From Amphibalanus amphitrite (taxonomy: Eukaryota; Arthropoda; Thecostraca; Balanomorpha; Balanidae), in the NCBI RefSeq assembly GCF_019059575.1, contig NW_024881538.1, positions 248,001 to 312,000 on the forward strand: 64,000 bases of DNA. Direction: 5' to 3'. The notes beneath the pieces were generated by a model. The model was not told where the DNA came from and did not search any database. It worked only from the letters and a program-made list of their open reading frames with translations. Each line of letters opens with the position of its first letter. Positions within the stretch are counted from its first letter, which is position 1. Shown piece by piece: positions 1-64,000 of the stretch. The translations under genes were made by a program, and so were the position numbers.

Positions 1-240
1 CGGACACCTGCATAAAATCACGTGAGTGCTGGCACCGCTACCAAGCCCATGAGAGAGAACGTTATCACTGGCAGTTGAGCACCTATGTCGAGTCTCTTAT
101 ATGATGCATCTGCTTTTAAGTAATAATCGACCTAACGCGGTCATCACGATCCATAGTCCTGTTCTTACATATGAAATGACGCCCTAAAGTATGTTTGACG
201 TTGCTCGTCATGCATTTTCCCTGTCGCCTGACGCTGTCCA

Positions 241-424
241 GTGGCTGCAGATATTTCCACTGCTTTATGACGCTCTGTGCCGCGGATATTTCCACTGTTG
301 TATGACGCTCACTATGCACCTTTATGTTGCGGATACTTCCACTGTTGTATGACGCTGTTGTATGACCGTGTGCCGCAGTTATTTCCACTGTTGTATGACG
401 CCCGCCTACCCCCCTGTGCCGCAG
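241..424 (+). repeat. Tandem copies of the SPPL3 exon acceptor junction
   Basis: The real acceptor reads TGTGCCGCAG then GTATTTCCACTGTT at 415-438. Four related copies lie just upstream, with boundaries at about 250, 285, 332 and 378, spaced 35, 47, 46 and 46 bases. Each carries a version of ATATTTCCACTG followed by TTGTATGACGC. The copies at 250 and 378 keep CAG at the boundary; those at 285 and 332 have CGG and should be dead. The array therefore contains the first bases of the coding exon, not only intron sequence. That is direct reading; the duplication mechanism is inferred. Confidence 0.85.
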
Positions 425-569
425 GTATTTCCACTGTTCGCTGATTGGCTACTTCCTGGGCCTGGTGACGGCCACCGTGTCGTCGGAGGTGTTCCGGGCC
501 GCTCAGCCGGCCCTGCTGTACCTGGTGCCGTTCACGCTGCTGCCCCTCCTCACCATGGCCTACCTCAAG
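425..569 (+). CDS. SPPL3: SPPL3 (signal peptide peptidase-like 3), penultimate exon, partial gene
   Basis: SPPL3 is a GxGD-type intramembrane aspartyl protease of the Golgi that cleaves type II membrane proteins such as glycosyltransferases (family knowledge). This exon encodes [20 protein letters not shown] and then a stretch containing [10 protein letters not shown], the conserved PAL motif of the C-terminal catalytic half, and ends ...[11 protein letters not shown]. The first base (425) completes a codon begun in an upstream exon outside the window; the frame is open from 426 to 569. The acceptor is CAG at 422-424 and the donor is AAG/GTACGA at 569/570. The YD and GxGD catalytic motifs must lie in exons to the left of the window. 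Both borders of this exon are the founding unit of tandem arrays in the flanking introns. Confidence 0.93.
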
Positions 570-1470
570 GTACGAAACTTTCCCCACTCCCATCCAACCC
601 CTGACCCTCCTCACCATGGCCTACCTCAAGGTAAGGGACTGTCCCCGTCCGTTCCTCTACCCCTGTCCCTGAAGCTCCTTAGCATGGCCTACCTCAAGGT
701 AAGGAACTGTCCCCGTCCCTTCTCCGCTGCCCCTTCTCACCATGGCCTACCTCAAGGTACGACATGGCCCCCTTCCTCTCCACTCCCTGCCACTACTTAC
801 CATGGCATATCTCAAGGTACGATATTCTCCCCGCTCCCATCCAACCCCTGCCCCTCCTCACCATGGCCTTCCTCAAGGTACGATATTCTCCCCGCTCCCA
901 TCCAACCCCTGCCCCTCCTCACCATGGCCTATCTCAAGGTACGGCATTTTCCCCACTCCCATCCAACCCCTGCCCCTCCTCACCATGGTCTACCTCAAGG
1001 TACGAAAATTTCCCCCACTCCCATCCAACCCCTGCCCCTCCTCACCATGGCCTATCTCAAGGTACGAAACTTCCTCCACTCCCATCCAACCCCTACTCCC
1101 TTATCATGGCCTACTTCAAAGTAAGAGACTGTCCCCGTTCCTCCTCACCATGGCCTACCTCAAGGTAAGGGGCCTGTCCCTTTTCTGCACCGCTCCTCAT
1201 CATGACCTTCCTCAAGGTACGACGATAGTTTCCGCGCTCTCCTCCAACCCCGTTCCTTCTCCCCATGGCCTGTATCTCAAGCTAGGGACGTGTCCCTTCC
1301 CTGGGCCCTCCTCACCATGACCTACCTCAGGGTAAGGGATGACGGAAGTGTCATCGTCTTTGCTCTGTACCGTCTCTCGGCGTACCTAATTGTTATATTT
1401 CTCCCTCTCCCTTCACTTAACCCTTGAGCTCGTCACCATGGCCTACCTTAAGGTTGGGAACGTTTTTCTG
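570..1470 (+). repeat. Array of 14 extra SPPL3 donor-junction copies inside the intron
   Basis: The end of the preceding exon (CCTCACCATGGCCTACCTCAAG) followed by GTACGA or GTAAGG is repeated about every 60 bases. Exon-like ends fall at 630, 698, 756, 816, 877, 938, 999, 1061, 1120, 1164, 1216, 1281, 1331 and 1452. Between them lies a shared filler rich in CCCACTCCCATCCAACCCCTG. All keep GT after the boundary except the copy at 1281, which has CT. Copies at 698, 938 and 1061 are in the same reading frame as the real exon, and that frame stays open to about 1121. The central copies are most alike and the last ones most diverged. Confidence 0.93.
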
Positions 1471-1628
1471 TAACGCCTGCAGATCATGGGCCATCGGACA
1501 TCGGCCATCGGCCACTGGTCACTGGTCATTGTTCGTGATCCGGTCCATCTCCTGTCCATATAGTGTGACCGTTGACCGCTGACCGTCGCCTGACCACACC
1601 TGACCGCCCCTCCCCGTCTGTCCCACAG

Positions 1629-1697
1629 GGCGACCTGCGCAGAATGTGGAGCGAGCCGTTCATGGCCTACAGCACACCGAAACAGCTGGACGTGTGA
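1629..1697 (+). CDS. SPPL3: SPPL3, terminal coding exon
   Basis: After a CCCACAG acceptor (CAG at 1626-1628) the exon reads GDLRRMWSEPFMAYSTPKQL then DV and a TGA stop at 1695-1697. GDLRRMWSEPF directly following MAYLK is the conserved cytosolic end of SPPL3; the last dozen residues vary among species. The phase fits exactly: the previous exon ends on a complete AAG codon and this one begins with GGC. It is the end of the gene, with the 3' untranslated region following on the + strand toward the paxillin gene, which is transcribed in the opposite direction. Confidence 0.93.
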   Translation, partial: GDLRRMWSEPFMAYSTPKQLDV

Positions 1698-2502
1698 TAC
1701 TGCCACCTGTCGGTCACAATCTGAACCTGAAGTCCTCCAGCGCGGCGCTGCCGGCGCCCCGCCCAAGGCCCGTTCCGTCTAGTCTGTGCGGGCGGCTGAC
1801 CCGATCTCGCCGCCGTGGCTCGCGCCGGCGCGCCGTTTTACAGACTCTGGCGCGCCGTTTTACGCCCGCGGCGTCCCGCTCATCGTATCTGTGTTGTAAT
1901 GGCCGCGCTCGACCCCTGCGTCGACCGGCACTCGGCGGCGAACAAGCCTAGTCTTTCTCCGTAGTGCTGACTGTTCCCTTCGGCCGCGCGCGCTCCGGCG
2001 ATACCTGGCGCGCGGCGGACGGCCGCCCCGCCGCCGGCGGCCGCCGAGGGGCGCATTTCAGAGTGTGTGTGTATGTGACTGACTGTGCGCGCCGCGGTGA
2101 CTCCGAGATTGGTTTTATAGTGTGTCATGCCGGCACGCGTTCTGAGCTACTGTGTGCGTGTGCGAATTGTGTTACTACATCTGCATCGTGTGGGACCGGG
2201 TGCTGGAACTGAGAGCGACAGATCTGCAGTCTAACCAGGTTTTGTAATCAGTACATGTTGTTTTTAACTATTGTGTTTTGGTGGCTTGGAACGAGTGTCT
2301 GAGGATAAGCGAGTGATGACCGGACAAAGGATTGTCATCGGTGCCCCGTAGTGAAACGATTTCTGCAGAAGACTGAGTTTTCACTGAATTAAGCCGTTTC
2401 ACTGACTTAACTCGCCCATTCCGTGCTCCTTCGCACTCGTTTGCACCTCCAACACATCGCCTACATTTCTTGACGGGGTTGGCGTGGCAGGGACAACACC
2501 GT
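1698..2502 (+). other. SPPL3 3' untranslated / downstream region
   Basis: This stretch is GC-rich up to about 2110 and then more mixed. No AATAAA or ATTAAA was found before the piggyBac-like element at 2507; a GT-rich stretch occurs near 2250-2285. No convincing coding exon is seen. The real end of the SPPL3 transcript cannot be placed from sequence. Confidence 0.5.
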
Positions 2503-2506
2503 TTAA

Positions 2507-3397
2507 CCCTCGCATGTGTGCGGCGTTTGCCAGCTTCTAATGTGTAGGGGGGGGGGGGGTCGGTTGGACCCCCCCCCCCTTGCCGTTTGGCCCCTGATCG
2601 AGCTAGAGCTTCGCGGAAAAAACGAGCGTGTTGCCCGTGACGAGAGGAAGCCGATGATACCCAATTTTAAGGTCCTAGGTCATTGGTTGACCTTCCAGGT
2701 CAGGTCAATGACCCAAAGTCGGGAAAATCGGGACCTGTTAGAAAGTCGTAAAGTGTGGCTGCTAAGGGGTTTTTCGGGGTGCTGATCACGAATATCGTGT
2801 TAGTTTTGATCACAGATGATGTCTTGAAGCATTTAGACCAGGTCGGGTCAGGTCAGGTCAGGTCAACCAGTAGGCGTCGTGACGGGTATTCGTAGTACGT
2901 GTCAACCGCCTCTGACAGCTTCGTAACATGTTACGAAGTCACCAAAACTACTTCGTAAATGTTCAAATGGTTGCTAAATTCGAATTCAGCTCCAAAAACT
3001 AGCCTAGAAACATGTAAAACTCGAAAAAGTGACCCGAGGTCACCCGAGGTCACTAAAGGTCAATGACCTGACCTGACCTTCAGATGACCTTGACACAGAC
3101 GGGAGTAACATCAAATCACATGTTTGAACGTTTGAAACCACGAAAAGCTTGCAAACACGTGGCTAGTGCGAGCCGACATACGCGAAATCGCGATTCCGGC
3201 CAAACATGGTCTCGGAAAAGAGGTCACAGGTCAAAGGTCATTTGGGTCAGGGTCATGAAATTTTCAGGGTAGGTGTCAAATTGATCAATGCGAGGGTACT
3301 GAAAGTTTCGTCGCGATCGGCCGCTTTTTACGCGAGTTATTCGCGAAAAACCATGGGGGGGGGTCCATCCGACCCCCCCCCCCTACACATGCGAGGG
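2507..3397. mobile_element. piggyBac-like non-autonomous element, copy 1 (891 bp)
   Basis: It is flanked by TTAA on both sides (2503-2506 and 3398-3401). The ends are inverted: CCCTCGCATGTGT at the left and its complement at the right. TTAA target duplication with CCCT-starting ends is the piggyBac pattern. Just inside each end is a run of G, a short spacer and a run of C able to fold back. No transposase is seen. The interior holds many GGTCA half sites, including CAGGTCAAAGGTCA near 3228-3241. It is the most diverged of the three copies in the window. Confidence 0.8.
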
Positions 3398-3472
3398 TTA
3401 ACTTTCACCGCAGGAGATCCGAGCAAGCACCGGGCTTTGGGATGAGGATGGGGTTATGATTGGAGGACCGCT

Positions 3473-3930
3473 TTTGTTTGTTTGTTTGTTTTGTTGGGTT
3501 AGGCTCTTTCGGTCCAGTAAGACCATTTCAGAGCCGGGAGGATGATAGGATATAGGGGGAGACATTGGTCTGGGCAGGCACCCTAGTGAGTCGCCGGGGC
3601 TGAGCCCGTCCGAAGACAGGCCACCCAGCCCCAAGGCACTCACTGCACCCGGCCCTCGGGAGCAGCGGTGCCGCTCCAAGGGAGCAGCCCGCATGAGATA
3701 AAGTTGCCTGCCCAGCCCGGAAGGGGGTTGTGGCGTGGAGGAGAAGGACTTCAGTATCCTGAGGATAGAAGCACGGACAGGTGTGGAGGACCGCGTTGGA
3801 GACCGCATATGTTGAAGGACTGGTCACACCAGCGATCCCAATAGGTGAAGGACTTAACACAAACGCGACAGAGCGGCGAAGATCCCGGACGGTGTTGCCC
3901 CCATCCCCCACCCCAACCCAATGGCGCCGC
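3473..3930 (-). mobile_element. 3' fragment of a non-LTR retroelement
   Basis: Read on the - strand this ends GGACCGAAAGAGCCTAACCC followed by AACA and (CAAA)n, like the tail of a LINE or a LINE-derived SINE. The same terminal motif occurs in a 53-bp insertion at 48990-49042 that has a target duplication, which supports a retroposed 3' end. The upstream part is GC-rich with no long conserved reading frame. The 5' border is not visible. Confidence 0.5.
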
Positions 3931-4822
3931 CCATCGGCGGATTTAGGGAACTACCCATCGTGACTGTGGCCTTGACTATCCGACTCAACGACTTGATGCC
4001 ACCAACCACGATACCAGGTAGTCAGAACGACAAACACATGTTCAAGCTTCGTAAATATTAGCATCAGTTCCATAAAATACACAAAAAGACGCAATGATCC
4101 GATCTGCATAACATGGACAACGAAACGACTCCTTCGCCGGTCTCCTCAAACGCTGTCCTTAGTCAGCTCTCCAGTAACAGTTGGCCTCGCATCGCACTCA
4201 AGTCACTGATAATTCCACGTCACACCTCGTTAGCTCACGTCACTGGGGTGGGTCCCCTCGACACGTCACACACTTCGGCACCAGTCGGGTCTTTTCATGT
4301 TCGAAGCTCTTCCACGCGACACGCCGAAAAACAGACGAAAACACACCACGGATAGAACTGCAGCGCCGATCCCCCACCCCTCCCGTTGCACTAGGTAAGC
4401 ATTAAAACTGTCCACTCTGGTCTCAAGCCGCGGGCATCCGCAAATAGCCGAAGAGCACCGAGACATAGCGCCTTTCACAGACAACACGGCGACAACAGAC
4501 ACTAAAACTGCCGTTCTACAAGCTCTGAAAACTCGTTACCCGAGTTGGCCTCAGGTACCCCCCCCCCCCCTCCACAGACAGCACGGGGCTGCGTATAAAT
4601 ACAGCGGTCATCATGATCGTCCGAGCGACTATAGCGCTCAAAGAAACGTACAAAATCTCCACTTGGCCTCTCACATTACAGCATTTCGGCCCGCCTTTCG
4701 ATGTCCTAACGCGTCATAGGGCGGTGGCGCCGGGCTGAAGCCAACACTGAATTCATTTCACCAGTCACTGATCATAAGATCACTCAGCACCAGTCACTGA
4801 TCACCAGCGTCACCAAACCGCT
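3931..4822. other. Paxillin 3' untranslated region and intergenic space
   Basis: This is the region between the two converging genes. It contains a poly-C run at about 4559-4570 and no convincing exon. No clear AATAAA (TTTATT on the + strand) was found downstream of the paxillin stop, so the main poly(A) site is not located. Confidence 0.4.
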
Positions 4823-4968
4823 TCAGCCGAACAGCTTGTCGAAACACTGGTGGCAGTAGGGCTTCTCGGCCTGCTCCTTGAACGTGCCCTTGTTGAGCTG
4901 TTTCAGGCAGAACGAGCACACAAAGTGCTCCGGGTGGAACTTGCGGAACATTGCCGTGATGCACCGAC
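4823..4968 (-). CDS. PXN: Paxillin terminal exon: second half of LIM4
   Basis: Paxillin is a focal-adhesion scaffold whose LIM domains bind zinc and direct it to integrin adhesions. This exon encodes [20 protein letters not shown], then [18 protein letters not shown] and HQCFDKLFG, ending at TGA 4825-4823. It supplies the H-x2-C, C-x2-C and final C-x2-C zinc ligands of LIM4, and matches the normal paxillin C-terminus. The acceptor AG is at 4970-4969. The first two bases (GT) complete a Gly codon begun by the exon ending at 7416, so the phase is exact. Confidence 0.95.
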
Positions 4969-7215
4969 CTGGAGACGGAGGTCATAGGTCAGATTAATGG
5001 TGGATGGAGAGAAGAACTCGGCGAAGTTCTATGTACCTAGAGTGCCGACAACAGTCAAAGCATCGGACACTAGGCGTAGGAAAAATATCATGCACAGTAC
5101 TACAGTCATGTGACTTTCAAAAGATAATCAAATTACTAAATACATCTGTCACAAGACAGAAATACTGTCAAAGCCCGAAAGACACTCATAAACTGAAAAG
5201 CAGACACCACACACACTGCCAGACATCCACGACAAACAAACAAACACACCAGCATCCGATGCCATTTTTCACAAGTCCGCTGGATCCAGACGAGAAATGC
5301 GGGATATTTTTATTTCGCGTTACTACGAAGGCCATCAATCAGAAGCGAGCACGCGGTGTCATCAGAATCATTGGCTGCCGGCGCGATTATAAATAGGCGG
5401 TGATTAATGTAGAACGCCCTGAGTCAGCGCTGGTGCCACCTGCCACCAATGCTAGACCGATATTGGGACAGAACCGTGTCACTGGTTTCCGATATCGGGA
5501 GGATAGCTCGATATTTGAGATATTCACGACAGACTCGTCTCACTGTTAGCTCAACATCGTGACAGAGCGGTGGCATTGCCAGATCTGCACGACAAATCCA
5601 TGCCACTGCAATATCGAAATCAGGACCAATCGGTCACTGCTGAATTGACACCATGACACGGACCCGTGTTAAAGCTAACTCGATCAACAGTGGAACAAAA
5701 CCGTGTCCGGTGTCACTGCTAGCGTCCATCGACTACGGGCCGGTGTCACTGGGAGTTGGCACAGACTGATGCCACAGCTACAACTACCGTAGGACAGACG
5801 CCGGCGCCCGTGACTAGTGGTCTTGTTGGCTAGGGTCATCACATCACACAGTCCGGTAAGGGTAAGGTGAGAGGATAACGGGCTAACGATTTAGGTTGAA
5901 GGTGACCAACAATTGAGCTCAGATATGAACATGAATGGATGTGGTGCCAATAATAGAAGGCAACGATGAGTAATACTGATCCAGCCTTCGCAATAAACGC
6001 CTCATTGAATCTCAAGCTCGACTTTTATACGCATTCCTTTTCTATCTAACGTCGACGTTTACTTATATCCAGCTCCATAAACCCGAGTTTAGTACGCTCT
6101 GGACCAGATCACCGTCATAACTCAGCGACCGGGGACGGAGCTTAGCTGACCAGCGACCAGTCCGTAGCTGGCACCCGCCACCGGACATACAACTCAGCAC
6201 CTGGGTGGCGCGCCCTCCAGCTGTCTCTAACACCGGAGCGAACTGGTGCATAGTGGAGAACTGGTGCAAACGTCTGACCCAGACCGACATTCGGCACAAC
6301 TCTGAGTCACCAGACTGAGATATGAGCACCGACTCAGCTCGACTACACAATGATGTCGATCTGGGGTGTACGCCAAATCAAACAGTACACCCACGTGCGG
6401 CCCGCAGTGCCGGCCTCGCTTCTCAGCGGAACCGGAGAGTGGAGCACTGTGACGCGTGAGCTCTCACTGCACTGACAAGTACCCGCCATTGCGGCAGACG
6501 TTTCCCCTGCTAATCCAGGCTGACGGTAAGTCGTCTCTGCGCTCCTGAGCACACATTCCGGCGGCCAAAATCAGCTCACCGTGATCACAGGCGGTACTAT
6601 TCACACAGAATCGGGGCTGACGCCGTGCTTTGATGACCTTCTGGACAGCACCACGGCGGGCAGCCCGGCCCTTAAACACCCTCTCCCCTCCCCGAAAATA
6701 GACCATTGGAGACCGCCAGCTTCAGCCTCCGGTCCCCACCTCAACCTACCAAACCCAAACGAAACACTCAAACTCAAACATAAGAACAGGAGTCAACTTC
6801 CTAGCATCCATTGACTCCACTGACTCGGTTGAGTCGTCTAAAGGACAGGAACAGCCAGCAGCGAGTCAGAGTGAGACACTCCGATGCCAGAGTGAGACAC
6901 TCCGCCGCCAGAGGGCGTGAAACAGAGGCAGCGGGGACGGTGGCGAAGCGAGGAGCCGCCTGGCAAGGACTGCGACAGGCGACAGCTCAGGAGCCAATTA
7001 ACGGGATACGTTGTGTTTGGGATGCAAAGCAGATATAATTAGAGCTGTGTGGAGAATGGTATATCGGGAGGGGATGGCGAGTTGAGAGACGAAATACAGA
7101 GCAAACAGACAGGTGCTGCAGGCGCTGGAGACAAAACAAGTTTTTTTTTTGCTTTAATTATGCACGAAATTGGAGACCGGATCGGACCATACGGCGGTGG
7201 CTTTGGCCAATCGGC
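4969..7215 (-). other. Paxillin intron
   Basis: About 2.4 kb of intron separates the last two exons. A TATAAATA motif occurs near 5390 on the + strand, with nothing to show that it is used. No exon, mobile element or long repeat is recognised; a T run lies at 7140-7150. Confidence 0.4.
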
Positions 7216-7415
7216 GTCCATCTAACTGATAGGCTGAATGGTGACCACCGGCTGCTCTGATTGGCTGATCGGCGACCAGCGGCGGCTCTGATTGGCTTAT
7301 CAGCGACCAGCGGGGACTCTGATTGGCTGATCAGCGATCAGCGACCAGCGGCGGCTCTGATTGCCCGATCAGCGACCAGCAGCGGTCCTGATTGGCCGTT
7401 AGCCCAGCGACTGAC
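7216..7415. repeat. Minisatellite abutting a paxillin splice donor
   Basis: About six copies of a 30-38 base unit, CTGATTGGCTGATCAGCGAC plus CAGCGG on the + strand, run from about 7227 to the exon border. On the - strand the first unit is the real junction: CCAATCACAG then GTCAGTCGCTG, of which CCAATCACAG is coding. The later units read CCAATCAGAG then CCGCCGCTGGTCGCTG, so the donor GT is lost. The array thus begins in the exon and extends into the intron. Confidence 0.75.
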
Positions 7416-7536
7416 CTGTGATTGGTTTGTTGCATCCGGCGCAGAGGGATCCCCGCTTGGCGTGGTAGTGCGTTTCGCAGTACGGCTGGCCCTCGTAGTC
7501 GAAGAACGAGCCGCCCTGAAATGACTGCTGGCAGTC
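7416..7536 (-). CDS. PXN: Paxillin exon: second half of LIM3 and start of LIM4
   Basis: This exon encodes [20 protein letters not shown], then [20 protein letters not shown]. It completes LIM3 (the C and final C/H ligands) and opens LIM4 with CAGC. Similar residues occupy the same place in vertebrate paxillin. The acceptor is TTACAG (AG at 7538-7537). The exon ends with one base (G, 7416) before GTCAGT, and that base plus GT at the next exon makes Gly. It is mutually exclusive with the alternative last exon at 10621-10740, which also follows FVCK. Confidence 0.94.
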
Positions 7537-8417
7537 CTGTAAGTGGATAGGTCAAAGGTCAATGACAGGGCAGTCAGGTCACTGTCAGTGGCGGGTCAGT
7601 CAGGGTGAGTCAGATCATGGTCAGTGTCGGTCCAGGTTATGGTCAGAGACATCTCACGCCCAGGGTTAAACAATGGTTCATCAAACAACATAGATATTGG
7701 TCCAAAGGTGGTTTATGGTCCAAAATATCAGACCGATGCAAAAAGATCGCCCGATTCATGATTCGAAAGCGTCAATACAATTCACTCAGGCGTCATTACT
7801 CTTACATGTGACCACTGACAGTTGCAAGAAGACATCACAGAGCGGGCAACTAACGACAGCTCGCTAACCAACACAATCATAGTCATGACGCCCAGGACAT
7901 CACAAATGCGCACTTTGAGAGCCCAGTGGGGCAGTTTTCACTCCCAGTCATTGACCCACAAATCACAAAACCCCAACCCCAACAGGTGAATAAACAGTTC
8001 CAGTGAAGTCCTCAGAACCTCAGGTTCTTTCCAGAAGATGCCCCGCCGCTGCGTAGCGCTGGTCTGACATCACCTTCCCCTACACCCAGGGAGGAAGGGG
8101 GGAGGGAATCGGCGGCTGGCACGGCGGTCGTGTTGTGATTTGCCACGGGGACAACATGGGGCAGACGCCAGCGTCGATGGCCCAACGACCTCGTCGAAAG
8201 TCACCGCCCAATTCCCGTCACCTTCTCAGAACGGCGACCGAAAATATACGCCGCGGGGTAGAGGGAGGTGGGGTGGGGGTGATTATTTGTTGGATGGGGA
8301 CGGGTGGAGGGTAGAGGTGGGCTTCGGGGGGGGGGGGGCGAATTAACGGCACAGGTGTCCGCTTTACCCAGCAGGTTCCCCGGTCTAGGGTGGCCACGGT
8401 TATGGGTCCACGTCAAA
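7537..8417 (-). other. Paxillin intron
   Basis: AGGTCAAAGGTCA occurs at about 7549-7561, next to further GGTCA/GTCAG motifs. G runs lie near 8325-8340. No coding exon is recognised. Confidence 0.4.
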
Positions 8418-8618
8418 ACAGCTAGTGACTATTGAGCTAGTGACTTTTGAGCTAGTACAAAAGAGCTAGTGCTTCAAAACAGCTAGTGACAACACAGCTA
8501 GCGCCAAAATAGCTAGTAATGCAAAATAGCTAGTGCATTAAATCAGCTAGTGACTAAACAGCTAGCGTCAATATAGCTAGTAGAGCAAAATAGCTAGTGC
8601 TTCATTATAGCTAGTCAT
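8418..8618. repeat. AGCTAGT array with higher-order structure
   Basis: Thirteen AGCTAGT or AGCTAGC cores occur every 14-17 bases. They fall into three groups of four with the same order of variants: core followed by GTGAC, then GTGAC or CGCC/CGTC, then TA(n)CAAAA, then GTGC. Group lengths are about 61, 64 and 64 bases, plus a thirteenth core. This is a short higher-order tandem repeat inside a paxillin intron. Confidence 0.85.
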
Positions 8619-8633
8619 AAGAGTAGGAACCAT

Positions 8634-8712
8634 GGGTGCAGTGGGTGCAGTTGCACCCACAATAATTCTCCAGTGGGTGCAGACAATGTATTCTGCACCC
8701 ACAATAATCTGG
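8634..8712. repeat. GTGGGTGCAG / CTGCACCCAC inverted motif cluster
   Basis: GTGGGTGCAG and its complement occur alternately four times in 75 bases, including GTGGGTGCAGTTGCACCCAC. This could be one end of a DNA transposon, but no partner end or target duplication was found. Confidence 0.45.
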
Positions 8713-9399
8713 AACAAAAACCCCTTTTCTCATCAACACTACTTCCCATGCAACACAACATATTCAGGATATTTTGCCCACCACTATTAACCAGGACAGG
8801 TGGACCCAGTACAGCTTTAACCGTGATGGACTAGACAGCAAGAATGTAGCCACTAAGGGATGACGCACTAACTTCTACTGCATAGTCCGGCTGATGGTGA
8901 ATTAGCCGGGTATGTGGACAGGGCTGACGGGCAGGTGACTGTTTTGGACGTCCGGAATGTGGCTACGTTTGTCCGGTTTTATAAATCCTTAGTTTTTGGG
9001 AGCGGTTCCAAAGAAAATATTTTCTATTAAAAATGACAAAACAAAACATCTTGCTCGCTGATTGGGTAGAGCATCAGTGTAGTGTTGTGTAATGTGTAGT
9101 TGTGTTGTGTAAAAGAAGAGACAAAACTAACCATAGCTTGGTGTCACACCGGCATCGGTTATATACCTTGTTTTTTTTTTAATTTTATTGTAGTGATAGG
9201 TTCATGTCTGAATTAGTTAATTCAGTAGTATATTTTTAACGGTTGATGAAAAAATGAGTTCTTTTTTGCCCTCTAAGTTGATTTCTAGGGAAGCATTTTC
9301 AATCGACAATTGAATGATCAACTCCCAACGCGCATGCCATCTACAACGTCACCTCTCTGAGTTGGACCACATCTCTCTCAAGCGCCGTGTGAAAAAGTA

Positions 9400-10330
9400 G
9401 CGGACATCTCCCCAGGGTGCGTGTGTTTGTGTGGGAGTCCCTTCCCCCGAGCCCACTCCCAGGGCGGGGGCGGGGGGCGGGGGCGGGGGCGGCCTTGGCG
9501 GCCGATCGCCACTAGTCCGGTGGGCGGCGGCGGCGGCGGCGGAGCGGGACAGGGTCTGGCCAGACGCCAGACAGGTGTCCCCGCGTCTGTTTGTACTGAA
9601 CAGCCGGCGCAGCGGCGGCGCCTCTGGCCGGCCAGCTTCCAGCACGGAGCGGCGCCGAACGCTCCGCCGGGGGGTAGAGGCCAGTCTCGGACACGGCAGG
9701 GCCAGTTGGGGTAGCTAAAGTGAAACGCCGCAGAGGTGTGCGCGACTAACAACCAGGCCGAATGACGAGGGGCGTCAGTGGAAATATGAGAAGACACACT
9801 CCTTCCGGCGGCGAAGCTCAAGAAACTCCCTACTCGCGACACTCCAACGCCTAACGCCCGTCGCTGATATCCGCCCGAGCAGTACCGGTCCGAAAATATC
9901 AGTGAGGACCCGTCCGGCGGCCGCCAATCTCAACAGGACAGGCGGCTGCCACCGCACGGCCAATAACAACACAGGACATCAGGCCGTTATAGTCTTCAGC
10001 GCCGCCGCCGCCGCCAGGGTCTCACTCCGACACCTAACTATGGTCGGTCAAAAGCTCAGACAGAGGCGAGGGTAGGACCGGACGGGTGGCTCCAGCCCCG
10101 CCCCTGCCACGAATGTGCCGTGGTATCGAACTGAGGGGCGCGCTACGTCGACACCCACCCCACCCGACCCCAGCCCGTGCTGGCACCGCCCCACACGACC
10201 TCTGGATGACGACGCGACACGCTCTTTGGCAGCTACTAGAAAAAGCCGCCGACTCCGCCCCTGCTTCGCCCGAACGGCGGTGGCAGCGGCGGAGGCGGGG
10301 CGGGGCGGGGCGGGGCGGGGCGGCGGATTC
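9400..10330. other. CpG-rich intronic block with GC repeats
   Basis: The block is unusually GC- and CpG-rich, with GGGCGG runs at 9462-9490, a GGC triplet run at 9522-9541, a GCC run at about 10001-10015 and five GGGGC units at about 10298-10322. Long open frames here on both strands come from base composition. It may be a CpG island, but no TATA or first exon could be supported. Confidence 0.45.
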
Positions 10331-10395
10331 AAACGCCGCCCCGCCGCACCAGACCGATGGCTGTTTTTGTTTGTTGTTTTGTTTTGTTTTCACGT

Positions 10396-10401
10396 TTTAT
10401 T
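10396..10401 (-). terminator. Poly(A) signal AATAAA for the short paxillin isoform
   Basis: AATAAA on the - strand lies about 220 bases downstream of the TAG stop of the alternative last exon and is followed by a T/G-rich stretch when read as RNA. It gives this exon its own 3' end. Confidence 0.7.
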
Positions 10402-10620
10402 GAACATCACTACAGTACAGTTCACGCCAAAGAGCGGTCGCGTCATCATCTCGCCAGCGGCACGGCGCGGCGCGCGGTGTGCGCACGACGGAGCGCTCTG
10501 CCCCTCTGTCCCCTGGCGCTCTCCCCTCTCTGTGTCCCGTGTCCCCTCCCCAGCCCGAGGCGGGCTGTCGTGTCCCCCAGCCCGGCCCGGTCCGGCCAGG
10601 TCGTTTCGACCCAGCCGCAT

Positions 10621-10740
10621 CTATTCCTCATCGCTTTCTTCGTCCTCATCGCTGTCATCATTGACGCCAGCGCATTCGGGGCACATCGGTTTGTTGTCCA
10701 CCTTGTAGAAGCTCTTTCCTCGCATTGGTGTCTGGCAGTC
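10621..10740 (-). CDS. PXN: Paxillin alternative last exon: substitute LIM3 half and acidic tail
   Basis: The exon encodes DCQTPMRGKSFYKVDNKPMC, then PECAGVNDDSDEDEESDEE and a TAG stop (10623-10621). It begins at an AG at 10742-10741 in the same phase as the regular exon at 7536, and like it starts with Asp-Cys, so it can follow FVCK of the exon ending at 10833. It restores all zinc ligands of LIM3 (final CPEC pair) but removes LIM4 and adds an acidic tail. An AATAAA follows in its 3' untranslated region. Drosophila is known to make a paxillin-derived LIM-only protein from its paxillin locus; whether this exon is the same device is inference. No transcript evidence is available here. Confidence 0.82.
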   Translation of the reverse strand, partial: DCQTPMRGKSFYKVDNKPMCPECAGVNDDSDEDEESDEE

Positions 10741-10832
10741 CTTCAACAGAGAGTCGCCAGCGCGTCAGCCAATCTGGAAAACTGAACAGGTAGTTGGTCA
10801 GACATAACAACACAAACAGAATGTTGGCATAC

Positions 10833-11063
10833 CTTGCAGACGAAGCACTCGGGGTGCCACTGGGCGTTCAGGGCGGAGATGTAGTTCTCCATAATGGCGC
10901 GCCCGCAGCCGCCGCATTTTGGCGCGAACATGTCCAGGTAGTCGGCACGGCAGTAGGGCTTTCCTTCCTTCTCGTGGAAGCCATCGGCGCCGAACTGCTG
11001 ACCGCAGTGGGTGCAGAAGAAGTGCTCCGGGTGCCACGTTTGCTCCAGGGCCGTGACACATTT
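10833..11063 (-). CDS. PXN: Paxillin exon: second part of LIM2 and first half of LIM3
   Basis: 77 codons, in phase 0 at both ends. It encodes [20 protein letters not shown], then [19 protein letters not shown], then [20 protein letters not shown] and [11 protein letters not shown]. The zinc ligands of LIM2 ([10 protein letters not shown] and YC...D) and the CGGC plus HPEC of LIM3 are intact. The acceptor is CTGGCAG (AG at 11065-11064) and the donor AAG/GTATGC at 10833/10832. The exon can be joined either to 7536 (four-LIM form) or to 10740 (three-LIM form). Confidence 0.95.
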
Positions 11064-11405
11064 CTGCCAGGGGGACGAGATCAGTGTCAGGTCAGGTCAG
11101 ACTGAAGGGTCGCCGGTCAAGAGTGCAGATGTAAGGGGTGGGACCGGAAGGGAAGGATAATCAAGGAGGGCGGGCTATGTCAGTCGGATTCGGAAGTACA
11201 GTCAGTCAAGGACAGGGAAGGTTACTGAAGGATAACAACGATGATGGGTGAAGGTCATGGTTACGTCGGGAAAAGATCATCATAGGGGAATAGTCAACAA
11301 ATGGCGCAGCCTGCCAACCACCAGCGTAGCCATCACTCTAAAAATAGACCGGGCACGGGAGACGCAGCTCCCACCCGACTTCAGCCGGCCCCCGGGGCGA
11401 TCGGC

Positions 11406-11465
11406 TGACGTCACCAGTACGCCAGTGACGTCACACATCAGCCAATGACGTCAGAGACTGACGTG
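11406..11465. promoter_or_regulatory. Cluster of CRE-like TGACGTCA palindromes
   Basis: Perfect TGACGTCA occurs at 11406-11413, 11426-11433 and 11446-11453, exactly 20 bases apart. A half-matching TGACGTG follows at 11459. TGACGTCA is the CREB/ATF site. The cluster lies in the intron 33 bases past a paxillin donor. Function is inferred from motif and spacing only; it may simply be a 20-base tandem repeat. Confidence 0.5.
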
Positions 11466-11497
11466 TGGCAGCTCCGCCGTGGTGCGCCGCCACTCAC

Positions 11498-11671
11498 ATC
11501 CAGGATAGGCCCGTTGCAGTAGGCGCAGCGCGGCGAGAACAGGCTGTGGTAGTCGGGCTCGCAGTATGGCCGGCCGTCGCGCTCGAAGAAGTTCTTATTC
11601 CCCAGCTCCGACTGGCAGTGGGCGCACGTAAAGTGCTCCTTGTGCCATGTCTTGCCGAGCGCTGTGATCAC
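11498..11671 (-). CDS. PXN: Paxillin exon: most of LIM1 and start of LIM2
   Basis: 58 codons, phase 0 at both ends. It encodes [20 protein letters not shown], then [20 protein letters not shown] and [18 protein letters not shown]. It carries the H-x2-C, C-x2-C and C-x2-D ligands of LIM1 and the CAYC pair that opens LIM2. The acceptor is TTCTCAG (AG at 11673-11672) and the donor GAT/GTGAGT at 11498/11497. It matches metazoan paxillin through its length. Confidence 0.95.
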
Positions 11672-11851
11672 CTGAGAACGAACAGAACAGGGAGAGGTCA
11701 GAGAACATCCACACACCCCATCCTCCACACATCCAACCAATGACTGACATCAAGCCAATCTCTGACGCCCACCATCGCGCGGCCGTCTTCCAAATTCCTC
11801 TCTCCACCTCTGCCTCGTCCTCTCGACAGAGCGGCGGCGGCGACAGCGCAC

Positions 11852-12052
11852 CTGACCGACGATGGGCTTGTCGCAGGCGCCGCACATGCCCTTCTGTGTG
11901 GTGGTGATGCCCTGTTTATTCATGTCCTCCTGCAGGTTTCCCAGCATAGAGTCCAGCTGGCGAGATTTCACCGGCTTTGCGTAAGCCGGGTCGGCGGCGG
12001 GCGGGTCGTTCGTCTCCTCGACGACGGTGCGCTGCAGCGAGCTGGCTTGGAG
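11852..12052 (-). CDS. PXN: Paxillin exon: LD5 motif and start of LIM1
   Basis: 67 codons, phase 0 at both ends. It encodes LQASSLQRTVVEETNDPPAA, DPAYAKPVKSRQLDSMLGNL and QEDMNKQGITTTQKGMCGAC, then DKPIVGQ. QLDSMLGNLQEDM is the LD5 leucine-aspartate motif and CGAC opens LIM1. The acceptor lies behind a pure CT tract and TTTCAG (AG at 12054-12053); the donor is CAG/GTGCGC at 11852/11851. LD motifs are short helices that bind FAK, vinculin, GIT/PIX and related partners (family knowledge). Confidence 0.95.
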
Positions 12053-12390
12053 CTGAAACAGAGAGAGAGAGAGAGGAAGGTCAGAAAAGACAGAAACATA
12101 CAGAGACAGAACAGAGACAACAGCGACACACAGGGAGAGGAAGAATAAAACAGCAGCGCTGCAAAAACCGGCCTTACATGAGGTTAGTGCGAAGCATTGT
12201 AAGAGCAACAGCACGACCCGCCGTCAGCAGCTGTTAACTGTTAGCGACCGGTGCGCCTGAACAGGGCTGCACAGTGGGTACCGTGAGCGGTCGGCACTGC
12301 GGCGGCGGTCTGCCCCCGGCAAATGAGCCAGTCCGGCGGCCACCAACGCTCCAGCTGCTGGACGACTCCTCCGGCGCGCGCCGCTGGCGG

Positions 12391-12440
12391 TCACGTGACC
12401 GGCCCGTCTATAAATACGCCGCCGGTTGAGTCGGCACCAA
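12391..12440 (+). promoter_or_regulatory. TATA element with an E-box inside the paxillin intron
   Basis: TATAAATA at 12409-12416 on the + strand is preceded by the palindrome TCACGTGA at 12391-12398 in GC-rich sequence. The layout is that of a core promoter directed rightwards, antisense to paxillin. No supported exon follows, so it may be a non-coding or unused promoter. Confidence 0.35.
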
Positions 12441-15400
12441 AACATCACCTTATTAATAGGTGTCCAATCAGCCAACGCTCCGTCGTCCGTGTTTGTGTGT
12501 GTGTCTGTGTGAGGTGGGTCGTCAAAGAGCGTGTTCTAGAGTATGGTGGTACTGGGTCGGTGTCCAGCGGTGGATCCCTCTGTGGTCTCCCGACCCCCTC
12601 CGGGCCGTCCAGACCGGTCTAGTCCGTTCAGACTCGAGTCAGAGCTCCAGTCGGAGGCCAATAGTGAGTCACCGACCACCGAGGCGACAGCGGAGGGTGC
12701 TGAGGGGCCCCAAGCGAGCCAGCCGGCGGGGCCACACCCTCACAGACTGGGGCAGGTCTTCACACCGGCGCCCACATATTCAGAAATACAAGTCGGCATA
12801 TAGACGGCAACTGCATACGCACAGATAATAGGCCAACACATCTACGCAACACATCGTATCTATACAACACATCACATCAGCATTAGGTACTGACTGGGAC
12901 AGGACAGTTCTTCAGACCACAGCCCACAAATTCAGAAAGGCATGTGGGCACATTGAGCAGCATTTTCATACGTAATCACAAATGCCAAAACATCTACACA
13001 TACCCCGTACACATTAGCCATACCGATACTTAAAACCGATACCAAAACCTGACGTCCGAACATTTTGCCAGCATCATCTATGATCCAGGGACGTTCGGCG
13101 AAACAGTCTTCCTATTGAATGAGCTCGAGAAAGGTGATCAAAAATGGCTTATTTGAAATGAGAGCGAACGGCTCATACTGACACAAACAGAGCGAACCTG
13201 TGCTCAACCAAACTATAGCAGATACAAATGTGACAGGCTTTAGCGGAACTACGAGACCGAAGCACGGTTGTCCACATACTTGGCCATGCCTTCATAAATA
13301 CTGCACGTGGGCGCTCGGATGATGCCATCCGAACAGCTTATTTGAACGTTTGTGACGAAAGCAGCTAGCCAATGACATGAAACAAATCGATTGTGGAACG
13401 TATCCACGAAGTTGATTGCCTCGTCAAACGAAACACCAAAGAGAAATGCTCCAATCCCGGTAATCGTTGGGTCGACACATGCTTTAGCCGTGCATCGTGT
13501 AACCAGCATTGGTAACAACTAGGCAGTAATGTTAGTAATATTGCCTGTCAGAAGTTCGTGCATTTCACATTCAGCCGTGAAGAAACCAATATCATTTTAT
13601 ATGGCCAGCTTCAAGTAACACAAAAAAAAAAAAAAACACACCCTGACGACTACCTTCGACTAACCGACCTTGCCCTTTGAGCGACCTTTACACCCTTGGC
13701 AGCGGTACTGGGCCAAGGGCCGGGCAGAAGGGAGCTTCACTCGCCGTTCCTGCATCGGCACAGAGGTCACAGAGAACTTCGTAGTGGAGTTGGAGCCCAC
13801 AGCAGCCAGTGTTGGAAAGCTCATGGGTGAACAACACATCCGGCTAGAGAAAATCAAGCAGTTGAAAAAAAACATGGAAATTAGATAGCAAAGAAGTTTT
13901 CCAAATGCTGCATGACTTACAACAATGCAAGAGGCAGAAGAGAAGACATGACACTAAAATCGTGACCAAACAAAGGTGACGATTCATTGATTGCAGGCAA
14001 TAAATCATGTTTCAAAATTTCGCGGAGTGATAGAAGGTCTCAAAGATCGTTGCAAGCCGACCAGAGTTATGTCAGTTATTACAAGGTATCAATAACTCTG
14101 TATTCCCGCAATGGAAGCATTCCAACAATCACTGGGTAAGATGAGCCCAGAGACACCAGAAACCCGCCTGGTACTTGTTATCCCGAGAAAAATCCAGCAC
14201 CAAGGAACAAACCGACATTGATACGGGTTTACCACCGGTCTTTTAGAGTCTAGAAGCCTCTCGCTGGCATCTGATGCCCATAGCGGATATCATAAAACCG
14301 CTGCAGCCGTCTGCTGCAGACCCAAACCGGCCACGGGGACCGGTCAAACACACGGCTGTCTCTGTGGGACCTCGTGTCCCGGCTGCCGGCGTTCCCACTG
14401 CTCTCTCTCCTCTCGGTGAAGGTCAGGGGTCCATCTGCCGCGCTGGTCCCAGGTGCGGCCGGTCCGACCCGTCTGACGCGTCCAACAACAACATCCATTC
14501 CGACGACAATGGACAGCTAAATCACCACCACACCACGCTGATGGCTGAACAGCCACGCCATAAACACCCGAGAGAAGATAATTCGCCCGAGAATGTGACG
14601 GTCCGATGACAATGCACCGACGTCATGTCAATATTCTGGGGAGTTATCAACCAATAACGGGCGAGATTTCATGAACAAAAGCTCATTAGCACACAACTAG
14701 CTGACAGTCCATAAACAAGAATGCAGACGTGAATCAATAAAAAACATCAGCCTCTGCGCGTGGGTTTGGCAGGATTAACAAATTAAGCCTATTTTTACTG
14801 GATAAAAGATGCGAAGTTAACAGTTGTATGGAAAAAAAATGGGATGATCATTCTTATCTGAACACCAATTTTCGGACAGAATGTGACAAATGGGCAGTGA
14901 AATCGGATCGCTGCAATAGCTGAAATCAACTTCGACCCTGTGCATCCCGAAAAGCTTCAAGAGAAATTCCGAATAAAGGATTGAACATCCCGGACTAACC
15001 AAACCTCTCTGAACCTTTTCACAAAATAAATGTCATCAACGGACCATGACAGATTTTGCTCCATGGGGCTTGACTCCCTGCCATTTGTCTTTGCGGAATG
15101 ACAATATCAACGTGATAAATCCGCAACCGAATCCAGCAACCCTGACGGCGAGCCTCCCACAGCTGCCCGCATTCCAAAATCAACGATCATTTCCAGAAAC
15201 GAGCAATTTTTGTCCGAGCTTGAATGCTAGATTTCAGCATCCCTGTTCTTGTCAATGGTTGTCCTTCATTCTAAATCATCACAATGGAATGGAATTGCAC
15301 GGGGCTGAGCCAACAGCAATGGCAGCACCGGCAGTGAACTGTGAAGGCGGAGGTGGAGGCGACGGGGTGAAATCAGCGCCATCTGAACCATCCGATCCAC

Positions 15401-16128
15401 CCTTGGCTACCCACCACCGACAGACCGTTATAGAGGACAGGGCGGTCGCAGATCTGCGCGCCCTCTGCACCCCTGGCAGGCGGTGGCTGCCCAGTGGGTG
15501 GGGTGGTTCTCCACACAAACACAGCATCCATCAGCGCCGACTTCCATGTACCGGCGGCGGCCGAATCAGCATGTAGCTGCTGGCGCCTAATGGCTCTTGC
15601 ACGAGGCAGGATTAGCCGCAGAGCCGCCACAGGCGCCCCGCACCGCTGCTCTGACATCGCAGCAGGAGGTCCAATCGAGTCCGAATCACTCCGAAATGGG
15701 GGCAATAAAACACCAACCTGTTTATTCAGCAGGGAAGCAGGCAATTGAGCGGATCCAACGATCTGGAAGTGAGCTGCAGAGCTCTATGAACCGGGTACCT
15801 GGAGCCATCCATCAGGCATGGCCCAACACCAATCGGACACAGCCAGAGACTCTGCCAAACTCGATGACACCGCAACATGGGGAGCATTGCCACATGCCAC
15901 ACATCAGAGAACATCAGAAACACTGGATAGCCAGCAGGCACTGCGATACAGGCCGTATTAACCCATCTTCTTTTCCCATGTGTTCATTGAAGAACCCTGA
16001 TCTCTCCCCCTTCCCCTGTCGCTGGGTTAATTGCAGTACCGACTCTCTGTAACAGTGTAACAGTACCAGTTGCAGTACCCTGATCACCCCCAGTCCCCTG
16101 TCCCAGGTTTATCTATCAGAGGCGGTAC
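12441..16128 (-). other. Paxillin intron between LD5 and LD4 exons
   Basis: No exon or recognised element was found apart from an A run at 13622-13635. An imperfect duplication of ATCAGGGTACTGCAA-type sequence lies in the last 120 bases, next to the donor at 16129. Confidence 0.4.
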
Positions 16129-16252
16129 CTTGAAGTCTGAGAGCGAGGCCATGAGGTCGTCCAGTTCCTGAGTGGCCGACGAGGCGGTCCGGCAGCCGTC
16201 CGGTACACTCTCTGTCACCGTAACCGTGCGCGTCTCGTACGTCCGCGCATTT
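16129..16252 (-). CDS. PXN: Paxillin exon: LD4 motif
   Basis: After one base (A, 16252) that completes the previous codon, this encodes NARTYETRTVTVTESVPDGC, then RTASSATQELDDLMASLSDF and K. ATQELDDLMASLSDF is the LD4 motif, which in vertebrates binds FAK and GIT proteins. The acceptor is CTCCTCAG (AG at 16254-16253) and the donor AAG/GTACCG at 16129/16128. The single leading base fits two upstream exons: CA at 28424 gives Gln, and GA at 23289 gives Glu. Both full-length and short isoforms can therefore pass through this exon. Confidence 0.94.
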
Positions 16253-16655
16253 CTGAGGAGAAAACACACAAAACAAATGGGTTAGAAAGCGGGGATATAC
16301 ACACCACACACTGTAGAGTTGTACACCAAGATGATAATTAGAGGGTCCAGCCTCAGTTATAACCAGGCTAAGATGATTTACAACTATGCACTGAACTGAC
16401 GGTAGCGGATGTGTCATAATGTATGCGCTATGCAGATGAATCTTATGCAACTGACAAAGCTATGTGGTGCATAGATACATCCGTTTTGATAAACAGTTCG
16501 GTGCGGCAAGCTTGCAACAAAAGCAGCCGCGAACAGCGCTAGAGCAGTACAAACAAGTCAAGCCGGACATGGTATTTTTCGAGGCGAGAGGAGGCGATGT
16601 TTCATCTGTCAGTTCGACTCAGTGGAGAGGCATCCTGCGCTGGACCTCCGTCAAC

Positions 16656-17060
16656 TGACGTCACACATGACGTGACGTCATTGCGTGACGTAAGCACGAC
16701 GTCTAGTAAGCACGACTACAGTTAGTCAGAGCTGGGGAAGATGTATCTTGCCTTAGAGGTGAAGATGCAGTGTCATGTGAGGTGACACAAGCTGAGTCTG
16801 GCAACACTTCGTTGTGTCATATGTGACACCCAGCTCGCGCTGAGGTGCTACTAGCTGTGTCAAATATGACACACACTGTGTCAGAGATACCCAGCTGTGT
16901 CAGTGTCAGAGTTACACTCCGCTCTCTCAGAGGTGATACATGACACCCCTTGCGTCAGAGGTGCCCCCTGTGCCGGTGTCAGTCATGACACCCCCTGTAT
17001 CCGAGATGCCCCCCCTGTGTCAGTGTCAGAGGTGACACCGTCCCCTGCAGTCAGCGGTTC
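16656..17060. repeat. TGACGTCA motifs and a degenerate TGTCA/TGACA minisatellite
   Basis: TGACGTCA occurs at 16656-16663 and 16673-16680, with TGACGTAA at 16685. From about 16770 to 17040 GTGTCA and its complement TGACAC recur roughly every 15-40 bases, often as facing pairs such as GTGTCATATGTGACAC. Copies are too diverged for a clean unit. Confidence 0.55.
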
Positions 17061-17757
17061 GACACGCGCCGCCCCGGCCGCCTCAGGCATGGCAAACATG
17101 CCGACCGGTCCGCACGCCTTATAAGGCAGTTGGCTCGCCGGCCGGAGGGGCGGTGACGGGCAGTGACCATAGGTTACCGAACGGCAGGTCAGAAGGGGTA
17201 GTACGGAGTCGAGTGGGACGGTGGTCTGTTCTGTTGAAGAACTGGGACAGCGGCCAGGGTATGGGCGGAGGAGCTGTGACATGACAGTGCCATCTGTAAC
17301 TTGGTCCAAATCCGCACATGACCTCACCCAGCCAATCCAGATTCCAACCACGTTCTTCAGTCCCAATTGCCAAAACTCCACAGCTGCATAGGTATACGCA
17401 ACCAGACTATGCCAAAATTGAGGACATCCGGAATGCGATGCTTGGACATCACAGATTTTGTATCGTGCAGTGACATATTCGTGCCAATTTTGAAACCATG
17501 ATCATGGAATGTCAGAAACCCTCTCTCATCCTGCATGGTATCGATTAGGCAGCCGGAGCGACATAAAAAGCTTAATCTCGACAGTCCCTAAACGAATCAT
17601 ATTACCGAAAATACACGCAGGAGGACCCATAAAACCCAAACTGGGACCATAAGCCAGTCAATTAATTACAGCCTTTTAGCACTTACTCGAACCACAAAGT
17701 ACCGACCAGCTGAATGAAAAACTGATATCAGACGTAACCAGTAACCACGCACGTTAA

Positions 17758-18756
17758 CCCTCGCCCGTAAACGGCGATCTGCCACCTTCGCCCATGCAGG
17801 GGGGGGGGGGGTTGGTGCGACCCCCCCCCCCTTGGCGTTTGAAAACGGAGCGTCGTAGAGCTTAGCGGAAAAGACCAACGGATTGCTCTCGCCGAGATCT
17901 CGCGATTGGTGGTATATTTTTTGGTCCTAGATCAACATTTGACCTACTTTTGACCGGTCAAAGGTCAAATTTTCGGAAAAATAGACTTTTTTCAACTTTC
18001 CGCGGCGATTGCGGCAAAACGGTGGGAGATATCGACTTGAAACATTCACTATCGTGTTCCTTGATCAATTCTCTATCGTTTGGTATGTATTTCGTTTCCC
18101 TAGCTCTAAAAATGGCGCGTTGGGAGCGCCGGAAGTCGGCAAGGTCACAGTCGGCGGCAGAAATTCGAAAAATCAAAATTTAAATTTTTGAAATCTGATT
18201 GTATTTTTGGATTTTGGAGGTCCATTTGCTCCCTATAGAAGCTAATATTGCTGCATATTCCCATTGAGGTGACAAGAATTAGCAAAATAGTGGTTCGGGC
18301 GCTTTTCAAAAATAGTACCGGACGCTGTTCCTCTTGTGACGTCATAGCTCCGTGACCTGACCTGACCCGGTCAAGTTTCTTATACCATATGATAGCCAAT
18401 ACTTGCCCCAACATGCATGGGAAGTTTCATCACGATCCATCAACCGATGTCCGTACCACCGGCAGGAAACCTCGGGCGTTGGCACTCAGTTTGTGAAAAT
18501 CCGGCCGGAGGCTGTTCCCTTTGTGACGTCATAACTCCGTGACCTGACATGACCCGGTCAAATTTTTTTTTTATCAAAAGATGCGCAAGGTTTGCCCCAT
18601 AAGGTACCCAAAATTTGGCGGCGCTGCGCGCCGCCGTTTTTGCAGTATTTCCGAAAAACCTCAGGGGGGGGGGGTTGCACCAACTCCAACTACTACTTAG
18701 AGAGCAGAAGAACGAAGATGGCTTCGTGTTAACCCTCGCCCCTACATGGGCGAGGG
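17758..18756. mobile_element. piggyBac-like non-autonomous element, copy 2 (about 1 kb)
   Basis: It is bounded by TTAA at 17754-17757 and 18757-18760, with CCCTCGCCC at the left and GGGCGAGGG at the right. Sub-terminal G/C runs occur at 17799-17832 and near 18665. The interior is nearly identical to copy 3 (57304-58245). Near the right end a second TTAA (18729-18732) and a CCCTCGCCC make the last 28 bases a small palindrome, as if a terminal fragment had been duplicated. No transposase is present. Confidence 0.85.
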
Positions 18757-19475
18757 TTAACACGAAGCAAATTTGTCGAATCACAGCCACTCCTGTACTT
18801 TTATTGATAACCCACCCCATAACTGACAATCATCGGTGCGTTTTACGGCGATGGTTGGGTCCATCAGTTCCAAATCAGGTGTGACATCGGCAGTAGCGCC
18901 GGCGCCGCCCTCATCCTGACAGGTGTCAATGAGTTGACATGATCACCGGAGACAGCGTCTGACAATTGTGCAGACGCCGCCCGGGCGAGCGGAGCGGACG
19001 GGCGTCAAAGACGGGCTCTTATTGAAAAGATGGCTAAGTGCGAGGAATGCTCTTGAATAACGTGTAACGTCACGTTACTTAGCGATCACATTTAGGATGT
19101 GAAGCTACACGGACTGACTGGAGGCGACCTCTCATCGAAAAAGGCATGGCCTTTCATCTCCTGAGACCTGAAAACACTGAAAACGGGGAGTATCCAGCCC
19201 CCAAATTTCACCAAATGCAGGATACCAAATCTCTTCGGAGATGAATAGTGGCAATCAAGAACACGTCAGTTACGTGACCAAATGAGAGGAGGGGTAACTT
19301 TAGTAGTCAGTTGTATCAACACGGCAGCAGGTGCTGGTTCGTGTCGAATGTGGAGAGCGGCTGGCAACGGTTCAGTCGACGCCAAAGGGGGCGGTTAGCT
19401 CATTAGTAAAACGGCTTCTAAAGTTGGCAGGGCGTCAGGTGCGAAGTGCCAACCATTCGAGAAGTGAGTAAGAGG

Positions 19476-19615
<140 letters not shown>

Positions 19616-20699
19616 ATCTCATTTCTGTGCAGTGTCCCCAGCGAACACCATCTGGACATCATCAGCACGACCTCGTAAACTCGGCACGCATCACACCGGA
19701 GACACGCCATGAGCGTCAAAGTTGAAACTGCGTGTGGACCGACAGTGGCCTCAGCAGTCGAGATGGAAAAGGGCCAGAGGAAGGTGCGATAAACTGGTGC
19801 CCAGCCAGACGAGAGTCGAAAAGAGCTGGACACCCACGAAAGAAGAACAGCAGGTGGAGAAGCTCGAGAATAAAAGGTAACAGTGAGCTCGCTGAGAAAA
19901 AAAGGTGAGCCGGAAGTGAAAACACTGGACGCTGGAGTCAATCCTGCGGCAGGCACCGCTACACCCTCAGCAGACCCACTCTGCCGACACGCCCCCCCCC
20001 CCCTCTTCACCTGTCCTCCCCCTAGCAGCTGCGCCGCTGCAGTGCTGACAAACGGACGTAGTGGCAGCGTGCGCCAGGACCGCAGACATGGCGCCGCCCA
20101 CTCGCACAGACGCGACACGTGAAAATAGCAGCCACAATGTGTCACAGGAGTGCCGGAACTAGGATTAGTTCCGGCACCAGCCGACAGAACTAGAACACTT
20201 TGTAATCTAATGTTCCACTTGTGATGTTCCATGTAATGTTTCACTTTGTGATCTAAAAAACTGCGCCAATACTGAGAGCTGTCAACGCAACCAGGTAGGA
20301 GACAAGCCGCACCCTGGAAGCCTATCATACGAATCGGTCGCCATATTTCTTCATTTTCATATTATCATCTTCGGCAATCTACCGTCGGGAACAGCTCGAT
20401 GCAACAGTCTCCGTATCGAGACTGACATCGTATCCATACGGACACCCACTGACCGTAAGGCGCCGGGCAAGGCCGGCAGTACCGGGTCTTTGACCCGTTG
20501 GTCGACCTCTGGAGAGAAGGCAGCGGCGTTGGCAGCCGCTGCGGCTCACTTGAGGTGTCAGTTCGTGTCACACCGACAGAGCTGCGAGTGTGGCAGGCGA
20601 ACTGCAGAGCCGAGACACCGCCCTTGACGAATAAAGAGACCAGACGGAGACTCAGTGGGGTATTCCCGTCTCAGTGGGAAAGTGCGGGACCGGGATAGA

Positions 20700-20905
20700 C
20701 TGTATGATACGACAACGCGATGAAACGGAGACGGGACGAGACGGGACGAAAGAGACAGCCGACAGACGGAGACAGAACGAGACAGACGGAGAGACGCGTC
20801 GGATAGGAGGGAGAGACGGACAGATAGACGAGAAGGACGGACAGACGGATAGACGCGAAGGACCGGCGAACGCGTCAGAACGGACGGAGCGGAACGGATG
20901 GGCGA
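20700..20905. repeat. Purine-rich GACGGA-type simple repeat
   Basis: Variants of ACAGACGGA, GACGGGACGA and AGACGGATAGACG follow each other for about 200 bases without a fixed period. This is low-complexity sequence. Confidence 0.6.
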
Positions 20906-20955
20906 ACTGAGGTGGACACTGGAGCGTTGTCTGTCGGTTCTCAGGAATCGTATGC

Positions 20956-21117
20956 CAGAGGCGGATCCAGCTCAGAGTTTTTTTTTTGGGGGGGGGGGCA
21001 AACCATAACAATTTATCGATTCTTTCCATGCATCGTCCATAGGCGTAATGTTAAAATTATGCCGTTTGGGGGGGGGGGCAAATGCCCATTTTGCCCCCCC
21101 CCCTGGATCCGCCACTG
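20956..21117. mobile_element. hAT-like MITE (162 bp) with 8-bp target duplication
   Basis: The ends are CAGAGGCGGATCCAG and the complement of CAGTGGCGGATCCAG. An identical TCGTATGC flanks both sides (20948-20955 and 21118-21125). The 8-bp duplication and CAG...CTG ends are typical of hAT elements. G and C runs sit near both ends. It has no coding capacity. Confidence 0.9.
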
Positions 21118-21502
21118 TCGTATGCGACCGACAGGTCGCTGTTTCACTGGTCTTGGTCACCATAGCAAGAGGAGAGGGGGACAAGCCATGACCGTAAAAA
21201 CGCAGAGATGCATCACAAGTAGACGGTAACACAAGTACTATTGCATGGCGTAGGACAGGCAGTCACAACGGCTTGGTGAAGAGAAGAGCACTAAAAGACT
21301 TCCGCTGCCAACAAGGCCACTGACATTCGTTCGACGACCACGAGATGTACCAACTCCACGGCAGAGAATGGAAAGCTCGGTTGATGATATATGGCTCTAC
21401 ACAACCCTGACAGGCTGTAGGGTTAATTCAACGTTCTTCGCGCCTGAGACGTAAGGAATAACTTCTGTCGACAGCCTTGTGTCGACATGCCTTGTGGCGC
21501 TT

Positions 21503-21548
21503 GCTGCCTTCACTGAAGGCAGCATGCGCCTTCAGTGAAGGCGCATGC
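21503..21548. repeat. Two adjacent perfect hairpins
   Basis: GCTGCCTTCA-C-TGAAGGCAGC (21503-21523) is followed, overlapping by two bases, by a 13+1+13 palindrome at 21522-21548 with arms GCATGCGCCTTCA and TGAAGGCGCATGC. Both share the CCTTCA/TGAAGG core. Confidence 0.9.
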
Positions 21549-23288
21549 TGTTGGCTGCGCTACTCTGCTTGGATGCTGCGCTTTTATAAGCTCACTGAAG
21601 GGCATAAGCGTAAAAATCTACCCATATGACAAAAAGGAACGAGATAGACGAAGCATTGGCCATCAAAGACATTTCACGAATGAAGCGCAACCATTTGTTC
21701 TTCCTACCCAGATATACGAGTACGTGAGCCATTTCAATAAACCCAATCAAGTGCCAGCTTCACACCGCCCACCGGGATCCATTCAGCGCGCCATAAGCCA
21801 CCACTCCAACCCACCACATGTGAACCGGGCATATCCCCAGGCAGATCGTAACCCGTTCATACCTCGCACTGAATACCACCGTTACATTATCATTCAAGGG
21901 CGGCGCAGGGAACAACTGACGGTCAAACTGCATGGACGGCGCTAACGCAGCGCAGTGAAGGTCGGCCTTTACCGCTATATCACCCTGCACGGTTTGTATT
22001 CGCGGCATGCCAGGCGCGGTGGGCCGAGGCTCTATGGTAAATTGTAGCCACGCTGGAGTAAACATGGAGCCGCGAAGGTAATCAAAGCTCAGCCGGAGGT
22101 GCGGCTCTGGTCGGATGGGAGAGATGGAGGATGGCTTTGGTTGGGTCTAACACCAAGAGGCACTCAGCTTCAAGTAAAAATGGCTGCGACACAGCTTCAT
22201 AACAGCATCAGTAAGAGTCAGACGTCGGTAGCTCGAGCCGCCGGCAGTAAAAGAAAGGTCAAGGGTTCGCGTCTTCCCTGTGAGCGGCAGTTACTGCAAG
22301 TTGCACACTAAAACCCCACCGAAATGAGCCGTTGTAGCTATCAACCATGCCCTTTTGTAATTACGGAAGCACAAGATTACTGCAGATCCATTCAAGTTGA
22401 TGACGGTGCTTATCATGATGAAACGAAACACGCCTCTGGAACTCATATTTAAACTACAGCTCATGATTGGGGAAGCACTGTCGAATGCGGAAATGCAAAC
22501 GAGACATATCCAGACGTCATCGGCAGTAGCACGGTTTTCAGAGAAGACTCTATCCCTAGTGTTATCACTGAAAACAAAGAAGATCCCTGAGTCTGTTTTG
22601 AAAGGCACATCCAGGCAGCGTCATCAACTGTTGACACCCCGACACCCCCTCGGAGACCGCACTTGATTGACCATGGAAACCGGCCAGACGATTATTATCT
22701 CAAGAATTGTTCAGGGTTTCGAACCGAAGACAGTCGATTCAAGCAAATGCCTCCTTCAGCCTCTGTGGAAACTAACGAATGGAGCACTACGCCACATACT
22801 GGTTACTTGGGACAGGCCACGATGCCACAAACTTCGAATGAATACCAAGTTTCAAAGCTAACCTACCGCCGCACACCTGACACTTCCACACCGCGAACTA
22901 TTCACAACCAATAAACTGGCTGCAGCTGAGAACAAACTCCACAGACAAATCCTTCACTTATATCCAGACTCACACAGCCGGCGAAAGTCTGTTGCCGTCA
23001 CCGCCATCACCACAACGCTGTCCAGTGTCCACCACCTCAGCACCACCTCCACACTGACCCACTCCCCTCCCTCCAACACCTCGCCCAGTATCGAACCGGG
23101 GCGGGGCCGGCAGTGTCCCTGCACGAGGTCCCTCCGCGGCCCACCAGTCACCGCCGAGCGTGCAACAACACATACCGTGACGGAGCCCTCTCGGCGGCGG
23201 CAGCGGTCACCACGTGACTCTCAGTTTATTTACCCAGCAGAGGTGACATCAGAGCACCGGCATGACCCACCCTACCCCGGAGACTCAC
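21549..23288 (-). other. Paxillin intron downstream of the alternative first exon
   Basis: No supported exon or mobile element was recognised. The sequence is intron of the long transcript and also of the short transcript that starts near 23.35 kb. Confidence 0.4.
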
Positions 23289-23353
23289 TCGGGACGGACG
23301 TAGTCGACGATTTCGATCACCTCCATGGTGTGATCGGCGCCGCTGCGGGCCAT
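23289..23353 (-). CDS. PXN: Paxillin alternative first coding exon
   Basis: An ATG at 23353-23351 in good context (GCGATGG) opens MARSGADHTMEVIEIVDYVR followed by P and two bases (GA) before a consensus donor GTGAGT at 23288. GA joined to the leading A of the LD4 exon gives Glu and the frame continues into NARTYE. The result would be a protein of about 350 residues with LD4, LD5 and four LIM domains, lacking LD1-LD3. The frame is also open upstream, so a longer start or an upstream acceptor cannot be excluded. The exon peptide is not a motif I recognise; the call rests on phase, donor and the GC-rich upstream region. Confidence 0.65.
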
Positions 23354-23560
23354 CGCTCCGTCGGAGGCGACACTACACTCCTTCACCCTCTCACACGCGC
23401 GGCGGCACGGCGGTCGTCTGCCGGCCGCACCCGGCGCTCGGCGGCCGAGAGAGACCCGGAGAGGCGGGCCGCCGCCGCCGCGCCGCCGCCTGACGTCATC
23501 CGACGCCATGGAGGGGGGGGGGGGCGGAAACCGGCCGTCATGCAGGCCGGCGAGGGACGC
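23354..23560 (-). promoter_or_regulatory. GC-rich putative internal promoter of paxillin
   Basis: The 200 bases upstream of the alternative ATG are very GC- and CpG-rich (GGCGGC repeats) and contain a perfect TGACGTCA at 23491-23498. No TATA box is evident. This fits a CpG-type promoter, inferred only. Confidence 0.4.
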
Positions 23561-24610
23561 GGTGACGGTGGACGCCGCAATGCAATGGCAGGAATGCAGA
23601 GTGGGAAGGTGCGACCAACAGGGCGGCGGAGGGGTGGGGAGGAGAGTCGCGAGCCCGCGGCGCAGTGCGTGAGGGCGGTCTCCCAGGGGAGAGACCACGC
23701 CCCGGGGTGGCCAATCGACCCGTCCAGGTCGATTTCGGGGCTCCAGAGAGTCGGCCCGGACAGGCTTCTGCTCGCTGCAGTCGTGTGATGATCCAGACTC
23801 GGAGTTTGAGGCTATGAGTCAGACGGACCCACCCAGTCCCCACTGGTCAATACGACCGGACCTCACACCGACAACACCTCATCCTGCTCAGTTCAAGCAG
23901 GAGCTGTCTGGTCTAAATCCAACTCTGCGCCGAGGTCCAAAGTAAGCACATCCATCTCACACCTACCACTCACTATCCATCAGGCGTCATTTACTGGTGT
24001 CACCTTGTCAGCAGTACGGAACACTCGACATCAACCAACATTTTTCGTCTAAGCTCCGGGAGGCACATCAAACGTACCGGCGAAGCGGCCAGAAAATACA
24101 CGCGAGGCTATGTGACTAGCTCAACCTTAGGCTGGAAGTCACTTGTCCTAGCGTGGCCGGCGAATGCCGTATGCATGGCCAAGCGCTAGCTCCACCTCCC
24201 TTTGGCAGACTTGGAAATCAGCCCGCTGAGTTCGCTGCACATTTCCATTTCCCCAGCCATCAATCACTAGCAAAGAATGTCAAACATTCTGACAAGGACC
24301 GTAACGTTAGCCTCTCGGTTTAAACACGAGTCTCTGCGTCAGTTCCTGTGCGTCAACCGTTGACGTACTTCAATGAAGCCGCAAAGTGAAGTGAAGAGAT
24401 GGGATGTGAAATAATGTAAACTGCTAGTGCGGTACGTTCTCCTGGGCGGCGCTCGAGCGAGTCAAATCGCCGAGGACTCGTGCAGCCGTGGAACTGTATG
24501 CCGTAAGCGAATGCAGCATATGCAATCTACATGAGCGGCCGACGAACGTGATCGTATACCCACGCAGGAGGAGTTCAACCGTTCCACTGTACAACGTAGC
24601 GACAAAGTGC
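23561..24610 (-). other. Paxillin intron
   Basis: No exon, mobile element or clear repeat is recognised in this stretch. Confidence 0.35.
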
Positions 24611-24619
24611 GAGCCAGCT

Positions 24620-24735
24620 GCAGGCCTCTTTGACCGATCAGGCTAGGCCTGGTCAGATCAGGTCGGTTTCAGGTCAGGTGTGGTCGGATCGCATGGGATC
24701 GGGTCAGGTCATGTGTGGTCATATTGTCAGATAGA
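24620..24735. repeat. GGTCAGGTC-type direct repeat cluster
   Basis: Variants of GGTCAGGTC, GGTCGG and GATCGGGTC follow one another for about 110 bases, similar to the GGTCA runs at 2840-2870 and 48957-48980. Confidence 0.6.
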
Positions 24736-24834
24736 TCGGCCGGTTCTCTGCCTCTCATGTCTCCAACCACTGCTGCGCCCAATCTCCGTTCACGAATCGT
24801 GCTCACTGGGGACGCCCGTCGTGACCGAGGCGCC

Positions 24835-25060
24835 TCACGAGTCACGGAGGCGTGGGCGTCAGTATCGTGACCCTGGTCACCCCACCGAGATGTTCCACCG
24901 TGACCCCCGTCACCCTACGGGATGCCCCACCGTGACCTGGTCACCTAACAAGATGCCCCACCGTGACCCTGGTCACGCTACAGGATGTCCCGCCGTGAAC
25001 CTTTGTCGCCTTTCACCTTACATCGTGTCCAATCATGACTTTCCACCGTGTCCCTTCTTG
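24835..25060. repeat. Minisatellite with GTGACC...GGTCAC dyads
   Basis: A unit of about 37 bases, CCACCGTGACCCTGGTCAC plus CC/GCTACAGGATGC, is repeated about five to six times. Each unit contains a GTGACC-N2-GGTCAC palindrome or a decayed form. Weaker copies extend to about 25180. Confidence 0.7.
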
Positions 25061-25787
25061 TGATATCTGAAATACGCCACCCCTTTCCATCCCGATCTGA
25101 CCCATCGTGACCTGCCTTATATCTACATAGACCCACAATGACCACTAACCCTGCAATCTGACCCACCACGGTAAACGCGACCTCCAAACGCTTCGCCACC
25201 GTTCACTATATCCCGCCAAGCCCCCCCCCCCCCCCCATCGCCGAGGCAGTTCCCCCTCTAACCGTGACACCCGTCCCCTTTCAGCGTCCCCCCAATGCGA
25301 CCGTGACCGCCATGCTCTCGCTCCCGCCAACCGTCCGTTCCAGACACCCGTCGCAGGCGGAAGGTGACATCACCCGGAGTCGGCGGAACCGGTAGCTGCC
25401 ACCGCCACCACCCCCACACTGACACTGCAGTAGTCGAGAGGGGAGGGACGGACGCCCCCGCACTGACACTGCAGTGCGAGAGAAGTGAAGGCCGCTCTCA
25501 TGCAAACACTTGCACCGCAATGGTGAAGAGGGTCGGGGCAGGGGAATGCACATTGTAACTCCTGTGGTGATCGAGCGGAATAGACTACCGCCCTTACACC
25601 AAAAATACTGGTCTAAAACTACTAAAGGTACCGCACGACATAATTGAAAAGGAAATGAAGGAAGATCGGCGCCACACTGCTATCACATCGTTTAGGAACT
25701 GAGGGGAGTGCAACTGGGCATTGTGTAATCATGGAAAGGTGAACAGAAGTTCAGCAAAGACATGCGAACCAGCGGCGGTCACTGTTA

Positions 25788-26955
25788 GGGGAGAGTGGGG
25801 TAAGATGCCCAGGGTGGGAAAGACGCCCCACCCCCTCTAGCGGGGAAACAAAGAATCGAACCTGGAAATTAATGTTCTTAGCGTAAAGCGGAAGCATGCC
25901 TTGTTAACTGCACATAAATTTGCGAAGCTCAGTTGGGCAACGGCTGGCTGGTGACTGCATGTTTTTTATTTGCTGCTTTCAAAAAATATTTTGGCGTCAA
26001 AACATTGTAAATATCAAAGAAGGTAGATAATTTTTGCGTCCCTTGCCATAGTCGTGATACATTAACATGCGTGTACTGTGTCCCTAACAGTTTGTTTCAG
26101 GGTGTAGTTTTATGGCTAACAAATTGTGATGAGTTAATGTTACTTCGGTACCTTGGGGTAAGATGCCCCCTGTCCTGATGGGGAAAGACGCCCCCCTAAA
26201 TCCGTAGGCTGTCCTTCAAGCAGCCCGTCGAATCATTTATTACATACTTGTGATGAGAGACAAAAGCCGATCTGGGACTATTGAGAGTCCGGTACGGTCG
26301 AGTGCTCCCCATGCCGGTCTCTCGGCCCACACAGCGACTTTTTGGGCGGCATCTGACTCTGAGAGCCCTCACGACGGCCTCTGTGGGCCCCATTATTGGT
26401 TCCAGGGCCCTTCACGACATCCTTTGAGGGCTCCCACGTTGGCTCCACGGGCCGCGCGGGCATCTGAGGTCCCCACGATGGGCTCGAGGGCCCTCAAGCA
26501 TCATGAAGGGCCCTACAGTGGTCTCCGAACGCCACCACGGAGGCTTGTTTGGCCACGCTGGACTATGATGGCCCTAACGATGACCTCTGAAGCCCCTTAC
26601 GACTACTTTTGAGGGCCCTTACGATGACGTTTGGTGTCTACTGCAGGCTCGAAGGGACTACTGATTCGTTCAGGCGATTCACGTGCCTATTTATGTCACT
26701 TATAGTGCAGGGGGGCATCTTACCCAACGCCAGGGGGCGTCTTTTCCACCCTGTGGGGTAAGATGCCCCCTTTCACTTCTTCAGGAAAATGCTTAATAGC
26801 AAAAAAAGTTATCATATTTCATGCACGAAAGTGTGATATTTTTGGAGAAAAATGATGTCGGCTTCCGTTGAAACTCCAAGTTTTGGCTTTCCGATCGTCA
26901 TTTTCGAATAATATATGACATAGTCAAACCCTGGGCATCTTTCCCCACTCTCCCC
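25788..26955. mobile_element. TIR element of 1,168 bp with TA flanks
   Basis: The left end GGGGAGAGTGGGGTAAGATG and the complement of the right end GGGGAGAGTGGGGAAAGATG match over about 27 bases, each next to TA. Terminal-like motifs (GGGGTAAGATGCCCCC) recur inside at about 26155-26195 and 26710-26770. The centre (26340-26640) holds a degenerate repeat rich in GAGGGCCCT. No transposase was recognised. The class is undetermined; the TA flank suits a Tc1/mariner-like element. Confidence 0.7.
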
Positions 26956-28423
26956 TACTGCACCTCATTTGCAAATTGAACATTTTCGGGCGTACATTTA
27001 ACATCTTAGACGAAGCTAAGCCATGCAACAAGTACGCAATGAAACGAGGCAACCGACTGCGTTCTCAGCAACACCATCGACAACTGAGAAATAGTGCATG
27101 TCAGCACACGCTGCATCAGTCGAACGTCCCTGAATACCCCTACCGGCCACCTACGAGGTCATAAACTCCCCAGCCCTTCTACCCACCACCTGCCGCCCCC
27201 TCCCCCTCCGTGCCCGGCAGCCATCATACCCCGCAGGCAGAGCTGATGCGGGCAGCAGTGAGGGCGGGGAGGGGGGGGGATTAAGTGCAGGGTTGAACCC
27301 GGTACAACAGAGGGTGGGTGGGATATTCAAGCCGCCGGCGGTTGGGTGGAGAGGGCAAGGCGGGGCCGAGTGGCGAAGAAGGGTTATACTGAGCTCACAC
27401 GGTAGGCGATGCCTTAGGGCAGAAGGATAACCGATCGAGCTCAAACATCATCTAAAGTGGATATAGTTTATCCACGATGATTACCTTTAATGCATCAGCG
27501 TTCGAAAAAATGAACGACCCATTCAATATAACAACAATGAGTCCCTGCGTGCTGGAGCGCACCGCTTCGGTGCTTCCGTGACCACCTCTCGTGCTAATCA
27601 CACGAGCTCTAGGAACGGCGACCAATTAACCAGTGATCTGCACCGGCCGGTTGCAGGAAACTGAGCCATGACGTCAGGGCAGGCGGTACCACGAGCTGAG
27701 CCCATGTTATCGGTAAGGAGTGACGAATAAGGCTGTCAATGCCACAATACCAAACTGATATGTGACTACTGACTGACGAATAGGAAAATATTATAGTGCA
27801 TAGACGCAAAGAAAACAACGGAGAAATATATTATGTGTCCACTGATAGACCGGGATCATCACAAAGCTCGGATATCAAGAACGGGAGATCACCAAACCTC
27901 AGCTTTCACCTATGCTCATAGGTGGCAGCACATACATGTGCTGACTGCTGGCCTGGACGTAATAGACGCGTTTACATAGGGTTTGTTGCAAGCTTATATC
28001 TCCGTCCGTGCTGTTGCAAAAGATGCCAATGGTGCTTAGCAATTTATAAAATGATCCCCTCTAAATATCTGAAGACCACTGCAACAAAATTATCGCCAAA
28101 TTAACGAGCTAGAGCCTCGTCAAATATGCTATGTAAACCGGGTTAATGTCTTCTAAAGGCGGTAGGTGGCAGCACTGCATCCAGACCAGAGATGCAGGGA
28201 CGAATATCATAGTATCACTACAAAATTTGAACAACGATAAATGTCAATGATTTACCATAAACCAATTTTAAAAAGAACCACGCGATTGAGCGCGCGGACC
28301 ACAACACTAGCTGGCTGGGTAAGGCTTCGTAAGGTCACAAGGTGCAACAGTATTATTGAGGTTTAGGGCTGGTAGTACGTGTATGTGCGTGTGTGTGGGG
28401 GGGGGGGGAGTATCTGTACTCAC
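26956..28423 (-). other. Paxillin intron
   Basis: No exon or mobile element was recognised. A poly-G run lies at 28398-28409. A single near-copy of the following exon's end (TACCCAGCCAG on the - strand) occurs at 28311-28323. Confidence 0.35.
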
Positions 28424-28529
28424 TGGCTGGGTACCGAGTCCAGTTCATCCAGCAGCGCGTCCACCGATGGCCTGGAGGTGTGTCCGTGTACCGCCACAGA
28501 GCCGCTGCCGTTTACCGGTGAGGGAGAGT
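28424..28529 (-). CDS. PXN: Paxillin exon: LD3-like motif
   Basis: The exon begins with AC, which completes Asp with the G left by the exon ending at 38067. It then encodes SPSPVNGSGSVAVHGHTSRP, SVDALLDELDSVPS and two bases (CA) that become Gln at the LD4 exon. SVDALLDELDSV fits the LDxLLxxLxxx pattern and sits where LD3 is expected. The acceptor is TTCGCAG (AG at 28531-28530) behind a CT-rich stretch; the donor is CA/GTGAGT at 28424/28423. The region around the motif is Ser/Pro/Gly-rich as in other paxillins. Confidence 0.88.
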
Positions 28530-28606
28530 CTGCGAATGAAGAGAGGAGCTGTCAGAGGGAGTCGGGGAACAAAGACAAACACAGAACGAGGGTAGCCTAC
28601 GGGGGG

Positions 28607-28608
<2 letters not shown>

Positions 28609-28685
<77 letters not shown>

Positions 28686-28780
28686 ACTGTAAGAGGGGCT
28701 CTGGGAAACGTAGAGAGGGAGAGAGAGAGAGAGGGACTGTCAGAGGGGCTCTGGGAAACGTAGAGAGGGAGAGAGTGAAA
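28609..28780. repeat. (GA)n tract plus a tandem duplication
   Basis: About 67 bases of GA (28611-28677), then a unit of about 56 bases containing GAGGGGCTCTGGGAAACGTA repeated twice with GA runs. The tract lies about 80 bases upstream of the LD3 exon acceptor and reads as (CU)n in the transcript. Confidence 0.9.
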
Positions 28781-28789
28781 ACAGACAAC

Positions 28790-30690
28790 CACACTCTGAG
28801 GGTAGCTCGAGGACGGGGAGAGAGGTAGGATCATCCATGTAAAATTACAATTGACGTTCAATTAAGGTAACATCAGCACAGGTAACACTCGTCCTACAGA
28901 CAGACGAATACAATAGCATGGTGAAACCTTTGAACTGCCACCAGACTTCCGAGTTGGAAATGTTATCTTACGCGATGCCGTACAAACGTTTGTGGGCAAA
29001 AAGGCATGACAAGGATACATCGTTCAAAGATTATCGATGTCGTCTCATAAACACCAGCAAAATAAAAGTTCTCCCTGCCCGCAATGAAGAGGAAAATGCA
29101 GCCCTCCGCATTCTAGAGCGCCGAACTAGCGTTTCCATCCACCGCCACCAGATGTCTCTTTCATCTGCCGTTGTCTACACCAGCCCAGTACCACGGCCCG
29201 CATCCTCTGCCTTGTCCTACCGCCCGCTGGCAGCCGTCTCGCCACTGCAGCCGTCAGAGCCGTCCAGAATTTACAGCTTCCACGTAGGAATGCAGCGTGA
29301 CATGACAGGAGGGACTTCGGAGAGGGAGGGTCAGAGATGGGGGACAGGCCACTGCACCCCGCTCACCACCGCTGCCAGCGCCGCCGGCGCCGGGCGGTGA
29401 CAGCTGCACCATGGACTCCTCACAGTACGTCACACTCCCCAGGGGTTAGCTGTCATCAGCAGAACCGTCTGCAGCGCCTGCACAGTGCACACTGCACAGT
29501 GCAACTGCACGCTGCACACGCCAGCGTCGACAGGCTGTCTCAACTGACGCCGCTTCACCGCACGCGGTCACCTCCAGTGGCCCCTGTCGTCCCGTCCCCC
29601 GTCGGTAGGCTGCCTTATGGACCCATGCAGACCATCCGCAGTCGTCCGTTCGTCCGCAGTTCGTCCGCTGTCCGCAGCCCCAAGCGTCAACTCATAATCG
29701 CCGTCGCAATGAACGTGACATCTTCGACATCCTGTCACCGGCTGAGGTCGTTATACCACACGGCCGTCTGTCTCCGGTCCACCGGACCCAATATCGTGCC
29801 CGTTAGCCTCACAGGCGGCTGGCCACATTCACCGAACGTATACGATGCCGGTAAAATAGGCCCGCAGCGGGAAACGGACACGGTGCAGGGCGAATTGGGA
29901 ACTCGTTACTGAATCGAGGGACGCCTGTTATCGAGAATGGCGAGTAAGGGACATGGGTCGATGGTATCAGGATGTCGGACTTGTTTTAAATGGGGCGAAT
30001 ATTGCTGTTGACATGGGAAGCTTGCATGTTTCACGGTTCCTTCCGTCTGCTAACTGTATGGCTTGGTGCATTTATTTAAATAAGTTTTTCTTACAAAACA
30101 CAGGCAAAAGCAACTCTGAAAGGGAACGAACTCCCTGAATGAGCTCAGGTAAAAGTTGACAACTAAAAATGGCACTCAACAATGGAAACCATACCGACAA
30201 TATTCATAACAAAAGCACGTCCCGCCCTCAATAAAAGCTACAGTAAAAAAATAAACAAATTCAAACACAACAACAATTACATCCCCCGACAGTCCACTGG
30301 GACGTTGTTTTACAGTTGACACAAGCATTCAAACCCGATGGAAGCCCACCATGCCGCACATTGCCGGACCATAAGAGCTACAGGCGGCCACCGAATGGGA
30401 CATTATTGGCCATATTACATCCTCCGTAGTACCGCCAGGGCAATTTTGGCTGACAGAAAACACAACACACTGCAAATGATATGCAAATGTCCCAGACAAG
30501 AGGCAACATTTAGAGCGGGAATCGGGCCACCCATGCTGGCATTGAAAAAAAAAAGATAAACTGACGGGTGACGCAGGGTGGCAGGGTTTGACAACAATCC
30601 GTGCAGTCGTGACGACTGACCGTCACGGTGTGACGTGCTGGCGTGACGCACCACCCGCTGTGGTGATCTCTGCATGGGTAGTGAGGATGG
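28790..30690 (-). other. Paxillin intron
   Basis: No supported exon or element was recognised. A run of CCGTCCG/CGTCCGCAG variants lies near 29620-29680. Confidence 0.35.
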
Positions 30691-30692
30691 TT

Positions 30693-30855
30693 GCATAGGC
30701 GGCGGAACGGGGAGGGCACCGGGGCACCGTGCCCCCTTTGATTTTGGCATTTTAACATTAGCCCTATGGGCGTTGCATGTAAAGAATGGGACCAAAAGTC
30801 GGCAGTGCCCTCCCTCCCCCCCCCCCCTTAATTGAAGGCGCTCCGCCGCTACTGG
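30693..30855. mobile_element. hAT-like MITE (about 163 bp)
   Basis: The ends CATAGGCGGCGGA and the complement of CAGTAGCGGCGGA are inverted. The flanking 8-mers GATGGTTG and GATGGATA agree at six positions, as expected of an old 8-bp duplication. G/C runs lie near the right end. It is non-coding. Confidence 0.65.
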
Positions 30856-31945
30856 ATGGATAGGGAGCAGGAGCCGCCACTGCTCCAGTTCACTCCAGCG
30901 TGCACACTGCACAGCTGGTGTGGGAGTGAGTTCTGGTGAGCCTCACAGTCAGTAGCAGAATGATGTTTCTAGGAGAGGTCATATAGACGCGTCCAGTTGG
31001 CTGGATAAACTCGAGAGAAGCGATATGTACTGTAACACATCATAAGACGGCAACTCAAGTGACACTTCCTGCTAAGACCAGCACACAAAAGTATTGTAGC
31101 AGGAATGTCATTCCTACAAATTAAAAAAAAAAAAACATCTTGGGCGCAGCACGTCGAGTGGAACACTGCTTAGTTAGCTGTAGGGACGGTGAGTGGGTGG
31201 AGAATAACCTAGTGGTGGGTGGAGGCACAGTAGCCAGCCGGCGCTAACCGCCGATCAAACACCGCCCGGCCATTCCGGTTACTCAGCCCGCCCTGCGCCC
31301 AGATCGGATCGGAGAGCTGCACAGTGCGCGGCGGCCGCTCCGAACTGTGCCAAGGCAGCCCCGCGTCAGAGAGCGGCACCCGCTGACGGCTCCGGCGCCA
31401 TACGGACGGCACGCATTGATGGCCTTCGCAGCGGTAAAAACGGTCACCTCCTCTCTCGTGTGGACCAGCTCAGGTCCACGAGGGTAGAAGCGTCAAGCGA
31501 CTCAACAGTCAAAGATCCAGACGCGACGAACACGTAGGATTGTGGAAGCATTATTAAGTTAGATCAGGGAACTATCTCAGCAACAATCTGACGACAACGT
31601 AACAAAGTATATTGGTTGTGAAAAAAGTATTGGTTATGAAAAAAAAACAATCAGCCAGAATCAAAGAAACCCTCGAGCATCCAAGGCATTTCCAAAATCC
31701 AGCTGTAAGAAGTTCAGTCGCACACAAATGCGGACGCCTTTGTGCTCTGCCGACCGTTCGTCTCACGTAAGTTGCTCGCCTGCCTCGCCCACGCTCACCT
31801 GACTCACCTACTTAACGTAATTTTTCACTTGCTTTGCTACAACTCACACAGCCAACACTACACACACAACATCCACTTACGCCCACCCATCACAACACTC
31901 GCAACACCACTTTCCAACACCACACTACACCTACCTCACTCCACC

Positions 31946-33043
31946 ATGCCTCCCCCTCCCACCACCTTCTCTCCCCAATCCTACATCCGTTTCCGTCGCC
32001 TGGATGGGAGTCCCATGACCGATCTCTCCCCCTGGGCCGTGGAGGATTCCCTCGTCGGGGCGGTCGGGCGCTGTCCCAGCGCCAGGCCGCTCCGTGGGGG
32101 GGACCTCATGGTCCGCTGCGACCCGGATGACCGCCAGGCCTTACTGGCGGTCAGCCGGATCGCTGGGGTTGAGGTTCGGGCTTGGGCCCCTCCTCACCTA
32201 AATCGATCCCAGGGATCCATTTTCGCTCCTGGCCTCCAACACCTCTCCATCACCGAGCTGGAGGAAGGTTTCAGCCGCGTGGGTGTCCGCGCGGTTTACC
32301 GACCCCCTCGCTCTCCTAAAGTCCTGATCCTGACCTTTGAGTCCTCCATGCCTCCGTCCACCGTCCGAGCCGCCTACCTTTCCTTCCATGTTCGTCCTGT
32401 CCTTCCCAAGCCCATGCGCTGCCGGCGGTGCCAGAAGTACGGGCATCGCCAGCAGCACTGCCGATCCCCAAATCCTGTGTGCTCGAGCTGCTCCAAGCCG
32501 GGACACGAATCCCAATCCTGCACCTCCGACTCCCTCTCCTGTGCCGGGTGCCGTGGCCCCCACTCCGCCGACGACCCCAGCTGCCCGCGTTGGGTAGCTG
32601 AGTGCCGCGTCTCCCTGCTGGTCCGCCAGGGCTGGGAGGTTCGCGACGCTCGGGAGTACGTTGTCGCCCATCCTGACTCCAACCCTAACCAAGTCCCTCC
32701 CCCTCCTCCGACCCGCCCTCCGCCGCCACTTTCCGACCGAGAGTACCCTAACCTCCCTCCTCCCGCCAGCCGGTCCTCCACCCCCACTTACCACCCTATC
32801 TCCCCTGCCCCCAACGCCAAGCCTCCTCCTCCTCCTCCCAGACCGGATACCCCGGCGCGTGTGACGCCGAAGGTCCCCCCGAGGCCCAAGGACCTTGCGG
32901 CTGCGAGAGACGGCTCCTCCTCGGAGCTCGGTCGAGCGGGTACCCCCCCGCCAGCCCGCCGCCGGAGCCCCCGAGCTCCGCAACCCAACCCCATCCTCCT
33001 CCGGAACGGGTGCTCGCGCCCAGTCCTCCGCCGAGGATCCTAA
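31946..33043 (+). CDS. I-like LINE ORF1 (gag-like zinc-knuckle protein)
   Basis: This is the nucleic-acid-binding first protein of a non-LTR retrotransposon. The start is the ATG in CCACCATGC at 31946; the frame is 365 codons plus TAA. The central part carries three zinc knuckles: CRRCQKYGHRQQHC, CSSCSKPGHESQSC and the variant CAGCRGPHSADDPSC, followed by a proline-rich tail. This arrangement is usual in I- and Jockey-group elements. The last part may be frameshifted: another frame ending near 33209 keeps a Ser/Gln-rich C-terminus after the proline-rich section. Codon use is GC-rich, in contrast to the A-rich ORF2. Confidence 0.85.
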   Translation: MPPPPTTFSPQSYIRFRRLDGSPMTDLSPWAVEDSLVGAVGRCPSARPLRGGDLMVRCDPDDRQALLAVSRIAGVEVRAWAPPHLNRSQGSIFAPGLQHLSITELEEGFSRVGVRAVYRPPRSPKVLILTFESSMPPSTVRAAYLSFHVRPVLPKPMRCRRCQKYGHRQQHCRSPNPVCSSCSKPGHESQSCTSDSLSCAGCRGPHSADDPSCPRWVAECRVSLLVRQGWEVRDAREYVVAHPDSNPNQVPPPPPTRPPPPLSDREYPNLPPPASRSSTPTYHPISPAPNAKPPPPPPRPDTPARVTPKVPPRPKDLAAARDGSSSELGRAGTPPPARRRSPRAPQPNPILLRNGCSRPVLRRGS

Positions 33044-33235
33044 CCACCGCAACCCAACTCCTTCATCCTCTGATCATTCCGACCAGAGCCAGCAGACCGA
33101 CTCCTCCAGCAGTCCATCCACGCCACCGGCACGGGGCCAGGCCAGGCGCCGCCTCCAGTCCGCCCCGTCGGACTCCCACCCGTACACCCTCCGTAACCAG
33201 CGTCAGTAGAACACACACACACAGACACACCCACG

Positions 33236-36031
33236 ATGACCCACCACGCCATCCATAATGTAAAAGTGCTGCAGTGGAATGTTAGGGGAATCCTGGGCAA
33301 TTGGGCGGAAGCCAAACAGGCCCTTCTGGCATCAGAAACATCTGTTATGTGCATTCAGGAAACTCATCTAAAACCCGGGGACCCATACAATCTAAATTTG
33401 ACATCCTTCACTTTCATCAGAAAAGATTCAACACTAGTCTCAGGAATTAGAAGAGGTGGCGTAGGAACATACATCAAAAACAACTTGCCTTATCGAGAAA
33501 TAGACACAAATAGTACTTTAGACATCCAAGCTATCGAGATCAAAACAACACAGAGTTTCATCACAATTGTAAATTTTTACGCTTCACCATCAATAGATTT
33601 TCCAAAATTCTTAAACGATTTAGAATCAACAATCAGCAGTATTTCCACCCCCATCTTACTAATCGGTGACGTAAATGCGCACCACCCACTTTGGGACCAT
33701 AACCAAGAGACACCAAACACCAAAGGCCACATATTTAATGAACTCATGGATAAGCTTAGCTTGGTTGTCCTCAATGATGGATCCCCAACATTCCCTGCAG
33801 CACGGCACCAAAACACAGACAGCACTCCGGACATTTCAGCAGTGTCACCATCCTTGGCACTATCCTCTTCTTGGGAAACAAATCCAGACCCCTATTTTTC
33901 CGACCACCGACCCATCCTAATATCCTTGGGACAAACATCACCCTCTCTCCCTTCAGCTAAAAGATTTAACCTAAAAAGAGCTAACTGGGAAGCCTACAGA
34001 AATACACTGGAACACCAAAGCTTCACAGAACACACAGTAGAACAGTTCACACAGCACATCACCAAGACAGCAGAACAACATATCCCCTACACTAATACAC
34101 AACACCGACGCCCTAAATCAGTACCCTGGTGGAATTATGATTGCACTCGGGCTATTACCTTTAGAAACACTGCGAGACACCGATTTGAAAAAACACGATC
34201 AGAAGAAGACTTTATTATTTACAAAAGAGCCAAGGCTAGGTGCAAAAGAATTATCAAAGAAGCAAAGCGCAAAAGCTTCGAAGAATTTGCAAACAATTTT
34301 AACAGATTCACCCCTCTATCAAAAATATGGCAAACTATCAAGGCCTTTAAAGGTAATAAAACAACTACCAAAAAAGCGATAGAAATAGTCCACAACAACA
34401 ACAAGTACACTTCCCCAAACGAAATAGCAAACCAATTCGCGGAACATTATCTACAGGTATCCTCACAAATACCCGCTCCTGTTCCTCGTCCTATCCCAAT
34501 CAGTACACAAGATTCCCAAATTTATAATGTCCCCTTTACCATGTCAGAATTAGAAGACTCTATCAAATCAACAGGAAACAGCTCCCCGGGTCCAGACCAG
34601 ATCCCTTACCCTTTCTACCAGCAACTAGGCCCAAAAACTAGACTAGCTCTCTTAAAAGCATTAAACCACTCCTTTACTTTTCATGCCTACCCAAAAAGCT
34701 GGTTCCACGCCCACATTATCCCTATCCTAAAACCCAACAAAAATCCAAACCTCCTTGAAAGCTATCGACCTATCTCTCTAACAAACACAATCCACAAACT
34801 TTTTGAACGAATCATTAAAAACAGACTGATTTATCACCTACAAAAGCACAATCTAATCAGTAAATACCAAAGCGGATTTCTCCCAGGACGAAGCACTTTA
34901 GACAACCTTATCCAAATCACTTCCGACATTAAATACTCATTTGACTCCCAACAGTATACTGCGGCAGCCTTTTTAGATTTAAAAAACGCCTACGACACAC
35001 TAAACATAGAAGCTCTTCTAGATTTCCTTAACTCCAACTTCAGCGGTCACCTCCTTCACTACTTAACGACATACCTCACTCAAAGAACCTTCCAAGTTAA
35101 ATATCTCGAAACCCTCTCTTCCGTCAAAACCCCCACATCCGGACTTATGCAAGGATCAATCCTAAGCCCGATCCTCTTTATCCTAGCCCTCAATTCAAAA
35201 CTAAGCCAGGTCCCAAGCCCTGCTAAAATGTCACTTTTTGCCGACGACATTACCATTTGGTCATCCAATCAATCCCCCAATACCGCACTAAAATACACCC
35301 AACAAGCCCTAGACCACATCACCAATGCCCTTAAACCATTAAACCTACACATATCCAGTGAAAAATCCCAAAGCGTCATTTTCAGCCGAAGAAAACCTCT
35401 CAACCCTCTACCCCTAACCGTTAACAGTTCAATAATTAAAATAACAGACACCGCAAAATTACTAGGCATCACACTAGATCGTGGCTTTACCTTTCTCCCA
35501 CACATTAAAATTATTGCAGCCAAAGCCTCACGACGAATTAACATATTAAAAGCCCTCGCAGGAACCGACTTTGGAGGTGACCGGAAAACTCTTGTAAAAT
35601 TATATTCATCACTCATTAGGCCCATGCTAGAATACGGCTCAATTATATTCGAAAACACAGCAAAAACACATTTAAAAAGATTAGACACAATTCAAAACAC
35701 CTGTATTAGAATATCAACAGCAGCATTTAAAACCACCCCAATCGAGGCCCTGGAAATTTACAATAACATTGAACCTTTAGCAGAAAGAAGGTCGATAGCT
35801 TTCACTAAATACTTTTCCAAAATTCAATCTATCCCAAACCACCCCTGCACTCCTATCATTAAATTCAGATCCTTCCTCTCCAAGCATAAAGAACAAAAAC
35901 GCATTTCATACGGATCCCGACTCAAAACACTTATGCGAAAATACGACTTAACACTGCCTCAACCAAAAATACTCAAGCCGGTGGCGTGGTGGACCTATCC
36001 TCAATCAACACTCCACCTTCTACTGGAATAA
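33236..36031 (+). CDS. I-like LINE ORF2: endonuclease and reverse transcriptase
   Basis: 931 codons. The N-terminal AP-like endonuclease shows QWNVRG, QETH, GDVNAHHPLW, STPDIS and SDHRPI (about residues 10-230). The reverse transcriptase (about 430-730) shows SYRPISLTN, GFLPGRSTLDN, the motif A aspartate in FLDLKNAYDT, GLMQGSILSP and the catalytic FADDITIW. All visible catalytic residues are intact. ORF1 ends 190 bases upstream. The frame stops at TAA 36029-36031, but RNase H continues in the same frame straight after it, so this stop is a nonsense mutation or a readthrough site rather than the natural end. Confidence 0.93.
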   Translation: MTHHAIHNVKVLQWNVRGILGNWAEAKQALLASETSVMCIQETHLKPGDPYNLNLTSFTFIRKDSTLVSGIRRGGVGTYIKNNLPYREIDTNSTLDIQAIEIKTTQSFITIVNFYASPSIDFPKFLNDLESTISSISTPILLIGDVNAHHPLWDHNQETPNTKGHIFNELMDKLSLVVLNDGSPTFPAARHQNTDSTPDISAVSPSLALSSSWETNPDPYFSDHRPILISLGQTSPSLPSAKRFNLKRANWEAYRNTLEHQSFTEHTVEQFTQHITKTAEQHIPYTNTQHRRPKSVPWWNYDCTRAITFRNTARHRFEKTRSEEDFIIYKRAKARCKRIIKEAKRKSFEEFANNFNRFTPLSKIWQTIKAFKGNKTTTKKAIEIVHNNNKYTSPNEIANQFAEHYLQVSSQIPAPVPRPIPISTQDSQIYNVPFTMSELEDSIKSTGNSSPGPDQIPYPFYQQLGPKTRLALLKALNHSFTFHAYPKSWFHAHIIPILKPNKNPNLLESYRPISLTNTIHKLFERIIKNRLIYHLQKHNLISKYQSGFLPGRSTLDNLIQITSDIKYSFDSQQYTAAAFLDLKNAYDTLNIEALLDFLNSNFSGHLLHYLTTYLTQRTFQVKYLETLSSVKTPTSGLMQGSILSPILFILALNSKLSQVPSPAKMSLFADDITIWSSNQSPNTALKYTQQALDHITNALKPLNLHISSEKSQSVIFSRRKPLNPLPLTVNSSIIKITDTAKLLGITLDRGFTFLPHIKIIAAKASRRINILKALAGTDFGGDRKTLVKLYSSLIRPMLEYGSIIFENTAKTHLKRLDTIQNTCIRISTAAFKTTPIEALEIYNNIEPLAERRSIAFTKYFSKIQSIPNHPCTPIIKFRSFLSKHKEQKRISYGSRLKTLMRKYDLTLPQPKILKPVAWWTYPQSTLHLLLE

Positions 36032-36950
36032 AAAAAGACCGACTACTCTCCTCACGAAATCCAAGCACTTCATAACTCCTTCCTGGCGCTCTACCCCAAC
36101 CACAACCTCTTTTATACAGACGGCTCAAAAAACACAACCACAAACAAAACAGGCGCAGCAGCTGTGAGGCAAGCCAGAGGCACGGTAACAACGGCGTTAA
36201 AAGAGAGACTGCCAGGATCAACGTCAATATTCTCCGCGGAGCTATACGCTATCCTGGCAGTCTTCACCATTATTAAGCATGAAAACTTAAAAAAATGTCA
36301 TAATCATTTCGGATTCCCTATCAGCCCTCCAATCAATACACCCAAAATATGTTACAACTCACCCACTAATATGGAGAATTGTCCAAATCCAAAATTCGCT
36401 TTCTCAACTACCAAAATTTCTATGGATCCCCTCCCACTGCGGTATACCCCTTAACGAAAAAGCCGACCAACTTGCAAAAGAGGCCCTAGATCTCCCACAC
36501 CCTGCAAAAATCCCATCATCAACAACAGAATTTTACTCAAAACTAAAAGAAAAGAGTAAAATCAAAAGACAACAAAAATGGGACAATGCACAAACATTCT
36601 TCAGAACTATTCACCCTAAAATTGACCCTTGGTCATCAATCAATCTAAGCTCTAGAAAAGAGGAAAAACTAATCGCAAGACTACGTTTTGGCCACACAAA
36701 ATTAACACACTCCTTTACCTTTCTAGATGAAAATCCACCGCAATGCCCAACTTGCAATATCCAAATAACAGTAAAACACATGATCTTAAATTGTCAAGAT
36801 TACAACCGAGAAAGACAACCATTAATAGATTACTGTAATAGAAATAATATCTCCTTTAACCTGCCAAATGTCCTTGGGGACAATTATCCCCAGTTACTAA
36901 ATTACCTCTTAGACTTTTTATCTAAAACAGGACTAGAAAATCAAGTATAA
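36032..36950 (+). pseudogene. LINE RNase H and C-terminal remnant, separated by a stop and a frameshift
   Basis: Directly after the ORF2 stop, and in the same frame, NLFYTDGSKN and FSAELYAILAV give the first Asp and the Glu of RNase H. At an A run near 36290-36296 the frame shifts by one base; the continuation reads VIIISDSLSALQSIHP and WIPSHCGIPLNEKADQLAKE, the remaining catalytic Asp and His regions. A cysteine motif (CPTCNIQITVKHMILNC) follows, then a TAA at about 36948-36950. This is the C-terminal part of the ORF2 polyprotein. Confidence 0.85.
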
Positions 36951-37499
36951 GAATACAGAAAACAGTCTTCCTCTACTAAGAGGAAAGACATGTTATAAAT
37001 AACTTTCTGACACCACGGCACATTCACGCGATGTGCCGCAAGGTGACAGAAAGTCAATCATCCCTCCTCTCAAAAAGGCTAGAGAGGAGAGAAATGTATT
37101 GAAGATTACCCATCCAATCAAGCTACCATTAGTAAGCTGCTATGATCTCACTCCGTACTATTAACTTTGAAGCATCATTCTATTCCTGACTTGGCCATCA
37201 TCCTCGCGCATCAGCATCCGCTCGCGAAACATCCCCACACTGCCCGTGCTCCACCAAGAGGCGTCCAGGGTCTCGCGTTCGTCTACCTCGTGCAGCCCCG
37301 CTGCAGGGGAGGGGACGCTTTATTGGCTCCTCGGGCGTGTTGAGACAGGGGGAGTGAGGGGCTGCGGAGGAGGAGGGCCGGTGCAGGCCCAGAGACGCCC
37401 GCCGGTGTCGACCAGATGTGTGTGTATTCGCGCAGCAACACGCGGGAGCCGGTAAGAGATAAACAGCAGTCATCACTCCCACACCCTCCTTCGCTGCTC

Positions 37500-37620
37500 C
37501 CTGTGGCGAGGCTGGGCTCGGACGTTCTGGAACGGGACTGGACGGGGCTGGGACAGTCTGGGACGGGACTCAGACGGTCTGGGACGGGACTGGGACGGTG
37601 TGGGACGAGACCAGTGTGGC
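37500..37620. repeat. GGGACGG-type minisatellite
   Basis: Variants of GGTCTGGGACGGGACT and GGGACTGGGACGG recur for about 100 bases. The surrounding 36951-37779 shows no other feature. Confidence 0.6.
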
Positions 37621-37779
37621 AGTGACGCCTGTAATACGACCTACACTACGGCGGTGTCTGGCCAGCTCGTGTCCCTTTTGGGATGGGCCTCGGACTCGGC
37701 GTGCGTTTGATAAGTGTTTTGGTAAAATTATTATGGATTTTCTTATGAAGTGGTCCTAAATGTAGCGGTGTAATTGATG

Positions 37780-38066
37780 AATGGAGTTGTTCCTTCACCT
37801 ACCGGCTGCTAATGGATGTAGAATAAACCTTTTTCTGGATCTAGCTACACCCTTATCTGCAGGCCACCACTGGATGCAGCAGTACCCATGCTTGATATAT
37901 CTGCACCCTCACCTGCAGGCTGCAGGCCACCGCTGGATGCAAGTGTACCACTGCTGGATGGAGCTGTACCCTGATCTGTAGGCCCCTGCTGGATGTACTC
38001 GTACCCTCACCTGCGGGCCGCTGCTGGATGTAGCTGTACCACTGCAGGATGTACCTGCACCCTCAC
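37780..38066. repeat. Tandem copies of the paxillin LD2-exon donor junction
   Basis: On the - strand the exon end CTACATCCAGCAGCGGCCCG followed by CAG and GTGAGGGT is repeated downstream. One copy, ending at 38011, is identical across the whole junction including GTGAGGGT. Another keeps CTGCAG/GTGAGGGTGCAG at 37913. At least five more diverged CATCCAGCAG-GG units reach about 37790, some with GATAAGG or GATCAGG instead of GTGAGG. Confidence 0.88.
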
Positions 38067-38238
38067 CTGCGGGCCGCTGCTGGATGTAGCTGCCGTTGTA
38101 GCGCGCCTCGTTGAGGTCGTACAGCAGCGTGTCCAGCTCCTGCAGGTTGTTGCCGACCGGTGACCGGTACTCGCGCGGTGGAGACGCCTCCCGCGGGAAG
38201 TGCCGCTTCGTCTCCGAGACCGTCTCCGAATACATGTT
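38067..38238 (-). CDS. PXN: Paxillin exon: LD2 motif
   Basis: 57 codons plus one base. It encodes NMYSETVSETKRHFPREASP, PREYRSPVGNNLQELDTLLY, DLNEARYNGSYIQQRPA and a final G that becomes Asp at the next exon. NLQELDTLLYDLNEA is the LD2 motif (FAK and vinculin binding in vertebrates). YRSP fits the YxxP Crk-SH2 pattern, an inference. The acceptor is GTTTCAG (AG at 38240-38239) and the donor GCAG/GTGAGG at 38067/38066. The last 28 coding bases are the founder of the adjacent intronic array. Confidence 0.93.
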
Positions 38239-41200
38239 CTGAAACACAGAAAAGGACAGCCGTTAACCGCGGTGTTTTTTTTTTTTGTCGCCTTTTCAAT
38301 AGTGACGACGGTGCTGATAACCTTGGTAGGTGAAATAACAAGTAGGAACGTTTATGTACAAGGTCTCTCGTTTTTCCAACACATGCACGCCATTGTTTGT
38401 TCAGTTCATTGAGTCCCTGATGACTCAAAGCGCTATGGACCGCTAGCATCTTGGTGTGCGCGGCAAAAGCTATCGCTCATGAACCACGATCACATCAGTG
38501 TCCGATGAAGACCGTCATCCGACTGCGGGTGCTGACGGCTGTCACCGCACGTGACATCACCTCCTGATACTCTCCTCCCACATACATCAGCCGACGTCAC
38601 TGATCAGCGGTCGCCTGACATCATTTCCTGCCCGCTACACACAGCCAGACAAACAGGCAGAGCCGCAGAAACCACAGACAGGCCCAGACCACTGACTTCC
38701 GACCGCATCTACCACCACCGGTACAGACTGCATGCTCTAAACCGCAGACCAGAACCACAAGCCATCCAGTTCGGCAGACACTGACCAGGGGCACCTACGT
38801 CTTCCACATCGCAGGCTGGGGAGATCAGATCCTTCCGGTAATCGGACGAAGAACCGGTCAAAATTAGTGAAAACACTTATACCAAAGTCACTAATTTTCC
38901 AGCTAGCAGAGTGGGAAGCTGCCGCTTCTAGCCAGACTGACATCGGGGGGTACCGTGGGCAGACAAACGGGTCCTGAGGGTGACTTATCGCCATCCCGGC
39001 AAAACTATGTATACTCGCTAGCCAGTTCATCCACACATTGCAGGGTGCCTTGCCGCCCTCCACCGCCCCCTCTACCGCCCCCTCTACCGCCCACCGGCGG
39101 CGCACCTACCGCCGCATTACATCACACTGCTGTCAAAACCTGTCTGCCACCGGAATCCTCCGGTCGAGTTGGACGGTGAGTCAGATGTGGGAAGGGTGAG
39201 TGGGAAGGAGCGGTTAGCAAGCAGCTGGTGTGTGGTTATGAGATGCTGCGCTTGGACGAGCGAGCCAGCAAGGGCAGAGATGAATGGTCTGAAGCAACTC
39301 GAGTTGGCATTACCTCGTGTATGACTAGAAATGGGGAAAGCAGGAATAATTAACAGGAATGAGAGTCCTGATGGGGAAGCAGCTGTGTTTCGTTTCCAGC
39401 CTGTGTGTGCTGAATTTCAGTGGACGAAGCAGCGAGGGGAGGCGGAGTGGCGACGCCTGTGCAAACGGGCGACATCCGGGCACGGAACCACAGGCACGGC
39501 ACTGGACGTGCTACGTTCACAGCACATGGGTCCAGCGTTGGGTTTAACGCTGCAGGTTCAAAATTCAAATCAAGCGACTTGGCATATCGCTAGACACATT
39601 GCTCGATCCGTCATGCACTTATGGCTCGTTATCTGGATCCAGTGCCGGATATATCTCTCGGAAATCACCTTGATCCAATGTTTGGATCCACATGTTCAGT
39701 TCACACGTGTCCAGCCCCAGTATCCAGTATCCACCGTCTGTGTCCATGAGCTCCACACTACTTATCTAGGGACGGAAGAGCGGCACCGCCATCCAGCTCA
39801 ACACAGCGGTCAGGGCCCAGGGGTCACAAGAAGCGGTCGTTCCCATGAGGCTAATGACGCGGTATACTCGTATCGGCCCTCTCGGCGCATACCAACACGG
39901 TAGACCGGCTCGAATAACTGCCTCGAAACCATAACTACGCCACCACAGTGGCTGCAACGCTGACATCAGCGAATAGCTCAAACCAATAGCAGTTGGAACC
40001 TGACCAATCACAAATTCTTGCCTTCCAGTCATGTTGTTACGAATGCTACGCCAGGGTATGTAAGCTTCAGGTAAGCAAGTGTGATCAACTGGGTTTGTTC
40101 TCAGCCGTCCTTGTCTTGTCTTTTGGCTCAGCTAGCGTCCCATGACTATCCCGAGAACACACCACAAGGCGCCGTCCCGGACCATAAACCGCCAGAGCCC
40201 TGGCCTTGCACCGGTTAACGTCTGCACTGCTGCAGCTGCCAGCCTGCTGTTGCTGCTTTTGTTGACGGTTAATGAGGCGGCGGCATCTGCTAAAGAACAG
40301 AGCCTCCGCCGCTGCAGTTATGCGGAGGCAAAACAGCAACGATTAATTGCGCCTGTAATTCGTGGGAACTGCTTAGTCATATCAAGACGATTTTCTCAGG
40401 GAAGGATCTGGCTGCAGGAATAAACTGCCTGACGCTAGCAAGAAGATGCTGTGATGCTGGGACATGATATGCAAGTCTACGACCCAAACGAAAATTATAA
40501 TTTTTGAATTGGGCTTAGTTCCAATCATATGGAAGCTACTCTGAATAATCAGCTCCGGCGGTAACAGGCTCCACTTGTCAGTTAAGGCACAGAAACACCA
40601 CCTTCGGTTCACACCTACCCATGAGGTGGTTTTCTCAGATGACACCCACCCTTACAATTTCACCACAGTATTTGACAATCTCCCACCACCCACATCCTTC
40701 GCCTGCTGCCTCAGATGTTTAGGCCACACCGGTCCACGTCCGCCGGGGCCGCGGCGGCGCTGGTGAAATGCCCCAGCTGCGGAAACCACCATAGACGGCC
40801 ACCCACCCACCCGGGAGGCCGGATATGGATCCATCACGGGCACATGGGAATTGGAAAGCAGACGGCCGGCCCTGTCTGCTGTGGTCACCACCGACGCGCC
40901 GGCGTGGGAGTCGAGCCCGTATGCCGGTCTGAATCAGGGCGCTCAGTTGGGAGTGTTGACTCCCGAGTCGGCAGCTGAGTCGGAGTCAGGGGAGGGTGCC
41001 GGTAGAGGCGTTGACTAAGACTGGAACTGACGGGTGGGGACAGCGGATGGTAAACACTGAATAGACCCAGCCTGGGAGGCTGTGTGAGACGATGGAAGCC
41101 GGCTGGAGCCTGGGAAGGATATATCAGGGGAGCGAGCAAGGCACTATATACCGGAGCGAGAAGGAACTGGGCTGGGAGAGGCGCCGTTCGGCACTGCTAT

Positions 41201-42362
41201 GCCGTTTAACAAAAGCGGGAAGGACGTCAAAGTCTGAAACTAGGGCGACGATGGAGTACCTACATGGACAGGTGAATATGAAATGGGCCTAACCGGGCAC
41301 GTCAATGTGGATGTGATGTGAATTGTGAAATGATTAAAAACATGTGAATTGTATAGCCATTTTGACGACTTGCAGGGTAACAGCCTACTCGCACTGTCCT
41401 CATGTGGGCGTTGTGTGGCGCACTGTAGCTGATCGTATTTATCACGTGATGACAGCGAGTGGGAGGACATATCGTGCAGGACATATCGCGCCACAGGACA
41501 CGGTCCAGCAATAACTCCATACGGCGGCGATGAGCTGCTGTAAATACCATCCAACGACATTCATTGTAATGGAATGTCGCGCAATCTTCATTTTAGCGAG
41601 CCCCCACCAGTTCACAACCTATTAGCGAGTGTACCAGCCATGAACCTTGAGCTTCCTGTAGCTGGATGTAAAATATGTGTCATGATCCAGCCTTTTTTCC
41701 GCAGAGGCAATCGAGGTTCAAATGCACCTAACATGTATAGGAAATGTAAATAACAACTGAAGGCTAATCGTGAGTGAAAACAATGGGATAATAGCTGTAC
41801 CTTTGCTACAGGTAACCGGGGCCGGGGTGATTCTGCTAGATAATTGGTGCAGGCAATCGCAATCAACCAAACCCATATCGGGAGTACTCACGTCATACAA
41901 TGGATCTTACCAACGAAGCCATGCTACAGACTTTTGCCAAAAAACAAACTCTCAGCTAACAATGGGGTAAGTACCACGAACGGCGGCAAGGGTAAGCCAC
42001 CAGAAAATGTAGAGAATGCAATTTCGCAGTCGGCCACACACGACATTAGGCAACTCATCTTCCCAACAGACAAGTATTAGAGAAGAACAGATTGCAAACA
42101 AAGACAGGAGTGTATGTGACGGCTACCGTGCAAAAGCAATAACGTCCAGTGACGTAAGTAGTTTTGAAGCAAGCCGCCAAGGACTTCAGTCTACATAGCG
42201 AATACCTTTGTTCCCACGAACTAATATGGACTGCATCAGCCGGACCATAAAGCACAGCATTCGCAGGGCATTGGCACAACCACCAGAAAATGCTCGCCTC
42301 AACAAATCTAACGTCAGATTTAACGGAAGGCTACTCGCCTCAAAGGCCCAACTCCGTCAGCT
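38239..42362 (-). other. Paxillin intron
   Basis: About 4.1 kb without a supported exon or element. A T run lies at 38274-38286, a CTACCGCCC repeat at 39070-39093, and an ATATATA-type motif near 41141. Open frames here look like chance. Confidence 0.35.
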
Positions 42363-42366
42363 TTAA

Positions 42367-43228
42367 AGGTAGTGTGCCACCTTTGAAAGATTTCCCATTT
42401 TATTTTTCCTAGGATAAGAAGCTTCTGTTTTTACCTAATATCGCAAAAAAAAAATCAAAAATGGGCCTGGAATAGTGCCTTTTTCGCCTAAAAGTTTATC
42501 GGTTTTTAGATATGTATAACAACTGTAGTGGGCTCACCTGCAAACAGGCGTCGGGCAACAATCGCGAATGCGGCGCACTTGTGACAATAAGCAAAGGTCA
42601 TTATAGTGTTACGACCATACGACGTACGGGAATGAGTTATCAGCTGTCTAATCGTAGACAACACAATGTCGAGCCTTTAACTGTAAGCCCGTATTGGTAT
42701 TGTTTCTTTTATTTGGCTGTCGAACATTATTTATGGTTTGAAATATGATTTTATGTAAAATAATTGATATGAAAAAGCCGTCTTATAAGTTATGACCCCA
42801 TTTCACCACACGCAAGTGGCAGAAATGACAATGATCAGCTGACGCATTTTTCTTGGCCGAAGTCAGAGCGCGCGGCCCGACGCACCACGCGTATTTGGAA
42901 ATTCCGACCTCGACGAGCATCAGAAGCCACCTAACAGGCGTGTTCGAAACCGCAGGAGATGATGATGAACGGGTTTATCGAAACTTGATTGGATGAGCAT
43001 ATCGGTAATAGCGATTTCAGTGTGTGCATTTATTGTTCATAGTGGTGTGAAATGTGGTTGGGGTACGACCGACAACCCGTCGGGGCGAATTTCACACTGG
43101 GGTACTCAAAATTGGAAGAACTTAAGACGTTTCCATGAGTTTTGAAGGTATGGATAAGTTCTAAAAATCCGGTTCTCCTTATCTGGGCCATTAACTCCAT
43201 ACGGTCCAAGAAAGCTGGCACACTACCT
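42367..43228. mobile_element. TTAA-flanked TIR element (862 bp)
   Basis: The ends AGGTAGTGTGCCACCTTT and the complement of AGGTAGTGTGCCAGCTTT are inverted and each abuts TTAA (42363-42366 and 43229-43232). TTAA duplication suggests piggyBac-type transposition, but the ends differ from the CCCTCGC family, so it is a separate family. No transposase was seen. Confidence 0.8.
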
Positions 43229-43835
43229 TTAACAGAACGGCAAAGACGCAAACGAAGTTCCGCGCCGTGGATGACGCCCAACTCACCTCAGCCTGATACA
43301 TATCCGTGTCTTGTTACGGCACGTGCCGTCTGACCGTCACACCACCGCCCACGTCACACAGTCCACCTCAGTCAACTCGTAACTACACCAGCTAAGTCAC
43401 AGTCCCCAGTCCCTACAGCTGGCCGCGCGGTCCCCTCTAAGCTCCCTCGCACCCTCACACACTGAGTCACAAGGGCGGCGAGCGGCCACGAGCGGTGCAC
43501 TGGGACTGGAGCGGCGCGGTGAGGTGAGGGGCGGGGCGGGGCGGCCGAACCGGCACGGAATACGGGCCGGGCAGAGGGCGCCACCGGAGCCGGCGGGCCG
43601 GTCTGCTCCGGGCGGGGCTCAGCACTGCAGGGAGGGGGGGGGGGGGAGGTGCTCCACGGTCTGGCTCAGCCGTACGGAGGTGCTACGGAGGGAAGACCTG
43701 AGGATGCTCGGAGAGGCAGAGCTGGCGGGAAGGTGGCGTCGGTCGGGTATATCTCAGCGAAATGGAGCGAGGGATGCTTCAACAGTAGGGTTCATGCAGC
43801 AAGGTGATGGAGAAAGGGAAAAAGGTGGGAAGGAA

Positions 43836-45512
<1,677 letters not shown>

Positions 45513-45520
45513 TTCCGTTC

Positions 45521-47864
45521 CAGGGGCGGCGGATTCGGGGGGGCAGGGGGGCAGCTGCCCCCCTGGCAAACTCGAGGGGGGGCAAAAGTATCTTTTTGCC
45601 CCCCCATAATTTGTGACAAAACTTAGACATGAAACATATACCTGATTATTCCGTTCGATCATCGGAATAATCAGAAAACTTATATATGTAACCAGATGCC
45701 CATATACACTATCATACGTTGCCTTTCTTAAATGACAAGTGTTCGCGTTCAATTCAAGTTTTCCTCTCTTCAACCTAGTTTTGGAGACATTATAAGCGTC
45801 AACGTGACGCAGCGGCAACCCAGGCCTTCAGTGACCGCTTACAGGGGCGACGGATACGGAGCGGCAGAGGAGGCATCGTTCCCTAAGAAACTTCTGGAGG
45901 AGGGACAAACGTATATTCTTGCCCCTCCATAATTTGTGCCCTAAACATGAGGAAAATTTCCATAGCCTGTTATTACAGCTATGCGCTCTTACAGTTTTCC
46001 CAACGGTGCCTTTTGAATATGTGTAAATGCTAACCATTTCCGCTTTATAGCATTTTTTGTCTTTTCAGATTCGATTTAGGGAAATTTTTAGTGTGCAAGA
46101 GACGCAACTCACACCCTCAGTGGTCGTTTGCCGCTATTTTGTACCTACATGAATGCCAAATCGCAAGCGAGCGGAGACGGAAGGGCTAGCCATTCGCTTG
46201 CGGGTAGTTAGGACTGATGAGCGCTCGTAATAAGCCACTCCCCTGATTTTTCGAGCGCAACAGTTTCCAGTGCAAGTAAAATGGTAAACGCCGAGGTCGT
46301 ACACATTGACCACATTGACCAATGCACGGTATGACACCCAAAGGCCAGTCATCAGAGATCTGCTTTGGGCATTCGGAGGCTTGTGCCTGGGGCCAGTGTA
46401 AAAACTGGATGTTCACAGTTCAGTATCCGCTTTATTTCAGTATTCACTATTAAATAAGTAAAAATCAACGTTGGAAACTTTTGAGGGTTAGGGCACTGAT
46501 CATTAGTGGGGCCCCCTCTGGCTAAAGGCTGGCTATAGAATACAATACAGAGCATCGAACACGAAAGCAAAATCTAAGGCATTTTGGAAAAATGAGTATG
46601 CCCCGCAGCGTCCGATAACTACCACCTTCCAGTGGGTCAAACCAACGGGGTCCAAGTCTATAATGGCACTTAACGATAGCACTAACCTTGTCTCACTTTT
46701 CGTTGAAGTCTGTTCCGAATGGTTTCGGCGACAGACTGGCTGCACTGAGGTCGTTTGGTATGTGCAACTGCATAATTAAAGCCACCTGAGGCGCCCACAC
46801 TAGGCTGAAGCTGGGTTGGAAATGCTTCGTCTTTGCAGATATCACTGGCCGCTGATTCTCGAGTGCCTGAACCGGTAGATGTCGTGGCAAAATTTGGTGT
46901 GATAATTTGAACCTTACCGCAGTCAGCGCACCCTAAAGTCCTAATAAAGAAACGCCCCCCCCCCCATAGCTTCTGCAGCCAGTCCACCGAATTCCTTCAC
47001 CCTAGTCCGTCGCTCGACTCCCTCATCTCAGCCCTCCGTTCCCAGCTTGACGAGCGTTTGGGCCTTAGTTAAGCCTTGCTGTGGACTTACTGTAGGATAA
47101 ACCCATCGAGACAGTCCGTCTCGGTGAGCTTAGTTGGCGAACTACTGCCTTGGGGTGATTCCAAGGCGATTCCAAGGATTCCAAGGTTTACGCTGGAGTA
47201 CGAAAAACATCATCTCATGCCTTGGGGTGGGTTTCTGGCGGAAGTGCTGTCCCAATAGGTTTAGATGCGAACGGCTGTCGCTGAATGTTTGAGCGGTCTT
47301 CTCCCGCTGTTAGCTAGTTTCAGTTGATATCTGTTTTAGAAATACTTTTTAAAGGAAGGTTAAACGGAAATCGAACGTAAAATGAACAGGGGAAATGGTA
47401 ACGAGTTACCTCATTGAAGAATAGCGCTCGCCTACTTCAAAAGGTTTGGCACCGTTCTTCAAATCTGATTTGCGATCGGCTATGGCACAATTTTTCCCAT
47501 TGGAGCTTTTTTCTAATACAGGCTACAGCAATACGAAAATCGTTACATCTTCCACTGGCAGATCCAGGGAGCGAACATATAAAGCAAATATTTACTCCCC
47601 CTCCCCTTGCATCGCGCGAAATAGACAAAACGTACCTTATGTTTCCTAATAATAAAACTTTTATCAGAATGTTTTTTGCTTTATACTGTTCAGCAGACAG
47701 CAGTAGGTCCGTAAGGAATCGAAATCCGAGGAGTTTTTGGATTTTGGACACTTGGGGGGGGGGTATGTCCCCTACAGCGTCGAAAACGCCTTTCTGGATC
47801 CGCCTATGACATCATCTCGACTGGGATCTGGCCCCCCACGCCAAAATCGAATCCGCCGCCACTG
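45521..47864. mobile_element. hAT-like element of 2.34 kb with 8-bp target duplication
   Basis: The left end CAGGGGCGGCGGATTCG and the complement of the right end CAGTGGCGGCGGATTCG are inverted. TTCCGTTC flanks both (45513-45520 and 47865-47872). The left 320 bases are followed by a diverged second copy starting CAGGGGCGACGGATACGG near 45842. A smaller hAT-like element is nested at 47553-47808. No transposase could be recognised in the interior, so it is non-autonomous or badly decayed. Confidence 0.85.
47553..47808. mobile_element. Nested hAT-like MITE (256 bp)
   Basis: The ends CACTGGCAGATCCAG and the complement of CATAGGCGGATCCAG are flanked by ACATCTTC and ACATCATC (seven of eight match). 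It sits wholly inside the 45521-47864 element and so inserted later. Its ends resemble those of the MITE at 20956-21117. Confidence 0.75.
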
Positions 47865-47872
47865 TTCCGTTC

Positions 47873-48978
47873 AAAGCAAATGACGTGCCATCCTTCTCGG
47901 GATACTCAGTGAATAACGGAACATCCGCCGCGGAGCACCTATCAATAACTGAACATCGCCGGCTCATCGGGCGATTGCCACTCCAGCAAATAGGAACCTG
48001 CGCCGCCCCTGGAAACGTTACCGACCCAGTTAATGGAACAGTCGCGTTCCGCCGCCGTATGGCGTCTCTCCAGCCGAACCGACAAGGAGCTAGGTATACC
48101 ATCACCGAAAGGTTTTAGTCTCAAACCACTTTGCTTGGCCTGGGAATCCCATAAATGGACACGGCTGATTAAAGTGCTGACATAAAAGATGAGATGGTAT
48201 TGCGATACAGTAAATAGGGAAACGTATCAATCGGTACAGACTAAAGGTCATGTAAAAGTTAAAAAGAGCAAAAACACACATATTGCGACATGAAACAACA
48301 ATTTATCGAATAATGATCGGATCCGACGTCAAAGCGCTCTTAAACTCCTCCAAGCACAGCTCATCGAGAGATGGTTATTGATTTAGTCACAGCCGCATTG
48401 ATTCAGTCAGTAGGTGGTGAGTAAGTAATAGCTGAAGAGCTCGATGTCCTCAACGTCGAAGGCTGGAAGGCTAAAAAAAGATAGGCAAGAAGCTTTTGGT
48501 AATTGATTCTTTCCAGTGACTAGCGATGACCGATGGAGGCTGGTGTCGACCGTTAAATTCTAGCGCCGAGCCGTGCAAAGCCTTACGGATATCAACGAGA
48601 GGCTAGCCAGCAGTGACCGGCATCATTTGTCAGCTCACAGCCAGGAGTGTCCGAAAACAGGGCCCGAGGATTGCCGACCGCTGTAAATCCAGCGCGGCGA
48701 CAGGCCTAATCCGGCGTCTGGCGGTGACATATGGGCAGAACAAGTGTGTCCGCCGTAAAGCCGACACGCCTCGGCCGTATGTTAGAGAGCATGTGCAGCG
48801 AAACAACGGCCATGTAATCATGCCGCAGACGGGACGGCGCGGCGGAGAGAAGGTCAGGGAGCGGCGGACCGGGGGGCACGGCTGAACGGCGAGCCGGCCC
48901 GGTCAAGGGGCCAGTGTAAGCGTGCACAGAAGACCGACAGGGCCGTGCCGCACTGGGTCAAATCGGGTCGGGTCAGGT
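47873..48978 (-). other. Paxillin intron
   Basis: No exon, mobile element or clear repeat is recognised in this stretch. Confidence 0.35.
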
Positions 48979-48989
48979 CGCATCGCATT

Positions 48990-49042
48990 TTTTTTTTTTT
49001 TTTTTGTTGGGTTAGGCCCTTTCGGTCGACAAGACCAAAGGG
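48990..49042 (-). mobile_element. 53-bp truncated retroelement insertion
   Basis: On the - strand: CCCTTTGGTCTTGTCGACCG then AAAGGGCCTAACCCAAC and poly-A. It is flanked by the 11-bp direct repeat CGCATCGCATT (48979-48989 and 49043-49053). This is a severely 5'-truncated copy of the family whose 3' end is also at 3473-3930. Confidence 0.85.
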
Positions 49043-49139
49043 CGCATCGCATTGAATCGAGCAGTATCATGTCGGGTCAGGTCGGTTTGTGTCGTACTTG
49101 AACGCCACAGGCCTTGATGGTCAGGGCAGCTCGGATCAG

Positions 49140-49349
49140 ACCGGTGGGGATCCACGTTGGGCTGCTCAGTATGGTCGGCAGCACGGGTGACGGGCAGGGT
49201 CAGTGTGATCCTCACCTGGTAGGTAGGTATCCACTTTCGGTTGGTAGGTCTCATTCGAATCAATTTGACACTGACTTGGTAGGGGTCTGCGTTAGGCTGG
49301 TAACGCAGAAGGCAGCACTGATAAGAGGCCGGGTCGGGTCGACACTCAC
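49140..49349. repeat. Tandem copies of the paxillin LD1-exon donor junction
   Basis: On the - strand the 21-base coding unit CAGCCCAATGTGGACCCCTA continues past the real donor (49350/49349, GTGAGTGTCGACCC) as intronic copies: GCCTAACGCAGACCCCTACC with AA/GTCAGTGTCAA (boundary 49276), a copy with CTACCAG/GTGAGGATC (boundary 49216), and CAGCCCAACGTGGATCCCCA near 49160. Two of the three keep a plausible GT donor. Confidence 0.85.
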
Positions 49350-49552
49350 CTGGTAGGGGTCCACATTGGGCTGGTAGGGGTCCACGTTGGGCTGGTAGGG
49401 ATCCACATTGGGCTGGTAGGCTGGCAGCACGGGAGACGGTGACCGCTGCTGGTGACTGGGAGAGTACGCCACTCGCCGGGGACTGCCACCCACCGAGCCG
49501 CCGCTACCCGCCTTGTGTGTGATGGTGTTCTGAAGATCGGCCAACAGCGAGT
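49350..49552 (-). CDS. PXN: Paxillin exon: LD1 motif and QPNVDPY repeats
   Basis: The exon begins with AC, which makes Asp with the G ending exon 1. It encodes SLLADLQNTITHKAGSGGSV, GGSPRRVAYSPSHQQRSPSP, VLPAYQPNVDPYQPNVDPYQ and PNVDPYQ. Together with DL from exon 1 the start reads DLDSLLADLQNT, a typical LD1. The C-terminal end is three perfect heptapeptide repeats, each with a tyrosine, not expected in paxillins. The acceptor is GTTTCAG (AG at 49554-49553) and the donor CAG/GTGAGT at 49350/49349. The coding repeat continues into the intron. Confidence 0.94.
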
Positions 49553-50236
49553 CTGAAACAGAAGGCCAACCATGGTCAGACACACGATTTAGTATATGCT
49601 AGCATTCGGGGCACGGATAATTGTATGCCATATTCGATGCAGATACGCTTTATTATATAACATTTCCATCGATGATGATGACTTGATGCAACAAAGCGCA
49701 CCATGGGCACCAAGCCATATTGCATCCCAATCTAGCCTCACTCAATGGTGCCTATAAATCACTTGGAACCCGGAGGTCGTATTTTATTTTACATCAAAAT
49801 GGGAGCTGCTTTATTAGGAAGATATTTGCAAGCTGATAATTTAGCATAGACGTTGGACAAAGTGCCAGAACAATTCCCTGAAATATGTTTCGGGTTAATC
49901 AAAATTCTCAGGAATCATAAAGGCGATGGTCATGGTAGGAAAGTAAATGCAATCCAAAGAAATCCTTTTAACTTTTCTCGATAACATGAGTAACTGGTTA
50001 GCATATTTATGCTCATGATAATGGCAATGCTAAAAAACTGTTTCATAACACAACAACATGTTCCCTTTCGCCCACATTCTAATTCCACTCATCATCTCAT
50101 CTTCAGCAGAGAGCAGAAAAAAAATACAAGTCATTTGCGTCATTCAAGCTCGATGTAGATGTCGCACGTCACGCCAGTTGAAAGTGAGAAGCTCACACAT
50201 CAAGAAGTTCACAGTTGAAATAGTTCAATATATAAG
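49553..50236 (-). other. Paxillin intron 1, part
   Basis: AT-rich sequence with no supported exon, ending at the mariner insertion. Confidence 0.35.
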
Positions 50237-50238
50237 TA

Positions 50239-51528
50239 CGAGGGGGTATCGAAAAGTTCTGATCATCACCACGAATGAGATGTGATAGAAATTTGATTTT
50301 TTTACATGATGTTCATTACTCCTTAACAAGTCACCACACACGACCGCAAACTTATTGCTTCGTTTCTTGAGCTGCCTCAGGCGGTCATTGTAGGACCTTC
50401 GCACTGTCCCGTAAATCACTGCTCCATCTCGTCAATGACGTCACTTCTGTCCTTAAATCACCGGCCATACTGTGGATTCTTCTTCTCCCGTAACAATCAA
50501 GAGTCAGTTAATATCCGGTCAGGTGAATTTCTTTAGATGCGGTAGGATTTAATGTCCACATCATGTTCTTTCTTCAATCGCAGCTCAGGACGAATGGGCG
50601 GGAGCGCTGTCGGTGCGGATAAAACATCTTTCTTGGGCTTTTTTGCGGCGATTCTGCTTGAGGCCATCTCGCAACTTCTTCAAAAGTGTGCAGTGGTGCT
50701 TGCCTATCATTATCCGACCATCATCAAGACAGTCGGTAATGACTATCCTACGCCAGATCCAGAACACTGATAGCATTGACCTTCCATATCGGCTTCTGCA
50801 TCTTCGCCTTTTAAGAAGGACAGATGTGCCGTGCTTAAACTTCTTGATCATCTTTTTGTCTCTGGATCGTGCACATAGACCCAGCATTCGTCGCAAGTCA
50901 TCAAATTATCGAAGATGTCTTCAATTTCCTAAAAAAGGCCTAGTCTTGGTTTCGAAGGGCCAAGACGCATTTTTCTCTTGAACAAAGTAGACACACGAAC
51001 TTCTAAGCGGGCTGACTCCTTTATCGTCTGTAGTTCTTCGCTGATAATATTTTCAGGCACTGCCAGCATAGAGACCTTTCTGTTGCACAATCATCTGAAA
51101 GGTCACACGACGATCTGTAAGGATGAGGTCCTCCACTTCCTTCACAGTCACCACCTTGTCAGTCACTGGTAGCCACTCACTTCTTGACTCCCCTGCAAGG
51201 GCCATGCAACCAAGTTGAAAATTATTTCTTCATTTTCGGTAAGTGCATGAGATGGGCTTTCCTCGCCATAAACTGATTTCACGTTCTTGATGTATTTTCT
51301 CAGTGTGATACCGTTTCAAATGCATTAGTTGGATGACGGCTCGGTCCTCAATGGGCCCAATACTCATCTTTTTTACTTCTAAGTCTCTCCTACATAAGAT
51401 AAAACCACTTCTCAGGATTCTCTTTGCGGGAACATTGTTCTTAAGAACCAAATATAATACCAACCAAAAATCATCAAAATCGATCCACATCTTCTATGTG
51501 ATGATCAGAACTTTCCGATACCCCCTCG
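50239..51528 (-). mobile_element. mariner element (1,290 bp)
   Basis: The inverted ends CGAGGGGGTATCGAAAAGTT and the complement of CGAGGGGGTATCGGAAAGTT continue as CTGATCATCAC and are each next to TA. Size, TA flanks and end sequence are those of a mariner. The degraded transposase is on the - strand. It lies in the first paxillin intron, in the same orientation as the gene. Confidence 0.93.
50258..51367 (-). pseudogene. mariner transposase relic
   Basis: Near 51367-51290 the - strand reads MSIGPIEDRAVIQLMHLKRY then HTEKIHQE, the N-terminal helix-turn-helix of mariner transposases. At 50896-50585, DDGRIMIGKHHCTLLKKLRD is followed downstream by TDSAPAHSS, the region of the second catalytic Asp (usually HDNAPAH). 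The parts are in different frames and separated by stops, so the gene is dead. Confidence 0.85.
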
Positions 51529-52239
51529 TACGCTTGGTAATTGACACTTGAAGAGGCACGCTAGCACCCCATAAACGATAATGATGTCAGCAATGTCACA
51601 GCCAATGGACACATTTGCATACTTTAGCTCGTTTTTGACGCAGCTGAATGCCGCATTGGAGGCCTCCGAGTGTTCAACCGAGCTTAACAATGTTAACAAT
51701 GAACCGTCTCACAAAAGCGCGCCAAAACGCGGCCACTCCGCTGCAATGAACGGCTCCAATGTCCGTGGTCGAACAGCCGTGCAATTAAACCCACCGGGGT
51801 ATCGACCTGGCGCATTTGTGAGCGGAGTCCAAGCCGCCGGACGGTTCACGGAATAGCTGAAGCAGCTCGGCGTATTTCTACTGCCGCCAACAACGGCCAT
51901 GGCAGCGGCCTATCGCCACACAGCCAGAGACAGCGGATAAGTTGCACAACTGAGTACGGCAGGCGTCACGCAAGCGGGCGGAAGGACTACTACTAGTACT
52001 TATGTCGCGCTGTCATGCTCGTCATTTAGTGAATCCTCAAAGCATCACCAGGACGAAAAATTATGTTATTCTACCTTTTCATTTTTAAGCTTACCTATTT
52101 CATTGCCAATGGTTGTTTAATTTTCTCTTCTTTTTTTTTTCCTCCTACCTAGCCCGACTGGAGTACCCAAATCCCGTCTCCTTAGCAAGCACCCGAAACT
52201 CTGAGCTTGCATTACTGCACACTGTACCTCCGGGTGTAT

Positions 52240-52332
52240 CCCACCCACCCCTCCATACCTAGATCCCCGACCTCTCCGATCCGCCTTTGTCCACACTCTG
52301 TACCTTCGAACGGGATCACACCCCCTCCATAC
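52240..52332. repeat. Single tandem copy of the paxillin exon 1 donor junction
   Basis: On the - strand CGGAGAGGTCGGGGATCTAG followed by GTATGGAGGG occurs at the real junction (52333/52332) and again 74 bases downstream (boundary 52259/52258). The match is essentially perfect over the last 22 coding bases and the first 10 intronic bases. Confidence 0.88.
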
Positions 52333-52612
52333 CTAGATCCCCGACCTCTCCGACCGACACCATCGCCTCTGAGTCAATGGAGTCACAGGAGCCGAGCAGG
52401 AGTCGATCCTGCGGCAGGTGGTACAGCAGGGCCAGCGGGCGGCCCTCCTCCTCCGGGGCGGGCCGACGAGCCTCGGAGCCGCAGGCGGGCGGCGACCCGC
52501 AGGGCGTCACACAGATACTGGGCGGCGCCGCCCCTGCCCCCGGCGGCACAGGCGAGCTCTCCAGGGGCACGCTGAGCTCGTGACGCGCCGGCAGAGACTC
52601 CGGGGAGGTCAT
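52333..52612 (-). CDS. PXN: Paxillin first coding exon
   Basis: The ATG at 52612-52610 is the first in the predicted transcript. The exon encodes MTSPESLPARHELSVPLESS, a Pro/Ala/Glu-rich stretch, LLYHLPQDRLLLGSCDSIDS and EAMVSVGEVGDL, then one G before GTATGG. Joined to AC of the next exon it forms DLDSLLADLQ, the LD1 motif. That junction and the phase identify it as exon 1. In vertebrates LD1 begins within a few residues of the start, so about 84 residues here are an extension unless translation starts at the internal ATG (52363-52361, good context GCGATGG), giving MVSVGEVGDLDSLLADLQ. The extension itself is not similar to anything I recognise. Confidence 0.82.
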
Positions 52613-52869
52613 GATGAGGATTTGAGCCGAGCCAGCCGCGAGAATACAGCAAATCGCAGGGAGTCTCACTGGATCGTCAAAAGAATCTTCACTACCACCA
52701 CAGTCACGGAGATGAACCAGTGACTGTTCGAGCTCGGTCCAAACTCGGTCCAAACGGTCCACTCGGGTGGCACAGATCTAAGTTGGACCCCGCAAGCAGC
52801 AATCACTACACTCAGACGCTGCACCGACGTTACGCGGACGACGGTCGCGGCGGCGTCGTGCCGCCCCAG

Positions 52870-52915
52870 CGACTGACGACGATCGTCCGTCGGCGCCGAC
52901 GAACCTTATATAGGA
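52870..52915 (-). promoter_or_regulatory. Paxillin TATA promoter
   Basis: TATATAAGG on the - strand at 52912-52904 in GC-rich sequence. A TCAGTC arthropod-type initiator lies at 52876-52871, about 38 bases downstream, slightly farther than usual. No ATG occurs between there and the exon 1 start at 52612, giving a 5' leader of about 260 bases. Confidence 0.65.
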
Positions 52916-52929
52916 GCTGCGTCGACAAC

Positions 52930-55900
52930 GACACGGCCGCGACGCCGCACGAGAGAGCGCCGTATCCGTCTTCTAGAGCACATCTCTGGGTAAGGTTGGG
53001 TCTGACTATCCAAGTGATCTTAACATGATTGCAGTAACTGGGTGCTGGCTCAAATCAAGCTTCCATAAGCTATTCATGAAAATGCACAATATGTTGAAGG
53101 CATTTTTTTACCTTGGTGTGGCTGGAAATTGGTTGCTGTTGAAGCGAATATGCATCTACCAACGCCGTTTTCATTGTACACTACCTATGTATTGATGATG
53201 TAACCAAATGGAATGCAAAGGCAAGCCTTTTCACAGAACTAAGCCCAGCACATAACAGAACTGAGCCCAACATGTAAATGATAATGAGGATAAAACCGAT
53301 AAGCATTGAACATTCGTCTTTAACTTCAGAGCAGCATGTAAGAGTATGACAAAATGCATATTGCTTCGCTTTCAAAACTCAATCAAACTCGTCGCGCGGG
53401 CACAAAATCGGTCAAAGAAAAAGCGCGTGAACACCTAAGTTTTTGCATTATGTTTTCAATACTGTGAAGCATCAGATCGAGAAACTTTTAAATTTATTGA
53501 ATCATAAATTGTGTGGGGGCTCTATAGCGTTCAAAACTTTGCAAAAGTTCCAAGATTAAAATTTCACCAGAAGATTTGTATGCTTGTTCCAATGCCGCTA
53601 ATCAACATCCGACATTGTCAACAACTAAAAAACTGTTGAGGGAACGCAAAGAAAACTGAATGGAGAACTTGATGAAGATACGTAACTTATATCTGAAGAA
53701 CCTATTAATTGAAAAACGTTCTCTAATGTAACCAAAACTACGACCAAAATCCAGACTCCATTTCAGCTTCATTGTGTCTCGAAATGGAGCTCAGTCGCTG
53801 TCCGTCAGCCCGTAGCGAAGAACATTTTTCAGCGATTGGAGGCCACACTGCCTACAGGCAGGCTCTCGTTTTCAACTGCTCCACTCTCTATCCCAGCTCC
53901 CCGCTCTCTCTCTCTCTCTCTCTCCTTCACTCTTGGCATCAGCTAAGGGAGCCAATGGCTCATGAACACCATCACCCAGGAGGCAGGAGAGAAGCGCTGG
54001 CCCATTCTGCCGATTGCCCCCGGGTAAGTTCCAGTGTCCTGGCGCTGGGGAGGGGTAGTGTCTGCCCAGACCAACAGGTGCCAGACTCATGGACCGTGAC
54101 AAACAGCCAGAGTGCAGTGCACTGTCAACCCTCAAACGCAAGGTCATCTGCCGAGAGCAGTAAGGCCATGGCGGGTGAATACGTTCGGCGCCGATTTTCA
54201 CGTGCGTTTGGCTCACAATGCAGGAGGTAATATATTGATGTCACCCGTTTGGAGATGACAACAAAAAACATTACATATGCTGAACATCTAAAACACAGTG
54301 TGTCGATGCCAACGACGGTAGTTTTGTGAGACTAATTAACCGTGTCGTCAATAGAGAAATAGCCTGTATTTCATTCCAACATTTACCACCTAGCCCATTA
54401 ACAGATGCATGTGGGTCGCCCACCCCGACCGTCATCTAGTCCGTGACGTCATGTCGTCAGCGGTATTTCACTGAACTGGTTTGCCATTCCATGGCATGCC
54501 GGTGCGGAGAGTGCAGCGGCCCGCTCAGTTTCCGGTGATGAATCTAAAGCAGCTCGTGCATTTATTCAGGGGCTCATCATCAACCGGCAGTCAACCAAGA
54601 GACTCGCAAATTTCTTAGGGGAAACCTGGCCAAATGTGTCGGCCGGAAGGGTAACTCATGAGTTCATCAACATGATTGGATGCGTCGGAGCGGAAACGAT
54701 TACCCGTACCGCCTAGTTGAGTAGTTCCCGCGTTTTTCGAAACTCTGGTTAGGGCCAAAGTGTGGCCGTTTCCGCGGCAGTGAAATCACTGAACTTTGAA
54801 GCGGTATCCAGGGTCGGGAGGTTTCGGTGACGACCTTTACAGCTGAGATGACACCGGTAGCGCATCACGGGCTGCCTGTGTGGAAGAGGAAAGGGCGAGG
54901 ACAAACAGCCACTCCCTGCGCCGAGGAAGAGGAAAGGGCGAGGACGAGAAAAGCCACTCGCTGCGCCGAGGAAGAGGGAAAGGTGACGACAAACAGACTA
55001 TCGCTGCGCCAGTGCGCTAAGGCAGTCCAGAGGGAAGCCCCTAAGGCTCACCACCAAGCGCAGTAATACTAGGCTGATGACGAGGTCGGTACACCAGGGG
55101 CGGAGGAACGGCTGGGCCGTAAGCCGACCATTACTATTCATACAGTCGGCCCGGGAATAGCCAAAAACACGGCATCAAGACCAGGAAATGGCACGAGTCG
55201 GCCGACCAGATGTTTCCAGCGCCAGTACAATAATAAACACCAGCTCACGTACGCAAACATCAGACAGTGGAGCTCAGTTTTAAGGTGTTTAGCACGTAAT
55301 AGGGTCTCGCTTATCTGCTTTCTCAACACCTTAAGCTACAGCGAAGCAGTTTCAAACATCCTTAGAAAAGCAAACACAGGGAGAGGAATACGAACTACCG
55401 GTATTCGATACAACCTAAAATGTCTTATTACTTAGAACTTCATTTCCAACAAACCAGACGAGTGCATGAATGCAAGGTGGAATGATATTTTCCAGCCATA
55501 TTCTTCAGCTCCAGAATACATATTTAATCTCAGCAGAGAGCAATGCTTTCTCGGCCCTGTTGGCCATTATAAAAGCGCCCGACGCGAGCATGGTCAGATT
55601 TCAGTGCGAGCGAGTTCGTATATTTACTATGTCCACACATCGCTTCTGCTATAGCTGATCACAATCAGAGCTTTGAGGGCTTCACAAAGAAAGCTGCACC
55701 CATCAGCCCTCTGATCCGGAACGAGCATGAAGCAAAAAGCAGCTGAAGACGGCTTGGAAATATTGGAAACGGCGGCCACATTTCATAAATGCCATCAAAA
55801 ATTAAAGAAAAACCGTAGACGATTCGCACAAAAAAAAAAACGTCAGCCAAAGCACACTACCGTTTGGTATTGTTATATAATAGTTATTCTCCAGGGAGAC

Positions 55901-57299
55901 ATGGTACACCCCACCCGCTCAAGAAGGAACATTGCCAGTCCGTCTTCATAACACACCCTATGTGACTGAAAGTATCGCCCTGGCAACACCATTCTATTCG
56001 CCGCAAACGGGTCTATGCTCGGGCCCTTAGTTCATGGTGCTAGCTAGGCAACGCCTTTAGCTATTCATGAACGAAAATCCCTGGGCACACATCATTCTGT
56101 CTACAATACTGCAATGTCAACTGGATGTTAAGTCGCAGAAGCCAAAGTTTGCAGTAAGCGGCTCAGACGACAAGGCCAAGGGCAGCGCTACGAGCTCGCT
56201 GTTTTGTCGATCAAGTTCTCCACGCCTGGTTTAGTGTCGCTTCGTCACCGTCACCCACACTCCAGCCGCCGCATCATTTTTGTGACGTAATCAGATGACG
56301 CGAATGATGCACTCCGACACCGCTGACGGCACGGACATCAATCATGGTGGTGACGCCTCTGAGGCATGTTTTAAGGTTGGTTAGTTTGAAGTTCGCGGTC
56401 CAAATTGCTTGGCATGATTGAGAAGTGTGAGTGTGATAGAGAATGATAGGCCAATTACAGGGAAACCTCACATTGATTTGACCGACAGGGTCAGGAGGCT
56501 CTCCCGAGCAGCTGAGCCTTGATGTCAATGTCGAGCAGCTGTATCTGTCGTGTGCAACTGTATCGAAGCACTCAGTTATAAGAATTTATTCAGTGAATGG
56601 TCATCAAAAGAGCAATATTCACCAGAGCAGTGCATTTACAGCAAACCATGAGTGAAGTGAAGTGAAGACGGCTTTCAGCCAACAACCGAACGGCTGGTCT
56701 GTCTCGGATCCAGACGTCATCTGACCCAATCAGGGGCCTTTCGAGAGTGACTTCCTGAGTAGACTCTGCCCGAACCTGTGCTGAACACTCCTCTCTTTCC
56801 CCGCCCGACGGAAGCCGTCGGCTGCAGCCCGGTCCAGCAATCGGTCTAATGAAAACCTCATCGTGCCACTCGTCTGATGAAACGGAGACAAGCCGGTGAT
56901 CAGGCCTGAGTAAAGGCCAGCACCGGGCGGAACAAGACTGAGCAGACGCGAGCAGACGGTAGCCAAGTCAGTCTGGGCTGAACTTGACTGGTTGGGGTAG
57001 TGGGTGGTTTCGATAGTTTTGGTCTGCTCTTCTGGCCATAACATGAATCGGGTAGTCTTTGCTCCATCTGCAGCAGCGTATTTAGAAAATCGCGAAGGGG
57101 GGGGGGGGGGCCAAGGGTTAGGAGGGCGCCACCTCACCCAAGGAGGGCGCCATACGGTGGCGAGATAAAAAAAAATCCTTATCGATCGCTCAGGGGGGGG
57201 GGGGGGGGGGGCGTTTTTTTACCACGCCACCAGCTTTTTTTGCGTATTTAAGGAAAGCAGCGACGCGCATTGCTGCAAAACTTGGTATCGACTATCGCG
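52930..57299. other. Upstream flank of paxillin
   Basis: About 4.4 kb without a supported gene. A short CT tract lies at 53906-53925, a GAGGAAAGGGCGAGGAC-type repeat at 54883-55000, and G runs at 57100-57113 and 57192-57212. No element border could be defined. Confidence 0.35.
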
Positions 57300-57303
57300 T
57301 TAA

Positions 57304-58245
57304 CCCTCGCACGACGGCCATTTCTCATAACACGAACGACCAGGGGGGGGGGGGGGGTTGTTACGACCCCCCCCTGGCGTTTCGAAACGGAAGGTCGTAG
57401 AGCTTAGCGGAAAAAAACAACGGATTGCTCTCAACGAGATCTCGCGATTGGTGGTATATTTTTTGGTCCTAGGTCAACATTTGACCTACTTTTGACCGGT
57501 CAAATGTCAAATTTTCGGAAAAATAGACTTTTTCAACTTTCGGCGGCGATTGCGGCAAAACGGTGGGAGATATCGACTTGAAACCTTCACTATCGTGTTC
57601 CTTGATCAATTCTCTATCGTTTGGTATGTATTTCGTTTCCCTAGCTCTAAAAATGGCGCGTTGGGAGCGCCGGAAGTCGGCAAGGTCACAGTCGGTGGCA
57701 GAAATTCGAAAAATCAAAATTTAAATTTTTGAAATCTGATTGTATTTTTGGATTTGGGAGGTCCATTTGCTCCCTATAGAAGCTAATATTGCTGCATATT
57801 CCCATTGAGGTGACAAGAATTAGCAAAATAGTGGTTCGGGCGCTTTTCAAAAATAGTACCGGGCGCTGTTCCTCTTGTGACGTCATAGCTCCGTGACCTG
57901 ACCTGACCCGGTCAAATTTCTTATACCATATGATAGCCAATACTTGCCCCAACATGCATGGGAAGTTTCATCACGATCCATCAACCGATGTCCGTACCAC
58001 CGGCAGGAAACCTCGGGCGTTGGCACTCAGTTTGTGAAAATCCGGCCGGAGGCTGTACCTCTTATGACGTCATAACTCCGTGACCTGACATGACCCGATC
58101 AATTTTTTTTTCGGCAAAAGATGCGCAAAGGTTGCCCCAGAGGGTATTGAAAATTTCAGCCCACTACGACAAGCCGTTTAGTGTGCACTTCGAAAAAACC
58201 TCAGGGGGGGTTGATACAACCCCCCCCCCCCTAGGCGTTCTAGGG
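57304..58245. mobile_element. piggyBac-like non-autonomous element, copy 3 (942 bp)
   Basis: It is flanked by TTAA (57300-57303 and 58246-58249), with ends CCCTCGCACG and the complement of CCCTAGAACG. G/C fold-back runs lie near both ends. About 700 bases of the interior are nearly identical to copy 2 at 17758-18756, including the ACTTTTGACCGGTCAAA motif, so the two moved recently relative to copy 1. Confidence 0.88.
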
Positions 58246-58519
58246 TTAATATCACACGCGACAAAAAGGTTGCAAGTCATTGGCAATACGTACCAAATTC
58301 ATTTCGACGAAGTGTTCTTTAGATACCGCGCCAAAGGCGCGCAAATTTTTCAAAAAGCAACCTCTTTTTTCGCTTTTTAGGCACACCTGTTATGTGTTCA
58401 CTGTTCAAAGCCTTTCTCGTTCTTTTAGCAAAGTTGGTGGGACAACAATAAGGGTTGGTGGGGACGCTCTGCCCATGGGTGACGGTGTAGAAAAAGTTTT
58501 TTGGTGACGGCATCCACAC

Positions 58520-59345
58520 CAAGGTAGGAGGGCGGCGACCAGCAGGAGGCCACCAATGGGTAGGAGGGTGGCGAGGAACAGGAGGGCGTCAATTAGATAG
58601 GTGGTGACGATCAACAAGAGGTCGCCAATAGGCAGGATGACGGCAATCAACAGCAGGTCGTCGATAGTTAGGAGGGCGGTCATCAACAGGAAATCACCAA
58701 TGGGTGTAAGGGTGATGATCAACAGGAGGGCAGCAATGGTGAGGAGGGCGCCTTTGCCCAAGAGGGTGACATTGAACAGGAGGGCGCCTGTGAGGAGGGT
58801 GCATATTAACAGGAAGGCGCCAGTAGGTAGGAGGGCGGCGATCAACAGGAGGGCGCCAGTGGGTAGAAGGGAACACGAGGATGCCTGAGAGGAGGGCGGT
58901 GATCAACTGGAAGGGGCCAGTGAGTAGGAGGGCGGCGATCAACAGGAGGGCACCAGTGGGTAGGAGGGAACACGAGGGCGCCAATAGGTAGGCCGGTCCA
59001 ATCAGCTGAGTATTCAACAGGAGTTACAGGAGGCAGCCAATAGGTAGGAGGGCATCAATAGGCAGAAGGGCGGCGATCAACAGGAGGGCGCTAGACGGGA
59101 GGAGGGCGGCAACCAAAATTCCAGAGGAGGGCGCTATAGGCGCCCTATCGCAGTGGGCGCGATAGGAGTGCGCCCGCCAGCAAAAGGGCGCCAGTGGGTA
59201 GCTGGGCGGTGACCTACATGAGGGCGCCTTTGTGTAAGAGGGCGCCGATTTATAGGAGGGCGCCAATAGGTGGGAGTATGCCGGCCAAAATGAGGGCGCC
59301 AGTGAGTAGGAGGGCAGCAATCAACAGGCTTAGATTAGCGACTAC
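58520..59345. repeat. GGAGGGCG minisatellite
   Basis: Units of 30-60 bases built from TAGGAGGGCGGCGATCAACA and GGAGGGCGCCAGTGGG recur with variation for about 800 bases. The reading frames through it are repeat artefacts. Confidence 0.85.
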
Positions 59346-59363
59346 CGCTACGATTAGAGCGCT

Positions 59364-59516
59364 GAGGGCGCCCGAGGGCGCCCTCCAACCGCATTTTCCC
59401 TGTTAACACATTCGCGATTGGAGGGCGCCTTGGGCGCCCTCCAATCGCAAAGGGCGCCTTCGGCGCCAAGGGGGGGGGGGGCATGGCCCAGTGCCCCCCC
59501 CCCCTGCCTACGCCCC
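59364..59516. repeat. GGGCGCC palindromes and G/C fold-back
   Basis: GCGATTGGAGGGCGCC, then TTG, then its exact complement GGCGCCCTCCAATCGC form a 16-bp perfect stem. Further GGCGCC dyads (AGGGCGCCTTCGGCGCC) and a G-run/C-run pair (59470-59511) follow. This resembles one end of a MITE, but no partner end was found. Confidence 0.7.
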
Positions 59517-59520
59517 TGTC

Positions 59521-60595
59521 CATCTGCCTGTTTGGGATATGATTGAGTGTAGGACGTATGTAGGTGATGGGAGGCCATGGGGAGAGGAGAAAGAAATGGG
59601 AAGAGCACCGACGTTTGTTCATGATCTTGATTATAGAGAAGCTGATACAATTAATTGTTCGTTGATGAACATATTGAAGCATACTGGAACTGAGCACATG
59701 TCGATGGTAAAATCAGTTCCACTCCCAGTCCAACAGAAAACAGCACCTCTGGAGGCCCGGATCTGCGCATGGCTGGTCTAACTCGAACCGCGGTTCCACA
59801 AGCACTAAACGGGCGTCACTTCCCGAACTAACGGCAATTGAGGTGCATGCAAACACGCCCCGGCAAAATGCGACTCCAATTAGCCTGTGCATTTGCCGCA
59901 TCCGACAATAAAGCACGAAATTCGCGGTGCCGCACGAAGGCATGATGTCAGACCGCCATTGGCCCCGTCGTTAAATCGGCGCACCTGATGCACTCGATGG
60001 TTCAAAGCTGAGGGATATTTGGAATGGACACCCCGCCGGCTCGCTGGCATATGTGCGGTACCAGCGCCCACGCCCGCTGCCATATGATCACGCAGACCCG
60101 GTCTCCGACCACTTTGTACGCGGTGATATTGAAAAAGATACGACAGTTATGGTTAGTTACGAAGGCTCATCGAAATGATAGCATGCGCCAAATGCGCCCC
60201 ATTTGACCGATTCCGGCCACCCGAGGACACAACGGTCGCTGAGCTGGAGACAATGAACATCAAAGGCCAGTGATCGAGACATGCCATGCTATGCGACTTA
60301 CGGAATGCACCCACACAAGCGCTTTGCGACACAAGCGACTTAGAACCACAACGAATGGTGACATCACACACATGAACAAAAGAATAAAAGGAACTCCAAC
60401 TATCATTGCGCCATTAGGATTTCGCTCTTCGTTTGTTCAAAGGGAAAGTCATCTCCGAGATATTCCCAGTCCACTGTCCAGTTTCAGGCGGGCGTGAGTC
60501 ATCTGCGAGCCGATCCCATCAGAAACCGGCACGAATTCCGATAATTTGATAGGCTAATGACCACAGTTTGATGGAATAGGTGGGCCCTATTACTG
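59521..60595. other. Unassigned sequence before the satellite
   Basis: No gene, element border or clear repeat is recognised. Confidence 0.35.
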
Positions 60596-60599
60596 ATTA

Positions 60600-61735
60600 G
60601 GGTGTCTCATACCGTACGCTCCCCAGATCTGTTGTCCAGTATCCCACATGTTCCAGGCATGTGTGGCTGGGGGCTGCGTCGATATGGTTCATGCATACCT
60701 GACGCACAACGGATTTAACTGTGTCAACATGATTCATGCATGTTGAATCGCCACACCAATGCGTGTTATAATACCCGGCGCATAAATGGGCCCGCATGAT
60801 TCAGGCATGTTTGGTTGGGAGCTGCGTCGATATGGTTTAGACGTACCTGACGCACGACGGATCTAACTGTCAACATGATTCATGCATGTTGAATCGCCTC
60901 ATCGATACGGGTCAAAGAAACGGCGTATGTGAGCCCACATGATTCAAGCGTGTGTGGCTGGGAGCCACGTAGATATGGTTCAGGCATGCCTGACGAACAA
61001 CGAATTTTAGCTGTGTCAACATGATCATGCATGCTGAATTTCCGTACCGATACGGATCAGAGAACCGGTGTAGGGAAGCCCACATGACTCGGGCGTGTGT
61101 GGCTGGGAGCCGCGTAAATATAGTTCAGGCATACTTGACGAACAACGAATTTAGCTGTGTCAACATGATTCATGCATGTTGCATTGCCGCGCCGATACGT
61201 GTCAGAATACCGGGCACATAGATGAGCCCACATGATTCAGGCATGTGTGGCTGGGAGCCGCGACGATGTGGCCTCACGCCGATATGTTTCAGGCATACCG
61301 GTTGCATGAATGAGCCCACGTAATTCAAGCGCGTGTGTCTTATAGCCGCGTCGGTACGGTTCAGGCATACCTGACGAATAGCGAATTCTAACTGGGTGAA
61401 CATGATTCATTCATATTTGGCCAATCGATTATTCACGCCGATAAGGTTCAGGCATACCGGGGTACGGTTCAGGCATACCTGACGAGCAGCAAATTTAACT
61501 GTGTCAAACTGGGTCATGCATGTTTGATAGATCAATTTCTCACGCCGATATGGGTCAGGCAGACTGCCGGCGCACAAATGACTCACGTGATTCGGGCGTG
61601 TGTGGCTTGTAAGCCGTGTCGGTACGGTTCAGTCATATCCGACGAACAGTGATTGAACTGGGTCAACATGGTTCATGCGTGATCAATCGCTTCCTCACGC
61701 CGATATGGGTCAGGCCTTCCGGGCGCTTAAGTGGG
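60600..61735. repeat. 149-bp satellite, diverged edge
   Basis: Degenerate and partly deleted copies of the satellite seen at 62.2-64 kb. The cores CACATGATTCAAGCGTGTG, AACATGATTCATGCATGTT and GATATGGTTCAGGCAT recur, but the spacing is irregular. Confidence 0.85.
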
Positions 61736-62165
61736 CGCTGCGTCCATTGTCCTCCCTGACTGCGTGAGGGGTTATCCTGTGCAAATAGCTCCCGACCGAC
61801 TGCTGGAGTCGTGGGTCCCTCCCCAGTGTTATCGGACAAAAGGTCAACCACTTGGCCCCACAGAGGTGACCCCTGCGTCCCTCCCGCGCCTTCCCCTCCC
61901 CCTCGTGAGCTGGCGGTGGTTTTACACGCCGCGACGCCCGGCGGCGGTGTCACGACGTGACGTAACGGCCCTATTACTGCTGACGGCCGAGTGTTGGCCG
62001 CCCGACCGGTGGGCGCGCACAGCGGAATGGGTGGGGGAGCCCCGTCCGCGGAAGTATAGCTGGCACTCCCCGGCGGCCATCACAGCGACAATGCTTTGAT
62101 GTGTGCATTTGTCCTGGTGACGTCACCCGGCACCCAACGAATAGCGTCATTGGCTCCATCTTAGT
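61736..62165. other. Non-satellite segment interrupting the array
   Basis: About 430 bases of GC-rich sequence without the satellite cores lie between diverged and homogeneous copies. No inverted ends or target duplication were found, so its origin is unknown. Confidence 0.6.
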
Positions 62166-64000
62166 CAGGTGATGCGCCGCGTCGATATGTTTTAGGCATA
62201 CCTGACGAACAGCGAATTTAACTGACAACATGATTCATGCATGTTGAATCGCCGCATCGGTACGGTTCAGGCGTACCGGGCGCATAGATGAGTGGGCAGT
62301 AATCGCCACGCCATGTGTGGATCGCCCATGATCGTAAATACATACATACATACATACCCACATGGTTCAGGCATGTGTGACTTGGCACTGCGTCGATATG
62401 GTTCAGGCATATCTGACGAACAGCGACTTTTACTCTGTCAACATGAATCAGGCATGTTGCATTGCCGCACCGATACGGTGCAGGCGTACCCGGCGCATAA
62501 ATGAGCCCATATGGTTCAGGCATGTGTGGCTTGGAGCTGCGTCGATATGGTTCAGGCATACCCGGCGAACAGCGAGTTTTACTGTGTCAACATGATTTAT
62601 GCATGTGGAATTGCCGCACCGATACGGTGCCGGCGTACCCGGCGCATAGATGAGCCCACATGGTTCAGGCATGTGTGGCTTGGCGCTGCATCGACATTGT
62701 TCAGGCATATCTGACGAACAGCGAGTTTTACTGTGTCAACATGATTCATGCATGTTGCATTGCCGCACCGATACGGTGCAGGCGTACCCGGCGCATAGAT
62801 GAGCCCACATGGTTCAGGCATGTGTGGCTTGGCGCTGCATCGATATGGTTCAGGCATATCTGACGAACAGCGAGTTTTACAGTGTCAACATGATTCATGC
62901 ATGTTGAATTGCCGCACCGATACGGTGCAGGCGTACCCGGCGCATAAATGAGCCCACATGGTTCAGGCATGTGTGGCTTGGCGCTGCTTCGATACGGTTT
63001 AGGCATATCTGACGAACAGCGAGTTTTACTGTGTCAACATGATTCATGCATGTTGCATTGCCGCACCGATACGGTGCAGTCGTACCCGGCGCATGAATGA
63101 GCCCACATGGTTCAGGCATGTGTGGCTTGGCGCTGCGTCGATATGGTTCAGGCATATCTGACGAACAGCGAGTTTTAATGTGTCAACATGATTCGTGCAT
63201 GTTGCATTGCCGCACCGATACGGTGCAGGCGTACCCGGTGCATAATGAGCCCACATGGTTCAGGCATGTGTGGCTTGGCGCTGCATCGATATGGTTCAGG
63301 TATATCTGACGAACAGCGAGTTTTACAGTGTCAACATGATTCATGCATGTTGAATTGCCGCACCGATACGGTGCAGGCGTACCCGGCGCATAAATGAGCC
63401 CACATGGTTCAGGCATGTGTGGCTTGGCGCTGCGTCGATATGGTTCAGGCATATCTGACGAACAGCGAGTTTTACTGTGTCAACATGATTCATGCATGTT
63501 GCATTGCCGCACCGATACGGTGCAGTCGTACCCGACGCATAAATGAACCCACATGGTTCAGGCATGTGTGACTTGGCGCTGCGTCGATATGGTTCAGGCA
63601 TATCTGACGAACAGCGACTTTTACTCTGTCAACATGAATCAGGCATGTTGCATTGCCGCACCGATACGGTGCAGGCGTAACCGGCGCATAAATGAGCCCA
63701 CATGGTTCAGGCATGTGTGGCTTGGCGCTGCGTCGATATGGTTCAGGCATACCTGACGAACAGCAAGATTTACTGTGTCAACATGATTCATGCATGTTGA
63801 ATTGCCGCACCGATACGGTGCAGTCGTACCCGGCGCATAAATGAGCCCACATGGTTCAGGCATGTGTGGCTTGAAGCTGCGTCGATATGGTTCAGGCATA
63901 TCTGACGAACAGCGAGTTTTACTCTGTCAACATGAATCAGGCATGTTGCATTGCCGCACCGATACGGTGCAAGCGTACCCGGCGCATAAATGAGCCCACA
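62166..64000. repeat. 149-bp tandem satellite, homogeneous part
   Basis: About twelve head-to-tail copies of a 149-base unit continue past the right edge of the window. Each unit holds four related cores of about 19 bases (ATGG or equivalent at unit positions 9, 45, 90 and 122; spacing 36, 45, 32 and 36). Each core is an inverted repeat around a 7-base spacer like GTTCAGG. The 86-codon frames on the - strand repeat every 149 bases; 149 is not a multiple of 3, so they do not form one long protein. Confidence 0.95.

Follow-up and report, generated by a model that had tools for sequence, protein, structure and literature searches.

Tandem copies covering exon-intron borders in genes of the barnacle Amphibalanus amphitrite resemble boundary minisatellites already known in human genes

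Introduction

In the gene IFI6 (6-16), a minisatellite reportedly provides several donor sites for splicing (Turri et al. 1995, going by its title). Human duplicated genes also have internal tandem repeats at their exon-intron boundaries, where they are able to give alternative splicing (PMC2812944). Two further systems involve short duplications and introns: intron gain by tandem duplication of proto-splice sites (PMC2891723, PMC4974935), and the new introns of Daphnia, whose direct repeats have been ascribed to staggered double-strand breaks (PMC4202315). A literature search on introns and tandem repeats in the Amphibalanus amphitrite genome found no paper.

In the A. amphitrite genome, the arrays described here come from a stretch of 64,000 nucleotides (the window) and from kinesin and CCT genes. 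They show two features of minisatellites at exon-intron boundaries, namely head-to-tail units that cover the border and are of minisatellite size (about 10-100 bp), with 135 bp in one case, C15. The sequence-only reading of the window knew of no named genome-wide class that matches them, a view contradicted by the human boundary repeats and, judging from its title, by Turri et al. 1995.

Junction-spanning arrays in the window

The window holds an SPPL3-type protease gene on the plus strand and the paxillin gene on the minus strand (Table 1). By splice consensus and frame, the functional sites of the SPPL3-type exon 425..569 are the acceptor 424/425 and the donor 569/570; three more exons of this gene are located at the start of the window or ahead of it. 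Together with the paxillin exons 28529-28424 and 16252-16129, which are added by NCBI protein P0001, these three make an earlier count of about twelve exons too low. The exon with its donor at 52333 is absent from P0001, which begins with a different first exon; frame and splice consensus suggest that 52333 is a paxillin donor.

Table 1. Exons and tandem arrays of the SPPL3-type and paxillin genes, in window positions
Feature	Positions	Strand	Basis or detail
SPPL3-type (peptidase A22B) exon	425..569	+	Pfam PF04258, E 1.5e-17; splice consensus and frame
SPPL3-type gene, last exon	1629..1697	+	Splice consensus, frame, stop codon
SPPL3 donor-side array: the final 24 nt of the exon, present in 14 intronic copies	607..1452	+	
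SPPL3 acceptor-side array	244..424	+	4 intronic copies upstream, then the functional one
Paxillin predicted first coding exon, donor at 52333	52333..52612	-	Frame and consensus
Paxillin intronic copy of exon 1 end and donor	52248..52284	-	35/36 aligned columns identical, one gap
Paxillin LD1 exon, with 21-bp coding repeats (YQPNVDP) at its end	49350..49552	-	Identical to P0001
Paxillin intronic copies of the LD1 exon end (donor 49350), two with GT	49208..49302	-	
Paxillin LD2 exon, donor at 38067	38067..38238	-	P0001
Paxillin donor-side array (donor 38067), about 5 intronic copies, GT kept in 3	37780..38036	-	
Paxillin exon outside the border list of the sequence-only reading, without junction copies	28424..28529	-	P0001
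Paxillin LD4 exon outside the same list, without junction copies	16129..16252	-	P0001
Paxillin LIM exon; donor 7416 without junction copy	7416..7536	-	Self-match scoring
Intronic minisatellite near donor 7416, not spanning it	7226..7396	-	

Tandem copies spanning the junction were found at five of the 26 junctions examined in the two genes (17 + 2 + 2, 400-base flanks, not itemised, plus 5 that include a candidate acceptor scoring 13). Of six borders proposed earlier, four donors and one acceptor stand, with self-match scores of 42.5 (donor 569), 22 (acceptor 424), 32 (donor 52333), 22.5 (donor 49350) and 40 (donor 38067). Scores as high as these were reached by 1.2 to 5.3% of 1995 control windows, which were taken from both gene spans and include ones within the positive arrays themselves. 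In every case the best copy is found in the intron; at 49350 the exon, too, contains coding repeats. The sixth border, donor 7416, was rejected: its 50-mer scores 8.5, which 59% of control windows equal or exceed, and no recognisable copy of this junction is present inside the minisatellite at 7226-7396.

The unit of the SPPL3 donor-side array is about 61 bp, with a spacing of 44-121 in an ungapped listing without the copy at 1256, and a GT donor carrying G at +5 follows 13 of the 14 intronic copies. The acceptor-side unit of the same exon consists of a GCCGCAG-like stretch and about 14 nt of the exon start. Its four intronic copies start at positions from 244 to 372, and two of them have lost the AG.

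Each unit is built from its own exon border, which bears out the earlier view of recurrent events and not one transposon. A single mobile element, whether introner or transposon, was rejected, as the units differ from junction to junction. A genome search with window positions 1-600, the sole unit searched, gave 10 matches among the best candidates scored, very common words being skipped: the query itself, eight in its own array and one of 48 bp at 88% elsewhere. Copying through RNA, by reverse transcription of pre-mRNA or lariat intermediates, would be in keeping with units that cover junctions, and nothing more direct speaks for it; the units are unspliced exon-intron sequence arranged directly head-to-tail, as in plain DNA duplication, and such an origin is scarcely credible.

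Recurrence in kinesin and CCT genes

The self-match test of the sequence-only reading was run on 66 called introns (132 junctions) of kinesin and CCT genes, which were not chosen for the presence of copies. For kinesin, 101 of the 139 matches listed were used, and for CCT 50 of the 101 listed; the CCT sample consists of eight contigs, closely similar ones being left out. Neighbouring exon pairs numbered 46 in kinesin and 35 in CCT. A summed score above 8, phase and an open frame were the criteria for calling an intron, by which 39 and 27 introns were called and 7 and 8 pairs dropped, respectively. Some of the 39 kinesin introns belong to closely similar loci; 29 remain without seven contigs picked by eye. 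The barnacle genes sampled are rich in tandem arrays.

Self-matches covering the border were found at 9 of the 132 junctions, in 9 of the 66 introns, and represent seven independent cases: three CCT genes and four independent kinesin events. Units range from about 30 to 135 bp, most spacings being about 30 to 102 bp and that of C15 135 bp. Six of the nine cases span at least 6 bases on each side of the border, and three (C15, C270 and C397) span 5 on one side. Copy number differs within two pairs of closely similar contigs, which may be alleles or recent paralogs: C1029 has four copies and C1931 three, the functional one included, and C405 has 7 unit starts in an intron of 251 nt compared with 11 in an intron of 401 nt in C801. 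The closely similar contigs point to a complex assembly, which would favour an artefact, but in the pairs compared related arrays lie in two separate contigs differing in sequence. As for chance, 132 Markov-shuffled junction regions all score below 16, with a maximum of 11. Chance or faulty assembly is a highly improbable source of the arrays.

Placement of arrays relative to splice junctions

The sequence-only reading had proposed that splice junctions seed the arrays. A junction might, through R-loops, a paused polymerase or DNA structure, make tandem duplication more frequent in its vicinity. In the kinesin and CCT genes, matches were found at 9/132 junctions, 205/2444 intron windows and 22/2066 exon-interior windows; the enrichment looked for is therefore present over exon interiors and lacking over intronic windows. 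The Fisher P of 0.63 for junctions versus intron windows is only indicative, because the windows overlap. The rates in the two window genes are similarly close (5/26 junctions versus 186/998 near-junction intron windows).

The offset profile, computed with 400-base flanks, forms a plateau that begins about 20 nt within the exon and continues into the intron, and no peak was seen at offset 0 for the kinesin and CCT junctions. Donors matched in 3/66 cases at offset 0 and 5/66 at +60, and acceptors in 6/66 at offset 0 and 7/66 from +5 to +15. Neither kind of junction matched (0/66) at 50 or 60 nt into the exon. The plateau is partly produced by the same arrays extending from the junction into the intron, and is for that reason weaker than an independent control.

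Other counts speak for seeding. In CCT taken alone, acceptors match in 3/27 cases versus 41/1146 intron windows, with donors at 0/27. When arrays and not windows are counted, 4/15 in the window lie at junctions (0.51 expected, P 0.0015; 10 introns, the SPPL3 intron ending at 424 left out), 3/8 in CCT (0.95 expected, P 0.058) and 6/14 in kinesin (2.71 expected, P 0.027), the last becoming 4/12 without near-identical loci (2.03 expected, P 0.12). Pooled over the comparison genes with near-identical loci removed, 7/20 arrays lie at junctions, about 3 being expected, an excess of about two-fold. Under other settings the counts were 6/15 versus 2.76 expected and 5/21 versus 0.63 expected. In many cases the exon share also seems, as judged by eye, to lie near the middle of the unit. 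A two-fold excess would, however, also be expected if exon-side copies decay more slowly. Junction seeding as proposed is not supported, junction self-matches being no more frequent than those of intronic windows and showing no peak at the junction, but the CCT acceptors and the array counts leave room for a weak form of it; on balance we regard seeding as possible but unlikely.

Divergence within the spare copies

The exon-derived parts of the spare copies diverge less than the intron-derived parts in four of five arrays, the difference being about 1.9- to 3.8-fold; C405 and C801 were excluded from this comparison, since every column counted as exon-derived there. In the SPPL3 donor array, divergence is 0.159 for the exon-derived core versus 0.522 for the rest (9 older copies, the one copy without GT omitted). 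The corresponding exon- and intron-derived values are 0.107 and 0.333 for the SPPL3 acceptor array, 0.083 and 0.311 for C789, and 0.113 and 0.213 for C1029/C1931. In the paxillin array at 38067 there is no difference (0.400 and 0.390), and GT is lost in 2/5 copies.

If a frozen exon edge were copied again and again, this by itself would probably give at most a two-fold difference. Intronic donor and acceptor copies might instead be kept by selection, as back-up sites, decoys or splicing regulators. This would fit the lower divergence of the exon-derived parts in the four arrays, as well as the retention of GT and G at +5 in the SPPL3 donor copies, in which positions +4 and +6 vary (each differs from the functional copy in 6/13 copies). 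The paxillin array at 38067 and the SPPL3 acceptor copies without AG argue against such selection, as do several units of 61, 73 and 74 bp: these are not multiples of three, so that splicing at an adjacent spare site would cause a frameshift. Preservation of spare sites for their function is accordingly quite improbable, and strong selection on all of them was rejected as a general account, several copies having lost GT or AG. A broader formulation holds that in this barnacle some 10% of introns contain tandem copies of their own splice junction in which the exon-derived part and the splice site stay more constant than the rest of the unit, through either continual regrowth from the exon edge or selection on the spare sites; as a whole it appears doubtful.

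A probable origin in ordinary tandem duplication

The arrays are likely to reflect frequent ordinary short tandem duplication, filtered by selection and tolerated at borders, and not a process directed by splice sites. Minisatellite-type duplications with units of about 30-135 bp would by chance cover a splice junction, and may later expand by slippage or unequal exchange. Those inside exons would be removed by selection, because the protein would change. Those spanning a border would survive, because the outermost splice site, at the exon edge, still yields a normal mRNA, and would leave spare copies in the intron whose splice sites are presumably mostly unused. The mild excess of arrays at junctions may reflect slower decay of similarity there, because selection freezes the exon side. 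In favour of this reading are the similar match rates of junction and intron windows, the scarcity of matches in exon interiors, the level offset profile, the intronic position of the best copies and the differing copy numbers of closely similar loci.

If 9 of 66 sampled introns in conserved genes do carry copies covering the border, this genome is a good test bed for splice-site choice among near-identical neighbours. The same density, measured in this one genome, would if true also offer a natural system for how intron edges grow.

Comparison with known systems

In the IFI6 (6-16) minisatellite, the repeat unit is said to supply tandem donors, as does that of the SPPL3 donor array; the IFI6 donors belong, going by the title, to the transcript, whereas those of the SPPL3 array are putative. 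Duplication of proto-splice sites shares with the barnacle arrays a short tandem duplication carrying splice signals, but it is internal to an exon and creates a new intron, whereas in the barnacle the edge of an intron is duplicated (PMC2891723, PMC4974935). Daphnia is likewise a crustacean with direct repeats common to an intron and the adjacent exon; the Daphnia repeats differ in being 4-12 bp long and in lying in newly gained introns (PMC4202315). The human repeats are minisatellite-sized (30 bp on average) and lie at borders, as in the barnacle, and they vary in number, as the barnacle arrays may do between alleles or paralogs; they differ in that their variation is between segmental duplications and comes with transcript evidence, whereas the barnacle arrays lie in conserved genes and are known from DNA alone (PMC2812944). 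The barnacle arrays resemble the repeats already known at human exon-intron boundaries, and no new process is needed to account for them.

Genes and Junction Copies in the Window

Contig C41, which holds the window, comprises 1,534,127 bases of an assembly totaling 807.55 Mb. The minus-strand gene corresponds to the NCBI protein 'leupaxin-like isoform X2 [Amphibalanus amphitrite]', with a 100% match across the query, and its top solved-structure matches carry the name paxillin. The start of isoform X2 is MED-LDSLL, and the A. amphitrite paxillin gene may have alternative first exons. The plus-strand gene encodes a peptidase A22B (PF04258, E 1.5e-17), with YD and GLGD motifs in its upstream exons; its subfamily is presumably SPPL3.

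Features located in the window
Positions	Strand	Feature	Details
275-438		Tandem Repeats Finder array	
540-1136		Tandem Repeats Finder array	
8414-8615		Intronic array, away from junctions	AGCTAGT-type units; by eye, constant core and variable spacers, as in the SPPL3 array, but with no splice site
31709-36950	+	LINE-like element	Three open frames (444, 944, and 219 aa), read as retrotransposon proteins by eye only
37857-38092		Tandem Repeats Finder arrays	Several rows
49350-49420		Tandem Repeats Finder array	21-bp repeats in a coding exon (YQPNVDP x3) reaching the donor; also in the annotated protein
52333-52612	-	Predicted first paxillin exon	Not part of NCBI isoform X2 (P0001)
60643-61262		Tandem array	145-149-bp units
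62357-64000		Tandem array	145-149-bp units; 11 copies, 93% matches, reaches window end

Each junction was scored by the best local match of a 50-mer (25 exon and 25 intron bases) searched up to 600 bases away. The sequence-only reading had claimed local copies at six borders, and by this score the claim holds for the donors 569, 38067, 52333, and 49350 and the acceptor 424, five of 17 junctions, all scoring among the highest 5.3% of 1995 control windows, but not for the donor 7416, which lies outside that fraction. Once two exons of the NCBI protein and the upstream SPPL3 junctions are counted, the total is 5/26. One SPPL3 exon of 145 bases has arrays at both borders, each within its own intron.

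Recurrence in Kinesin and CCT Genes

Two conserved families of the same genome, kinesin motor domains and CCT chaperonins, served as the test outside the window. An intron was called where neighboring domain matches agreed in phase, the frames were open, and the GT/AG consensus was present; this applied to 39 of 46 available pairs for kinesin and 27 of 35 for CCT, and by eye the junction peptides appear right for each family. A score of at least 16 was reached by 3/39 donors and 3/39 acceptors in kinesin, and by 0/27 donors and 3/27 acceptors in CCT. The positive introns thus number 9/66, of which seven are independent, given the closely similar kinesin locus pairs C270/C397 and C405/C801. The border lies inside every one of the nine matches: six extend 6 or more bases to each side of it, and three (contigs C15, C270, and C397) have 5 on one side. 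The recurrence claimed earlier is therefore borne out in families picked for another reason. By eye, C1029 has three spare copies (pyrimidine tract, CAG, and exon start) in tandem ahead of the functional one, and C789 has four of 45 bases, the first more diverged.

Closely similar contig pairs occur in the assembly (C401/C887, C1029/C1931, C405/C801, C397/C270, and others), either unpurged haplotypes or recent duplicates. In the four pairs that were compared, aligned stretches diverge by ~7 to 21%.

Placement of Duplications Relative to Junctions

The earlier proposal that splice junctions themselves seed tandem duplication predicted an excess of self-matches over intronic windows. Pooled junctions show none (9/132 vs. 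205/2444 in the same introns, P 0.63) and exceed only exon interiors (22/2066, P 5e-5), both P values being indicative at most as the windows overlap. Compared with intron windows, junctions number 6/78 vs. 164/1298 in kinesin and 3/54 vs. 41/1146 in CCT, where acceptors alone (3/27) speak for seeding; in the window genes 5/26 is on par with near-junction intron windows (186/998). Along the offset profile, the first matches lie ~20 to 30 bases deep in the exon, and from there the rate is level into the intron, the signature of a tolerance boundary.

Whole arrays were also placed randomly within each intron, with a reach of up to 30 bases into exons as the analyst's choice. Arrays at junctions exceeded expectation in kinesin (6/14 vs. 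2.71; 4/12 vs. 2.03 without near-identical loci), in CCT (3/8 vs. 0.95), and in the window (4/15 vs. 0.51), the larger excess in the last being the same feature for which the window was chosen; other settings gave a similar outcome. These counts favor seeding, but if selection preserves a junction unit's exonic copy, a junction pair would lose similarity about half as fast as a purely intronic pair, so that a roughly two-fold excess of detectable arrays would be expected without any seeding. Short duplication followed by a selection filter probably explains the junction arrays, and true seeding is unlikely. Of the sequence-only reading, the observation was largely right and recurs across genes; a new junction-seeded system is not needed.

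Divergence of the Arrays

Closely similar loci carry unequal numbers of copies: four in C1029 and three in C1931, the functional one counted (78.6% identity, 655 aligned columns), and seven unit starts in C405 vs. 11 in C801. Among intronic copies, the exon-derived part is less divergent than the rest in the SPPL3 donor array (nine older copies, 0.159 vs. 0.522), the SPPL3 acceptor array (0.107 vs. 0.333), and the arrays of C789 (0.083 vs. 0.311) and C1029/C1931 (0.113 vs. 0.213), but not in the paxillin 38067 array (0.400 vs. 0.390). Recopying from a frozen exon edge could account for a difference of two-fold at most, and the pyrimidine-rich spacers may just evolve faster and give poorer alignments. 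That selection keeps the copies as spare splice sites would fit the SPPL3 donor array, where GT and G at +5 are kept in 13/14 copies while +4 and +6 vary, but does not suit arrays in which GT or AG was lost, and is less probable still than true seeding, very doubtful as a general explanation.

Relation to Known Boundary Repeats

Junction arrays are apparently frequent in the A. amphitrite genome. Comparable cases have been described: in segmental duplications of the human genome, PMC2812944 reports tandem repeats located at exon-intron boundaries in 162 alignments and, upon manual inspection, 27 intron modifications, preferentially by minisatellites, and Turri et al. 1995, by its title, concerns a minisatellite that provides multiple splice donor sites. 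Likewise, PMC2891723 and PMC4202315 describe, respectively, intron gain through tandem duplication in Drosophila and new introns in Daphnia carrying repeats ascribed to double-strand breaks. The barnacle arrays thus belong to a known kind.
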